From assembly GCA_011033025.1 (NCBI GenBank), contig WFMF01000077.1:1-64000 (forward strand): 64,000 nt of DNA, given 5' to 3'. Within the stretch, counting starts at the first letter, position 1; each line of letters opens with the position of its first letter. Below, piece by piece: positions 1 to 64,000 of this stretch. The notes under the pieces are model-generated. The model saw only the letters and a list, made by a program, of their open reading frames with translations, searched no databases and was not told the origin of the DNA. This DNA is from Beroe forskalii. Lineage: Eukaryota; Ctenophora; Nuda; Beroida; Beroidae. The translations under genes and the position numbers were made by a program.

Positions 1-533
1 TTCTCAGAGGATGGATCCCTGTCATTCTATTCAATGAGTCAATGGGCTGGGCCGCCTGCTGATCGCCTGTCATTCTACTCAATTCTACATAATTGAGGAG
101 AATGGCAGGCGTCTCCGTTGTGGGTAACAACAGGCGGCTCTGTCCTGTGATGCATATTGAGAAATAAGGTGACTACAACAGCCCCGCCCATTGAGAAGAA
201 TGACACTGACAGATTACAGATAGCCCAGCTCTGGCCCAGTGGGAATAAAAGGGGTAACATCGACTAGGAAAGGTTGATGGACTGGTCGAGAGCTTTGCCG
301 TTGGGACTTGAATTTGGCTGCTGCTCATATCATTTTGCTAACAACATTATATTATGAACTTAACGTAACGCGCGAACGCCAAACGCGTTTTTCATGATGT
401 TTCAAGATGAAGCGATTTCGTTTTTCAAATTAATTTTAAAAGTTTTTGCGCTGCGCACAAAAAGTTCGTACGTGATTTGAATAAAAAACGATTTTCATTT
501 TCAATTTTAGTTTTCGTGGCGGGTTTGAGCCAT
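1..533. other. Non-coding flank with an inverted repeat
   Basis: I see no convincing exon here. Positions 64-111 form a hairpin with arms CGCCTGTCATTCT and AGAATGGCAGGCG around an AATT-rich loop. More loosely, the CATTCT/CAATGGGC text near 20-55 recurs inverted near 180-240 (CCCATTGAGAAGAATG), so the first 260 bases look like a degraded foldback element. Confidence 0.5.
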
Positions 534-680
534 GATATTTAATTTAATTTTTTAAATTTTTTTTTCAAAATTTTTTAAAAAAATTTTAAAAATTTTTTTA
601 AAACAAAATTAAAAATTAAAAAAAATTATTTTTTAAAATTATTTTTTAATTTGAAAAAATTTTTCATTTTTTTTCTGGTG
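534..680. repeat. A/T homopolymer-rich low-complexity tract
   Basis: The stretch is almost purely A and T, in alternating T-runs and A-runs. It is bracketed by two copies of GCGGGTTTGAGCCA (about 518-532 and 682-695), so it may be the interior of a small repeat element. No coding signal. Confidence 0.7.
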
Positions 681-797
681 GCGGGTTTGAGCCACCATAC
701 AGGACATAATAATATGATAGTACAGGATTACAATCCTAAGTATTGAAAAGTGAGAATGTCAAACACCCATCAATATCTTAATATGTCGACAGCTGAC

Positions 798-929
798 CTC
801 GTTCCAGCGTGGGTTGAGAGAGTTGTTCTTAACGGAGGTTCTAGCGACTCGTTCCATGCCCACATCCACAGTAACGTAAGGGTCTGAGACATCCTCCTCA
901 ACTGGGCCCTCGTCCTTGTTGGGCAGCCC
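798..929 (-). CDS. Internal exon of a C2-domain protein
   Basis: On the minus strand an AG acceptor (CTCGTTCAG) precedes this exon and a GTCAGC donor follows AACGAG. The 132 nt give 44 codons in phase 0 at both ends. The product includes VSDPYVTVDVG and then SLNPRWNE, the classic C2 beta-sandwich signature: the SDPY strand with calcium-loop Asp, and the NPxWNE strand. C2 domains bind membrane phospholipids, often calcium-dependently, and occur in protein kinase C, phospholipases, GTPase-activating proteins and others. This fragment is too short to assign the family. The following C2 strands should lie on an exon at lower coordinates, but I could not find it in the first 790 bases. Upstream lies a 19-nt array whose units copy its splice acceptor. 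Confidence 0.75.
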
Positions 930-2216
930 CTGAACGAGGGATGAGACACTGAACGAGGGGTGAGACACTAAACGAGGGGTGAGACACTGAACGAGGGGTG
1001 AGACACTGAACGAGGGGTGAGACACTGAACGAGGGGTGAGACACTGAACGAGTGGTGAGACACTGAACGAGGGGTGAGACACTGAACGAGGGGTGAGACA
1101 CTGAACGAGGGGTGAGACACTGAACGAGGGGTGAGACACTGAACGAGGGATGAGACACTGAACGAGGGGCGAGACACTGAACGAGGGGTAAGGCACTGAA
1201 CGAGGGGAGAGACACTGAACGAGGGGTGAGACACTGAACGAGGGGTGAGACACTGAACGAGGGGTGGGGCACTGAACGAAAGGTGAGACACTGAACGAGG
1301 GGTGAGACACTGAACGAGGGGTGAGACACTGAACGAGGGGTGAGACACTGAACGAGGGGTGAGGCACTGAACGAGGGGTGAGAGACACTGAACGAGGGGT
1401 GAGAGACACTGAACGAGGGGTGAGACACTGAACGAGGGGTGGGGCACTGAACGAAAGGTGAGACACTGAACGAGGGGTGAGACACTGAACGAGGGGTGAG
1501 ACACTGAACGAGGGGTGAGACACTGAACGAGGGGTGGGGCACTGAACGAAAGGTGTGAGACACTGAACGAGGGGTGAGACACACTGAACGAGGGTGAGAC
1601 ACTGAACGAGGGGTGAGGCACTGAACGAGGGGTGAGAGACACTGAACGAGGGGTGAGACACTGAACGAGGGGTGAGACACTGAACGAGGGGTGAGACACT
1701 GAACGAGGGGTGAGACACTGAACGAGGGGTGAGACACTGAACGAGGGGTGAGACACTGAACGAGGGGTGGGGCACTGAACGAAAGGTGAGACACTGAACG
1801 AGGGGTGAGACACTGAACGAGGGGTGAGACACTGAACGAGGGGTGAGACACTGAACGAGGGGTGAGGCACTGAACGAGGGGTGAGAAACTGAACGAGGGG
1901 TGGGACACTGAACGAGGGGTGAGACACTGAACGAGGGGTGAGACACTGAACGAGGGTTGAGACACTGAACGAGGGGTGAGACACTGAACGAGGGGTGAGA
2001 CACTGAACGAGGAGTGAGACACTGAACGAGGAGTGAGACACTGAACGATGGGTGAGACACTGAACGAGGGATGAGACACTGAACGAGGGGTGAGACACTG
2101 AACGAGGGGTAAGAAACTGAACGAGGGATGAGACACTGAACGAGGGGTGAGACACTGAACGAGGAGTGAGACACTGAACGAGGGGTGAGACACTGAACGA
2201 GGGGTGAGACACTTAA
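930..2216 (-). repeat. 19-nt minisatellite abutting the C2 exon acceptor
   Basis: About 65-70 units of a 19-nt repeat; on the minus strand the unit reads TCACCCCTCGTTCAGTGTC. Every unit contains a pyrimidine tract followed by CAG, identical to the real acceptor of the C2 exon at 929/930, where the array stops. Variant units (GGGGTGGGGCACTGAACGAAAGG on plus, near 1261, 1438, 1533 and 1768) recur at irregular spacing, indicating block duplications. Because 19 is not a multiple of 3 and the unit has no stops, long open frames run through it on the minus strand; they are not genes. Confidence 0.9.
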
Positions 2217-4410
2217 CTAGGTGTCATTAGTGGGGTGTCGAGATGGGTGGTTCAGTTTAGAGAATTATACACATTATATTATCTGATTATATTAACTGAT
2301 ATTTAAGTAATAATTACTGAAGAACAAGGGTAGAATCGAATGTTGAGAAATGAAATCATGCACATTTGGCAAGTTTCCTGACCTTGGCTTCGATGATATG
2401 AATTCGTAGTAGACCTCTGATTAGACCCATTTCCAGTCTGCTATCCCGTCCCCAGTAGTGCTTTCCAGGAAACTTTTGAGACAGTTAAAATTCCCCTTTT
2501 TGCACATTTTTGCACTACATTTACTTTTGTTTAATCTAAAAATAAGGCATTTTTCTGGCTCCCGCCTATTGGAATAATTAGACCTTCAGCACCCATGCAA
2601 AGTCTTATTTTGCAGGGGAACCATAATTCAACACACCATTAACAATAAAGAAATAAGATTGGTTGTAATGGATTATTTGGCTACAAATTATAAGTCACCA
2701 AGTAACTAATTAATAAAATACCCTTTCTCAGGTTAATCAAGAAGCAAAAAACAACTTCTACATAACAAGGTGTGAAGTAACGCTTGCAGCTCAAACTAGT
2801 TCAGGAAACGTGTTGAACGTTAGAAGATAGGGTAGCTGCGGCTGGTGTACCAGGTGACCCGAGTTATCCGGTAATTCAATACTCGCTTCACAGGGTGTAC
2901 ACACGGTTCAAATGGACAAAGGGAAAATTATCAAATACGCATTACAACACTCTAAGAGGTTTACGAGACATGATACCCATTATGCACGCTAAAACAGTTA
3001 GGGTTTTAAAGTGGACGAGTGCCAAAAACACTGAACTACAGTTGATAATAAAACCATTTTGGCACTCTAGTACACTCTTATACTGTTTTTCAAAACGTAT
3101 CCTTCTATAGAAGGCAAGAGGTGTTATAAATGAACACTGGGGGTGACAGACCGAAATACAAGGATTATATTATCTGCACTTATTACAAAAGTCAAATACT
3201 AAACAAGCCAATAACACTACATATTCTCATATTCTTGCTTGAATTATACATAATTACGAAATATATACCTACATGTATTGTCGTTGCATAATTCGCCTTT
3301 TGTAACTGCAAAATGAAACCCATTCCATTCTATACACATCCTTCGGCCCAATCTTAAGTTATTTGAAACTTTTGAACAGTTGCATTTATCGCGGTTTGCA
3401 ATTTTTTTAATTTTAAAACTTTGTTTAAATCTTTAAAAATAAGGGTTTTCAGTGTCTTCCTTTATTAATTATTTAGACCTTCAAACAGTTAAGCCTTTTT
3501 TTTGCAACTACATAATTCAAAAACCATTAACTACAGTTGATAAAAAACCCATTTTGGCATTGTACTCGGTGTTTTTCAAAACGTGACTTTACTATAGGAG
3601 GAGAGGTGTTAGAAATGAACACTGGGGTGACAGACCGCAGATTTCACACTAAAGTCACAGTAGCTGCACTTTTTACAATAGCTCAAATACTAGAGGGTGG
3701 CCAATAACACTACATATTCTCATATTCGTTGAATTATACTAATTCACGAAATATATACCTTCATGTATTGTCGTTAGAAGAAAGGGGTAAATCCGGCTGC
3801 AAACCTTCCATTAAAACCTCATATTCGGCCTCGGTCTTAATTCAATACTCGCTTCACAGGATTTTCAAATGGACAAATCGGGTTTGCAAATTATCAAATA
3901 CGCATACAGCCGTGAATCAAAAGTTGTGAAATATGCGGGGTGATTTTGTTATCAAATTTTCTAATCGTAAAACAATCATGATTATAAGTACACAAAATAC
4001 ACGTCGTTATCGGTTTTTGTATTGGCACCTTGCCATGAAGTCTTATACTTAAATACTACATATCCAACTTAATTTAGCTCAACTTATTATTAATCTGTTG
4101 GAAGGCAGCAGTGTTTTAATTGAACCCACTGTGACTCCTCAAGATTCCATTAGGAGAGAACGTTGGCAGCTGATCCTGTCAAGAATCTGTGGAAATTAAA
4201 GAATCAACTGCTTACTTCCCAGTCACCCTTACTCGTTCTTCAGACTTCAGAGATCAAAAGCAAGCCTCAAGACTGCAAGTGAGAGTACACATTGATGCTA
4301 TACAGTAGGACTCATGGTAGCAATCTGGCTTTTCACTCGAAGTTCTTTAAATTTCTATGATTTGTCAAGATTTGCGTGACTTAGACTATAATTAAGGTTT
4401 TGAAGTTTAA
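2217..4410. repeat. Spacer containing an old tandem duplication
   Basis: No exon recognised. Two diverged copies of a block lie in tandem: about 2480-3290 and about 3350-3800. Shared landmarks, in order, are a CTTTTGA..CAGTT segment, a TTAGACCTTCA segment, GTGTTA(T/G)AAATGAACACTGG, and CAATAACACTACATATTCTC. A further piece, TTCAAATGGACAAA followed by ATTATCAAATACGCA, appears near 2909 and 3865. The copies carry many indels, so the duplication is old. Confidence 0.6.
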
Positions 4411-6175
4411 TCTTTTGCCATTGGTAATTTGTCTAATTTTCGATCATCCTTTCTGACTTACATTGCTGCCTTACGAACCCATGTAATCACTTGGTTTGGA
4501 AATGTGAGAGAATCTCTGTCCTGGACATTGAAATGTCTCACGGAGGCACCGTGCTGTGACTGTACTAAGTGTGTCAGCTCTGGGAGTGAGACCAAGTCAG
4601 AGAACTGTCAGTTAGAGCTGACAGCTAGTGAAAGGTCTCAAGTACCGGAAACTGCTGAAAACGCCAGCAATGACCCTGCACAGCTGGATATCATTACACA
4701 AAGTATAGAATGCGGGTCCAATCACCAAGAAACTAGTCAAGTACTGCGGGGCAGCTCAGAATCAGCGGACAGCACCCCCTTGAATCTTCAATGTAAGGGG
4801 AGAGACAATCATTCTCTTCACAATCAAACGTTCCCGCGCACACTTCAACCTTTAGGATGTGATAAACGGAGCTACTTCACATCCTTGAAGTCAACTCGAG
4901 ATCCCCGTTTCACTGGGGTAGCAGGTTTATCCCAGGAAGTCGATTTGACGCAAGAGGAAACCGCTGCAGCTGTCATGAAGTGCATCCGAACCCGACATGA
5001 ATTACTACGGCAATCAGTGAGTTACGCTGACAATGAGGAGGAGGGTGAGTTGTGTGATGCTCAGAGTTCTCCGAATGGAAGTAAAGCTTTGCATGGGTCA
5101 CAGACTGAAGAGAGCGGACAGGAGGCAGAAACGTTTGAAGGATCTGTTCAGAGTTCACTCAGTAAGGATTCAAATACTGCACTGGTTTCATTTGGTTCTA
5201 CTGGTGGAAATTCACACCAGAATCCGGGATCAAAGATAGGAGGAAGCATGAGTTCTTATGATGATGCCCTGGTATTTCGCAACAGGAGTTCTGCAAGCAG
5301 TCTTCCCTTCCGATTCCACTTCAAAGACAGCACTTCGTCACTACAAGGGAGTACGGACACATTCGAACACGTTATCATAGTTCCTTCTACTCAGGAAGCT
5401 TACCATGGCAACAACACGAATCACCATGGCAATAACTCGAACTCTTTACCTCCAACTCAACCTTGGGAAGCAGCCAACTTCCCTGTGAACACAACCTTCC
5501 ACAATCAGGCTAGGAATATGCAAGTGAGGAACCCCCGTCGGGAACTATTTCACCGTCTATCCTCGGCAAACTCAGTGCAGGCCTCATCGCAAAGGTCTCT
5601 GACCGTAGAGAAAGGAAGATATAAAATAGAAAAGGGTGATCATGCTACATTTTCAGGAAAGCATTCCCATAAACCAGAAATACATGTCGATGAGTTTGTT
5701 AATCCGAACTTGAGAGACCTCGGGGGAGGATCAATAACAGGGCAATCTATAAGGCATGGCAATAACAACTCAAATAACATCCAGAGAGAAAGCAAACAGA
5801 AGACTTCGGCGATGGCTGATGTAGGAAATATAACCACAAAAAGCAATGGAGGTGATGTTGTTAAAACTACAGAAGAGACAGATGCTAGAGTTATAGAGAG
5901 AATCACGGCAGATGAATCAGTGGAAGCACCGGCAGCAACAAAAAGGCCTTCTCTTCGAAGGAACAATGGAAATATTGACAGGGAAAGCATTGCTGTGTCT
6001 AAACCTGTGTATGCAGCATGTGATTTGGAACAGACAGCTGGAACGCTAAAAGACCTTCAGAGCCCGAGCAACACACAAGATCTCAGTAGTAGCACGACTA
6101 ATGGGGACTTAACGGAATCCACCACTTCAAGTAATCTCCTCATGAGTTCGGCAACGATTTCCTCTACCAACACAG
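4411..6175 (+). CDS. Large exon encoding a Ser/Asn-rich disordered region (gene with C-terminal Ig domain)
   Basis: Open from 4411 (in-frame TAA just before) to a donor ACACAG|GTACTT at 6175/6176, ending in phase 1. About 588 codons. The first in-frame ATG is far inside (about 4975), so the true start is unresolved: there may be an upstream exon, or the acceptor lies inside the open frame. The product is rich in Ser, Thr, Asn, Gln and Glu, with Cys clusters near the start (CCDCTKC) and NNxN tracts in the middle. I see no transmembrane segment or known domain. A short helix-like patch (QEETAAAVMKCIRTRHELL) lies around residues 180-200. The downstream exons join in matching phase, so this is the N-terminal part of the same protein as the Ig domain. 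I do not recognise the family. Confidence 0.6.
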
Positions 6176-6309
6176 GTACTTACTCACTTTTACTGCATTT
6201 CATTTCCTACTCTCCTTTTCCTATTCATTTTACAATATAATTTGCTAATCTCCAAAATATATAATTGGTATTTGATTTGAAAGTGGCCAAAGTAAACTAC
6301 CAAAGTTTC

Positions 6310-7160
6310 TAATCCTCAAAGTCCAGTATTTCTGTCCCACCTACCCCACAGTCTCTCAGTATTTCTGTCCCACCTACCCCGTACTCCCTCAGTATTTCTG
6401 TCCCACCTACCCCGTACTCCCTCAGTATTTCTGTCCCACCTACCCCGTACTCGCTCAGTATTTCTGTCCCACCTACCCGCAGTCCCTCAGTATTTCTGTC
6501 CCACCTACCCCACAGTCCCTCAGTATTTCTGTCCCACCTACCCGCAGTCCCTCAGTATTTCTGTCCCACCTACCCCACAGTCTTTCTGTATTTCTGCCCC
6601 ACCTACCCGCAGTCCCTCAGTATTTCTGTCCCACCTACCCGCAGTCCCTCAGTATTTCTGTCCCACCTACCCGCAGTCCCTCAGTATTTCTGTCCCACCT
6701 ACCCGCAGTCCCTCAGTATTTGTGTCCCACCTACCCGCAGTCCCTCAGTATTTCTGTCCCACCTACCACAGTCCCTCAGTATTTCTGTCCCAACTACCCG
6801 CAGTCCCTCAGTATTTCTGTCCCACCTACCCGCAGTCCCTCAGTATTTCTGTCCCACCTACCCCACAGTCTTTCTGTATTTCTGCCCCACCTACCCGCAG
6901 TCCCTCAGTATTTCTGTCCCACCTACCCAGTCCCTCAGTATTTCTGTCCCACCTACCCGCAGTCCCTCAGTATTTCTGTCCCACCTACCCGCAGTCCCTC
7001 AGTATTTCTGTCCCACCTACCCGCAGTCCCTCAGTATTTCTGTCCCACCTACCACAGTCCCTCAGTATTTCTGTCCCACCTACCCGCAGTCCCTCAGTAT
7101 TTCTGTCCCACCTACCCCACAGTCCCGCAGCCCCTCAGTATTTCTGTCCCACCTACCCGC
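6310..7160 (+). repeat. ~32-33-nt minisatellite preceding the zinc-ribbon exon acceptor
   Basis: About 26 units of TATTTCTGTCCCACCTACCC followed by GCAGTCCCTCAG. Each unit ends in a pyrimidine-rich tract and CAG, that is, a splice-acceptor shape. The last unit runs into CATTGTCTCTGCAG, the acceptor used by the exon at 7174. Variants include CCCCACAG in place of CCCGCAG and a TTTCTGTATTTCTGCC type. Open frames in the array are by-products of the repeat. Confidence 0.9.
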
Positions 7161-7173
7161 ATTGTCTCTGCAG

Positions 7174-7511
7174 ATGGCAACAGAGACGCTGTAGCAAGGC
7201 ATGACAAGAGAGGGGTGCTGAGGGGGGAGTGTGGGGTGTGTGGAGACTGTGGCCAGTACGAAGCAGAGCACGGTAGCTTAGCATGTGCCTACTGCGGGTG
7301 CCCCCCAGGGAAGCATGCTAATCTGGGGGGCTGGAAACAGAGGGGAGTTGGCAGGGAGGGAAACCCACCAACATCACCTGGTCAGCTGGGGATGCCACAG
7401 CAAGATAAGACTCTGGACTCAACGACCCCACACAGGACTCAACTCATGGAGTTACAACCGGGACAGCAACCTTTGAAACAGCTGGAGTCTCAAGTCTCAC
7501 AAGAATTACAG
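7174..7511 (+). CDS. Exon with Cys-rich zinc-ribbon-like module (Ig gene)
   Basis: The acceptor TCTCTGCAG ends at 7173 and the donor TTACAG|GTACAT is at 7511/7512. The first two bases complete the phase-1 codon left by the exon at 6175, and the exon ends in phase 0, so the join is exact. Of about 112 residues, the first half holds CGVCGDCGQYE and then CAYCGCPPGKH, the pattern C-x2-C-x2-C-x13-C-x2-C-x-C-P-P-x-K-H. This probably binds one or two zinc ions, though I cannot name the family. The second half is Gln/Pro/Thr-rich and probably disordered. Its acceptor is the endpoint of a minisatellite. Confidence 0.75.
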
Positions 7512-7766
7512 GTACATCTCAGACATCCAATTCCTACCCAGTTTTTCAAACCCAGGGCCCCTCTAAATACTTAAATATTTTCAACTTCTATGCGTCACTG
7601 CTCAATATCATGTCATCAGACATTGAAAATTCTCTATTCTATGTGGACATACAATGTACCGCCATATTGTGCCGGGAACTCAAAAGAAATGGACCAGTTA
7701 TTATAATTTTGGAAATGCATGATTTAACTCGACCATCTAGAGCAGGTGCCAATGATATTTCCACAG

Positions 7767-7902
7767 GGACCGATAGTGGTAGTCACAGATGACTCGGATA
7801 AAAGTGATTTCCAGCCTCTGGAGACATCAGATGACAACACAAAACCCCATGAAACATTCGACGCTAATGCGGTGTCGACTAATAATACTGCGCGAAGCAA
7901 AG
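7767..7902 (+). CDS. Small acidic linker exon (Ig gene)
   Basis: Acceptor ATTTCCACAG ends at 7766; donor GCAAAG|GTGAGC is at 7902/7903. Starts in phase 0 and ends in phase 1, consistent with both neighbours. It encodes about 45 residues starting GPIVVVTDDSDKSD, rich in Asp, Ser, Thr and Asn, with no recognised domain. Two other AGs nearby (about 7744 and 7786) could act as alternative acceptors, but only 7766 keeps the phase without losing the conserved-looking hydrophobic start. Confidence 0.65.
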
Positions 7903-8053
7903 GTGAGCTGCAATTGTCTCGAAGAGGTTTATTTCATCTGCAAAATTCTCATGATCTATAAGTTCTAACATCTATACAGACTTATATAATACAGACAGCA
8001 AATCATGATCGGTACAGAAACAAAGCTAGATAACATTTGGCACTGTATTTCAG

Positions 8054-8262
8054 AGCCTGTGAGAGAGGAAAGCCCGGATGTTCAGGTGAAGGTAATGCCA
8101 GCAGATGGGAGGAGGGTGATCCCAGTCAAGGAGAGGGAGTTCGTGTCGCTGAGGATGGAAATAACCCCTACCACAGTGAAGAAGGGTAGTGTGACGTGGC
8201 TACACAACAACAGGGAAATACTGCCCAGATACCGCGTCAGACTTCTACAGGAACGCAGAGAG
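8054..8262 (+). CDS. Exon encoding the N-terminal half of an I-set Ig domain
   Basis: Acceptor TGTATTTCAG ends at 8053; donor GCAGAGAG|GTATTT is at 8262/8263. Phase 1 in, phase 0 out. The 70 residues contain VTWLHNNREILPRYRVRL, the C-strand Trp and following strands of an Ig I-set domain as in titin, obscurin or palladin-type intracellular proteins. The B-strand position usually held by Cys reads SLRMEI, so the canonical disulfide cannot form; this is known in some cytoplasmic Ig domains. The domain is completed by the exon at 12450. Confidence 0.8.
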
Positions 8263-8286
8263 GTATTTTAAAGTATTGTGTTGCTT

Positions 8287-8360
8287 TTATTTAGTATTTA
8301 GGATAAAATACTCGAGTATTTAGGATAAAATACTCGAGTATTTAGGATAAAATACTCGAG
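8287..8360 (+). repeat. Three-copy ~23-nt tandem repeat just after a splice donor
   Basis: Three copies of GTATTTAGGATAAAATACTCGA lie 25 bases downstream of the Ig exon donor. The unit is itself partly palindromic (ACTCGAGT at the junctions). Small and nearly identical, so recent. Confidence 0.85.
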
Positions 8361-8649
8361 AATTAAAAAAGAGGATAGTTTGACGATGATTTAGCATCTT
8401 TCAAATCTTCCCTTCTGAACATAATAAAATAAAAATGTATTATATTCATTCATACGGATCATGATCAATCCCAGTTCCTCGAATCGAACCAATCAAGAAT
8501 CCACAATTATATTTTGGTCAATCAAATTCTAAAATCACACTCAAGAAATTAACAAAACACAAACATCTATCATATCACCAGATCACCGCCAATTTCCTAC
8601 ATCCCGAAGAACAACCTTATCTCAATACAGATTTGGCAGGACGCAGTAA

Positions 8650-8881
8650 ATCGCATATGAACAAAAGTTCTCCTCCCTCAGTTACAGTAACTGCGTGTAA
8701 AGTTAAAGTTCCCTCCCTCAGTTACAGTTACTGCGTGTAAGGTTAAAGTTCCCTCCCTCAGTAACAGTTACTGCGTGTAAGGTTAAAGTCCCCTCCCTCA
8801 GCTACAGTTACTGCGTGTAAGGTTAAAGTTCCCTCCCTCAGATACAGTTACTGCGTGTAAGGTTAAAGTTCCCTCCCTCAC
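8650..8881 (+). repeat. 40-nt minisatellite, left segment
   Basis: Five to six units of the same 40-nt repeat that fills 10070-12449 (core CCCTCCCTCAGTTACAGTTA then CTGCGTGTAAGGTTAAAGTT). This piece was separated from the main array by the insertion at 8882-10069. Confidence 0.9.
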
Positions 8882-10069
8882 CCAGCCGGCACAGAAACGT
8901 TTTAGATACGTTTAATAAACGTTTTTTAGGAAACCATAACGAAACGAAGTTACGTTTAATAAACGTTTATTAAACGTTCTTTTGCGTAACGGATAAAACG
9001 ATAAAACTGGTTTGAATTTAACGTTTAATAAACGTTTCTTGGGAAACGTTTCTTAAACGTCATACAGAAACGGTAATTAAACAGAATGCTAGGTCTTGTA
9101 ATTTGGTTTATTTTTGGTTTATAAATCGTTTTCAAAAACACGTTTTTTATTGGTTTCCCCGAAACGATAAATAAACCAACTAATTAGTAATTTAATCACT
9201 TAATTATTTCTTAATTTTCGACAGACTTAGCGAGTCCTTCGTCGACCACATGTGTATGCAGTATACACATGGTTGTAACAAAAATTATACAACAGGGATG
9301 TTTTCCACTGTGTTCGCCTTGCAAGGCAAATATTGCTGAGGCTTGCAGGACCAGGGATTATATCTATAGGAATAAAATGTTTCCTTGTGTTTCAATGCAA
9401 CCTCGTTAACTTCGTTTTCAAAAGGTTTATTTTGGTTTGAAAAAATACATATCAAACCAAAAATACACGTTTAAAAAACGTTAATTTTTGGTTTGCAGTA
9501 AACGTTTCTCGCCAACCAAAAATAAACTTTTTCGAAACGTTTATTGTTGGTCTTCAAGAAACGTCTCCACAGAACCAAAAATAAACGTTTCTGTAACGTT
9601 TATTTTCGGTTTTAGGAAAACGTTTTTGTGGACCAAAAATTAAAGTTTTTGGAACGTTTATTTTTGGTTCTGTGCGAAACGTTTCGTGAATACGAACAAT
9701 AAACGTTTCGAAAAAGTTTATTTTTGGTTGGCGAGAAACGTTTACTGCAAACCAAAAATAAACGTATTTTAAACGTTTATTTGAGGTTTCCATAAATACG
9801 CAATTCCAATCCGAAAATTGTTATTATGTAAACCAAAAATAAACGTTTTTCAAACGTTAATAATTGGTTTCATATAAACGTTTTGGATGAACCTAAATTA
9901 AACGTATCAGAAACGTTTATTTTGGGATTTCAATAAACGTTTCTGCAGAAACGTTTATTAAACGTATCAAAAACGATTATCCATAATGTTTGACGGAAAC
10001 CAAATTCAAACCAAATATAAACGTTTATTATTGGTTTATTATTGGTTTGGTTTGAAAATGCCGGCTGGG
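8882..10069. mobile_element. ~1.2 kb foldback/MITE-like transposon inserted in the minisatellite
   Basis: The insert starts CCCAGCCGGCA and ends TGCCGGCTGGG, an 11-bp perfect terminal inverted repeat, and interrupts a repeat unit with an apparent CA target duplication. The interior is built from alternating AAACGTTTATT and AACCAAAAATAAACG blocks in both orientations, so the whole element can fold. No transposase is seen; it would be non-autonomous. The 2-bp duplication is short and could be chance. Confidence 0.75.
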
Positions 10070-12449
10070 CAGTTACAGTTACTGCGTGTAAGGTTAAAGT
10101 TCCCTCCCTCAGTTACAGTTACTGCGTGTAAGGTTAAAGTTCCCTCCCTCAGTTACAGTAACTGCGTGTAAGGTTAAAGTTCCCTCCCTCAATTACAGTT
10201 ACTGCGTGTAAGGTTAAAGTTCCCTCCTCAGTTACAGTTACTGCGTGTGGGTTAAAGTTCTCTCCCTCAGTTACAGTTACTGCGTGTAAGGTTAAAGTTC
10301 CCTCCCTCAGTTACAGTTACTGCGTGTAAGGTTAAAAGTTACAGTTACTGCGTGTAAGGTTAAAGTCCCCTCCCTCAGTTACAGTTACTGCGTGTAAGGT
10401 TAAAGTTCCCTCCTCAGTTACAGTTACTGCGTGTGGGTTAAAGTTTCATCCTCAGTTACACTTACTGCGTGTAAGGTTAAAGTTCCCTCCTCAGTTACAG
10501 TTACTGCGTGTAAGGTTAAAGTTCCTCCTGAAAGTTCCCTCCCTCAGTTACAGTTACTGCGTGTAAGGTCAAACTTAAAGTTCCCTCCTCAGTTACAGTT
10601 ACTGCGTGTAAGGTTAAAGTTCCCTCCCTCAGTTACAGTTACTGCGTGTTAAAGTTCCCTCCTCAGTTACAGTTACTGCGTGTAAGGTTAAAGTTCCCTC
10701 CTCAGTTACAGTTACTGCGTGTAAGGTTAAAGTTCCCTCCTCAGTTACAGTTACTGCGTGTAAGGTTAAAGTTCCTCCCTCAGCTACAGTTACTGCGTGT
10801 AAGGTTAAAGTTCCCTCCTCAGTTACAGTTACTGCGTGTAAGGTTGAAGTTCCCTCCCTCAGCTACAGTTACTGCGTGTAAGGTTAAAGTTCCCTCCCTC
10901 AGTTACAGTTACTGCGTGTAAGGTTAAAGTACCCTCCCTCAGTTACAGTTACTGCGTGTAAGGTTAAAGTTCCTCCCTCAGTTACAGTTACTGCGTGTAG
11001 GTTAAAGTTCCCTCCTCAGTTACAGTTACTGCGTGTAAGGTTAAAGTTCCCTCCTCCAGTTACAGTTACTGCGTGTAAGGTTAAAGTTCCCTCCCTCAGT
11101 TACAGTTACTGCGTGTAAGGTTAAAGTTCCCTCCCTCAGTTACAGTTACTGCGTGTAAGGTTAAAGTTCCCTCCCTCAGTTACAGTTACTGCGTGTAAGG
11201 TTAAAGTTCCCTCCCTCAGTTACAGTTACTGCGTGTAAGGTTAAAGTTCCCTCCCTCAGTTACAGTTACTGCGTGTAAGGTTAAAGTTCCCTCCCTCAGT
11301 TACAGTTACTGCGTGTAAGGTTAAAGTTCCCTCCCTCAGTTACAGTTACTGCGTGTAAGGTTAAAGTTCCCTCCCTCAGTTACAGTTACTGCGTGTAAGG
11401 TTAAAGTTCCTCCTCAGTTACAGTTACTGCGTGTAAGGTTAAAGTTCCCTCCTCAGTAACAGTTACTGCGTGTAAGGTTAAAGTTCCCTCCTCAGTCAGT
11501 TTAAAGCAGTTACTGCGTGTAGGTTGCAAGTTCCCCTCCTCAGTTACAGTTACTGCGTGTAAGGTTAAAGTTCCCTCCCTCAGTTACAGTTACTGCGTGT
11601 AAGGTTAAAGTTCCCTCCCTCAGTTACAGTTACTGTAAGGTTAAGTTCCTCCTCAGTTACAGTTACTGCGTGTAAGGTTAAAGTTCCCTCCCTCAGCTAC
11701 AGTTACTGCGTGTAAGTTAAGTTCCCTCCCTCAGTTACAGTTACTGCGTGTGGGTTAAAGTTCCCTCCCTCAGTTACAGTTACTGCGTGTAAGGTTAAAG
11801 TTCCCTCCTCAGTTACAGTTACTGCGTGTAAGGTTAAAGTTCCTCCCTCAGTTACAGTTACTGCGTGTAAGGTTAAAGTTCCCTCCTCAGTTACAGTTGC
11901 GTGTAAGGTTAAAGTTCCCTCCCTCAGTTACAGTTACTGCGTGTAAGGTTAAAGTTCCCTCCCTCAGTTAAGTAACTGCGTGTAAGGTTAAAGTTCCCTC
12001 CTCAGTTACAGTTACTGCGTGTAAGGTTAAAGTTCCCTCCCTCAGTTACAGTTACTGCGTGTGGGTTAAAGTTCCCTCCCTCAGTTACAGTTACTGCGTG
12101 TGTAAGGTTAAAGTTCCCTCCCTCAGTTACAGTTACTGCGTGTAAGGTTAAAGTTCCCTCCTCAGTTACAGTTACTGCGTGTAAGGTTAAAGTCCCTCCC
12201 TCAGTAACAGTTACTGCGTAACAGTTACTGTTAAAGTTCCCTCCCTCAGTTACAGTTACTGCGTGTAAGGTTAAAGTTCCCTCCCTCAGTTACAGTAACT
12301 GCGTGTAAGGTTAAAGTTCCCTCCCTCAGTTACAGTTACTGCGTGTAAGGTTAAAGTTCCCTCCCTCAGTTACAGTTACTGCGTGTAAGGTTAAAGTTCC
12401 CTCCCTCAGCTACAGTTACTGCGTGTAAGGTTAAAGTTCCCTCCCTCAG
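10070..12449 (+). repeat. ~40-nt minisatellite made of the Ig exon's 3' splice junction
   Basis: About 60 units, 36-41 nt each. A unit reads CCCTCCCTCAG, then TTACAGTTACTGCGT, then GTAAGGTTAAAGTT. The real exon that follows begins CCCTCCCTCAG|TTACAGTTGCTGCGTG, so each unit copies the acceptor plus about 22 exon bases. The exon reading frame (LQLLRVR) also appears as the repeat translation. Many units lose one base in the CCCT or GTAAGG part, partly perhaps from sequencing error. Confidence 0.95.
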
Positions 12450-12575
12450 TTACAGTTGCTGCGTGTAAGGGAGAAGGATGGAGGTCTGTACACGTGTCTG
12501 GTGAAGCATAGCACTGGTAACGGGAGGAAGAGCGCCTCGTGCAGTGTTCTGCTGGATGTCCAGCACGCAGAGTAG
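12450..12575 (+). CDS. Terminal exon: C-terminal half of the Ig domain
   Basis: Acceptor CCCTCCCTCAG ends at 12449; TAG stop at 12573-12575. Joined in phase 0 to the exon at 8262, the protein continues LQLLRVREKDGGLYTCLV, containing the Ig hallmark D-x-G-x-Y-x-C, followed by SCSVLLDV, a typical G-strand, and then QHAE. The Ig domain therefore closes the protein. The exon itself contains GTAAGG 15 bases after its start, a potential internal donor shared with every unit of the upstream array. The gene is convergent with the beta-galactosidase gene that ends at 13009. Confidence 0.85.
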   Translation, partial: LQLLRVREKDGGLYTCLVKHSTGNGRKSASCSVLLDVQHAE

Positions 12576-13008
12576 CAGGGAGAACAGCGCAGCAGGCAGA
12601 GTAGCAGGGAGAAAGGAGCAGCACTGGTAACGGAGCTGAAGAAGCGAGTTTTGTCCGCAGGGCATGTCCAGCAGGCAGCAGAAGAAGGAGAACAGCTCAG
12701 CAGTTTTGTCCGCAGGGCACGGCAACGTTTAAAATGGCATACGAAGAAGTAGCTCACAGCTGGTTTTTAAGATCGAACAGCAGTTTATGGAATAGAACGA
12801 GGACATGCATTTAGTGATTGTATTGGTAGATCAATTATCAAGTAGGATCACATCTTTGACTTGCAATAAAAACCTTGCTGTACTTGGTATTCCATTCAGA
12901 AGTTTATCAAGTGCCCAAGAGTCGCCTTTAGAAAATGTTAAATTTACTTACAATAAGTCATGAAATAGTTATCTTGATTTCTTCACTCAGCATGACTTTC
13001 TTGATCCT
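12576..13008. other. Convergent 3' ends of the Ig and GLB1 genes
   Basis: About 430 bases separate two stop codons facing each other. The first 150 bases are locally duplicated: GCAGAGTAGCAGGGAGAA twice (about 12568 and 12598), AGCACTGGTAACGG copied from the exon (12508) to 12620, and TTTTGTCCGCAGGGCA twice (12650, 12703). Confidence 0.7.
12865..12870 (+). promoter_or_regulatory. Polyadenylation signal of the Ig gene
   Basis: AATAAA 290 bases after the TAG stop of the terminal Ig exon, in an otherwise open spacer. Placement fits; no cleavage site can be proven. Confidence 0.5.
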
Positions 13009-13119
13009 TCACAGTTGCGAAGGATCAATCGGTCCCCGCAAGTTGTGAGCTTCTGTCAAAGTCACATGATCTGACGCTTGTTCAAACTCAATCATTTGTA
13101 CCGAAATCGTAGAGTTGTT
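13009..13119 (-). CDS. GLB1-like: GLB1-like beta-galactosidase, last exon
   Basis: Minus strand: acceptor GGTTTTTTCAG, then 37 codons in phase 0 ending with TGA at 13009-13011. The product starts NNSTISVQMIEFEQAS, matching the C-terminal beta-strand region of lysosomal beta-galactosidases (pattern NTIxVLELE), and ends PIDPSQL. Frame and phase match the preceding exon at 13260. The last jelly-roll domain of GH35 enzymes ends here; there is no long C-terminal tail as in the mammalian enzyme. Confidence 0.8.
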   Translation of the reverse strand, partial: NNSTISVQMIEFEQASDHVTLTEAHNLRGPIDPSQL

Positions 13120-13259
13120 CTGAAAAAACCTCGTATCAGACATCAGTGTGCTTTCTATATTCTGTAGACGAATTCTGCGTTCTGCGAGTATAAATCTATA
13201 AGTTACCAAATTTCAAATTTCAATCGAACTTTAGAATTTTGCAGTGAAAGATAAGATAC

Positions 13260-13420
13260 CTGAGCACAGAATGGCCCCGGTGCATAAAGAGTAAGTTGAG
13301 GTCCTGCTAGGGGCCAATGGCGTCCTAAGTTGACACCCTGAAAGAAGGTGACACCTTTCCCCCAGCCGGTGGTGTCAAGGAAGGTGTCAGAGGCGGAGTC
13401 ACATGAACTCAGTATCTCCC
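13260..13420 (-). CDS. GLB1-like: GLB1-like beta-galactosidase, jelly-roll exon (GWxKG...NLGRxWP)
   Basis: Acceptor GTTCTGCAG, donor GCTCAG|GTATCT. Encodes [17 protein letters not shown] and then [20 protein letters not shown]. This is the most diagnostic C-terminal motif of GH35 beta-galactosidases (human: PGWTKG..INGFNLGRYWP.RGPQLTL). Phases join exactly to both neighbouring exons. Confidence 0.92.
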
Positions 13421-13565
13421 CTGCAGAACATATTACGTGTTAACATATCAGAGCAGCCAATAATCTGTGAGAGAAGTGGGAATTTATCAGTCTGCTGTAT
13501 CTCACACAAAATAACTAAACAGACCTATCAGAATTCTCCAAATCATCCTATTTATAATAGTGCAC

Positions 13566-13760
13566 CTGAGTATATTGAACCCGGAACGAATGAAGTGTCG
13601 TCACGATTCTGATGGTTAGCAGCGGGGATGTTCTTAAGACAGTCCATTGAGCCGAGCGGTAAAAGGATCAGCTCCCATCGGAGGAGTGGTTCGGAGTTGA
13701 AGAGGACCGGTTGGGTGATCCCCTTCATGTAGTTCCGGATATCAGTCATGTGCACGTGAC
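13566..13760 (-). CDS. GLB1-like: GLB1-like beta-galactosidase, exon
   Basis: Acceptor ATGCCCACAG, donor ACTCAG|GTGCAC. The 65 codons include DIRNYMKGITQPVLFN and LRWELILLPL, aligning with the human DFKGL...LTDWTIFPL region, and end FVPGSIYSG, which continues into the next exon. Phase 1 in, phase 1 out, consistent with neighbours. Confidence 0.85.
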
Positions 13761-14441
13761 CTGTGGGCATGGTGGAGATCCAAGGCTGTAATGAGGAGCA
13801 GGTTCAAGCATAATGTGGATTCCGAGGTTCTGTATCGGAATAAATGTACAAACCATGATAATAAAATTAATAGTTTAAATATGCCAGAAGACGCATTTAG
13901 TACAATATTAGGTACATTTGCTCAATGCCCACAAGCATGTCTCAAGAATGCACCAACTATATGCCCTGAGCCCCAACTATGTCTAAATTACTCAGCCTTA
14001 AGTATGCCCGATTGCCCGGACTTCTGGCCCAACTATGCCCAGACTGGCGACTTTAAAGCGCAACCAATCTTCGACTTTGGACCAAGTCGCCCAATGCACT
14101 GACCTGTGTTGATGTGACCGTCGCTAACAACTATGATATCCAACTTGCCACCAGCCCAGCTGAAACGTTTTATTTAGGTTTCATACTTTCACAGCTCCTA
14201 CGTTACTTGCAATGGAGCGGCCAGAAGAATTAATTTGAAATTTTAAGAGGGTGAATAAATGTTTATTATTTCATTCATAAAGTGGTATACGATCAGTTTT
14301 CTTGCCAACCCGTATTCAAAATAAACCTAGGATGCTAGACTTGGGATCATAACAGCAATGATCATAATTGATCCAGGCAATATCCAGATTACGGGATAAT
14401 GGGATTAACCATACAAAGATTCAATTTCTCATCCCATACAC
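13761..14441 (-). other. GLB1-like intron
   Basis: An intron of 681 bases by the exon model. It holds no clear repeat array. A Cys/Pro/Asn-rich open stretch on the plus strand (13860-14100) looks like chance. Confidence 0.6.
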
Positions 14442-14616
14442 TATACAACAGCAGCGTTGTGGATGCACCGAACCTTATGGTAGTGTTGGAGGAGCTGCCC
14501 TTGACTGTCGCCAGCCACTTTCCGTTCCTCAACACGTACGCTCTGTCGCGCACTTTACCGAGGGTCAAAGTGCCCGGGGATTTCACCTCCCTGCTGTACA
14601 CTACTACACCGTTAGT
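14442..14616 (-). CDS. GLB1-like: GLB1-like beta-galactosidase, exon
   Basis: Acceptor CTTTTTTCAG ends just above 14616. The product reads TNGVVVYSREVKSPG and then KVRDRAYVLRNGKWLATV, matching YGFVLYRTTL...VHDRAYVxVDG of human beta-galactosidase. The donor is the least certain of the gene: TATA|GTGTATGG at 14441/14442 was chosen because it gives the phase 1 required by the next exon. The open frame continues past it to about 14389. Confidence 0.82.
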
Positions 14617-14758
14617 CTGAAAAAAGTCGGGGGTCAACAGAACGAATAGTTATTAACTCGGTCTCAAAACTTGGGTCAAACTATTGCAACGATCGAGCAA
14701 GGCATATAAGCAGAAACTCAGAAAACTTAGGAGACGACTAACAGTTAGATTTGTAAAC

Positions 14759-14921
14759 CTGGTGATTTTCTTCAAAGGAGAGCGGCTCTTCATTACGTGT
14801 CCTCTTCCCACATTGCTTCACGAAACTGCTGTTCATGATGTTTCCAACCAGCTTCATTGGTACCCGTCCGTAGGACTTCTTCGTGGTGTTCCCCGGCACA
14901 TCAAACACTGGACCAAACTTT
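14759..14921 (-). CDS. GLB1-like: GLB1-like beta-galactosidase, exon
   Basis: Acceptor TATCACTCAG, donor TCACCAG|GTTTAC. Encodes KFGPVFDVPGNTTKKSYGRV and, near its end, EEPLSFEENHQ, corresponding to the KFAYGKV...PLTFxQ segment that follows the catalytic barrel in animal GLB1. Enters in phase 2, leaves in phase 0. Confidence 0.85.
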
Positions 14922-15129
14922 CTGAGTGATATACTAAATGAGAAGTCCTTGAACAATACACCCATACTCCAATACGATGAGAAACCATGGAAGTGTTAGG
15001 AAAGATCATCAATCATTTATGGAAGTTATCTGCATGTATAAATTATTCGATAATCGTTTTTGATATTGGAATCTTGGTCACTGTAACAGTGATTTAGGCC
15101 ACGTCCCTGTAAATTTGACACTCACTGAC

Positions 15130-15264
15130 CTGTTGACCTCCCTGATGTCCCAGTACTTCATGGTCGTGTCCCCGGCTTCACTAAGGGGGGCATCGTAATC
15201 ATAGCTGGTGGTGTGAGGTACGAAGACGGATGCAGCTACGTCACCTTTAGCTCCACTCGTGAAC
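15130..15264 (-). CDS. GLB1-like: GLB1-like beta-galactosidase, exon with [13 protein letters not shown]
   Basis: Acceptor CTCATGGTAG, donor GTCAACAG|GTCAGTGAG. Contains [20 protein letters not shown], essentially identical to the invariant GH35 motif [15 protein letters not shown] at the end of the TIM barrel. Phase 2 in and out. Confidence 0.95.
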
Positions 15265-15549
15265 CTACCATGAGATAATCGTGATAAGATCACTCGTGAT
15301 CACCAGACCCCTGATTCTTCATTTACTTGATTTTTTAATCAATTTCTCGCTATTTAATCAAAATTCTGTTGTGTGACCTATGCAGAGCCCAAAATAAGCA
15401 TCGAATGACGATCGTATTAGTCGTCTTGAACTAAGCCAATAATGCTTCAATGTTCCTAGCGACGACTTCTATTCGGAATCACTTCACTGTTCATGTTTCC
15501 CCAATCTCTGAAATATCATAGAGTCTGTTGTCCTGAAGAAGGAACATAC

Positions 15550-15622
15550 CCGAAGTTTGATCCTCCATGAAACATGTACATGCTGACGCTTGCACCGTAT
15601 GTCAACATCTTATCGAGAGTAT
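15550..15622 (-). CDS. GLB1-like: GLB1-like beta-galactosidase, exon with YGASVSMYMFHGGSNFG
   Basis: Acceptor CACCATTTCAG, donor ACTTCGG|GTATGT; 73 nt. Encodes DTLDKMLTYGASVSMYMFHG followed by GSNFG, the GH35 barrel strand (human ARGASVNLYMFIGGTNF). The acceptor and the first ~20 exon bases are tandemly copied upstream. Confidence 0.93.
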
Positions 15623-15770
15623 CTGAAATGGTGGTTCTTGGTGGTATGAATTAAGATGTCAACATCTTATCCAAAGTATCTGAAATGGTGGTTCTTGGTG
15701 GTATGAATTAAGATGTCAACATCTTATCCAAAGTATCTGAAATGGTGGTCCTTGGTGGTATGATTTATTA
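15601..15770 (-). repeat. Three-copy 57-nt duplication across a GLB1 intron/exon junction
   Basis: On plus, GTCAACATCTTATC..AAGTATCTGAAATGGTGG recurs at about 15600, 15657 and 15714. The first copy spans the real acceptor (CTGAAA at 15623) and the exon's first bases. The other two are intronic pseudo-junctions with an intact CACCATTTCAG acceptor. Differences are few, so this is recent. Confidence 0.92.
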
Positions 15771-16046
15771 ATTTAGATGAGATGGGTAGCTTGCAAGCAA
15801 TTTTACAAACACCTGAAATTCTACAAATCTCAATTATTTTCTACCCACCATAATTTCTGCGATTACTGTTTTTAAGCAAAATCACTCAACTTCGTTCTAT
15901 AGCTAAATATAGGTATTTATGATTCCAACTTTTTACACTAAACAATGTCCCAGTGTCCCACTGCAATACTTTGCCACCAATTAGGCGAGCATGTGAGGCC
16001 GATGTTGTGTAATCTGTGAATTATCAATCGTCGCACAATGCCCCAC
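15771..16046 (-). other. GLB1-like intron remainder
   Basis: Ordinary AT-rich intron sequence between the 57-nt duplication and the donor GTCGCAG|GTGGGGC of the next exon. Nothing further seen. Confidence 0.5.
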
Positions 16047-16244
16047 CTGCGACTTTGGTGCGGGAGTGGGAAGGGAAGTGGGATCCCCAGTGGGACAGCC
16101 AGCCAGGGTAGAACTCTGTGTTGACGGGGGGCCCTCCGGCGTTATACTGAGCTTGCAGAGCGAAGTGAGCTGAGATATTACCCCCTCCGAAATCTACTGT
16201 GTTGTAAAGCTGGGGCAGGGTTCCACAGTCCATCATGTGCTTTC
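16047..16244 (-). CDS. GLB1-like: GLB1-like beta-galactosidase, exon with catalytic nucleophile
   Basis: Acceptor CCCCTCCCCAG, donor GTCGCAG|GTGGGG; 198 nt. Encodes CGTLPQLYNTVDFGGGN and GPPVNTEFYPGWLSHWG. The latter matches GH35 GPLxNSEFYTGWLDHWG, whose Glu is the catalytic nucleophile (E268 in human GLB1). Both the Glu and the surrounding residues are kept, so the enzyme looks functional at this site. Phases fit both the microexon upstream and the exon downstream. Confidence 0.95.
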
Positions 16245-16316
16245 CTGGGGAGGGGGGTAATGTTTAAAGCTGAGGAAGGGTTCCACATTCCATCATGTGC
16301 TTTCCTGGGGGGGTTA
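16206..16316 (-). repeat. Two-copy 60-nt duplication across another GLB1 intron/exon junction
   Basis: The plus-strand text AAAGCTG.GG..GGGTTCCACA followed by TCCATCATGTGCTTTCCTGG occurs at 16206 (real exon start and acceptor) and again at 16266 (intronic). The second copy keeps the acceptor and about 40 exon-derived bases but has changes that break the frame (GCTTTAAACA). Confidence 0.92.
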
Positions 16317-16427
16317 TGAAGTGACTATGGAGACATCAGAGGATGTTATGATGGGGAGTGCACATCATGAGGTATTTCTTATCTTTATTCGAGGAGTGGT
16401 CAATGCTCTGCTCCCTATTGATACCCT

Positions 16428-18412
16428 GATATCTGTAACCCTGATATCTGACACCCTGGTATCTGACACCCTGATGTCTGACACCCTGGTGTCTGACACC
16501 CTGGTGTCTGACACCCTGATATCTGACACCCTGATATCTGACACCCTGATGTCTGACACCCTGGTATCTGACACCCTGATGTCTGACACCCTGATATCTG
16601 ACACCCTGATATCTGACACCCTGATGTCTGACACCCTGATATCTGACACCCTGATATCTGACACCCTGATATCTGACACCCGGCCCTGATATCTGACACC
16701 CTGATATCTGACACTCTGATATCTGACACCCTGATATCTGACACCCGGCCCTGATATCTGACACCCTGATATCTGACGCCCTGATGTCTGACACCCTGAT
16801 ATCTGACACCCTGATATCTGAAACCCTGATATCTGAAACCCTGATATCTGACACCCTGATATCTGACACCCTGATATCTGACAGCCTGATATCTGACACC
16901 CTGATATCTGACAGCCTGATATCTGACACCCTGATGTCTGACACCCTGATGTCTGACACCCTGATATCTGACACCCTGATATCTGACAGCCTGATATCTG
17001 ACACCCTGATATCTGAAACCCTGATATCTGATACTCTGATATCTGAAACCCTGATATCTGAAACCCTGATATCTGATACCCTGATATCTGACAGCCTGAT
17101 ATCTGACACCCTGATATCTGAAACCCTGGTATCTGACACCCTGATATCTGACACCCTGATATCTGACAGCCTGTTATCTGACACCCTGACATCTGACACC
17201 CTGATGTCTGACACCCTGATGTCTGACACCCTGGTATCTGACACCCTGATATCTGACACCCTGATATCTGATACCCTGATATCTGACACCCTGATGTCTG
17301 ACACCCTGATATCTGAAACCCTGATATCTGAAACCCTGGTATCTGACACCCTGATATGTGACACCCTGATGTCTGACACCCTGATATCCGAAACCCTGAT
17401 ATCTGACACCCTGATATCTGAAACCCTGATATCTGACACCCTGATGTCTGACACCCTGATATCTGACACCCTGTTATCTGACACCCTGATATCTGACACC
17501 CCACATCTGACACCCTGATATTTGACACCCTGATGTCTGACACCTTGATATCTGACACCCTGATATCTGACACCCTGATATCTGAAACCCTGATATCTGA
17601 AACCCTGATATCTGACACCCTGATATCTGACACCCTGATATCTGACAGCCTGATATCTGACACCCTGATATCTGACAGCCTGATATCTGACACCCTGATG
17701 TCTGACACCCTGATGTCTGACACCCTGATATCTGACAGCCTGATATCTGACAGCCTGATATCTGACACCCTGATATCTCAAACCCTGATATCTGATACTC
17801 TGATATCTGAAACCCTGATATCTGAAACCCTGATATCTGATACCCTGATATCTGACAGCCTGATATCTGACAGCCTGATATCTGACACCCTGGTATCTGA
17901 CACCCTGATATCTGACACCCTGATATATGACAGCCTGTTATCTGACACCCTGACATCTGACACCCTGATGTCTGACACCCTGGTATCTGACACCCTGATA
18001 TCTGACACCCTGATATCTGATACCCTGATATCTGACACCCTGATGTCTGACACCCTGATATCTGAAACCCTGATATCTGAAACCCTGGTATCTGACACCC
18101 TGATATCTGATACCCTGATATGTGACACCCTGATGTCTGACACCCTGATATCCGAAACCCTGATATCTGACACCCTGATATCTGAAACCCTGATATCTGA
18201 CACCCTGATATCTGACACCCTGATGTCTGACACTCTGATATCTGACACCCTGATATCTGACACCCTGATATCTGACACCCTGGTATCTGACACCCTGATA
18301 TTTGACACCCTGATGTCTGACACCTTGATATCTGACACCCTGATATCTGAAACCCTGATATCTGACACCCTGATATCTGACACCCTGATATCTGACACCC
18401 TGATATCTGAGA
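16428..18412 (-). repeat. 15-nt minisatellite with higher-order duplication inside the GLB1 gene
   Basis: About 130 units of CCTGATATCTGACAC (plus strand). Because the unit is five codons and stop-free, open frames run through most of it on both strands; these are not genes. The segments about 16795-17515 and 17530-18320 show the same ordered series of variant units (GAAACC, GACAGC, GATGTC, GGTATC types), so the array includes a ~740-bp higher-order duplication. It occupies the place where an exon of about 40 codons is expected. Confidence 0.93.
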
Positions 18413-18492
18413 CTAACCTTCCGTCCAACCTAAAAACCCCAGGGTACTTTTAGAAGGCAGTGAGTTGGGTGATAGTCCCCAAAAGGCCTTAC

Positions 18493-18511
18493 TGCCGTAC
18501 TCATTCTCAAC
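18493..18511 (-). CDS. GLB1-like: GLB1-like 19-nt microexon carrying the catalytic acid/base Glu
   Basis: Between acceptor ACAATGTCAG and donor GTAAGG, the 19 bases encode VENEYG plus one base. VENEYGS is the GH35 motif containing the acid/base Glu (E188 in human GLB1). The phase (0 in, 1 out) follows the upstream exon, which ends ..NGGPVIGFQ, exactly as human ..VITVQVENEYG. Either a true microexon, or the start of a longer exon whose remainder was lost; the frame beyond GTAAGG shows no homology. Confidence 0.8.
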
Positions 18512-18692
18512 CTGACATTGTCAGGGGTAATTATTCTCCTCGAGAACTTTCGTCTCTTCAAATTAAACAAAAACAAAACAAAAAAACCTCCTTAATCTAA
18601 AGTTTAAATTGGTGGATGAATGTTAAACAAGTTGTCAGTTTGCTATGACGTAACCACTGAGACAAATTAATAAATTGTTTTGTAGCACCAAC

Positions 18693-18801
18693 CTGGAAGC
18701 CTATGACTGGTCCACCGTTTTGGTAGAGATACGGGATAAGGAGGGGAAGGAGTCTGGAGTACCAGGACAAGACATTCTTCAGATAAACCTCTTCAGAAGT
18801 C
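18693..18801 (-). CDS. GLB1-like: GLB1-like beta-galactosidase, exon (LYQNGGPVI)
   Basis: Acceptor CTAGTTTCAG, donor TTCCAG|GTTGGT; 109 nt. Encodes TSEEVYLKNVLSWYSRLLPL and YLYQNGGPVIGFQ, matching human GLB1 SSDPDYLAAVDKWLGVLLP..LLYQNGGPVITVQ. This is the most upstream exon found. The signal peptide and the first barrel strands (ISGSIHYSR, VPWNxHE, RPGPYICAEWE motifs) should lie at higher coordinates but were not found in this window. Confidence 0.92.
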
Positions 18802-19480
18802 CTGAAACTAGATACCCGGGACATTCAGTCACTTGATGGTAAGTTAGAGGCTGTTGTAAGGTTGTAAAGTTGTTGATTCGGTGTAAATAAAGCAGTAAAC
18901 GGGAGTACTTATGTAGTTATCAGCTTTAAAGATGGTATTGAAACTTGAAATATTTAACGTCAATGGGAACTAAACTCTTAAAATTGATTTATACCCTAAA
19001 ATGGACTTTTTGTTGGATTTGGATACCTTATTGTGGGACTCTCTATAATCAGGCTGACACCTTATTGTGGGACTCCCTATGACAACCCCCCCTTATTGTA
19101 GGACTACTAGAACCAAATAATGATGCATTTATACACAGAGTTTCCCTCAAGTTCTGGTACCTTATGATTGTGACTCTATTTTCCCCCCCCCGGTCCTTAT
19201 TGTATCTCTGACAACCCATGACAACCCCCAGGGACTCCCTAATACAACCCCCCCCCCCTTATTGTAGGACTCTATGACCCCCCGATACCTTATTGTAGGA
19301 CTCGATACCTTACATGACAACCCCCTCCCCCTGATACCTTATTGTAGGACTCTCTATGACAACCCCCCCACTGAATTGTACCTATGACCCCCGTCACCCA
19401 AGGACTCCCTATAAGGCTGACAACTGCCCCGGATACGTTATGGGACTCTCTATGACTTCAGATACCTTATTGTACTTTTC
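18802..19480. repeat. Intron/spacer with degenerate ACCTTATTGTAGGACTC repeats
   Basis: From about 19020, a loosely tandem unit ACCTTATTGTAGGACTCTCT followed by ATGACAACCCCCC recurs about ten times with many truncations. Fragments of the neighbouring 330-bp satellite are mixed in (AACCAAATAATGATGCATTT at 19112). It looks like a scrambled satellite boundary or a poorly resolved assembly join. Confidence 0.65.
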
Positions 19481-22400
19481 ACCCCCCCTGATACGTTATT
19501 TTCCAAGTCACATTGTGTCGAAGTATTTTCTGAATTTTGATCAGTATCTCGGGCGGGGGGGGGGTCGTCCTAATAAACTTACTAGTTAACTCATGAAAAT
19601 TTGCAGGTCAGTACAGTTTGATCCAACTAAGAAAATGCTGCTTTCAGAATTTTGAATTTCGGCCATTTTCACGATTTACAGCCTCTTAAAAACTCCATTT
19701 TTGGTCTAAAATGGACTTTTTTGTCTATAATCGTCCACAAGGACCAAAAATAAGGCTGAAAACTGCTTTTTCCCATGTGACTGCCTTTCAGAGAGTGTAC
19801 TAGAACCAAATAATGACGCATTTATACACAGAGTTTTCCCCAAGTCCAATTGTGTCGAAATATTTTCTGAATTTTGATCAGTATCTCTGGGGGGGGGGGG
19901 TCGTCCTACTAAACATACTAGTTAACTCATTAAATTTTGCAGGTCAGTACAGTTTGATCCAACTAAGAAAATGCTGCTTTCAGAATTTTGAATTTCGGCC
20001 ATTTTCACGATTTAGAGCCTCTTAAAAACCCCATTTTTGGCCTAAAATGGACTTTTTTTTGTCTATAACCGTCCACAAGGACCAAGAATAAGGCTGAAAA
20101 CTGCTTTTTCCCATATGACTGCCTTCCAGAGAGTGTACTAGAACCAAATAATGATGCATTTATACACAGAGTTTTACCCAAGTCCAATTGTGTCGAAGTA
20201 TTTTCTGAATTTTGATCAGTATCTCTGGGGGGGGGGTCGTCCTAATAAACTTACTAGTTAACTCAAGAAAATTTGCAGGTCAGTACAGTTTGATCCAACT
20301 AAGAAAATGCTGCTTTCAGAATTTAGAATTTCGGCCATTTTCACGATTTACAGCCTCTTAAAAACCCCATTTTCGGCCTAAAATGGACTTCTTTGTCTAT
20401 AATTGTCCACAAGGACCAAAAATAAGGCTGAAAACCTGCTTTTTCCCATGTGACTGCCTTCCAGGGAGTGTACTAGAACCAAATAATGATGCATTTATAC
20501 ACAGAGTTTTCCCCAAGTCCAATTGTGTCAGAGTATTTTCTGAATTTTAATCATTTTCTCGGGGGGGGGGGGTCCTCCTATTAATAAACTTACTAGTTAA
20601 CTCATGAAATTTTGCAGGTCAGTACAGTTTGATCCAACTAAGAAAATGCTGCTTTCAGAATTTTGAATTTCGGCCATTTTCACGATTTACAGCCTCTTAA
20701 AAACCCATTTTTGGCCTAAAATGGACTTTTGTCTATAATTGTCCACAAGGACCAAAAATAAGGCTGAAAACTGCTTTTTCCCATGTGACTGCCTTCCAGG
20801 AAGTGTACTAGAACCAAATAATGATGCATTTATACACAGAGTTTTCCCCAAGTCCAATTATGTCAGAGTATTTTCTGAATTTTGATCAGTATCTCTCGGG
20901 GGGGTCGTCTACTAAACTTACTAGTTAACTCATGAAATTTTGCAGGTCAGTACAGTTTGATCCAACTAAGAAAATGCTGCTTTCAGAATTTTGAATTTCG
21001 GCCATTTCCACGATTTACAGCCTCTTAAAACCCCATTTTTGGCCTAAAATGGACTTTTTTGTCTATAATTGTCCACAAGGACCAAAAATAAGGCTGACAA
21101 CTGCTTTTTCCCATGTGACTGCCTTCCAGAAAGTGTACTAGAACCAAATAATGATGCATTTATACACAGAGTTTTCCCCAAGTCCAATTGTGTCAGAGTA
21201 TTTTCTGAATTTTGATCAGTATCTCAGGGGGGGGGGGGTTCGTCCTAATAAACTTACTAGTTAACTCATGAAATTTTGCAGGTCAGTACAGTTTGATCCA
21301 ACTAAGAAAATGCTGCTTTCAGAATTTTGAATTTCGGCCATTTTCACGATTTACAGCCTCTTAAAAACCCCATTTTTGGCCTAAAATGGACTTTTTTGTC
21401 TATAACCGTCCACAAGGACCAAAAATAAGGCTGACAACTGCTTTTTCCCATGTGACTGCCTTCCAGAAAGTGTACTAGAACCAAATAATGATGCATTTAT
21501 ACACAGAGTTTTCCTCAAGTCCAATTGTGTCGAAGTATTTTCTGAATTTTGATCAGTATCTCAGGGGTGGGGGGTCCTCCTACTAAACTTACTAGTTAAC
21601 TCATGAAATTTTGCAAGTCAGTACAGTTTGATCCAACTAAGAAAATGCTGCTTTCAGAATTTTGAATTTCGGCCATTTACACGATTTACAGCCTCTTAAA
21701 AACCCCATTTTTTGGCGTAAAATGGACTTTTTTGTCTATAATTGTCCACAAGGACCAAAAATAAGGCTGACAACTGCTTTTTCCCATGTGACTGCCTTCC
21801 AGAGAGTGTACTAGAACCAAATAATGATGCATTTATACACAGAGTTTTCCCCAAGTCCAATTGTGTCAGTATTTTCTGAATTTTGATCAGTGTCTCGGGG
21901 GAGGGGGGGTCCTCCTGTTAATAAACTTACTAGTTAACTCATGAAATTTTGCAGGCCAGTACAGTTTGATCCAACTAAGAAAATGCTGCTTTCAGAATTT
22001 TGAATTTCGGCCATTTCACGATTTACAGCCTCTTAAAAACCCAGTTTTTGGCCTAAAAATGGACTTCTTTGTCTATAATTGTCCACAAGGACCAAAAATA
22101 AGGCTGAAAACTGCTTCTTCCCATGTGACTGCCTTCCAGAGAGTGTAATAGAACCAAATAATGATGCATTTATACACAGAGTTTTCCCCAAGTCCAAATG
22201 TGTCAAAGTATTTTCTGAATTTTAATCAGTATCTCGGAGGGGGGTCCTCCTAATAAACTTACTAGTTAACTCATGAAATTTTGCAGGTCAGTACAGTTTG
22301 ATCCAACTAAGAAAATGCTGCTTTCAGAATTTTGAGTTTCGGCCATTTTCACGATTTACAGCCTCTTGAAAACCCAATTTTTGGCCTAAAATGGACTTTT

Positions 22401-25400
22401 TTGTCTATAATTGTCCAAAAGGACCAAAAATAAGGCTGAAAACTGCTTATTCCCATGTGACTGCCTTCCAGAGAGTGTAATAGAACCAAATAATGATGCA
22501 TTTATACACAGAGTTTTCCCCAAGTCCAATTGTGTCGAGTATTTTCTGAATTTTGATCAGTATCTCGGGGGGGGGGGTCCTCCTAGTAAACTTACTAGTT
22601 AACTCATGAAATTTTGCAGGTCAGTACAGTTTGATCCAACTAAGAAAATGCTGCTTTCAGAATTTTGAATTTCGGCCATTTTCACGATTTACAGCCTCTT
22701 AAAAACCCCATTTTTGGCCTAAAATGGACTTCTTTGTCTATAATTGTCCACAAGGACCAAAAATAAGGCTGAAAACTGCTTTTTCCCATGTGAGTGTACT
22801 AGAACCAAATAATGATGCATTTATACACAGAGTTTTCCCAAGTCCAATTGTGTCAGAGTATTTTCTGAATTTTAATCAGTTTCTCTCGGGGGGTCCTCCT
22901 AGTAAACTTACTAGTTAACTCATGAAATTTTGCAGGTCAGTACAGTTTGATCCAACTAAGAAAATGCTGCTTTCAGAATTTTGAATTTCGGCCATTTTCA
23001 CGATTTACAGCCTCTTAAAAACCCCATTTTGGCCTAAAATGGACTTTTTTGTCTATAATTGTCCACAAGGACCAAAAATAAGGCTGAAAACTGCTTTTTC
23101 CCATGTGACTGCCTTCAGGAGTGTACTAGAACCAAATAATGATGCATTTATACACAGAGTTTTCCCAAGTCCATTGTGTCAAAGTATTTTCTGAATTTTG
23201 ATCAGTATCTCGGGGGGGGGGTCTCTAATAAACTTACTAGTTAACTCATGAAATTTTGCAGGTCAGTACAGTTTGATCCAACTAAGAAAATGCTGCTTTC
23301 AGAATTTTGAATTTCGGCCATTTTCACGATTTACAGCCTCTTAAAAACCCCATTTTTGGCTAAAATGGACTTCTTTTGTCTATAATTGTCCACAAGGACC
23401 AAAAATAAGGCTCAAAACTGCTTTTTCCCATGTGACTGCCTTCCAGAGTGTACTAGAACCAAATAATGATGCATTTATACACAGAGTTTTCCCCAAGTCC
23501 AATTGTGTCAGAGTATTTTCTGAATTTTAATCAGTTTCTCGGGGGGGGGGGGTCCTCCTAGTAAACTTACTAGTTAACTCATGAAATTTTGCAGGTCAGT
23601 ACAGTTTGATCCAACTAAGAAAATGCTGCTTTCAGAATTTTGAATTTCGGCCATTTTCACGATTTACAGCCTCTTAAAACCCCATTTTTGGCCTAAAATG
23701 GACTTCTTTGTCTATAATTGTCCACAAGGACCAAAAATAAGGCTGAAAACTGCTTTTTCCCATGTGACTGCCTTCCAGAGAGTGTACTAGAACCAAATAA
23801 TGATGCATTTATACACAGAGTTTTCCCCAAGTCCAATTGTGTCAGAGTATTTTCTGAATTTTGATCAGTATCTCGGGGGGGGGGGGTCGTCCTAATAAAC
23901 TTACTAGTTAACTCATGAAATTTTGCAGGTCAGTACAGTTTGATCCAACTAAGAAAATGCTGCTTTCAGAATTTTGAATTTCGGCCATTTCACGATTTAC
24001 AGCCTCTTAAAACCCCATTTTGGCTAAAATGGACTTCTTTGTCTATAATTGTCCACAAGGACCAAAAATAAGGCTGAAAACTGCTTTTTCCCATGTGACT
24101 GCATTTATACACAGAGTTTTCCCCAAGTCCAATTGTGTCAGAGTATTTTCTGAATTTTAATCAGTTTCTCGGGGGGGGGGGGGGTCCTCCTATTAAACTT
24201 ACTAGTTAACTCATGAAATTTTGCAGGTCAGTACAGTTTGATCCAACTAAGAAAATGCTGCTTTCAGAATTTTGAATTTCGGCCATTTTCACGATTTACA
24301 GCCTCTTAAAAACCCCATTTTGGCTAAAATGGACTTCTTTGTCTATAATTGTCCACAAGGACCAAAAATAAGGCTGAAAACTGCTTTTTCCCATGTGACT
24401 GCCTTCCAGAGAGTGTACTAGAACCAAATAATGATGCATTTATACACAGAGTTTTCCCCAAGTCCAATTGTGTCAGAGTATTTTCTGAATTTTAATCAGT
24501 TTCTCAGGGGGGGGGTCCTCTAATAAACTTACTAGTTAACTCATGAAATTTTGCAGGTCAGTACAGTTTGATCCAACTAAGAAAATGCTGCTTTCAGAAT
24601 TTTGAATTTGAATTTCGGCCATTTCACGATTTACAGCCTCTTAAAAACCCCATTTTGGCCTAAAATGGACTTCTTTGTCTATAATTGTCCACAAGGACCA
24701 AAAATAAGGCTGAAAACTGCTTTTTCCCATGTGACTGCCTTCCAGGGAGTGTACTAGAACCAAATAATGATGCATTTATACACAGAGTTTTCCCCAAGTC
24801 CAATTGTGTCAGAGTATTTTCTGAATTTTGATCAGTATCTCGGGGGGGGGGGGGGTCCTCCTATTAAACTTACTAGTTAACTCATGAAATTTTGCAGGTC
24901 AGTACAGTTTGATCCAACTAAGAAAATGCTGCTTTCAGAATTTTGAATTTCGGCCATTTCACGATTTACAGCCTCTTAAAAACCCCATTTTTGGCCTTAA
25001 AATGGACTTCTTTGTCTATAATTGTCCACAATGACCAAAAATAAGGCTGAAAACTGCTTTTTCCCATGTGACTGCCTTCCAGAGAGTGTACTAGAACCAA
25101 ATAATGATGCATTTATACACAGAGTTTTCCCCAAGTCCAATTGTGTCAGAGTATTTTCTGAATTTTGATCAGTATCTCGGGGGGGGGGGGGTCCTCCTAG
25201 TAAACTTACTAGTTAACTCATGAAATTTTGCAGGTCAGTACAGTTTGATCCAACTAAAAAAATGCTGCATGCATAATTTTGAATTTCGGCCATTTTCAAG
25301 ATTTACAGCCTCTTAAAAACCCCATTTTCGGCCTAAAATGGACTTCTTTGTCTATAATTATCCACAAGGACCAAAAATAAGGCTGAGAACTGCTTTTTTC

Positions 25401-28400
25401 CATGTGACTGCCTTCCAGAGAGTGTACTAGAACCAAATAATGATGCATTTATACACAGAGTTTTCCCAAAGTCCAATTGTGTCAGAGTATTTTCTGAATT
25501 TTAATCAGTTTCTCTCAGGGGGGGGTCCTCCTATTAAACTTACTAGTTAACTCATGAAATTTTGCAGGTCAGTACAGTTTGATCCAACTAAGAAAATGCT
25601 GCTTTCAAATTTTGAATTTCGGCCATTTCACGATTTACAGCCTCTTAAAAACCCCATTTTGGCCTAAAATGGACTTCTTTGTCTATAATTGTCCACAAGG
25701 ACCAAAAATAAGGCTGAAAACTGCTTTTCCCATGTGACTGCCTTCCAGAGTGTACTAGAACCAAATAATGATGCATTTATACACAGAGTTTTCCCCAAGT
25801 CCAATTGTGTCAGAGTATTTTCTGAATTTTAATCAGTTTCTCGGGGGGGGGGGGGGTCCTCTAATAAACTTACTAGTTAACTCATGAAATTTTGCAGGTC
25901 AGTACAGTTTGATCCAACTAAGAAAATGCTGCTTTCAGAATTTTGAATTTCGGCCATTTCACGATTTACAGCCTCTTAAAAACCCCATTTTGGCTAAAAT
26001 GGACTTCTTTGTCTATAATTGTCCACAAGGACCAAAAATAAGGCTGAAAACTGCTTTTTCCCATGTGACTGCCTTCCAGGGAGTGTACTAGAACCAAATA
26101 ATGATGCATTTATACACAGAGTTTCCCCAAGTCCAATTGTGTCAGAGTATTTTCTGAATTTTAATCAGTTTCTCGGGGGGGGGGGGGGTCGTCCTATTAA
26201 ACTTACTAGTTAACTCATGAAATTTTGCAGGTCAGTACAGTTTGATCCAACTAAGAAAATGCTGCTTTCAGAATTTTGAATTTCGGCCATTTTCACGATT
26301 TACAGCCTCTTAAAAACCCCATTTTAAGCCTAAAATGGACTTCTTTGTCTATAATTGTCCACAAGGACCAAAAATAAGGCTGAAAACTGCTTTTTCCCAT
26401 GTGACTGCCTTCCAGAGTGTACTAGAACCAAATAATGATGCATTTATACACAGAGTTTTCCCAAGTCCAATTGTGTCAGAATTATTTTCTGAATTTTAAT
26501 CAGTTTCTCGGGGGGGGGGGGTCGTCTAATAAACTTACTAGTTAACTCATGAAATTTTGCAGGTCAGTACAGTTTGATCCAACTAAGAAAATGCTGCTTT
26601 CAGAATTTTGAATTTCGGCCATTTCACGATTTACAGCCTCTTAAAAACCCCATTTTGGCTAAAATGGACTTCTTTGTCTATAATTGTCCACAAGGACCAA
26701 AAATAAGGCTGAAAACTGCTTTTCCCATGTGACTGCCTTCCAGGGAGTGTACTAGAACCAAATAATGATGCATTTATACACAGAGTTTTCCCCAAGTCCA
26801 ATTGTGTCAGAGTATTTTCTGAATTTTAATCAGTTTCTCGGGGGGGGGGGGGTCCTCCTATTAAACTTACTAGTTAACTCATGAAATTTTGCAGGTCAGT
26901 ACAGTTTGATCCAACTAAGAAAATGCTGCTTTCAGAATTTTGAATTTCGGCCATTTTCACGATTTACAGCCTCTTAAAAACCCCATTTTGGCCTAAAATG
27001 GACTTCTTTGTCTATAATTGTCACAAGGACCAAAAATAAGGCTGAAAACTGCTTTTTCCCATGTGACTGCCTTCAGGAGTGTACTAGAACCACATAATGA
27101 TGCATTTATACACAGAGTTTTCCCCAAGTCCAATTGTGTCAGAGTATTTTCTGGATTTAATCAGTTTCTCAGGGGGGGGGGGGGTCTCGTACTAGTTAAC
27201 TCATGAAATTTTGCAGGTCAGTACAGTTTGATCCAACTAAGAAAATGCTGCTTTCAGAATTTTGAATTTCGGCCATTTCACGATTTACAGCCTCTTAAAA
27301 ACCCCATTTTGGCTAAAATGGACTTCTTTGTCTATAATTGTCCACAAGGACCAAAATAAGACTGAAAACTGCTTTTCCCATGTGACTGCCTTCCAGAGTG
27401 TACTAGAACCAAATAATGATGCATTTATACACAGAGTTTTCCCCAAGTCCAATTGTGTCAGAGTATTTTCTGAATTTTAATCAGTTTCTCGGGGGGGGGG
27501 GGGTCCTCCTAGTAAACTTACTAGTTAACTCATGAAATTTTGCAGGTCAGTACAGTTTGATCCAACTAAGAAAATGCTGCTTTCAAATTTTGAATTTCGG
27601 CCATTTCACGATTTACAGCCTCTTAAAAACCCCATTTTGGCTAAAATGGACTTCTTTGTCTATAATTGTCCACAAGGACCAAAATAAGGCTGAAAACTGC
27701 TTTTCCCATGTGACTGCCTTCCAGGGAGTGTACTAGAACCAAATAATGATGCATTTATACACAGAGTTTCCCCAAGTCCAATTGTGTCAGAGTATTTTCT
27801 GAATTTTAATCAGTTTCTCGGGGGGGGGGGGTCCTCCTATTAAACTTACTAGTTAACTCATGAAATTTTGCAGGTCAGTACAGTTTGATCCAACTAAGAA
27901 AATGCTGCTTTCAGAATTTTGAATTTCGGCCATTTTCACGATTTACAGCCTCTTAAAACCCCCATTTTTGGGCCTAAAATGGACTTTTTTGACTATGATT
28001 GTTCACAAGGACCAAAATTAAGGCCGAAAACTGCTTTTCCCCATGTGACTGCCTTCCACAGAGTGTACTAGAACCAAATAATGATGCATTTATAGACAGA
28101 GTTTTCCCCAAGTCCGATTGTGTCGCAGTATTTTCTGAATTTTGATCAGTTTCTCAGGGGGGGGGTCCTCTAATAAACTTACTAGTTAACTCATAGAATT
28201 TTGCAGGTCAGTACAGTTTGATCCAACTAGGAAAATGCTGCTTTCAGAATTTTGAATTTCGGCCATTTCACGATTTACAGCCTCTTAAAAACCCCATTTT
28301 GGCTAAAATGGACTTCTTTATCTATAATTGTCCACAAGGACCAAAAATAAGGCTGAAAACTGCTTTCCCATGTGACTGCCTTCCAGGGAGTGTACTAGAA

Positions 28401-28470
28401 CCATAATGATGCATTTATGCACAGAGTTTTCCCAAGTCAGAGATTTGTCTGTTATTTTCTGAATTTTGTC
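19481..28470 (+). repeat. ~330-bp satellite array (about 27 monomers)
   Basis: Monomers start for example at 19612, 19943, 20280, 20619, 20946 and 21282 and continue every ~330 bases to 28207, marked by GTCAGTACAGTTTGATCCAA. Each has a G-run of about 6-14 bases, a TACTAGTTAACTCATG segment, AATTTTGCAGGTCAGT, and CCTAAAATGGACTT. Monomers differ mostly by single-base indels in homopolymers, plus two truncated monomers (about 22620-22935 and 23928-24226). Short open frames of about 60-80 codons recur in step with the monomer and are not genes. The array is upstream of the GLB1 exons on the same strand, so it may lie in a very long GLB1 intron. Confidence 0.95.
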
Positions 28471-28880
28471 AGTTTCTCGACAAAATATATTTGCATGTTC
28501 ATCTCTTGAATTAGCACGTGCTTATGAGTGTTCCAGTATGAGTTGGAGAAAGGTCTTTTGAATTGTTGAAAGAGATTTCTTTGAATTCCGATATGTTTAA
28601 CCTGATTTTCGGAGATGCTACTCTCAAGATGAGTATTGGATCAGGATGCCACTCTCATTGTTTATTATTTTAACGTAAAAGTGCAAATTACAGAATTAAA
28701 TCCACTTTGTCACTCTGCTTTATTCACTAAGTGTGTTGTTTAATTTCTTGTGCTTTGAGTACAAAAGGGCCAAAGAGCAGTTTCCCAAGTTTCCATTTTA
28801 GGCAGGTGGTGACTCCTTGGTCCTGCAACCACATCGTATAACCTCCAAGGGGTCATGTTGGTGTTCCATGTAGGTGCATG
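28471..28880. repeat. Dispersed repeat, copy A
   Basis: The segment with GAGTTGGAGAAA, GAGTATTGGATCAGGATGC, CACTAAGTGTGTTGTTTAAT and GGCAGGTGGTGACTC recurs in the same order at 31295-31640, with a shorter third start at about 31650. Unidentified repeat family. Confidence 0.7.
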
Positions 28881-29390
28881 CAGGGCAGTACCAATTTTGA
28901 GAATGGGGGCTGGGCGGCGGCGGCTCAAACGAGGTCAGGGGCGGGAGGCCTGGCTGTCGAGGGGCGGGCCCCGGAAAGCAATGCTGCTTTCAAATTTTTG
29001 TTTCATTTCACATTTAACCTCTTAAACCCCATTTCCTTCGTAAGACTTCTGTCTATAATTGTCCACAGGGGCCAAAAAATAGGCTGGCTTCTTTTTCCCA
29101 TGTGACCTTCGTGAAAATGATAAGTCTTATACAATGGCTTTGACAAGTTTTGAGCAAGTTTTCCAAGCCGTGTGTAGTACAATTTGTGCCTTTCCCAACT
29201 GATGGCCCATTTTAGCGGCAGAGCACTTACTTGTTTTTAGGCCTAAAATTGTTATGAACATCAGCTGAATCTTTTTTATCCATTCCAGTAATGCTGCTTT
29301 CAAACATTTATGAGGATTATCCGATTTTATGAGCATGATAATCTTAAAAACCCCATTTTTTTAAAAACTTTTTGTCTATAATTATATACA
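28881..29390. repeat. GC-rich island and two decayed satellite monomers
   Basis: A GC-rich patch (28,900-28,975) is followed by a shortened 330-bp monomer (28,980-29,110: ATGCTGCTTTCAAATTTT..GTCTATAATTGTCCACAGG) and a more decayed one (29,285-29,385: ATGCTGCTTTCAAACATT..CTTAAAAACCCCATTTTTTT). Confidence 0.7.
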
Positions 29391-29639
29391 CATTGATTGG
29401 AAAGATTACTGCAACTTCTGTACTGTGGTTTGTTGATGATAATACCATGGATTACCTACAAACTAGCTCTACATGAAGTGTTGATATTAGTGCAAACTCT
29501 TCACAATTGCAAATGACGCATCAAAAATTATTCCGTATTTAATAAGTAAACTGTAAAGCATCAATTAAGTTGGAAATTTTAATAGGGAGTTTAAGTTTTT
29601 TTGAGTCGTTCAGTCTTGGGGCTTCAGCCCCCAGCTCCC

Positions 29640-30090
29640 CCTGGAATTAGCCACATGGCCCTGGACATCGGATCGAGAACACTCAACACTGAACATGTAT
29701 TGCAAGTAACACGGATCACTAGATCAAGAACAGGAACATCAGTACAATAGATCAAGGGACACAAGTACACCGGATCGAGAACACTGAACTTGGGACAGGC
29801 ACATCGGATCACTGGTTTGATCACATTTTTGCCCATCGGATCCTGCCCGATGCGGCTAATCAGTTCGACGCGATACGGAACGGAACACAGGTTTTGTGGA
29901 TCATGCACACCGGGAACACTTGAACATTGGTGTTCATTAAATCGGGTTGAGGTGCCGCAGCAGTTGTCCGGTAATGTCCGGCAACACTTAACAGACGATC
30001 GTTCCGATCGAGAACATTTTTTGCGGATGCATTGATGTTCGCGTTTACGGGAACATGGGCTTGTTTAATCATGGAACACAGGGGCTTTAA
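29640..30090. repeat. Degenerate GGATC-AGAACA repeat block
   Basis: Many loose copies of CGGATC..GAGAACACT..GAAC spacing 25-45 bases. The same vocabulary occurs, better preserved, at 33230-33490 inside the foldback element, so the two are related. Confidence 0.6.
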
Positions 30091-30289
30091 GGCGAGTTTT
30101 CGAATCTAAGTTTATCTTTCTTTTCTGCCCCATTTTTCGATTCTAAAACACTGCTTTTTTTGTCTTTTTTCGGGTTAATATTTAATTGAAAGTAAATGTT
30201 GTTGTCAGTGCTGGATGATGAACTATGATCAAATATCATTAAATTGACAAGTATGATCACCAATAACCAAAGGATAATTTATCGTAGCC

Positions 30290-30870
30290 ATGCCGCCTGT
30301 AGTATTGCTGCGTAATTTCTACATGCCTTCGAACGTGCCCTGTTCGTGCTGCGCGCGTCAAATATTGGCGCGCACAGCACGTACGCTCACATTTGCCTCT
30401 GAATCCATAGGTGTGTGTCCCGTAGGGAAGCGCCGCGCGCGTACACACACCTATGCGGGCTTAGGAACTATGGGGTCCCCCACAGGGAAGCGCGCGGCGC
30501 TTACACACCTATGCGTGCTTAGGAACTAACCAGGGGCGTCGAACGACGAGGAACAAGAAGCCGCGCGCACAAAATTAGGGATCTGGTTAGAGCAAAGGGC
30601 CTTTGTCAGACGTTGTCTGACCATTATTTCAGTGAAATAATGGCGGACGCGCGTAAGGTATTGCGCGCCCACCGAAGTAAGGGGTCAGACAACGTCTGAC
30701 AAAAAGGGCCTACAGTTTCGTGCGCGCGACGCGTAGCACAGTTGCAGTAACTTTGGCGCAACACATCAAATCAAGCTAAGTAAGTGAATTCACTTAGCTT
30801 GATTGTTAACATGAAAAAATTTCACTGTATCAGTGCGCGCGCGACGTAATTAAATCCTTCGTACTGAAAA
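30290..30870. repeat. CpG-rich region with hairpins and a tandem duplication
   Basis: Very rich in CGCGCG. AGGGAAGCGC..CACACCTATGCG.GCTTAGGAACTA occurs twice in tandem (30424-30475, 30484-30527). TTTGTCAGACGTTGTCTGACC (30,601) is inverted at 30,690, with an inner inverted ATTATTTCA/TGAAATAAT. AATCAAGCTAAGT / ACTTAGCTTGATT at 30,768-30,803 is another hairpin. Probably nested foldback elements. Confidence 0.75.
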
Positions 30871-30877
30871 TGTTTCG

Positions 30878-31290
30878 AGAAGGCTCACTAATAAAAATAG
30901 TAATTAATGATCACTATTTTTATTAGCCTTCTCTGAGTACACGTGCATGTGTACGACAAGGCTCACTAAAAAAATAGTATTATTTTTTCATATATATATA
31001 TTATTTTTATATATATTATTTTTTATATATATTATTTTTATATATAATTATTTATATATTTTTTATATATATTATTTTTATATATTATTTTTTATACGTA
31101 TTATTTTTTATATATATTGTTTTTACATATATATATTTATTAAATTTCATATATTTTTATACATTTCATATATATTTTATATATTATATATTATTTATTA
31201 TTAAACATATATTTACATGTTTTATTTATATATTTATACGTATCTTATATATATTTTGTTAGTGAGCCTTCTCGTACACCGTACTTCGCA
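30878..31290. mobile_element. AT-rich foldback element(s) with AAGGCTCACTA ends
   Basis: GAGAAGGCTCACTAATAAAA..TTTTATTAGCCTTCTC forms one hairpin (30,878-30,933). Then GTACGACAAGGCTCACTAAA (30,951) is matched inverted by TTAGTGAGCCTTCTCGTACA (31,258-31,277), enclosing about 280 bases of TATAT-type sequence. No coding content. Confidence 0.75.
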
Positions 31291-31790
31291 AGTGTTCAAG
31301 TATGGAGTTGGAGAAAAGTCTTGCAGATTGATGTCTTGAAGAAAGATTTCTTTTTAATTCAAATATGTTTTAACCCTGATTTTCAGGAGATGCCTCTCTC
31401 AAGATGGAGTATTGGATCAGGATGCATGCCACTCTCATTAATTTTTATTAATGTGCAACGTAAAAGGTCACAAATTACCCAGATCCATCCACCTGTCCTC
31501 TACTTCTATTCACTAAGTGTGTTGTTTAATTTCTTGATGCTTGGAGTACAAAGAAAGACCAAAGAGCAAGTTTCAGTTTCATTTAGGCAGGTGGTGACTC
31601 ACTTGGATCCTGCTGTTTTCCACATCGTATAACCTCAAGGGATCATGTTGGTGTTCAAGTATGGAGTTGCTAGAAAAGTCTTGATGTCTTGAAGAAACAT
31701 TTATTTTTAATTCAAATATATATTGAGCTTAGATTAAAGTTCAAAACAAGATTAAATTGAAGAAGCCAACAAAGAACTTGTATAATCAAG
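31291..31790. repeat. Dispersed repeat, copies B and C
   Basis: Second copy of the 28,471 repeat with GAGTATTGGATCAGGATGC at about 31,406, followed from 31,650 by a restart of the same unit (GTTCAAGTATGGAGTTG, CTTGATGTCTTGAAGAAA). Open frames here are not convincing. Confidence 0.65.
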
Positions 31791-32010
31791 TGGCCAGGTA
31801 GTGCAGTGGTTAAGGCATCATACTTTCTATTGAGAGGTTGGTGGTTTGATTCCCAGCTGTGCCTATTGTGCTAAGGGTGAGAACTCTCACCTAAGCAGCC
31901 ACAAAGTTCACTCATCGGAGTGTACAGGAAACTATGCAGGAGGATTAAATGAGGAGCTGCCCATTGCAGCAAAGTCTTGGGTGAATCAAGTCTAGATTAC
32001 ACTTCTTTAA
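31791..32010 (+). mobile_element. tRNA-derived SINE
   Basis: The head has a pol III A box (TAGTGCAGTGGTTAAGGC) and B box (GGTTTGATTCC) about 35 bases apart, as in a tRNA gene, but the CCA-stem pairing is lost and a tRNA-unrelated body of about 150 bases follows (ACTCATCGGAGTGTACAGG and on). This is the standard shape of a tRNA-derived SINE. The 3' end is not sharply defined. Confidence 0.75.
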
Positions 32011-32518
32011 CCATCACTCTTTTTCTTGTTTACACTTAAATGAATTAAAAGTCGTCCATACTGATTTTACGATAAGTGAGTTAGAGGAAATATACTTAAA
32101 TGAATATATATACTTAAATATACTTAAATATACTTGAGCTAAAAAGAAATCTTTCTTCAAGACATCAATCTTAATACTTAAATATACTTTAATGAATCCT
32201 TTGATTCTTGTCATTGGCTGTTACAGCTGTTGGAATCGAAGTAAAAAATATTAGATTCTTGATTTCGATACACTGCTGATCAATTGCTTGCTTAATAGCA
32301 ATTTGGAAACTCGATTAAAGCTTTTTGTATACCACTAGTCTGCCATGATTGTCTGTATGTTCATTGTGCAATAAGATCACAATGAACATCCATCCTTGAG
32401 TTTCACTCGTATCTCATTCACTTGATATTATGAATGATCACATTAAGGGGGTTGGGGGGGGGGGGGAGTCTGAGGTCGATTTTGGGTTTTTTGTTGTTTC
32501 TGATAGAGCTGAACGCCA
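32011..32518. other. Spacer, no gene seen
   Basis: AT-rich sequence with TACTTAAATATACTTAAATA-type short repeats around 32,090-32,190 and a G-run at 32,450. Nothing else supportable. Confidence 0.5.
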
Positions 32519-34192
32519 GCTACCAGTGGGTTTTTACCGCATCAAAAAATACTTTCACTTTTAAGGCCTAAATCAAAAATCAGCTTGCATGAAAGTTTTG
32601 TTTTATGCCCTAGATCATAACTACCAAGTTTCAAGGGTTTTCCTCAAAAACGGCTAAAAAATGGGTGGACTTAACTCCGCGGCGGACCCGCTGCGGACCC
32701 GGTGGACCCACTGGGGGTCCGCCGCGGACTCCACTAAAGTCCACCAGAAAATTTTTTTGGTGGACTTTGGTCCCGCATGGACTTTTCGAAACTCCGCCGG
32801 AGTGGTGGGTCATGCGGGTCCGCTCGGGCTCCGCCAGCGCACTGGTGGACAGTCCACCGAAAAAAGTCCACCAAAAAAAGTCCACCGTGGACTAAAATAA
32901 TTGTGGAGGTAAGTCCGCTGAGTCAGTGGACTCCACCGGCGGAGTCCACTGGCGGAGTCGAGTCTACTGGCGGACTCCACCAGTGGAGTCCACTGGTGGA
33001 CTCCACTCCGCCAGTGGACTCGACTCAGCCAGTGGATTCGACTCCGCCAGCGGAGTCGACTCTGCCAGTGGACTCGACTCCGCCAGTGGACTCCGCCGGT
33101 AAGTGTCCCATATAACTCTGGCTGAGTTACGTCATAGTCACGTGACTTGTCATCCAATATAAAATAAGTATTATATGCTTCAGAATCAGTGTGCACGTCG
33201 CCGGACTAGGTCATCAGTTCCTCAGTTAAAGGTAAAGATCATGGGACACAAGTACATCAGATCGAGAACACAGGAACATCGGATCATTAGATCATGGAAC
33301 ACAGCTACGTCGGATCATTGGATCGAGATCACTGGAACATCGGATTATTAGATCATGGAACACAGGTACGTCGGATCATTGGATTGAGATCACTGGAACA
33401 TCGGATCATTAGATCATGGAACACAGGTACGTCGTATCATTAGATCGAGAACACTGGAACATCGGATCATTAGATCATGGAACACAGGTACGTGCACACT
33501 GAAGCATATAATACTTATTTTATTTTGGATGACAAGTCACATGACTATGACGTAACTCAGCCAGAGTTATATGGGACACTTACCTGGACTCCGCTGGTGG
33601 AGTTTTTGTCCACCGGTGGACTTCGCTAGTGGACTCCACTGGTGGAGTTTTTGTCCACCGGCGGAGTCCACAGGTGGACTCCACCTGTGGACTCCGCTGG
33701 TGGACCAAAGTCCGCTGGTGGAGTCCACCTGCGGAGTCCACAGGTGGACAAAAACTCCGCGGTGGACTCCAATCCGCGGCGGACTTTTTTCCCTGGTGGA
33801 CTTTTTTGGTGGACTTTTTCAGTGGACTGTCCACCAGTGCGCGGCGGAGCCCGAGCGGACCCGCAGCGGACCCACCACTCCGCGGCGGAGTTTCGAAAAG
33901 TCCGCTGCGGGTCCACCAAAGTCCACCAAAAAATTTTTCTGGTGGACTTTAGTGGAGTCCGCGGCGGACCCGCAGCGGGTCCACCGGGTCCGCAGCAGGT
34001 CCGCCGCGGAGTTGAGTCCACCCATTTTTTAGCCTCAAAAACTGTAGGAGGAGATAGATTTTAAAGTTGATTTTTGGCAAATTGTGTTGGAAGTTTGCGT
34101 GCCCACTGTAATAACAGGCGAAATCATGATTTGAAAAATTCATAACTTCAGCTAGGAACAATATTTTTTGATGCGGTAGAAACCTACTGGTA
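32519..34192. mobile_element. ~1.7 kb nested foldback element
   Basis: The left end TACCAGTGGGTTTTTACCGC + ATCAAAAAAT is mirrored at the right end by ATTTTTTGATGCGGTAGAAA + CCTACTGGTA. Inside, about 32,650-33,110 and 33,580-34,030 are long inverted arms built of short GTGGACTCCGCC-type units. Inside those, 33,100-33,200 and 33,490-33,590 are a second inverted pair (TAACTCTGGCTGAGTTACGT and its complement). The centre (33,230-33,490) is a direct ~61-nt repeat (ATCGGATCATTAGATCATGG). No transposase. Open frames in the arms come from the repeats. Confidence 0.85.
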
Positions 34193-35049
34193 GGTTACCT
34201 GGTAAGGTATCTCAATAATATTTTTGAAATGATCAGTAACCTTTCAGTATCAGGCTCAGTAACCTGGGTTTATTTTTCATGCTATAAGCTCTTTCATCCT
34301 GTGTGAATACTTATACATTCTAGACATATTTTCTAGTGCTTGATTTGAAATGATTATGTCATGATGTTTTTATGAGTTATCTTTATTTGAGCTCATGGAT
34401 GTTATAATGAATGCATGACCTAATATGAAGATCTGTTGATAGATGTCTTAAAGGAAACATAGGTGAGTTTCATAATAACATTAGCTTTGTTTTTGTTGTG
34501 ACTCCTGATAACACTCAATGAAGCATGCCAATGATATATATCATAATGGCAATGGTTGAACTGGGGAAAACAGAATTGTCAATCTAGGAGCCAGGAGCTT
34601 ATAGGCAGCACTTATTAACAGGGGTACACCTAGACTAGGGAAGTGGGAAGTTGTTGGCATATTTTCAAGTGCTTATTTCAGATCAATTTGGGAAAAAAGT
34701 ATGTCCTTAATTTTGAGCTCCATCTGTGAATGCTCTTTTTGAGTTTTTGGAAGTTTTTTTTTCAAGATGGAAAGGCTAAAATATGAATTCAGCCCTTCAG
34801 TATGAAGTACTTTCATATCAATTTGAAACACATACCTAATGAGTTATTGGCCCTTACATAACTGCACTTAAGAACAAAACAAATTAGGGATTAAAAAGGC
34901 AGTTAAAGTGGGGCCAGTCAAATTAAAGGCCACATGCCAGTTAATTTCTGTCAAACCAAACTTTCATGACTTGGTTTCTACAGTGTTGAAATCACTTGAC
35001 TGCCATATTATAACAGGATGATGATACCTTAATCATCAATATGCACCTT
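34193..35049. other. Spacer, no gene seen
   Basis: Unique-looking AT-rich sequence with frequent stops on both strands and no clear splice-bounded open frame. Confidence 0.5.
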
Positions 35050-35290
35050 CCAGTAGGAAAAGACCGGTTAACCGAACCGAAACCAAAATTCCGGTTAACC
35101 GGGCATATTCAGCCAACCAAAACCGAAACCGTAACCGAATATTTTGATTTTGCAATTAACCGTTTGGTGAAATCGGTCAGTTAACCGAACCGAAACCGAA
35201 ATACCGGTTAACCGGCGTTTTTAGCGAACCGAAACCGAAACCGTAACCGGAATTATTGAGAAAAGGTAACCGGTCGTTTGGTACCTTCCA
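35050..35290. repeat. Two-copy repeat rich in CCGGTTAACCG / AACCGAAACCG
   Basis: Two tandem copies of about 115 bases, each with CGGTTAACCGAACCGAAACC, then CCGGTTAACCGG, then AACCGAAACCGTAACCG. GTTAAC palindromes recur. The composition resembles the AACCAAAAATAAACG element at 8882-10069 in style but not in sequence. Confidence 0.7.
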
Positions 35291-35739
35291 GGCATGTTTT
35301 TGCTATGTATTCAAAACCCTACAGGCACCAGGGTACCATGCGCAATAAATTATTGCACACTGAAGTGCCAAAATCCGGATTCATTACGTACCGTAGGTCA
35401 TAATAATTTATTGTGGTGCAGTGGAATAGTCCATAATTATTTATTTCCCACAGTTGACACAGTTGTATCTTCATATCATGAATTAAAACATTTCCTTTTG
35501 TTTGAAATTATCCCCTTTTTTAGGAGTAATTACGGTGCATAATTCAGTTTAATAACTCGTAAAAAGTGCAAACCTCTGCAATAAAAACCTCAGCCTCAGT
35601 TCTTAATGTGATATTAAACATGGTTAGCAATTTTTACTCGTTACTAAACCCTTATTAATCATGTACTGCCCCCCCTGCACTGAGACCTGAGTGAGCTATG
35701 AATTAGAATTTCGGTCAGTCTCCCATACTGTATTAAGCG

Positions 35740-36110
35740 GTTACATGTCGAAGTGGTGACCGTATACCGCAACTTACATGGTCGAGGCGACAGCCGAGAC
35801 TGTGTAAGTTGGATAATGGACGAGGCGTGCCGAGTTCATTATCGAAGGTATACAGTCACAGCTGAGATCATGGAACCGGATTATACCCCGACCGGAAATA
35901 GCTTTGGCCGACTATTTTCTGACCAAACAACAGTATTTCTTCCCACTCGGGTCTGACGACCCTCGTCCGGATTCAACGCTTAAGTAGATTTTTGAGTGCT
36001 CCTTTATAAAATCAAATTTCATTAGCTTTTTTACTCTGTAATTCAGTGGAGACCGTATAACCAAACTTACACGGTCGCTAAAACAAGCTTGGGAGGGGTA
36101 TAAACTTGTA
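35740..36110. repeat. Dispersed repeat with GACCGTATACCGCAACTT ends, copy A
   Basis: Contains ATCATGGAACCGG, TTTATAAAATCAAATTTCAT and AAACAAGCTTGGGAGGGG, shared in order with 57,805-58,030. GACCGTATA(C/A)C motifs lie at both ends. Looks like a MITE family. Confidence 0.65.
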
Positions 36111-36429
36111 TAAACAAAAGTCTTAATTATCACATGATAACTATCGATGACATGAAACTCCATTTGATATCTTTAAAGCTTTAAGTGCATAGAGCACTTT
36201 TTAGTTACAATTTAAGGCATAGATTAGAGTAAGGGATTGGTTAGGGTAAGGATTAGGATTATTAAGGCCATGGTTAAAGTACAAAAAGATTAAGGATTTG
36301 ATCCTTGATGAGGGAAATACCAATCACCACTTGAAGATTTGAACCTGTAGTTAATTGGGATGTAATTATGATAACGTTTCTCCATTAGACTGTACATTGA
36401 ACAAGTGAAAGAAGTTTACTCACTTTGGG

Positions 36430-36910
36430 GTGGAACGGTTTTGATTCGGCAGAAGCCCTACTAACCGTGCTGTCAGGAACAGCCTCTGTTGGCTCAGCCT
36501 AAGGCTCCCAGAGATATACAATATCAATATTACCAATATGATATGCTACGACGATCCTCCGGGAGCCTAGATGATTATTACATCTTGGGCAGATGGGGGA
36601 TGGAAGTTGTTACTTTAACCATTACATCTTGGGCAGATGGGGGATGGAAATTGTTTGACTTTTTGCACTGAAAATCGAGCCTCTTTTTGATTTAGCCTCA
36701 GAATTGCTAAGTGAAAAATAGAAGTTGTTTCAAAGCCATATTTTCATAGTAGTCGATTCAAAGTTTTGAGCCCTAGAACATAACTACTTTAAGGGTTTTC
36801 CAAAAACTGTATAATGTTTATTTTCGGATGTAGTGTTATGTGTGCGAACTCGCGATTTGAAAAATTCATAACTTTATTGTAGATGGGGTAAAACCTACTG
36901 GTAGCTGGCG
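36430..36910. repeat. Relative of the foldback element, partial
   Basis: The right end GTAAAACCTACTGGTAGCTGGCG matches the inverted left end of the 32,519 element and its flank (CGCCAGCTACCAGT). Inside, CATCTTGGGCAGATGGGGGATGGAA occurs twice (36,579; 36,626). Confidence 0.6.
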
Positions 36911-38370
36911 TCAGCTCACAACTCAAAATCGTATGCTAAGTGAAAGAAGTGTATATAGTACTGAAGCCCACTTTTTTGGGATAATGTGTGCACCTCATGT
37001 ACTTTGTGTGTATGTACTGAACCCACTCTTTTATAACACCTACAGTGGTACACTCACACCAAGTACTAACTCACACTCAAAATTCATGTTAGAAATGCAG
37101 CCATCATCTCATAATATTACACATATGAGCCTGATGTAACATTCATACTAATTACAAAGTGATACTCTACAAAACTGTTTTCTTGCCATTTGGCCGTAGT
37201 GCTAACAGGCAATTAAGAAGCCCGAATAATGAATATTGTACACAGTATTAAAAAGTCCCGGTCGAAATCAGATTCTCAATTGTCTTTTATTGCTTTAACT
37301 TAAATAGTCAATAAATGATGAATTGTAATTTTCCAAGAGAGATGCAGAATTAGTAAGGGCCAGATCGTAACACAGTGTTATTAATTAAATAGTGCACTAC
37401 TTCTGTGAACGTTTTTCGATAGATTCACCTCAACATGGGAACCCATCACTAGAACACTAGAACCCCCTTTTCCCCGAATTGGGCACAAACTTCAATTCTG
37501 GAAATATGTTTGAGATAAAGATCCTAACGAATACACTAAACTTTGCACGATGAGCACACATTATCATTATGAGGGACGGAGCATGATTTAAAAGTCCCAT
37601 CTCTTTCCCTTATCATTAGAAATCCCCTTTTTAGTTTTATATAGTAAATTCTTATCGGCAAACATGTAAGTACAAAATCCCCCTTTTTCATTAATAATAA
37701 TAGAAACAGAAAGTTATACTGCAGATCTAAGCTTCAAAGTCAAAAGCAATTAATTTATGTTTCACTATTTGAATCTAATCTAAGATATTATGCAATCTCT
37801 GTATGGGATGGACCTGGGGCTCAATTGAGTCAATATGGGTTTTATGGGGCAGGAGGATGACCCTTTCCTTTCAACATGAGTCTCTACCAATGCATGCTCC
37901 CAGGTGACACTTTCCTTCAGTCGTGGAATGAACATCAGTAACCTGAAAGGTTTCTTTTGTGTGCAGTCATCACTGTTAACAGTCCTGTCTACTACGTGAT
38001 GACGTAGACTTGTGACTTTATAATGGATGTGCGCATCCCTAAGGTATCCCCGGCATCCTCATTATAGATCCATAATTCATATACCTATTGAAAACCCTGG
38101 AGGAAACCACTAAGGTCTTTGAATATTTTCTGATAAAAGCACTAGAATAATGAATCGCCCTCCATTTATAAGACAACTAGAAGGTCCGTTGGGCCCTCTT
38201 GGTCACGGGACATCTGGCTCACATTTTAGAGGTTAGGTGTGTGTCTGACGAATCAATGACACCAGTATGACCAATAGAGTATTATTCAACCGACTGTTGA
38301 GAACAATGTGAAGCATTAGTAAGGATGAAACCAGTCTACACATCCCTGATAAAAGTTTGAGGATAAGGCA
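36911..38370. other. Spacer, no gene seen
   Basis: AT-rich with no exon I can support. A plus-strand open stretch at 36,933-37,139 has no recognisable domain. Confidence 0.5.
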
Positions 38371-38655
38371 TAATAGTTGACAGCACTGTGAGGTATAGTT
38401 GACACCACTGTGATTTACAGTTGACACCAGTGTGAGGTATAGTTGACACCACTGTGATTTACAGTTGACACCAGTGTGAGGTATAGTTGACACCACTGTG
38501 AGGTATGGTTAACACCATTGTGTATATAATTGACACCAGTGTGTGGTACAGTTGATGACACTGCGAGGTATAGTTGACACTTGACACCAGTATGAGACAT
38601 AGTTGACAACAGTGCGAGATATAATTGACATCAGTGTCAATTGTCATTCACAGTT
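38371..38655. repeat. ~22-nt tandem repeat (TTGACACCACTGTGA)
   Basis: About 12 units of AGTTGACACCAGTGTGAGGTAT with variants ending ATTTACAG or GGTATAG. Each unit has a plus-strand acceptor-like AG before TTGACAC, and the last runs into CATTCACAG|TTGACACG. Unlike the other arrays, no open exon follows, so I do not claim a gene. Confidence 0.85.
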
Positions 38656-40260
38656 GACACGAAAAAAGTGAAACATTCAACTTAAGATTTGAATCGGTAT
38701 TCGACACCGAAAACCATTTTTCCACCACCCTGCAAAAATCGCGGCGTTTCAACTCCGTTTGGTTCAGTTATTTCGGCTCAACTGAGGGTAATAAGCAATT
38801 CCCCCTCTTTCCTTTATTCTAAAGATACTTATATCCGTGACGCTTCAATATCTTGCTTATTTCGAGGGATAGATCAGTTATCAAGCTACGCAATTCAGTT
38901 TTGTATCTAAGTTTGTGTGTGTACGACATGCTTTAAGGCCTGATTGCATGTCGTGATTTCCTGACACTTAATAACTTGATATTAAAACTTTAAAACTTTA
39001 AAAGATCAGTAATAATATTCACATCTCTATTTTCAAATAATGGTTGAGAATTTGGTTCATTTGCATTTATAATAAGAAAACAAAAGGCTTGAGATTTTTG
39101 TCCAAAGGGCATGTTAAAAAGCCATTTAAAATGAAGGCCAATAAGGATTATGATCAAAACCACTGGCCGGTTTAACTCCAAACAAAACATAAAGCTCAGG
39201 CTAAATTCTAATAGGAAATAATGCCTGTGTCTTGTGACGTTGTGATGAATGATAATCTGACTATAAATCGGTATTGATTTGATCCTGTTGATAATTTAAG
39301 GGCTAGAAAGCTGTAACTTTCCCCAGGAATATTATGTGATTCCTTGTAAATGTTACAGCTTTAAGTATAATTCTTGTAGTGCAGCATCATGTGAGAGATC
39401 TAGTGGTCCCAGTAGAAGCATTAGCGTAACCTGGGTATATACTTTAGGCACAACTGATGGCGCCTGAGACCAGCTCATTATCAAGCTTTTGAATGGTGAG
39501 TTGGTGACGTTGCCTTGCCTAGTCTCAGCTGGCGTGCTCTAACTTGGTGCATGATAGTTTATAATTGATCCTAGAGCTGCCCAGGTTTCGTGATGACGTC
39601 ATATACACACTTTATGCTTACTTTCCACTTAATGCACTATGTGTGCCTAAATCATCATATACCGGGAACACATTGGATTTATTGTGCTACTATGAGCATC
39701 CTCTGTGCCTTACCACACATCTTTAAATGGTAATGTTACGAAATTTATTAATAAGATTAATTTAGGGATTTTCCAACAAATCCCCATATATTTTCGTTTA
39801 TTATAATTTATGGTTGAAGTATTTGTTGACAACTTTAATAAGGGTTGTCAAAAATAACTGGATGTGCAAGTTCGGCTAAACGGTCAATTGACATTGAATT
39901 AGAGACCCACTCCAGAAAATACACAATAAAACTTCTCAATTTGCTAATTTTGAATTGCAATATATTCTATTTGGTACTCAAATTAGTAGTGTATCAATGA
40001 ATAATAACATCAGTTAGAACATTGATTGATCCATGAAAAGATGATAGCAATGGCCATTAATCCAAGATTGTGATAGATTTACCAAGTTACAATCTCCTAA
40101 CTCCCGAGCCCTAAAAAGAGCTCTCTCTCTCTCACTGAGTCTCTCTTTACGACACTTAACGTCATTTCACACTGCACCGTTTCTCTCGAGCCTTTGTTAG
40201 GTATTGTAATGCTTTTAAATGAGTGCTGCAGCTGCTAACAGAAAGTGGGAGAGGATCAGC
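38656..40260. other. Spacer, no gene seen
   Basis: Unique-looking sequence; no splice-bounded open frame of note. Confidence 0.5.
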
Positions 40261-40440
40261 TGGAGGCACTTCTCCCATACATACAGATATACAAACACTC
40301 AGATAAACACACACACACATACATACACATACACACATACACTCTCACACACCTAGTACCTACCACTACCGCTACCCATACCCCTACCCAGTACCCATAC
40401 ACATAATCATACCCATACTCATACACACGCACACTCGATT
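40261..40440. repeat. CA/TACA-rich simple sequence
   Basis: Imperfect ACACATACA and ACCCATAC repeats, plus a preceding CTCTCTCT run at 40,120-40,150. Confidence 0.8.
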
Positions 40441-43400
40441 TACAGTGAATATACTATAAAAGATGAGAAATTTATTGTGCATCAAGTGCACCTTGTCGAC
40501 TCTGTTTCGAGCGAACTCCATAATGATTAATGTCTTGCTCTTTGTGGGGGAGATGAGGGGCGTTTCTTATATGACACAAGAAGAGCTCTTTTTGTAAAGC
40601 TCAAAAATCAAATATGATTAACATAGTTAAGCTTTGAAAGCTGCCTATTGTCAAAGGAAGAATAAGAGTAGTGAGACATCAATGAGACATGCTGTTAAAA
40701 GGTCTTGAGCAATGAGTACCTACCTAAGTATGTCGAGATATGATATGTCGAGATAGTTCAAAACCAAAATTTTGAAATGAATTTTCTTCAAGAACATTTC
40801 CGCAAGCGATTGCTGCTGCTGCTTGACATTGAGTCCCATGTTCCAGTATGTAAATCATGATTCATGAATATATTCATTACTCCAAAAGAATGCTCTACAT
40901 TCTGAATACAATAATTGAGGTACTGCTTGCCTCTTTTCTTGCGTGTTGGGCTCACTCTCTAAACTTGCTGTTCCTGGTCCCGGGAAATTGTCACTGCAAC
41001 TTGACGTGCTCGGAAACTTGACAAATCCTCTACTGGAACGCAATATATCATGAAGTGATTATTAGTAGAACCATTTAAGCATTTATTCCTTCCTTGTTCA
41101 TTTGTAGCGATTGTTTCTTAAATCAAAGCATAAGCTTTTGTGTTCAATACAAACTTTACTTACTTCTTTACTAACTTCTTAAACCGTAGGATGAGCTTAT
41201 ATGTTCTTTACTAACTTTATTGACATGTACTGACCAGATTACAGCACTTCTGTACTTGTAGTTTGTAGGTAAAAATAACATGCTAGTTCCGTGAAGTAAA
41301 GCCAGCTACTCAGCTATTACTTCCAGGTACAGGTTCATATCATTATCACCTTCTGTTGTTCCAGTTTCGTACTCAAAAACCCTCGTATTCCAGAGTTCGT
41401 GGTCTTGATAAGTTGATACTTTGCTATTGACCCATCAAAGCTATACATGATGTAGAACTGAGAAGTTATTCCCTGATAATACGCCAATCACACACTTTTC
41501 TTAGAATGAATTGCCCGGTCAGGTATATGGTGTTTACCAGGCATAGAAGATATCATACGGTCCATCCAAAAGGTCACGTGAACTAAATCACGTGACGAAG
41601 CATGGGATGTTTCTGTGGTAGACCTAGTCAAAATGTACATCTCCCACTGCTTTGATACTTGGTGCCAATAATTCCTCTAATTACGTGCCATAATCGTCAT
41701 TATCACCACGCTGATCATTATATATTTCGTTACACGCTATCTTCGATATCAAATTTATCAATTTCACATACAGTAACGTGTGCTGCCGTTACAGCAGCAA
41801 TATGGTAGCATACGCTTCCTAAAGACAGCCGCTTCGAAATCAAAGATTATAATCATTTTCCAAATCAGCAAATCTTATTATACCTCAGAAGCTTGGACGG
41901 CTGCACAATCTATGCTGTGTAAAATATGTCATGTTCAATGTTCATGGGTAACTGCTACTTAAGTACTCAGCATGCAAGTCATTATGTGCAATGATTATCT
42001 AGAGCCTAGACTGAGCAGAACTTCACTGGAACTCAGAGTGGGGTGATCAGAGAAAGCAACCTTCAGCTCTCAGCTTGACAGAAGGCCATCCAGTGGATAC
42101 TGGATGGCCTATATAACTTATTTCAATCTTTTAATGAAGATAGGTTTGCATGATAGGTTTGCCTATCATGGAAAAGGTTTGCCTATCATGGAAAAAGCTT
42201 TTGTCTTAATCAATTGACCATATAAATTTTTTGGGGTCTACAGTAAATCAAGTCTCAGCAAAATTGAGTTTCAAAGCGATTCTGAAAATTTGATGCAAAA
42301 ATACTGTTCAAAAGTGGCAACGTTATATATTAAAGAAGAATGTAAAGTATGCTTGGGCAGAATCGAAGAGTGAAATATTATCGATTTTGCAGATTTTTGA
42401 AGGGAAAGTTTTTATGGGCTTTAGGCTTAAATGGCCAAATAATGTTCAATTCACTTAGAAATTGGATTGACTATCAAAGTATCAATCTTGACACAAATGA
42501 TGGGCAAAACAAGTTCGACGGTCATGTCTCCAAAATCTTAGCCATAATGGCCATCTTCAGGCCCAAAATAGGCCAGCGCCACTTTGGAACGAACATTTCG
42601 CATGGTCATAATTTGGTTAATTTTTCATCCAATTTTAACGAACTAATCAACATTAGTCAGCTCGTTGAGACAAATATATAATAATATACAAACAAAAGCT
42701 AAGCTCAGTATCTCCTTCCATCAATCTTCGATTTTTGAACCCCATATTAGACCCCCATAATGGACTCAGGATCGCCGTCAAAATGTTGGTACACGTCCTG
42801 GCCAAATCATACCTCCAAGTCGTATATTACAGAATACGAGGGTTAACCCCCTTCCCCACCCCGGCTCCCTCTTATAATAATGAGTTCATTATAAGGCACA
42901 GTGCACAATCTCCCTTTTATACGTATTACGTCAACTTTTGCAAGTTCTGAGTAGATAATAAGGACATACACGCAGAACACGTCGCAACAACTCATACGCA
43001 GACACACTTCACAGCAACTCATACACAGACACACATAATCACATAAAACTTGTTGATGTCTTAATTCTCCTTAAGATATAAATACAACAGCTATTGTGTC
43101 AAATGTTGGTTTACAATTAAGTAATTAAATTGTGTTTCTCAGCACAAACACAGGTATGTTGATGCCTGTCCTCCTGAAATGTGACTGCATGATTGAGACC
43201 ACCCGTTAATTATATCAAAACCCAAGAACCCTACTTTGCCAAATATTTGTTTTAGCTTCATCCCCCAATCTGTTTAGAATGGTCAATCGAACACATCTCA
43301 TTCGATCAGTAAGCATGTCATAATTATGATATTATATTATATCGGCAATTCTTGTATAATAAGACAATGCGATAGATTAGCTGAGCTACATGAAACATTG

Positions 43401-44551
43401 TGCACACCTTACCAACATGTCGTAGTTCACATCTAACCTCTCATCTCATGATACCACTGTTCTGTGGGAACGTAATAAACAACGTGATACTATAGATTAG
43501 AACTAATGGTACGTTCTCACCGGGTCACATCTCACTCAGTTTGCATTCATTTGTCAAACAAGTACATTATTGATGTGCCAATAGCCCAATCATCAGCGTT
43601 GGCAGTTGATACGTCAAAAGCTGTTTAGACTTTCTAGTTCAAGCGCTTGTGTATCAGATAGGCTACACATCAGTTAGTGCCGGTACGTATACTTTAAGTC
43701 AATATCCTTCAATTTAAACGTTGGTTTCTATGGGAATTGGGAACTATGGGAGTCATAGCAACCTAAAAATCTCAGTGTCCACTATCGACTGGTATAATTA
43801 CGGTGATAGTTACTGAATCGAAATGTCGTATCTCGCGAACTACCGAAACCCCCTGAATGAGTGGGTGTCTGTAGCTCAGTACGTGTCCTCAAGGAGTCCC
43901 CACTCCACACCTGGTACCTTGTGTGTGCCTTGTGTTATTGTGTAATACTCCTCTCTGGAGATTCCAACTCGTACCATTCCGAGAATGTCACGATCACCAA
44001 CATAATATTATTATCGTCACCTTAACATAGAAAGGCCATAGAAGGGCCTATGTGAACTTAGGTCCTTCTATAATTAGGTGATGATATGGTGATCCTTAGT
44101 TACTAGATTATCATTCTAACAAGCCCTCCAAAGCACCTTGCTACATATGATGTTATGTTCAATCAGCTGTTTTAAAGTTTCATTAGAGGTTCCTATCACC
44201 TCTGTTTCAAGCCAGATGAGCTAAATTTTCGAACTATACTCTTTTCGGACTATACTGCTTTGATATTTGGATAGTTAGAATAGTTTTACTATTATTAAGG
44301 AAGCCCATTATCAGTAGCTGCTTCTATTATTTGAATCTTAGGGTATTCACAAGAGTTCATCGAAAAGACAAGATAACAGTCAAAGTATTCGTGAAATTTT
44401 GTAAAGGGGGGGGTATGTTTACCATAAGACCATAATCCTGATACTTCTCCCAGTTTTGTGGTGGCTGATGAAGGGGTTACTTTGACCAGGATTCAAAGGA
44501 GCGTTATTACAATATCATTTCGCACACCACCTGACACAGAATGTTTTTCAG
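40441..44551. other. Spacer, possibly intronic, small hairpins only
   Basis: No supported exon. AGGCCATCCAGT/ACTGGATGGCCT at 42,078-42,105 is a perfect 12-bp-arm hairpin. GGTTTGCCTATCATGGAAAA occurs twice at 42,157-42,196. A minus-strand open stretch at 40,880-41,043 (FPSTSSCSDNFPGPG) has an upstream AG but no donor, so I do not call it. Confidence 0.5.
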
Positions 44552-44620
44552 ATTTAGATGGGTTGTGCGGCGAGCGTACACGCATCGGAAACATCGCTAT
44601 GTAAAAATCCTAAACATAAG
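44552..44620 (+). CDS. Candidate internal exon, unknown protein
   Basis: A strong acceptor (AATGTTTTTCAG) and a consensus donor (ATAAG|GTAAGA) flank 69 bases with only one open frame, giving FRWVVRRAYTHRKHRYVKIL then NI. The product is very basic (Arg, Lys, His). It enters in phase 2 and leaves in phase 2. I do not recognise it. The exon at 48,090 on the same strand enters in phase 0, so at least one further exon would lie between them if they belong together. Confidence 0.45.
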
Positions 44621-45154
44621 GTAAGATTAATTTGTACTTGTAATTTGGATATTCTCGAAACAAATTATCTTAACAATTATCATTACAATAATTAATTACT
44701 GTTTATCCAATGATAAAGTTTGAATGAAGCCGCCTTGATGAATATCTAGGTAAATCATTTCTTGTAAATTTGTTACACTTCTACTAACCTATCCGTATCC
44801 ACTAACCCGTCCTTAGTGCATTTAAACCCTTCCTCAATGCCTTTTTAGCCAAATTGATCCCAGAATTGGTGGCCTAAAATAGTGAAATAGTGTTCTCCCT
44901 AAGCTTATCATCTGAGGGGGAAGGGGTTCTTCAAAATATGATTATGGCTGATTATAGGGGGAAGGGGGTTTTCAAATGATTACGGCTGAATATAAAGCTA
45001 TAGGTGGGAGGGAAGGTTTTCAAATGATTACGTAATCAACTGACCATGAACCTTACCAAATATCAACGGTTATCATTTGCATATGGCATAAATTACATAT
45101 TATGATAGTGAAGAATCACACACTTCCAAAGCCAACTTTTAGCCGGTGTCGCCG

Positions 45155-45502
45155 TTGGAACATACAGACACTATTACAGACACTATTACAAACACTGTTA
45201 CAAACACTGTTACAGACACTGTTACAAACACTGTTACAAACACTGTTACAAACACTATTACAGACACTGTTACAAACACTGTTACAAACACTGTTACAGA
45301 CACTGTTACAAACACTGTTACAGACACTGTTACAGACACTGTTACAAACACTGCTACCGACACTGTTACAGACACTGTTACAGACACTGTTACAGACACT
45401 GTTACAGACACTGTTACAAACACTATTACAAACACTGTTACAAACACTGTTACAAACACTGTTACAAACACTGTTACAAACACTGTTACAAACACTGTAG
45501 AT
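45155..45502. repeat. 12-nt minisatellite (ACACTGTTACAG/A)
   Basis: About 28 units of ACACTGTTACA(G/A). As 12 is a multiple of 3 and the unit is stop-free, several frames are open on both strands (for example TDTVTNTV). The plus strand reads from CCGGTGTCGCCGTTGGAACA into the array and ends at a TAA at 45,530, so a short Thr/Val-rich coding repeat cannot be excluded, but nothing supports it. Confidence 0.85.
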
Positions 45503-46485
45503 CACTACACCCCACAGCTTCTCCCTCATTAATTATCTTGCTATCTTGGTCTGACGTCACCTCCTGACGTCACTGATTAATATCATGTATGTGATGACAA
45601 TGAAGAAATATATATTATATATATTATATATCTATTACGGAGAGACCTTTCTTACCTCCACTAAATAGGTGCCTAGAAGGGAGCATTCACTGGTCCATTA
45701 TACAGTAAGAACCGCTAAGTCATCAATAAGGAATTACAGGAAATTAAGGTACATATTATCATAATAGTATAATTAACCAACAAGGCCTCGGGCCTCGAGA
45801 CATGTAGGCTCGGGTAGTCTCACGTAGTTGCAAAAATTTTTCAAGAGACAAATGTCCCGTTTTCACCTGTTTTATACGTCTTCTGAACGGGACATTTTTT
45901 GTCTCGGGACAAAGCAGGACATTATAGGAGCAACTTTTCCACGTTGTTCTCTAATTATTTGGTTAGAAAATTTAATTATTTGGAAAAACCCTATTGCCCC
46001 CCTCCCTCCGCGCTCATTTGGGCCCGCCACCTATCAAAAATGATCCTAGGAAATGGCTTCAATGAGTAGTCTAAAATAAGAAAATAGTCCCCTGTTTAAT
46101 AAGAGCAGAGAAAGTCTGTTACACGGCGATATGATATTTCTCCGCATTCTGTTTTCCTGCCCTCAAGCTACACACGCTGTAACACCGAACTTCATCTAAC
46201 ATTGCGTAGTTTCTGCCTGCCAGAAAGCCTGAAATGTTTTATACAAGCCGTGTTATTAGCAATACAGCTCCTGACATGCCTTCTGTAAGTGTATCGCAAC
46301 CAATTACGTGTGTGTTGGCAGTATAGGTATTTACATTGTATACGGAGTATCCTGCCCGCATGAGGCGGTTCAAATGCAGTGTCACAGCGCAATGTAGCCA
46401 GTCAGCAACGCTGAACGGCCCATTTTTGCGGGGTTGATGTATGTATAATGTTTATAATGATCACAGAATGCAGACAAATTACAGG
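45503..46485. other. Spacer, no gene seen
   Basis: Contains TCTGACGTCACCTCCTGACG..TCA (45,550) and a TATATATTATATAT patch (45,607). AAATGTCCCGTTTTCACCTG..GAACGGGACATTTTTTGTCTC near 45,850 is a local inverted repeat. Confidence 0.5.
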
Positions 46486-48089
46486 ATTCATATGACAACA
46501 CTATTCTGACACCAGGTTTCTCACAGGAATATGACAACACTATTCTGACACCAGGGTTCTCACAGGAATATGACAACACTATTCTGACACCAGGTCTCTC
46601 ACAGGAATATGACAACACTATTCTGACACTATTATTCTCACAGGAATATGACAACACTATTCTGACACCAGGTTTCTCACAGGAATATGACAACACTATT
46701 CTGACACCAGGTTTCTCACAGGAATATGACAACACTATTCTGACACCAGATTTCTCACAGGAATATGACAACACAATTCTGACACCAGGTTTCACACAGT
46801 AATATGACAACACTATTCTGACACCAGGGTTCTCACAGGAATATGACAACACTATTCTGACAGCAGGTTTCACACAGGAATATGACAACACTATTCTGAC
46901 ACCAGGTTTCTCACAGGAATATGACAACACTATTCTGACACCAGATTTCTCACAGGAATATGACAACACAATTCTGACACCAGGTTTCACACAGTAATAT
47001 GACAACCCTATTCTGACACCAGGGTTCTCACAGGAATATGACAACACTATTCTGACACCAGGTCTCTCACAGGAATATGACAACACTATTCTGACAGCAG
47101 GTTTCACACAGGAATATGACAACACTATTCTGACACCAGGGTTCTCACAGGAATATGACAACACTATTCTGACACCAGGTCTCTCACAGGAATATGACAA
47201 CACTATTCTGACACCAGGTTTCTCACAGGAATATGACAACACTATTCTGACACCAGGTTTCTCACAGGAATATGACAACACAATTCTGACACCAGGTTTC
47301 ACACAGTAATATGACAACACTATTCTGACACCAGGGTTCTCACAGGAATATGAAAACACTATTCTGACACCAGGTCTCTCACAGGAATATGACAACACTA
47401 TTCTGACACCAGGTCTCTCACAGGAATATGACAACACTATTCTGACACCAGGTAACTCACAGGAATATGACAACACCATTCTGACACCTGGTTTCTCACA
47501 GGAATATGACAACACTATTCTGACACCAGGTTTCTAACAGGAATATGACAACACTATTCTGACACCAGGTTTCTCACAGGAATATGACAACACTATTCTG
47601 ACACCAGGTTTCACACAGGAATGATATGACAACACTATTCTGACACCAGGTTTCACACAGGAATATGACAACACAATTCTGACACCAGGTTTCACACAGT
47701 AATATGACAACACTATTCTGACACCAGGGTTCTCACAGGAATATGAAAACACTATTCTGACACCAGGTCTCTCACAGGAATATGACAACACTATTCTGAC
47801 ACCAGGTTTCTCACAGGAATATGACAACACTATTCTGACACCAGGTCTCTCACAGGAATATGACAACACTATTCTGACACCAGGTCTCTCACAGGAATAT
47901 GACAACACTATTCTGACACCAGGGTTCTCACTGGAATATGACAACACTATTCTGACACCAGGTTTCTCACAGGAATATGACAACACTATTCTGACACCAG
48001 GTCTCTCACAGGAATATGACAACACTATTCTGACACCAGGTCTCTCACAGGAATATGACAACACCATTCTGACACCAGGTCTCTCACAG
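46486..48089 (+). repeat. 39-nt minisatellite made of the next exon's 3' splice junction
   Basis: About 41 units of GAATATGACAACACTATTCT followed by GACACCAGGTTTCTCACAG. The real exon at 48,090 starts GAATATGACAACACTATTCG, directly after the same GGTCTCTCACAG, so each unit holds the acceptor plus the first 19 exon bases. The unit is 13 codons in the exon's frame (EYDNTILTPGFSQ), interrupted by TAA only where a unit reads CAGTAATATG (four places). Long minus-strand open frames here are repeat artefacts. Confidence 0.95.
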
Positions 48090-48161
48090 GAATATGACAA
48101 CACTATTCGAACAGTAACTGAACAGTCTCGGAAGGAGAGTGAGGAACCCCCGACCAAGCAA
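48090..48161 (+). CDS. Internal exon of an unknown protein (EYDNTIRTVTEQSRKESEE)
   Basis: Acceptor CTCTCACAG, donor AAGCAA|GTTAGT; 72 bases give 24 codons, phase 0 at both ends. The product starts EYDNTIRTVTEQSRKESEE, polar and probably helical or linker. I do not recognise it. It is directly preceded by the 39-nt array, the strongest reason to consider it real besides the splice sites. Partner exons are not identified with confidence. Confidence 0.6.
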
Positions 48162-48323
48162 GTTAGTTGCATAATTCATTTTTTTTTCTCTTTAGTGCAT
48201 TTCATTAATCAGACCTTTGCATTTCTGCATCAATATCTGCATATCGTTGATTTTTGCATTTGATTCATGCTTTCATGCTTTCATTTGATTAATTTCTGCA
48301 TTCAATTGATTTATAAAGTTATA

Positions 48324-49143
48324 CACTCAGTTTTTTTTATAAGAAACTTATTGAAATCCTAGGCTACAAGTTTCTTATTTTTCACGATTTTGAGCCTAAA
48401 AGTTTCTTAATCGGTTTCTTAATTCTACATACCGACATACCGTACGAAAAATGTCTACGAAATTTCCAACATAGGAACCTACTGTGTAGACTGTAGTCGA
48501 GGATTAGAATCGAACCTTCTGATATTTTCAGTTAAATTATACACTTTTAAGCATGTATCTATCTTAAAAGATTTGTGCAGCTGTATACAATAATGTTCAG
48601 GGATCTTCATCAAATGTTCTTCCAAAAAAGTTTGAAATTTTGAAATTTAGATAATAATATCTAAATCCTATAATGCTTGGAACTTTTGGAAATAGATATG
48701 GAACTGTAATAGTGTCCTGTCGCAAAAACAATTTCTAAATTTCTGTTTTGTGCTTTAGTATCTAGCGTGTTACTTTAAACCGAAAAATCATGAAAGATTC
48801 ATTTTCTAAATTTCTATTCTATATTATGATCAATTATCACATATCCAGTGTAATACTGTAATAGAAGTTCAATAGAAGTACTAGATTAGTTTCGGAATGT
48901 TCACAATCAAAAAATGTCCGGTCTGGGGCAGCCCCAGAAGCCAGACGTATCATGTTAAAAGAATTTCAGTTGCAATAGGATTTTATACACAAATTTCAAA
49001 ATTCTAGGCTAGAAGTTTCTTTACTTAATTGTAAATCAGTGAAGTTTCTTAATTTTTCCGAAATTCTAGGCTAAGTTTCTTAAATTTTCGGAAATCCTAG
49101 GCTAAGTTTCTTATAGACAGTTTCTTATAAAAAAAACTGAGTG
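48324..49143. mobile_element. ~820-bp Tc1/mariner-type MITE
   Basis: Starts CACTCAGTTTTTTTTATAAG and ends CTTATAAAAAAAACTGAGTG, a long terminal inverted repeat, flanked on both sides by TA. Internal AGTTTCTTA and CCTAGGCTA(C)AAGTTTCTTA motifs repeat near both ends. TA target duplication and the CACTC terminus fit Tc1/mariner-derived non-autonomous elements. No transposase. Confidence 0.8.
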
Positions 49144-50442
49144 TAATGCACAATGAATACCTTACGTGACTGCGTCCCTGACTCACTGAGTCGAATATCA
49201 TTAAACCATCTCCCATCTTTAATGAAAATTCTTTTGATTTGAAAAACGTTAAAAACAGTAAGGTTGTGGAATTTTTGCTTTGAAGAGTCGGAGTAAATCT
49301 ATAGAATTAAAATATGCATTATGCAAGGTACATGAAATATTAACTAACATATATTTTAAATGATATCATATTTTGCAGTTTTATTCCGGCTTTTCTATGA
49401 GCAAGAATTACGCTTTTTTTTCCCTAACTTCAGCGAGCGCTTGAAATTTAAATTCCCTCTCCCATCAATAAGCAATTAGCAGTTATCGATTCATGAAAAT
49501 TCATGAAGCAATAAAAATTCGTACGTCACCACATAATGCAAATTTTTGAAGTGGCATGTGCATTTTATTGCGCTCGTCAATTAATTTAACGCCTGTTTTT
49601 ACGCGTACAAAATCATTCTTGGTAGGTTCCTTTTGAGTTTTGTGCGACGTCTCGTGCCTGTTTTAAGCTGAAATTCTTCAGCAGCGTTGAGCATTATCAT
49701 TCGATTTCATTGATTTCAGCAAGTTCATAATAATGTATTTATTATGGCAATTATCCTGTTTAAAGGGATCCTGAAGTTTTTGGCGAGTTTCAAAAAATAT
49801 CGATTTTACTATCTAAATCAAATCTCAAAACATAAACAAAGAGGTTGTTGAAAATCCGGCATTTCTATCACCTTCCATTGTGCTAATATAGAGGTGCGAA
49901 GTTTCGTTGTGGTCGAGGGCGCTACGTCATCACGAGGCATGGTCAGAGGCGACTGCGCACATAAGTGTGAAAATACTGTTAAATACCTATCTCTACTACA
50001 ATAGGGACGTTTCAGTACCATGCTTCTTATGCTTTTTGCATCATGATTACTAAAATTACGAATCCTATCATATTTTTTCAATGATAATTCGGGATATATG
50101 ATCAGCAGGGCTAAAACAGGCATCAGCTTGGCATAATTTTAGCTCTAGCATGGCTCGATTCCCTCATCTTCACTCTTATCATCTTCCCCTCTGTTTCAGG
50201 ATACGTTTGTTTTTAAGTCCTAAGAACGGCCTACTTTGCTTGATAAGTTGATATGGAGACTGATCAGTGATCATCCATTGCCTTCGGATTTCGTCTTCAA
50301 CCTACCATCGCGAGAAATTTGACGGCTAATTAGATACAATCGGCTTCCTAACGGACTAGCAGCTCTACTCAGCCTGAAAATTCCACTCATAAAATTTGAC
50401 ACCAAGTTCTAAGAATCGAAATAAATTGCTCTCCTCTTTCAG
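49144..50442. other. Spacer, no gene seen
   Basis: AT-rich, no repeat array; a 101-codon open stretch on minus (49,818-50,123) has no recognisable features. Confidence 0.5.
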
Positions 50443-50522
50443 ATGGACTCGAACGTGATATTAAGCATTTGAATCCAATTTTAATACCAAAATCTTCCGT
50501 ACCGTACGATATAGAAGTATAG
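50443..50522 (+). CDS. Possible terminal exon, weak
   Basis: A good acceptor (CTCTCCTCTTTCAG) precedes an open frame in phase 1 that reads GLERDIKHLNPILIPKS and continues to TAG at 50,520. No family recognised, no upstream exon with a matching phase, and the length is short enough for chance. It would be the last exon of the gene that includes 48,090 only if another exon lies between. Confidence 0.2.
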
Positions 50523-51865
50523 AGAATCTCTATACTTCTATACTTCCGCAGTATCTCTATTAGAGATATTGCAAAAGGCTACATTAGTAGAGTAAAAGCC
50601 AGAAAGGTAGAAGAGGAAGGGCATGAGTTATCGCAATAGCTTCGAATCAATCAAGTACAGTGTATACTGTTATTACCTAAGGATACAGACTTTTTCGCTT
50701 TTCCATCCTTCGACAATTCAAATCACGACGTAAGATTTCAATTCTAATGGAAGGTTTAATGGGCCTGGGTTTTAGTTTGGGTCTGGGTCAAAGTAAGGTT
50801 AAGGTGTTGTGTAAGGTTAGAGACGTTACCTGGGTCATTAGTCAGGACATACAGGTAAAATTTGAAATCAAATAAATCAAGAGTTTGACGACACAATATG
50901 ATTGAACTGAGACTCGGCGGGTCTTGACTGCTGATAATATCCAAAATGCATTTCAAGTCCCTTTCAAGTTTTTGTATTTTGATTACAGTTGTCGGAAGTA
51001 ATAACTTAGTAGCAGTCCAACTCCTCGCGCTCTGTTATTTACCACTCTAACCACAAGAAACTGTTCAGTAAGGGAACAGTGCACCACTTTAAAGCGTGAT
51101 AATGATGCCATCTTGAAACGCCTATTCTCCATACACAACCTATCTACTGCGGTTTGAGCGATCTCATGCCTCTTGATGACGTAGCAGCCATTTTACACCT
51201 TGTTGCGAATATGCTGTATATGCGCTATATTTACCAATTCAATGCTCGGGATGTGTTTGTATTGGTAAAACTGAAGGCTTGCCGGGCAAATCATGTAAAA
51301 ACAAAATTTTCGATTTTTAAACTTCAGTGCCCCTTTAAGAAATATCATTATTTTCTGCTCTTAGAACGTCTCGGCAGTTTGAGTTTAAGTTGCTCAGAGA
51401 CCACATTCACAGCTCACTTTCACAATAAAACCTTGATCAAAGATTGTTCAATGAACAATGTTCATGGTTATCATTCAAGGAGCAGTTGAATGATCAAAAA
51501 TGTACCATATGACAAAGTGACATACGGCCAAGATCATCAACCTAATTGGTTGCGTGCAGCACCATTACCTATTTCAGATTTAACCGTACGGATAAAGGTA
51601 ATATACACACAACTCCAATTCATCACGGTTTCCCCTAGCCCTCTTCAATGCATTTTTGTTAAACAAAAAGGCGTTAAGAGAGGGAAAGAATTCCATTGTT
51701 TGATTACCATTGACCTTTATTGATTGATAAAATCAATGTGGCACATAGCGTAAGCATTCCTTTAAATTACTCGTTACTTCGTTATGTAGTTATCATGAAG
51801 CATGGGTGACCAGAGTGCCGAATGGTGTAGGTGATAGATAGGTAAGCAGGTATAGTATGACTCGT
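50523..51865. other. Spacer with small hairpins
   Basis: AGAAGTATAGAG/CTCTATACTTCT at 50,513-50,539 is a 12-bp hairpin. Open stretches at 51,154-51,723 carry no recognised domain. Confidence 0.5.
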
Positions 51866-52290
51866 TTTAAACATGCTCCCGTTGTTCCTGTAGCGAGAAT
51901 CTCGCGCGATTGTATCTCGCCTAGAACTCCGCCTGAACCGCGCTTCAGTGGCCGCGAAAAACAGCCTCAATGTTCCTGGACGTTTTGCTAGTACTTTAGC
52001 AAAGTTGGGTGTTATATAATAGTAACCTACACACATTTTACACTCAAAGATTTGCAATAGATTTCTTCTCTTCTTCTCCAGGAAACTTTGATTTTTTAGA
52101 TTTTTTCGAAAAAAAAGTATCATTTTTGAAGTCAATTTTGTGATTGTGTTGAAGTACAGTGCGATAAGGTTTCAAGGAAGGAAATGTTCTATAGGTACTT
52201 CTATAAACACGTTCAGCTATCGAGGTTTTGCCCAAAAATACCGACCATAGCATCAGCCATCAACCACATCATCACTCATCAGTCTATAGG
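51866..52290. repeat. Dispersed repeat with GCGAGAATCTCGCGCGAT end, copy A
   Basis: GTTGTTCCTGTAGCGAGAAT followed by CTCGCGCGATTGTATCTCGCC appears here (51,882). The same text in both orientations appears at 54,030-54,085 and 54,268-54,297. Confidence 0.6.
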
Positions 52291-52506
52291 TAAATATGAG
52301 TCCACTCCCAAGTCCCAAGGAGCATAAACTTTGCTTTGAGATCAGACCGACTGATCACCGTTGATTTGATTTTATGTGGATTTGAGTTTTGACTTCTTGG
52401 TGTTTATTGTCTAATTCCTACTGTAACATTGTAACAATATCTACTTAAATTGTAGGTACTAAGAATGTAATAACCATTTTGAAAGCTATTACAAGAATTT
52501 TGATTC

Positions 52507-52586
52507 TCCGTAGGTACTAGACTACTAGGAATCCCAATATCAGTTAACTGAGATTGGGATTCGTAGAAGTCTAGTACCTACGAAAA
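52507..52586. repeat. Strong hairpin (CGTAGGTACTAGACT arms)
   Basis: CGTAGGTACTAGACT..GGAATCCCAATATCAGTT pairs with AACTGAGATTGGGATTC..AGTCTAGTACCTACG, about 33 paired bases per arm with small bulges and almost no loop (GTTAAC centre). Confidence 0.85.
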
Positions 52587-52744
52587 ATTAAAATTTACCA
52601 TGATAATTTAACCAAGGTTATTGGCCAATGGCAAACTGCGATGACATCTGGATGGCCCAGCTGGCTGACAACTTTTTGACCCTTTTGACAATTATTGTGA
52701 GATTTCAAAAAGATCTAATGATAAAAATCGTGAAGTATTGTTCC

Positions 52745-53284
52745 TGATTACCTTAGTACCAGAAATATAGGCGACAAGAAATTAAGGCGATTTTGGAAAA
52801 ATCGCCTTAATTTCTTGTCGCCTTAATATCTGATCATCTAAATATCTGGTAGTCTTAATTTTTTTAAAGACTTTATTTTCAGTTATTTTTTCCTCCCCAA
52901 TCGACTTTTTCAATTTAGCAACATATTAAATAACTTAATAGCCAGTTATCAGTGCAACTTTTGGTATCACTGACGATGTGGCACGATGTAAGGATGTCGG
53001 TATTGACTCTAAAATGTTCATTGATCCGCTTGAAAAGCTCAGGATATGATGTACTGTATTTTGAAGGCCCACTCGACAAGACTTTTTTTTGCATTTTCGT
53101 TCAATTTTATATTCATTTCATAGCCATTTTAATCGTTTATAGCCATTTTAATTGAAAAAATCGTTTATTTTCGGGAAAAAAAACTTCAATTGAAACTCCA
53201 GGAAAAATCGCCTTAATATCTTGTCGCCTTAATATCTTGCGCCTTAATTATTAGTCGCCTATATTTCTGGTACTAAGGTAATCA
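52745..53284. mobile_element. ~540-bp MITE with TGATTACCTTAGTACCAGAA ends
   Basis: TGATTACCTTAGTACCAGAA + ATATAGGCGAC at the left is mirrored by GTCGCCTATAT + TTCTGGTACTAAGGTAATCA at the right. Next to the left end, GACAAGAAATTAAGGCGAT and its complement form an inner hairpin, and CGCCTTAATATCTTG repeats near the right end. No coding content. Confidence 0.85.
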
Positions 53285-53959
53285 CAAGTAGGACTACAAG
53301 TACTCAAGTAAGACTTCTAGACAATAGGGCTATCGTTGCTCAAATTTAAGAAGTTTAATAAGGAATGTCCAAGACATAAAATCAAAGCAAAAATTGTTCA
53401 AATATTAATAAGCAAATATACAACACAACATGATCAATGACTGTCTAATGTCTGATCGAGATACATGCCTGTGAATGTGATTTGGAAGGTGTATCGCATT
53501 AATTGAAATTGTAGTTCCTTGTATTGTAATAGTTACACGTTATCTACACAGTAGGTACACGTCATATCACTTGTCATTCGAAGAAAGTAGTATCTAGTAA
53601 TGTCATTCTTTCATATACCAAATCTAATCGCAGTCAGTGTTTGATGATTACGTTATTAAGATACTAATTAGATACAAATACATGCGCTGAATGGTTTTGT
53701 GTTAAAGGTATTAGGTATAGAAGGGTATAGATTATGTAGTGGGCACGGTTTTATGATTACGATAATATCATTGTGTTCTGCGCTATCTGCAGTGCAGATT
53801 ACATTACATTAAATCAACTGCATCTCTGTGAATATTATGATCAACACGTTTTCATTGTTATCTTCACTTGTGATTATAGTTCGAAGTTCAAAGTTTCGGG
53901 ATAAACCATATAATTATTTGACAGATACCATTTTAATATCGGTTACATCGCACAATCAC

Positions 53960-54310
53960 TGAAAACCACTTATAATTTCCACATGTGTGGCTCGGCTATA
54001 CTCTGCGGTTGAAATGGAATTTCTCTTGCGAGAAACAATCGCGCGAGATTCTCGCTGCATTGCAAACGCGATTGTATCTCGCCTAGAAAAATCGCGGTAC
54101 GGAAAAGGTACGGTATGTATGTATAGTGCACTCCTGTTGCCAGGGTCCTGGTGCCATGCAACAAGGAAAAGGTACGGTAAAATCAAATTAAAAAAAACTC
54201 GCTGCACAGGAACATCGAAGCGAGATTCGCGCGTGTTTTAACATGAACTCCCCATGAAGCGGGATAATCGCGCGAGATTCTCGCTACAGGAACAACGGCC
54301 TAAGGGTTCA
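53960..54310. repeat. Dispersed repeat with CGCGCGAGATTCTCGCT, copy B
   Basis: Two occurrences of CGCGCGAGATTCTCGCT (about 54,038 and 54,268) surround GGAAAAGGTACGGTA repeats (54,102; 54,166). Related to 51,866-52,290 by an inverted end. Confidence 0.6.
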
Positions 54311-57300
54311 TGATATTTGTAGTGTTGTACACACAACACTGCTTCTCAGAACTCCCTCATTTCTACTCTACACTGCTTCACTGTTCACAGCTCTCCCGTC
54401 TCCCTTGTTTCTAAGTTTCTACTCAGTGCGTGAGTAGTACTCACGCACTGTTGAAGATGATATCCTCAGAAGATGGCCTGCAAAGAATGGCTATGTTAGA
54501 TGTCAGTGTTTTGCGGCTCAGCTAATAGGTTCAGGAACATCACTCGTATTTTACTGCTAATCTGAATATATCTGGAATGGTCACGAGAAAAACCTGAAAT
54601 ATTTGCAGTACTCTAAGGTAAGGTAGGTTTAGCTCCGTAAAGAGACCAGCATACACCGTACATTGTACGATATGATAATGTTTTAATGTACTAATGCAGT
54701 ACACTGTACAGTGTATAATGTATGTAAATACCGCTAGGTAACTAATAAGTACCGCTAGAATCCCGAGGCTTATCTTCCAGCGTATAATAATGGGTGGTAA
54801 ACAGCGTAAAGGGTCCGCTGCACAGCTCAGTACCTCACACCAAGATACTTTTGTTAAGTAATGACCGCGCATTCCGTACAGCTTCCAGCTGCAGCTGTCC
54901 CTCCTGGCAGGAGGGTAGTTACGATTCTAGGAGAGAGTACATTATACTATTGAGTATTGTAGGTTGCGGACTGGGCTGTTATTATTATATATACTATGAT
55001 GACATGTACATGCCACGTTTTGAGACATTGTACATTGGTAACCTCCGTTATCTTGCCTTCCTAGAAGGGAGCTTCCTTTCATAGTATGCGTAGAAATGCT
55101 TTGTGCTTGAAACGTATGACTTGCTTTAATCAAACGCTAATCACAGTTAATAAAGCACTGAGAGACGTTTAATATGTTTGATATATTGTGGAATGAATCC
55201 CTTTTAGTCGAGCTCAGCCACTAACAAAGACATCCACTGCTCCCTTTTAATAACTCTTTAAGACAGGACTGTCTTAGACAGGCCTATAATGCAAAGGATC
55301 AAAGGTTCTTGAGGTTGTTCAGCACTGTTTCGCTTACCCCACTTGCTCAGTAGTGGCCGTACGAACCTTTAATTCTTTAGACTTTGCATATTCCCCATTG
55401 CTTATCAACAATACTGATACCCAATACCCATGAGCTTTGAGCTCGCTGCATGACTCCTTTTCCTGAACTTCTGGTAAATCTTGACAGTGACTGCTCCATG
55501 CCCCATCCAACTTGTTACTTGCTGTAGAACTAATTACTTAATAACTGTCGGAATCTCCAAATAACAGTGCTGGAGTGAGGATTTCAGAATGCAAACAGGG
55601 GGGCTGCCAAATATAGGGGGCTGGATTTCCGATTATTCCACGCTTCTATTGTTTAAAGACATGGCTTCAATCAATGGGAAGTCCACTGTTTTGGATCTCT
55701 GCTAGAGCATAAGCTTATAACTTTATAAGCCCTTGATAACCAAATCCACGTAAAGAGATTACTACCAAGTAATCAAGCAAAACAAGCTCGAAATCATGAG
55801 TTTTCCTGATGGCAAAAATTCGAAAATCAAATGTTGGCCCTTGGGGATACAGGTTGGTAAATTAATTGTAAAAGAGTAAAGGGGAAAGAGTAAAAGGTAT
55901 TGAATTGGGAAAGTTAGGCAGACAAAATTTCAGCTTGCTATGTCAAAAACTATGCCGTGGGAATTTCCAAAGTTGCCAAATGTTCACCAAATGCCGAATG
56001 TTTTGGACGTGGTCGCCTGGGTAGCATATATCGGGCCTTTGCCCAACCAGGATTCTGGTTTTTGCACACGGAGTACGCGACACTGATTAGGGGAGGTTAT
56101 TAACTGCTCAGTATCCGAGGTGGGGGCATGTGCAGTGGTTTCGGAAGATTTGCGAGTTTGTGGAGTCCCATCTCGAATGCTTGGGCCGACAAAAGTATGG
56201 TATCGGAGCCGGCATTCAAAATTCCATCGGCGAAAAAAGGAACAAAATTTTTCTCCGATTCTGGCTTCAAACGTTTCTCATACGTTTTTTTTCGCCAAAA
56301 ATTTTTAGTGTTTAGCTCAAAAAAACTTCCGAGCTATCAGCAAAAAACTTGGCATTTGGCCATATTACCACTTCTGGGGCTCAATAATGTATTCCAAATT
56401 CAATACCATGATGCCCTGAAAATGCCCAATAACATCAAGTTGTCATTAAAATACACGGAATGCAAAATAAATAAAATATGTGAATCCATAGTAAATAAGC
56501 ATCATGCTTATTGCTTATCTCTACATTTTGGAATTTCACCTTGCATTAGGCCATTTTTTGGTGACAAAAATGGGAATATCTCAAAAGTCCAACAAAATCA
56601 GAGCCTTGAGTCACTGTTTACGTCACTTCAAATATTAGTTTGGGCCTCAGCCCTCAAGAGCGGATTTATGACTGAAAAACGCTGTTTTCGCAGATTACTC
56701 AGACATTTTGTGAGCTTGAAGCTGCAAATTTTTGGCACAACATATTACCCGTACATATAATATGTCACCCCAAGTTTCATAAGAACATCCAAACACAAAC
56801 CCAGTAATCGAGCTTTACTTTGTGTCCAATTTTTTGTTACACCTGGTATTTCACCAGGAATTTCGCAGCTGTAGGACTGCTGTATCTGTACCTAAGTAAT
56901 TTGCTCGTATGACCGTATCCTCATGGCTGAATTACCTAGGTCATTACTTCCTGTTATTGATGTTTTTGTTATTGATGTTTTCGCAAAATTTGGACAAAAT
57001 GTTGACACATCGAAACGGCTAACTTTCTCCTAAAAGTTAAAACATTCAAAAGCATGAATTAAATACCAATTAATCCTACCTGTGGTAATTTCATCAATAA
57101 AAACCTTTTTATAGCCCAGGATTTATGCTCAAAGTTTATTCCACTTTTCTTCCAAATGCGCGAAAACACACATGAATTATCTTCCGATTGCTAGTTTTTG
57201 TGCATTTAAGGCGTGCAAAAAGCGTCGTAGCCTATGTTTACTATGACATTTGAGACGCGCGCTGCGCGCGCAGCACACGTACACTCGCTGCTGCCTTGCT

Positions 57301-57800
57301 TGTAAGATAATTGCAGTACAATGTCGCCAACGCTTCACTAGATAGCTTCATGTAAGTCGGGAGTTTTAACATGATATCACAGTAACACCGCTCATTTGAC
57401 GCTGTTCATTAATTCGCTGATTCGAGGCAGTTTTCTGATTTTGCGTGTAGAACTGCATATTGACATTTTGTGGTCTTAGTTTCATTCCTGCTAAAGTGCT
57501 AAGGATAAAGTGTGCTTGGAAATCACTTGTGTATTTATCACGTGTTCGTTTTTTTGTTTTCAGCAGCATTTTTGATCAACTTGACTCTCGAAACTAATCA
57601 GAACCGGAAATAGAGCCATGATCGAGGTCAAGACTCAAATTTTGTTGATCTAAGATAGGACTCACCAGGGGAATATTTGGTGACGTCCTTTCGATGTCAC
57701 TATGACGCCATTAATCAATGTAGCACGATTTTCTTGCTTTTTCGTGGAAATAGGCAACCTTTGAGCTCATATTGAGCCCAGAAGGAAGGGTGTGCCGATT
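54311..57800. other. Spacer, one perfect hairpin, one unexplained open frame
   Basis: CAGTGCGTGAGTA/TACTCACGCACTG at 54,425-54,451 is a perfect 13-bp-arm hairpin with a 1-base loop. On plus, 56,128-56,760 is open for 210 codons; the product is Lys/Phe/Ser-rich, lacks a domain I recognise, and overlaps AT-rich sequence, so I do not call it a gene. CGCGCGCTGCGCGCGC at 57,255 is an isolated CpG patch. Confidence 0.5.
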
Positions 57801-58035
57801 TCACAGATCATGGAACCGGTATACCCGGCCAGAAATTGTGACAATCGACCAACTACAGTATTTCTCACCGCTCTGAAGACCCTTACTCTGATTCTAACGT
57901 CTTTATAGATTACTTCTGTGTGTTCCTTTATAAAATGAAAATTCATTCAGAGCTTCTTGCACTGTAATGTCGTCGAGACCGTATACCGCAACTTTCACGG
58001 TCACTAAAACAAGCTTGGGAGGGGTTAAATGACCT
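57801..58035. repeat. Dispersed repeat with GACCGTATACCGCAACTT end, copy B
   Basis: Same order of landmarks as 35,860-36,100: ATCATGGAACCGG, CAGTATTTCT, TTTATAAAAT, GAGACCGTATA, AAACAAGCTTGGGAGGGG. Confidence 0.7.
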
Positions 58036-58159
58036 ATTCATGTTTTTAACTTGTCTGGTAGTAAATTATAAGGATGGGAAATAATAGATCAAATTGTGGT
58101 GTAGGTGAGTGAAATTAATCGATTTTGGCTATTCGGGTAGATAACGTGGCCTCCCACTG

Positions 58160-58322
58160 CCCACATCAAAATATCACCACGAAAACCGTTGGACGGTTGG
58201 TGAAGTAACCCCCCGCGGGTTTGGATGTGAGAACAGGAACCCGAAATATAAAAGCTTAATCGACTTACCACATCCAAACCCGCGGGGGGTTACTTGACCA
58301 ACCGTCCAACGGTTTGGGTGGT
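58160..58322. repeat. Large inverted repeat (AACCGTTGGACGGTTGG arms)
   Basis: AACCGTTGGACGGTTGGTGA + AGTAACCCCCCGCGGGTTTGG at about 58,180-58,225 is matched inverted by CCAAACCCGCGGGGGGTTAC + TTGACCAACCGTCCAACGGTT at 58,272-58,312. Arms near 45 bases, loop near 47. Arms also contain CCGCGG and CCGTTGGACGG palindromes. Confidence 0.88.
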
Positions 58323-58772
58323 TTTGTTATAATAGTATAAATACTGGCGTGATTATTTGGGACCTTATCGTGGAACGGGAAATAGTAGAGCCATTATAAA
58401 GGTCAGGTTTTCTTTAGGTCTCTGCATAAGAAACTTTGTATTAGAGGCTCTACATTAGGGTAAGATAAGATTAAGTCTAAGAGAAGATACGGTGACGTCA
58501 TTATGACGTCACCAACTTACCGAGATATTGCTGCCTTTTTCACGAAATCACGTCGTTTTTGTGCTCAATTTTCACCAAGAAGTGACTTCATAAATGACGT
58601 TTTGTAGAAATTAAGGGCTTCAAGAAAATATTACGAGACTTTCAATTATGCGAATAAGGGAATTAAGACCTTGGGAAATAACCATTGATATTTATTTGCC
58701 TTCTTTAAATTGTCTTGAACATTGATAACTATCTTTCTCGGCAAAATCTTTCTTCAGCTTTACTTACTACTT

Positions 58773-59041
58773 TCAAAGTTGATTCCAATTTACATGTAAT
58801 CGATTTTCAGTCGCGCCATTATCTAACTCGATACCAAAATCAATGGTTATAACTTTAAAGAGTGAGGTATTTTCATATGAGAACAAGAATTGCTCTCGTT
58901 TCCCAGCAAAGCTTTCTCGACCACTTATTGATATTTCCTTGTCATTTTCTGTGCATATACTGTTTTCGGTCAGCCATTCGACTGCGTCGCCACTGCTTGG
59001 CATTTTCATTATAGCAAGCTCAACATAATTTTGTATGTCTT
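58773..59041 (-). CDS. Possible small coding segment, unknown
   Basis: Minus strand open from about 59,040 to a TAA at 58,773. The product includes QNYVELAIMKMPSSGDAVEW and ENDKEISISGRESFAGKR, with a mixed composition that looks more protein-like than the surrounding open frames. An ATG lies at 59,009. No donor or clear acceptor, no recognised family. Could be a gene fragment, a terminal exon or chance. Confidence 0.25.
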
Positions 59042-59099
59042 GATGTTAACGTAACTGGTAAGGGGCAGATTACAGAGCTACGACAGAGGGTAGAGGGTA

Positions 59100-59345
59100 G
59101 CTAGTTTGCGAACAATTCATGGTTACAAACCATGGTTACTATAACATTTATTTTGTAACCATGGTTAGTTACCATGGTTGCTATAACATTGGTTAGTACT
59201 TAGCAACTATGGTTACTGTAACATAGGTTTGTAACCAATGTTACCGTAACATTATTTCGTAACCAATGTTACTGTAACATTGGTTTGTAACCAATGTTAG
59301 CATTGGCTAGTTACCATGGTTACTCTATGGTTACTAAAACATTTG
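59100..59345. repeat. Palindromic ~30-nt repeats (GGTTAC..GTAACATTGG)
   Basis: At least seven copies of AACCA(T/A)(G/T)GTTACTGTAACATTGG-like units, each able to pair with itself (GTTAC/GTAAC) and with neighbours. Confidence 0.8.
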
Positions 59346-61060
59346 TTAGACTCGTTCTTTCCTATGTGCAACAGCTTCAACACAGGATTTCTCACTTGAT
59401 TCGGTAATTCTTAACTTAATTTGATAACCGATATGTGGTTTTAGATTTGCACGAGGTTTCATATTGATAATCGGAAGCGTCTGCTGCCAGTGATTCCTCA
59501 AAGTTTCCTAAAATAGGCATCCACATGAAATGAATGGGAATGATTTGATATTAAATGACATCTATATCGGGAACGTATCAAATATAGCACCTTTAAATGA
59601 TGTTCCAATACCAGATCTACACCGCAGGAGAATAATATCTGAAGAGTGAAGGGGTTACCCCCCTATTAAACGTTAACGCCTAACCAGGCGAAATCATGTA
59701 ACTTATAATATATACTGAGTGCATTTTGTGGGTGGTCCTTTTACAGGGAATTATAAACGTTTCATTGCCATTTGTGGAAAATCTCCAGTTTATAATGACC
59801 CGTACATGTAAATCACACTGGATCTTGCTGGAAGCTAGGGGCGTTGCTCACGTTGTAAGATCGCTAATAAAAAGGTTCCGCAGTTTCCTGAGCCGGTGTG
59901 CTCATGTAACTTTGTAACTTCTTCCTCACCCTAGTATTTCGTATCCTCACATGTTGCAGTGTTCTGTGTTAATGTTGCAAAGGGGGCACCCCTTGCAAAG
60001 AAGCGGTCCTTGCAATGAAGGCGCCCTTGTGAGGGGGGCTTCGCAAGGGAGGAAAGTTGTCTCTGGCAGGGCGGGGCATTCAATGAACGCGTTATTGATT
60101 TTTGAATTATTACGAAACAACTAATCAATTTGCACTCGATCCACGTTGCAATCTTTCAGGTCAATCGTTTTAGTGTGGTTATAATTTTACGCAAAATATA
60201 GAGGAAAATTGGAATTTATGAAATTATAATTAATTCTAAAGTTATAGCCGATCTTCAGTTTAATGTAGACAGAAGCTGCAGCCGGAACACATCAATTAGC
60301 ATTTGCTGTGCCGCCCTTTCAATGGGGCATTGATTGAGTAGTGCAATAGCCTGCTTGTTATTTTGACAAGGGATGTATTTTATTGTGTATGTCCATTATC
60401 AAAGCTTGTGGTAAAAGAAAACATGATCAATTACAACTCTGGATTTGACTTCTACACGTACGCCGTACGGAGCCTGACTATTTTTCTCTTCAGTTTGAAC
60501 AGTTATATTTTAATCTTAGTCTTGTTTTTACTGATTTTCATGTTTTGAAATCTTGATATTTTACACTCATTGATCTTTTGCCTCTACTGAACTCTTTCCT
60601 TTTCCTCCCCCTCCCTCTAAACTGTGTTGCTCAGGAATCCGGAGTCCTGGGTGGCCCAGCCTTGCAGTTGTAAGCTGTGAGGGGTACGTGGGCCGAAACC
60701 CCTCCGTTTCCCTTGTCACCTGCTGATGGTACACCTACATCGCAGATGGTAGGGCGACCTTACAACTGTAGGGTAACCGCTGATGATTCACAGTTTAGTC
60801 TCTTCCGCCTCTTATGTCAATCTTTGAATTAGGAAATCGATATTCAGTATTTTATGTTTGTAGTATACCCATACACCTCTATAGATAAGACATTGGAATA
60901 GTAAGAAACACGAAGAAAGAATCCCACAACAAAAACAACTTAATTGACGTTGATGTGCCACATCGTTTTAGGACAAGTAGATTTCCGTGTAATAACCTAT
61001 TGGCCCTTAGTTAACCAGCTCTCTTTTGAACCAGCCCTTCTACCGGCCACACCGTAATTG
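59346..61060. other. Spacer, no gene seen
   Basis: AAAGGGGGCACCCCTTGCAA..GGGGGGCTTCGCAAGGG at about 59,979-60,050 is a local repeat of CTTGCAA/GCAAGG motifs. GCAGTTGTAAG and CTTACAACTGTAGGG at 60,664 and 60,759 form an inverted pair. No exon supported. Confidence 0.45.
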
Positions 61061-61250
61061 GCATGTGCAACTATAGCAACATACACTTAGCAACACACTC
61101 TTAGCAACACACACTTAGCAACACATACTATAGCAACACACTTAGCAACACACTATAGCAACACACACTTAGCAACACATACTATAGCAACACACTTAGC
61201 AACACACACACTTAGCAACACACACATAGCAACACATACTATAGCAAAAT
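61061..61250. repeat. AGCAACACACACTT simple tandem repeat
   Basis: About ten units of (T)AGCAACACA(CA)CTT/ACTAT of 14-20 bases, with a following ACGCAATAA repeat at 61,263-61,290. Confidence 0.85.
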
Positions 61251-62439
61251 TCTAGTTATAAAACGCAATAACGCAATAAACGCAATAACGCATCTAGAAC
61301 ACCAATGAAGATAAACATGAGACTTGATGCTCTTTCGTGCGTCAATAATAAAATTTTCCACAGTAGCCTTCACAATGACACAGTTTAATTAACCTCAGAG
61401 TGAAGGACCAGCCGTCATGTTCATGTCATGGCATACGATGTTTGTGTGTCTGTCGGTGTGTTTGTGTCTCGTTTGATAGGGTCTCTACGTGTGTATCTCA
61501 GTGGGGGGTCTAGAGTTCTCACGTCACTGTTAAATGTCACTACTACACCTCCCAGTGCTGCTCCTTACAGCCATCCTTGCGCAAGATGGGATTCTTCACA
61601 TTCTTTGCTCCTATATCCAATGTTTCATCCAAAAATACGCATTTCCCCTTAGACCAATTCTTTACCTTTCCCAACCCAATTGTCTTTTAGTTTTGTTATA
61701 CAAATAAGGCATTGAAGAGGGTTAGCAGAGTAGTGAGGAGTTGGGGTTGTGTGTATACTACCTTTATCCGTTCTGTTCAATCTGATATAGGTGGTGGTGC
61801 GTCGCGCGTCCTTTAAAGTGATTGATTAGGATAGAGAACATACAGCACCCACAAAACGGGGCAACGGGCACAACCCTTGTTAAACATCGACACTTCTAGT
61901 TTCTACCTGCAGTAATATTCAGGGCACTTAACGCAATTAAAAGTAGTTACTAGAATTAACTTGAATTATTCTAAGACTTAAAAGGTATAAATCATCATCG
62001 GAAAGCTTGAAAGAATGCCAAAATGTGAAGAAAAGAGTCGCCAAAGAAGCAAGTCTACATGTTTGAGTGAACAACTCAGAATAGTATCGTATCATTATGA
62101 GGAGTGGGGTATTATCTGATTGGTTGAGTGCTATTTATAGACCCACTTACGTCCGTGCTGCAATTTTTCGTATTTTGATGCATGCCTCGGGATATATTTC
62201 TATCCTATTTGATCGTTTCTTCATATGTAATGCTTTAATAAAGCAATACATTCATATTACGTGGCCTCGCTAAGATAGATGTATAGATATGATAAATGTT
62301 TTTCCTGTTCAGATAGCGGACCAATGACCTTTTTAGCTGTGTTCCAGAAGCAAAATTCGGTTTCAGCCAAGTTAACCGGTAAAATAGGCAATTTGTGAAT
62401 TAACGTATTTTTAGTAACATTTACGGGTTCCAAGGTATA
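61251..62439. other. Spacer, no gene seen
   Basis: A plus-strand open frame at 61,428-61,652 (74 codons) carries no recognised domain; it may be a retrotransposon relic like its neighbours. Confidence 0.4.
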
Positions 62440-62694
62440 GTGATGCAGTCGCTAGCTATGTTTCCATATGGTTCTATTTTTACCGTTGTTGTTTTAAAAA
62501 TAGAACACCCGTACTCAGTAACAAATCAGTCCACCCTAAGACACTTTCTCTGTCGTTTTATCTGTGCCCTCCCAGCCGCATTACCAATTACCTCTCTTCG
62601 TTGTATTGCAATACAAGATGGTGTACCCCCTATCTTACAAGAATTCAGATCGCTCCATCTGACCCTCTACCCTCCAATCCTACCTGCCTTGTAG
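62440..62694 (+). pseudogene. Possible reverse transcriptase C-terminal relic
   Basis: The 84-codon frame has SLRCIAIQDGVPPILQEF followed by SLHLTLY, resembling the segment after the RT thumb of I/Jockey-group retrotransposons (pattern P..L....G.PPL....). Resemblance is by motif only. It is on the opposite strand from the element at 62,880-64,000, so it would be a separate insertion. Confidence 0.35.
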
Positions 62695-62879
62695 AATCAG
62701 AGGCATACTCTACTAAGTTTTCTTTCGTTTAAAGAAATCTTTGAGTCTGGATTTGTGTTGAGAAACACACTTTGTATAAACCATTTGACACAATAGCTGC
62801 TCGGACTGACAGAACCTCTCAGATTCAGTTCCTTGTTGCCATTCAGCAAGGATATTCACTGAGTTCGCCAGGCTAGGCT

Positions 62880-63248
62880 CATACGTAATCTACTACTAGA
62901 AGGGGGATGGGCCAGCGAGGGCCCAGGCGGCGCCCAGGAGAGGAAGCAACTGGCCGAGACAAGCGCTTCCGAGCTCCCATGCGCCCGGATGGGACGGGAG
63001 TCCCGTTCCTTCCCGTTGCCATCCTGTCGGAACAGGACGGCGTTCCCGACCCAGCGGCGGGGTCGAGCCCTCCTTCTGTGGCCGGAGCGAGGGCTACCTC
63101 CGCGACATCCTCTGGGGACGGCTTGAGTGTATCCCTGTGACTGAAGGCTCAGTCCGGTGAGGGACAGAGCCTCAAGTAGTTGCAGAATCGTCGCATACTC
63201 TCTTAGGTACCAGGCGACCAGTCCTATTGGCGTAGCTAACAATCCCGT
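62880..63248 (-). mobile_element. Probable 3' UTR of a non-LTR retrotransposon
   Basis: GC-rich sequence following the stop at 63,249 of the retrotransposon frame on the minus strand. The sequence is distinctly more GC-rich than the flank. I could not locate a poly-A or short-repeat tail with certainty, so the boundary is approximate. Confidence 0.5.
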
Positions 63249-64000
63249 TTAATTGTTTAGTTTGAACCTGTCCACAATTTCGGTACCTCTACCTGCACAG
63301 TAGTAAGTCCCGAAGTACTCGGCCCTTAAACTGCTTAACGAAGGGCATTTCCCCACGAAATGCGATAACGTTTCATATTCGCTTTCGCAAACAGGACACT
63401 AGGAAAGGTTGCAGGACAGCGGGATTCAGTTTCTTGAGGTGGTAGTTTAGAATTGCGCGGCCTGTCAGGAGTTGAGTAGCCACTCTCAGATCCTTCTTGC
63501 ACATACTGGACAGCTCCTTTGCAAACTTGTCTCTCCACATCATGTTGAACATTCTGGGAGGATCAGCTTTAGCAGGAGCTTATCCAGTCCTCTTTGGTCT
63601 TCCTCCTCATTGCCGCGAAACATACCCCACGCGGTATGGGGAGTAGTCTTAGTAGAACGGCCAAGGTCGGTTTAATCAACCAGGCCAGTGCAGCCATGCT
63701 GAGCATAGAGACTATCCCTAATACACTAGGCTAAGGGTGTGAACTCCTGGGTGGTTTTTAGGCCACCCGACTGCGGGTTATATCCTGGGCTGAGAGCAGA
63801 ATCCAGTCCTGGACCACACAGGTCTGGGATTCCACCAACGCCCCTGGCTTCAAACGGACTGCAAAGCAAGTCAATGCTTGCCTGCAGATTAGGTCAGCTA
63901 TCAGCCGAAGGTGGCTATGTACCACCTCCCTTCGTCTAGTGGATCACAGGGTGGTCTGACCCAGCCAGACTGTATAAATCATATTCCCATCGATTGGGAT
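63249..64000 (-). pseudogene. Non-LTR retrotransposon, C-terminal region (frameshifted, runs off the window)
   Basis: On the minus strand, 63,249-63,398 encodes CPVCESEYETLSHFVGKCPS followed by LSSLRAEYFG, ending LNN-stop. This is the CxxC..ET..H....C zinc knuckle with a downstream R...G that closes the RNase H/C-terminal part of I/Jockey/LOA-type retrotransposons. Just upstream (63,400-63,545), shifted by one base, is KFAKELSSMCKKDLRVATQL and LTGRAILNYHLKKLNP, the usual LLTGH..L..HL motif before the knuckle. The frameshift near 63,398 marks a dead copy, unless it is a sequencing error. Further upstream to 64,000 I see only broken frames. Confidence 0.75.

What the first reader, a model, noticed from the sequence alone, without database searches (positions are those of the whole stretch)
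930..48089. Recurrent 'splice-acceptor minisatellites': tandem arrays seeded at real 3' splice sites
At six exons in at least four transcription units (acceptors at 929/930 minus, 7173 plus, 12449 plus, 15622/15623 minus, 16244/16245 minus, 48089 plus) the intron ends in tandem copies of its own 3' splice site. At four of these (12449, 15622, 16244, 48089) the units also contain the first ~19-40 bases of the exon, which proves the duplication spanned the intron/exon junction. The series goes from 2 copies to 3 to about 26, 41, 65 and 65, as expected if junction duplications arise and then expand. The result is introns packed with dozens of decoy acceptors. I know of no described process that places minisatellites specifically at 3' splice junctions across a genome. 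Possible causes: slippage in the polypyrimidine tract, R-loop or spliceosome-linked repair, or a selected role in alternative acceptor use.
Basis: partly seen in the sequence, partly recalled or inferred. Interest (0 to 1): 0.95.

Follow-up and report, generated by a model that had tools for sequence, protein, structure and literature searches.

The report
Splice-site-spanning minisatellites in a comb jelly
In what is probably a comb-jelly genome, short stretches of DNA that straddle the edge between intron and exon have been copied in tandem up to dozens of times; the same thing is known from lancelets under the name 'mirages', and in the genes tested here it looks like ordinary intron repeat growth that sometimes lands on a splice site, at both ends of introns, not a process aimed at the 3' end.

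Summary
The arrays are real at all six places. Four of the six exons have homology support: C2, an Ig I-set domain matched across the array intron, and two GH35 beta-galactosidase exons. The exons at 7173 and 48089 have none. The host is a 216 Mb eukaryote, most likely a ctenophore.

The phenomenon is described: amphioxus 'mirages' are minisatellite-like tandem duplications of exon-intron boundaries (PMC3087553, PMC3902484; passages). And it is not specific to 3' splice sites. In dynein genes and one myosin gene picked without regard to repeats, junction-spanning arrays occur at donors too. Their number matches random placement on introns: 3 acceptor- and 3 donor-spanning, 2.6 expected each. 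Arrays touch the last 20 bases in 10 of 56 introns (rotation control 9.8) and the first 20 in 6 (control 9.8).

Best explanation: indiscriminate minisatellite growth in introns, purged from exons, tolerated when it spans one junction. The sample excludes only enrichment above about 3-fold.

The parts
930..2221 (-). 19-base tandem array, 66 copies, nearly all ending in an acceptor-like CAG; intron-only unit abutting acceptor 929/930
798..929 (-). exon with C2 domain piece (donor end at 798 inferred by eye)
   Evidence: Pfam C2 E 8.6e-09
6324..7161 (+). 32-base array, 26 copies, in the intron before acceptor 7173 (Tandem Repeats Finder ends it at 7130; last diverged copy read by eye)
7174..7512 (+). 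putative Cys-rich exon; open frame, no Pfam match
8054..8262 (+). exon upstream of the array intron, first part of the Ig I-set match
   Evidence: joined with the 12450 exon
8664..8880 (+). first part of the 40-base array, cut off from the rest by an inserted element
8881..10069 (.). insert with 11-base terminal inverted repeats (CCCAGCCGGCA/TGCCGGCTGGG) inside the array; transposon-like
   Evidence: read by eye
10070..12470 (+). main 40-base array, 58 units; unit holds the acceptor plus about 21 bases of the exon (acceptor-spanning)
12450..12571 (+). exon, second part of the Ig I-set match (3' end approximate)
   Evidence: Pfam I-set E 1.1e-07 across the join
15599..15767 (-). 57-base unit, 3 copies, acceptor-spanning (about 24 exon bases)
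15552..15622 (-). GH35 exon (donor end inferred by eye)
16200..16312 (-). two diverged copies of the acceptor plus about 40 exon bases (limits approximate)
16099..16244 (-). GH35 exon (donor end inferred by eye)
16419..18410 (-). 15-base array, 132 copies, upstream of the same GH35 exon but not at a junction
46490..48108 (+). 39-base array, 42 copies, overlapping the proposed acceptor at 48089
48090..48161 (+). proposed exon, not supported by homology

Best explanation
These are 'mirage'-type minisatellites in a probable ctenophore. A short tandem duplication arises anywhere in non-coding gene DNA and expands by slippage or unequal exchange. If the duplicated segment lies inside an exon it is purged; if it straddles one splice junction the gene still works, because the exon-proximal copy of the site remains attached to the intact exon and the other copies become intron. 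Such arrays are therefore the tolerated edge cases of a minisatellite process that already fills roughly a fifth of the intron DNA sampled, at donors as well as acceptors, with donors perhaps more constrained. Shown here: arrays, homology-backed junctions, both junction types, and counts matching random placement. Inferred: slippage or unequal exchange, purifying selection, and use of the exon-proximal copy in splicing.
For: Random-placement model on 51 dynein introns (37 with exact junctions): 34 arrays = 3 donor-spanning, 2 acceptor-spanning, 29 interior; expected 2.5, 2.5, 29.0. Adding 5 introns of one myosin gene: 3 acceptor and 3 donor against 2.61 each, ratio 1.15, 95% 0.24-3.35. Rotation within 56 introns: last 20 bases touched in 10, control 9.8; first 20 bases in 6, control 9.8. 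Array cover: 208 of 12,335 exon-interior bases against 4,840 of 21,436 intron-interior bases. Donor-spanning arrays of about 12 copies by Tandem Repeats Finder, 9-10 with an intact AG/GT, in L033 and L034, unit holding about 44 exon bases. Strong acceptor-like sites in units: 3.5% of 113 unit families, 3.7% in shuffles, 3.5% in random segments. Arrays cover 32% of the window and 17% of the 180 kb beside it.
Against: Small sample from dynein genes plus one myosin gene: acceptor enrichment up to about 3.3-fold is not excluded. Arrays in one intron (six pieces in L043) and in L043/L044, which look like copies of each other, are not independent. Some of the 14 approximate introns skip domain positions and may hide an exon. 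Uncounted near-cases exist on both sides: acceptor duplications 199 bases apart in L043 and alike in L044, and L042 (acceptor); L044 461-537, L046, L050 (donor). In the window 3 homology-backed acceptor-spanning arrays were seen and none at the donors I could place (not a systematic search). Mean acceptor score of units is above shuffles (z 3.7) though not above random segments (z 0.9); donor-like sites exceed random segments (z 3.4) but not shuffles. The acceptor-like 8-mer CCCTCAGT occurs in 7 of 98 unit families, above the control maximum of 5, but these come from three or four independent arrays. The donor deficit is p 0.04 in 56 introns, p 0.19 in the 42 exact ones. No RNA data.
Confidence: 0.72

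Rival explanations
1. Arrays are seeded preferentially at 3' splice sites by a process tied to the polypyrimidine tract, an R-loop or the spliceosome.
For: In the window 3 homology-backed acceptor-spanning arrays and none at the donors I could place; intron-only arrays ending in or next to the acceptor at 929, in L035, L037 and L051; arrays commoner at intron 3' than 5' edges, 10 versus 6 of 56; acceptor-like CCCTCAGT shared by 7 of 98 unit families, three or four independent arrays.
Against: 3 acceptor- and 3 donor-spanning in the unselected sample, each near the random expectation; 3' edges equal rotation controls and the asymmetry comes from a donor deficit; no excess of strong acceptor-like sites in units over shuffles or random segments.
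Confidence: 0.1
2. Acceptor arrays are kept by selection for alternative acceptor choice or tunable protein length.
For: The 19-base consensus at 929 has no stop in any forward frame, and one frame of the whole array is open; the 39-base unit at 48089 is a multiple of 3, so some decoys would give in-frame insertions.
Against: The 40-base consensus has stops in all three frames; the 57-base unit puts a TAA after the duplicated exon piece (read by eye); insertions would fall inside C2, Ig or GH35 domains. No conservation or RNA evidence.
Confidence: 0.08
3. Mobile introner-like elements carrying splice sites.
For: TGACACC recurs in 8 of 98 unit families and TGACACCA in 6 (five loci), the latter above the control maximum of 5.
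Against: Only a short motif is shared; the 7-mer count is within controls (largest 7 in 60 shuffles, 9 in 60 random-segment sets). Junction-spanning units contain the local exon's own bases.
Confidence: 0.03
4. Some cases are artefacts: coding repeats taken for introns (48089) or assembly errors in copy number.
For: The 48089 exon has no homology and the unit is 39 bases.
Against: Four acceptors are homology-backed, copies are diverged from each other, and the same architecture recurs in dynein and myosin loci.
Confidence: 0.07

Closest known systems
'Mirages' of amphioxus (Adh, globin BflGb6/BflGb9, TnC, PGBD5)
   Same: Minisatellite-like tandem duplications spanning exon-intron boundaries, at both 5' and 3' boundaries, many copies with AG/GT signals (PMC3087553 abstract and passages; PMC3902484 one passage).
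   Different: Other phylum (probable ctenophore); copy numbers up to about 66 against the 3 and 6 given for BflGb6 haplotypes; splicing and length instability were examined in amphioxus, not here.
Intron gain by tandem genomic duplication (AGGT-containing exon segments)
   Same: Tandem duplication creating extra splice signals (PMC4974935, search listing only; Rogers model as cited in PMC3087553).
   Different: There a new intron is made inside an exon; here existing introns appear lengthened.
Ordinary intronic minisatellites
   Same: Most arrays here lie inside introns; Tandem Repeats Finder called 13% of the Hormiphora ctenophore genome as repeats (PMC8527503, passages).
   Different: The units of interest include exon bases.

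Membership tests
Mirage (amphioxus-type junction minisatellite) | Tandem unit spans an exon-intron boundary | tested here: met
   12449, 15622, 16244 with homology-backed exons; L033, L034, L040, L050, L051. Not met at 929 and 7173, which are intron-only.
Mirage (amphioxus-type junction minisatellite) | Both 5' and 3' boundaries can be affected | tested here: met
   3 donor- and 3 acceptor-spanning arrays in 56 introns
Mirage (amphioxus-type junction minisatellite) | Unit length about 10-160 bases | tested here: met
   Spanning units 32-74 bases
Mirage (amphioxus-type junction minisatellite) | Splicing not disturbed; exon-proximal site used | not testable with these tools
   No RNA data
Mirage (amphioxus-type junction minisatellite) | Length polymorphism, somatic instability | not testable with these tools
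   One assembly only
Introner elements | Same mobile sequence at many introns | tested here: not met
   In the 244 kb stretch plus loci L033-L051, the most widely shared 7-mer is in 8 of 98 unit families, within controls; only short motifs are shared. No genome-wide unit search was made beyond for one array.
Intron gain by tandem genomic duplication | Duplicated exon segment becomes a new intron | not tested
   Would need orthologous gene structures from relatives
3'-splice-site-targeted arrays | Enrichment at acceptors over donors and over random intron positions | tested here: not met
   more than about 3.3-fold enrichment excluded, less is not

The most novel reading that the evidence does not exclude
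Intron 3' ends in ctenophores are a permissive site where acceptor arrays grow to dozens of copies, vary between and within individuals, and change which AG is used, making copy-number-dependent isoforms and a standing source of new exon or intron boundaries.
Probability: 0.1. Interest if true: 0.75.

Novelty: new member of a known kind. Interest (0 to 1): 0.4.

Why it matters
It carries a curiosity that my searches found only in lancelets to what is probably a very distant animal lineage, which suggests that junction-spanning minisatellites are a general by-product wherever introns are rich in minisatellites. It also gives natural test cases of how the spliceosome picks one site among up to about 66 near-identical acceptors or about 10 identical donors.

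Tried and rejected
Home-made gene finder on 244 kb: overpredicted, dropped. Ungapped 24-base self-match at exact junctions: 3 of 37 donors and 1 of 37 acceptors; judged too strict, replaced by Tandem Repeats Finder. Circular shift over whole loci: 8 acceptor and 6 donor ends of 67 against 9.4 each at 15 bases tolerance; superseded by intron-only controls because exons exclude arrays. Shared core motif: 7-mers within controls; 8-mers CCCTCAGT (7 families) and TGACACCA (6) above the control maximum of 5, but several families share a locus. L049 showed no dynein-like exons. Original Adh paper (NAR 2002) not held: one search used a wrong DOI, another the right PMC id; known only through citations in the two papers above. 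Of 80 rows, 67 lay in the fetched spans; 13 were not used. Left out of the count: the L042 acceptor array (no upstream exon in the table), the L050 donor array (not in the table), and the wide acceptor duplications in L043 and L044; L044 461-537 and L046 413-524 fell under the exon-overlap tolerance and counted as interior although they touch or may span the donor. The two myosin expectations (0.05, 0.064) were worked out by hand. Splice-site weight tables in the scripts were typed from general knowledge of animal consensus sites.

Full report
What is there. Tandem Repeats Finder and direct reading confirm arrays at each of the six places named: 66 copies of 19 bases at 929/930 minus, 26 of 32 bases before 7173, 58 of 40 bases (plus about five beyond an inserted element) before 12449, 3 of 57 bases at 15622, 2 at 16244, and 42 of 39 bases at 48089. 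Pfam supports four of the six exons: C2 at 929; Ig I-set for the exon ending at 8262 joined to the one starting at 12450, the match running across the join; and GH35 across three joined exons starting at 16244, 15622 and about 15265. The third also matches GH35 alone, and a later one weakly matches a beta-galactosidase domain (E 0.0039, below its cut-off). The exons at 7173 and 48089 matched nothing.

Host. The window is the start of a 601 kb contig in a 216 Mb assembly of 1134 contigs. Its mitochondrial contig is 13.3 kb, 17% GC, with 4 in-frame TGA in COX1, strongly diverged Phe-rich proteins and no tRNA found by ARAGORN in the first 10 kb. For two glutamate receptor proteins the Mnemiopsis ML032222a ligand-binding domain (three sequences of 256 residues) gives the only chains of that length among the 60 PDB sequences shown; a third receptor piece did not show it. 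I take the host to be a ctenophore; that ML032222a is from Mnemiopsis and that small, tRNA-poor mitochondrial genomes are typical of ctenophores is recalled, and the identification is inference.

Is it aimed at 3' splice sites? I took dynein heavy chain exons from an HMM table, which knows nothing of repeats, fetched 16 spans holding 67 of its 80 rows, set junctions by frame, HMM continuity and splice signals, and looked for arrays. Arrays straddle donors as well as acceptors. In L034 an exon end of about 44 bases with its GTGAG is repeated about 12 times, 10 with an intact AG/GT; L033 is alike with 9 intact; L040 has one array at each kind of junction; L042 spans an acceptor by about 32 exon bases, L044 by about 5. 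In a fetched dynein continuation (L050) four donor copies occur, and in a myosin gene (L051) seven or eight acceptor copies.

Count against a null. If a unit falls at random on an intron and is kept unless it lies wholly in an exon, 34 arrays in 51 introns should give 2.5 acceptor-spanning, 2.5 donor-spanning and 29.0 interior; seen were 2, 3 and 29. With five myosin introns: 3 and 3 against 2.61 each, ratio 1.15, 95% limits 0.24-3.35. Rotating arrays inside 56 introns, the last 20 bases are touched in 10 introns (control 9.8) and the first 20 in 6 (control 9.8, one-sided p 0.04); in the 42 introns with exact junctions the figures are 8 against 6.9 and 5 against 6.9 (p 0.19). So acceptors are not visibly enriched, and donors may be mildly depleted. 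Unit sequences hold no more strong acceptor-like sites than shuffles or random non-array DNA, though their mean acceptor score is above shuffles. Two 8-mers, CCCTCAGT and TGACACCA, are shared by more unit families than in controls (7 and 6 of 98 against at most 5), partly because one locus gives several families. Exon interiors are 1.7% array, intron interiors 22.6%. The window is 32% array and the next 180 kb 17%.

What it is. [quoted passage not shown] PMC3902484 one passage). My searches with ctenophore and minisatellite or tandem-repeat terms showed no paper describing this in ctenophores: searches (1 paper; 20 of 1,743 listed; 10 of 27 listed), in an open-access library only. Tandem Repeats Finder called 13% of the Hormiphora genome as repeats (PMC8527503 passages), so abundant arrays are not odd for the group.

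Mechanism. Duplication and expansion happen throughout intron DNA; copies with exon bases survive when one intact junction stays next to the intact exon. The exon-proximal unit differs from the homogenised units at 12449, 15622 and 48089, in keeping with the exclusion of boundary copies from homogenisation reported for an amphioxus globin gene. Which copy is spliced is not shown.

Limits. Dynein genes plus one myosin gene, 56 introns, one assembly, no RNA. Some of the 14 approximate introns skip domain positions and may hide an exon; pieces of one array and the L043/L044 pair are not independent. An acceptor enrichment below about three-fold would not have been seen.

Noticed in passing
window 19503-28479: About 27 head-to-tail copies of a 336-base satellite with a poly-G tract fill 9 kb.
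   Followed up: no
window 8881-10069: Insert with 11-base terminal inverted repeats and many AAACGTTT-like palindromes splits the 40-base array, so the array is older than the insertion (read by eye).
   Followed up: partly
window 16245-18520, minus: A VENEYG-like GH35 motif at about 18500 and the exon at 16244 seem to leave some 45 residues of the domain unaccounted for (my estimate from memory of the family); a 2 kb 15-base array fills that stretch. Pfam did not confirm the 18.5 kb piece.
   Followed up: partly
window 16419, 38373, 46490; L042, L048, L050, L051: The 7-mer TGACACC recurs in 8 of 98 array unit families, within controls; the 8-mer TGACACCA in 6 families at five loci, above the control maximum of 5.
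   Followed up: partly
L050 4990-5440 (reverse strand): A GMC-oxidoreductase-like gene beside a dynein gene shows degenerate repeated copies of an exon end near a GTGATT donor; gene name by eye only.
   Followed up: no
L043 and L044: Two similar dynein pieces in opposite orientation share an acceptor region in which the exon start GATCATGAACTGGGAGAGCAAG reappears at the far end of a CCCCTCAGTA array.
   Followed up: no
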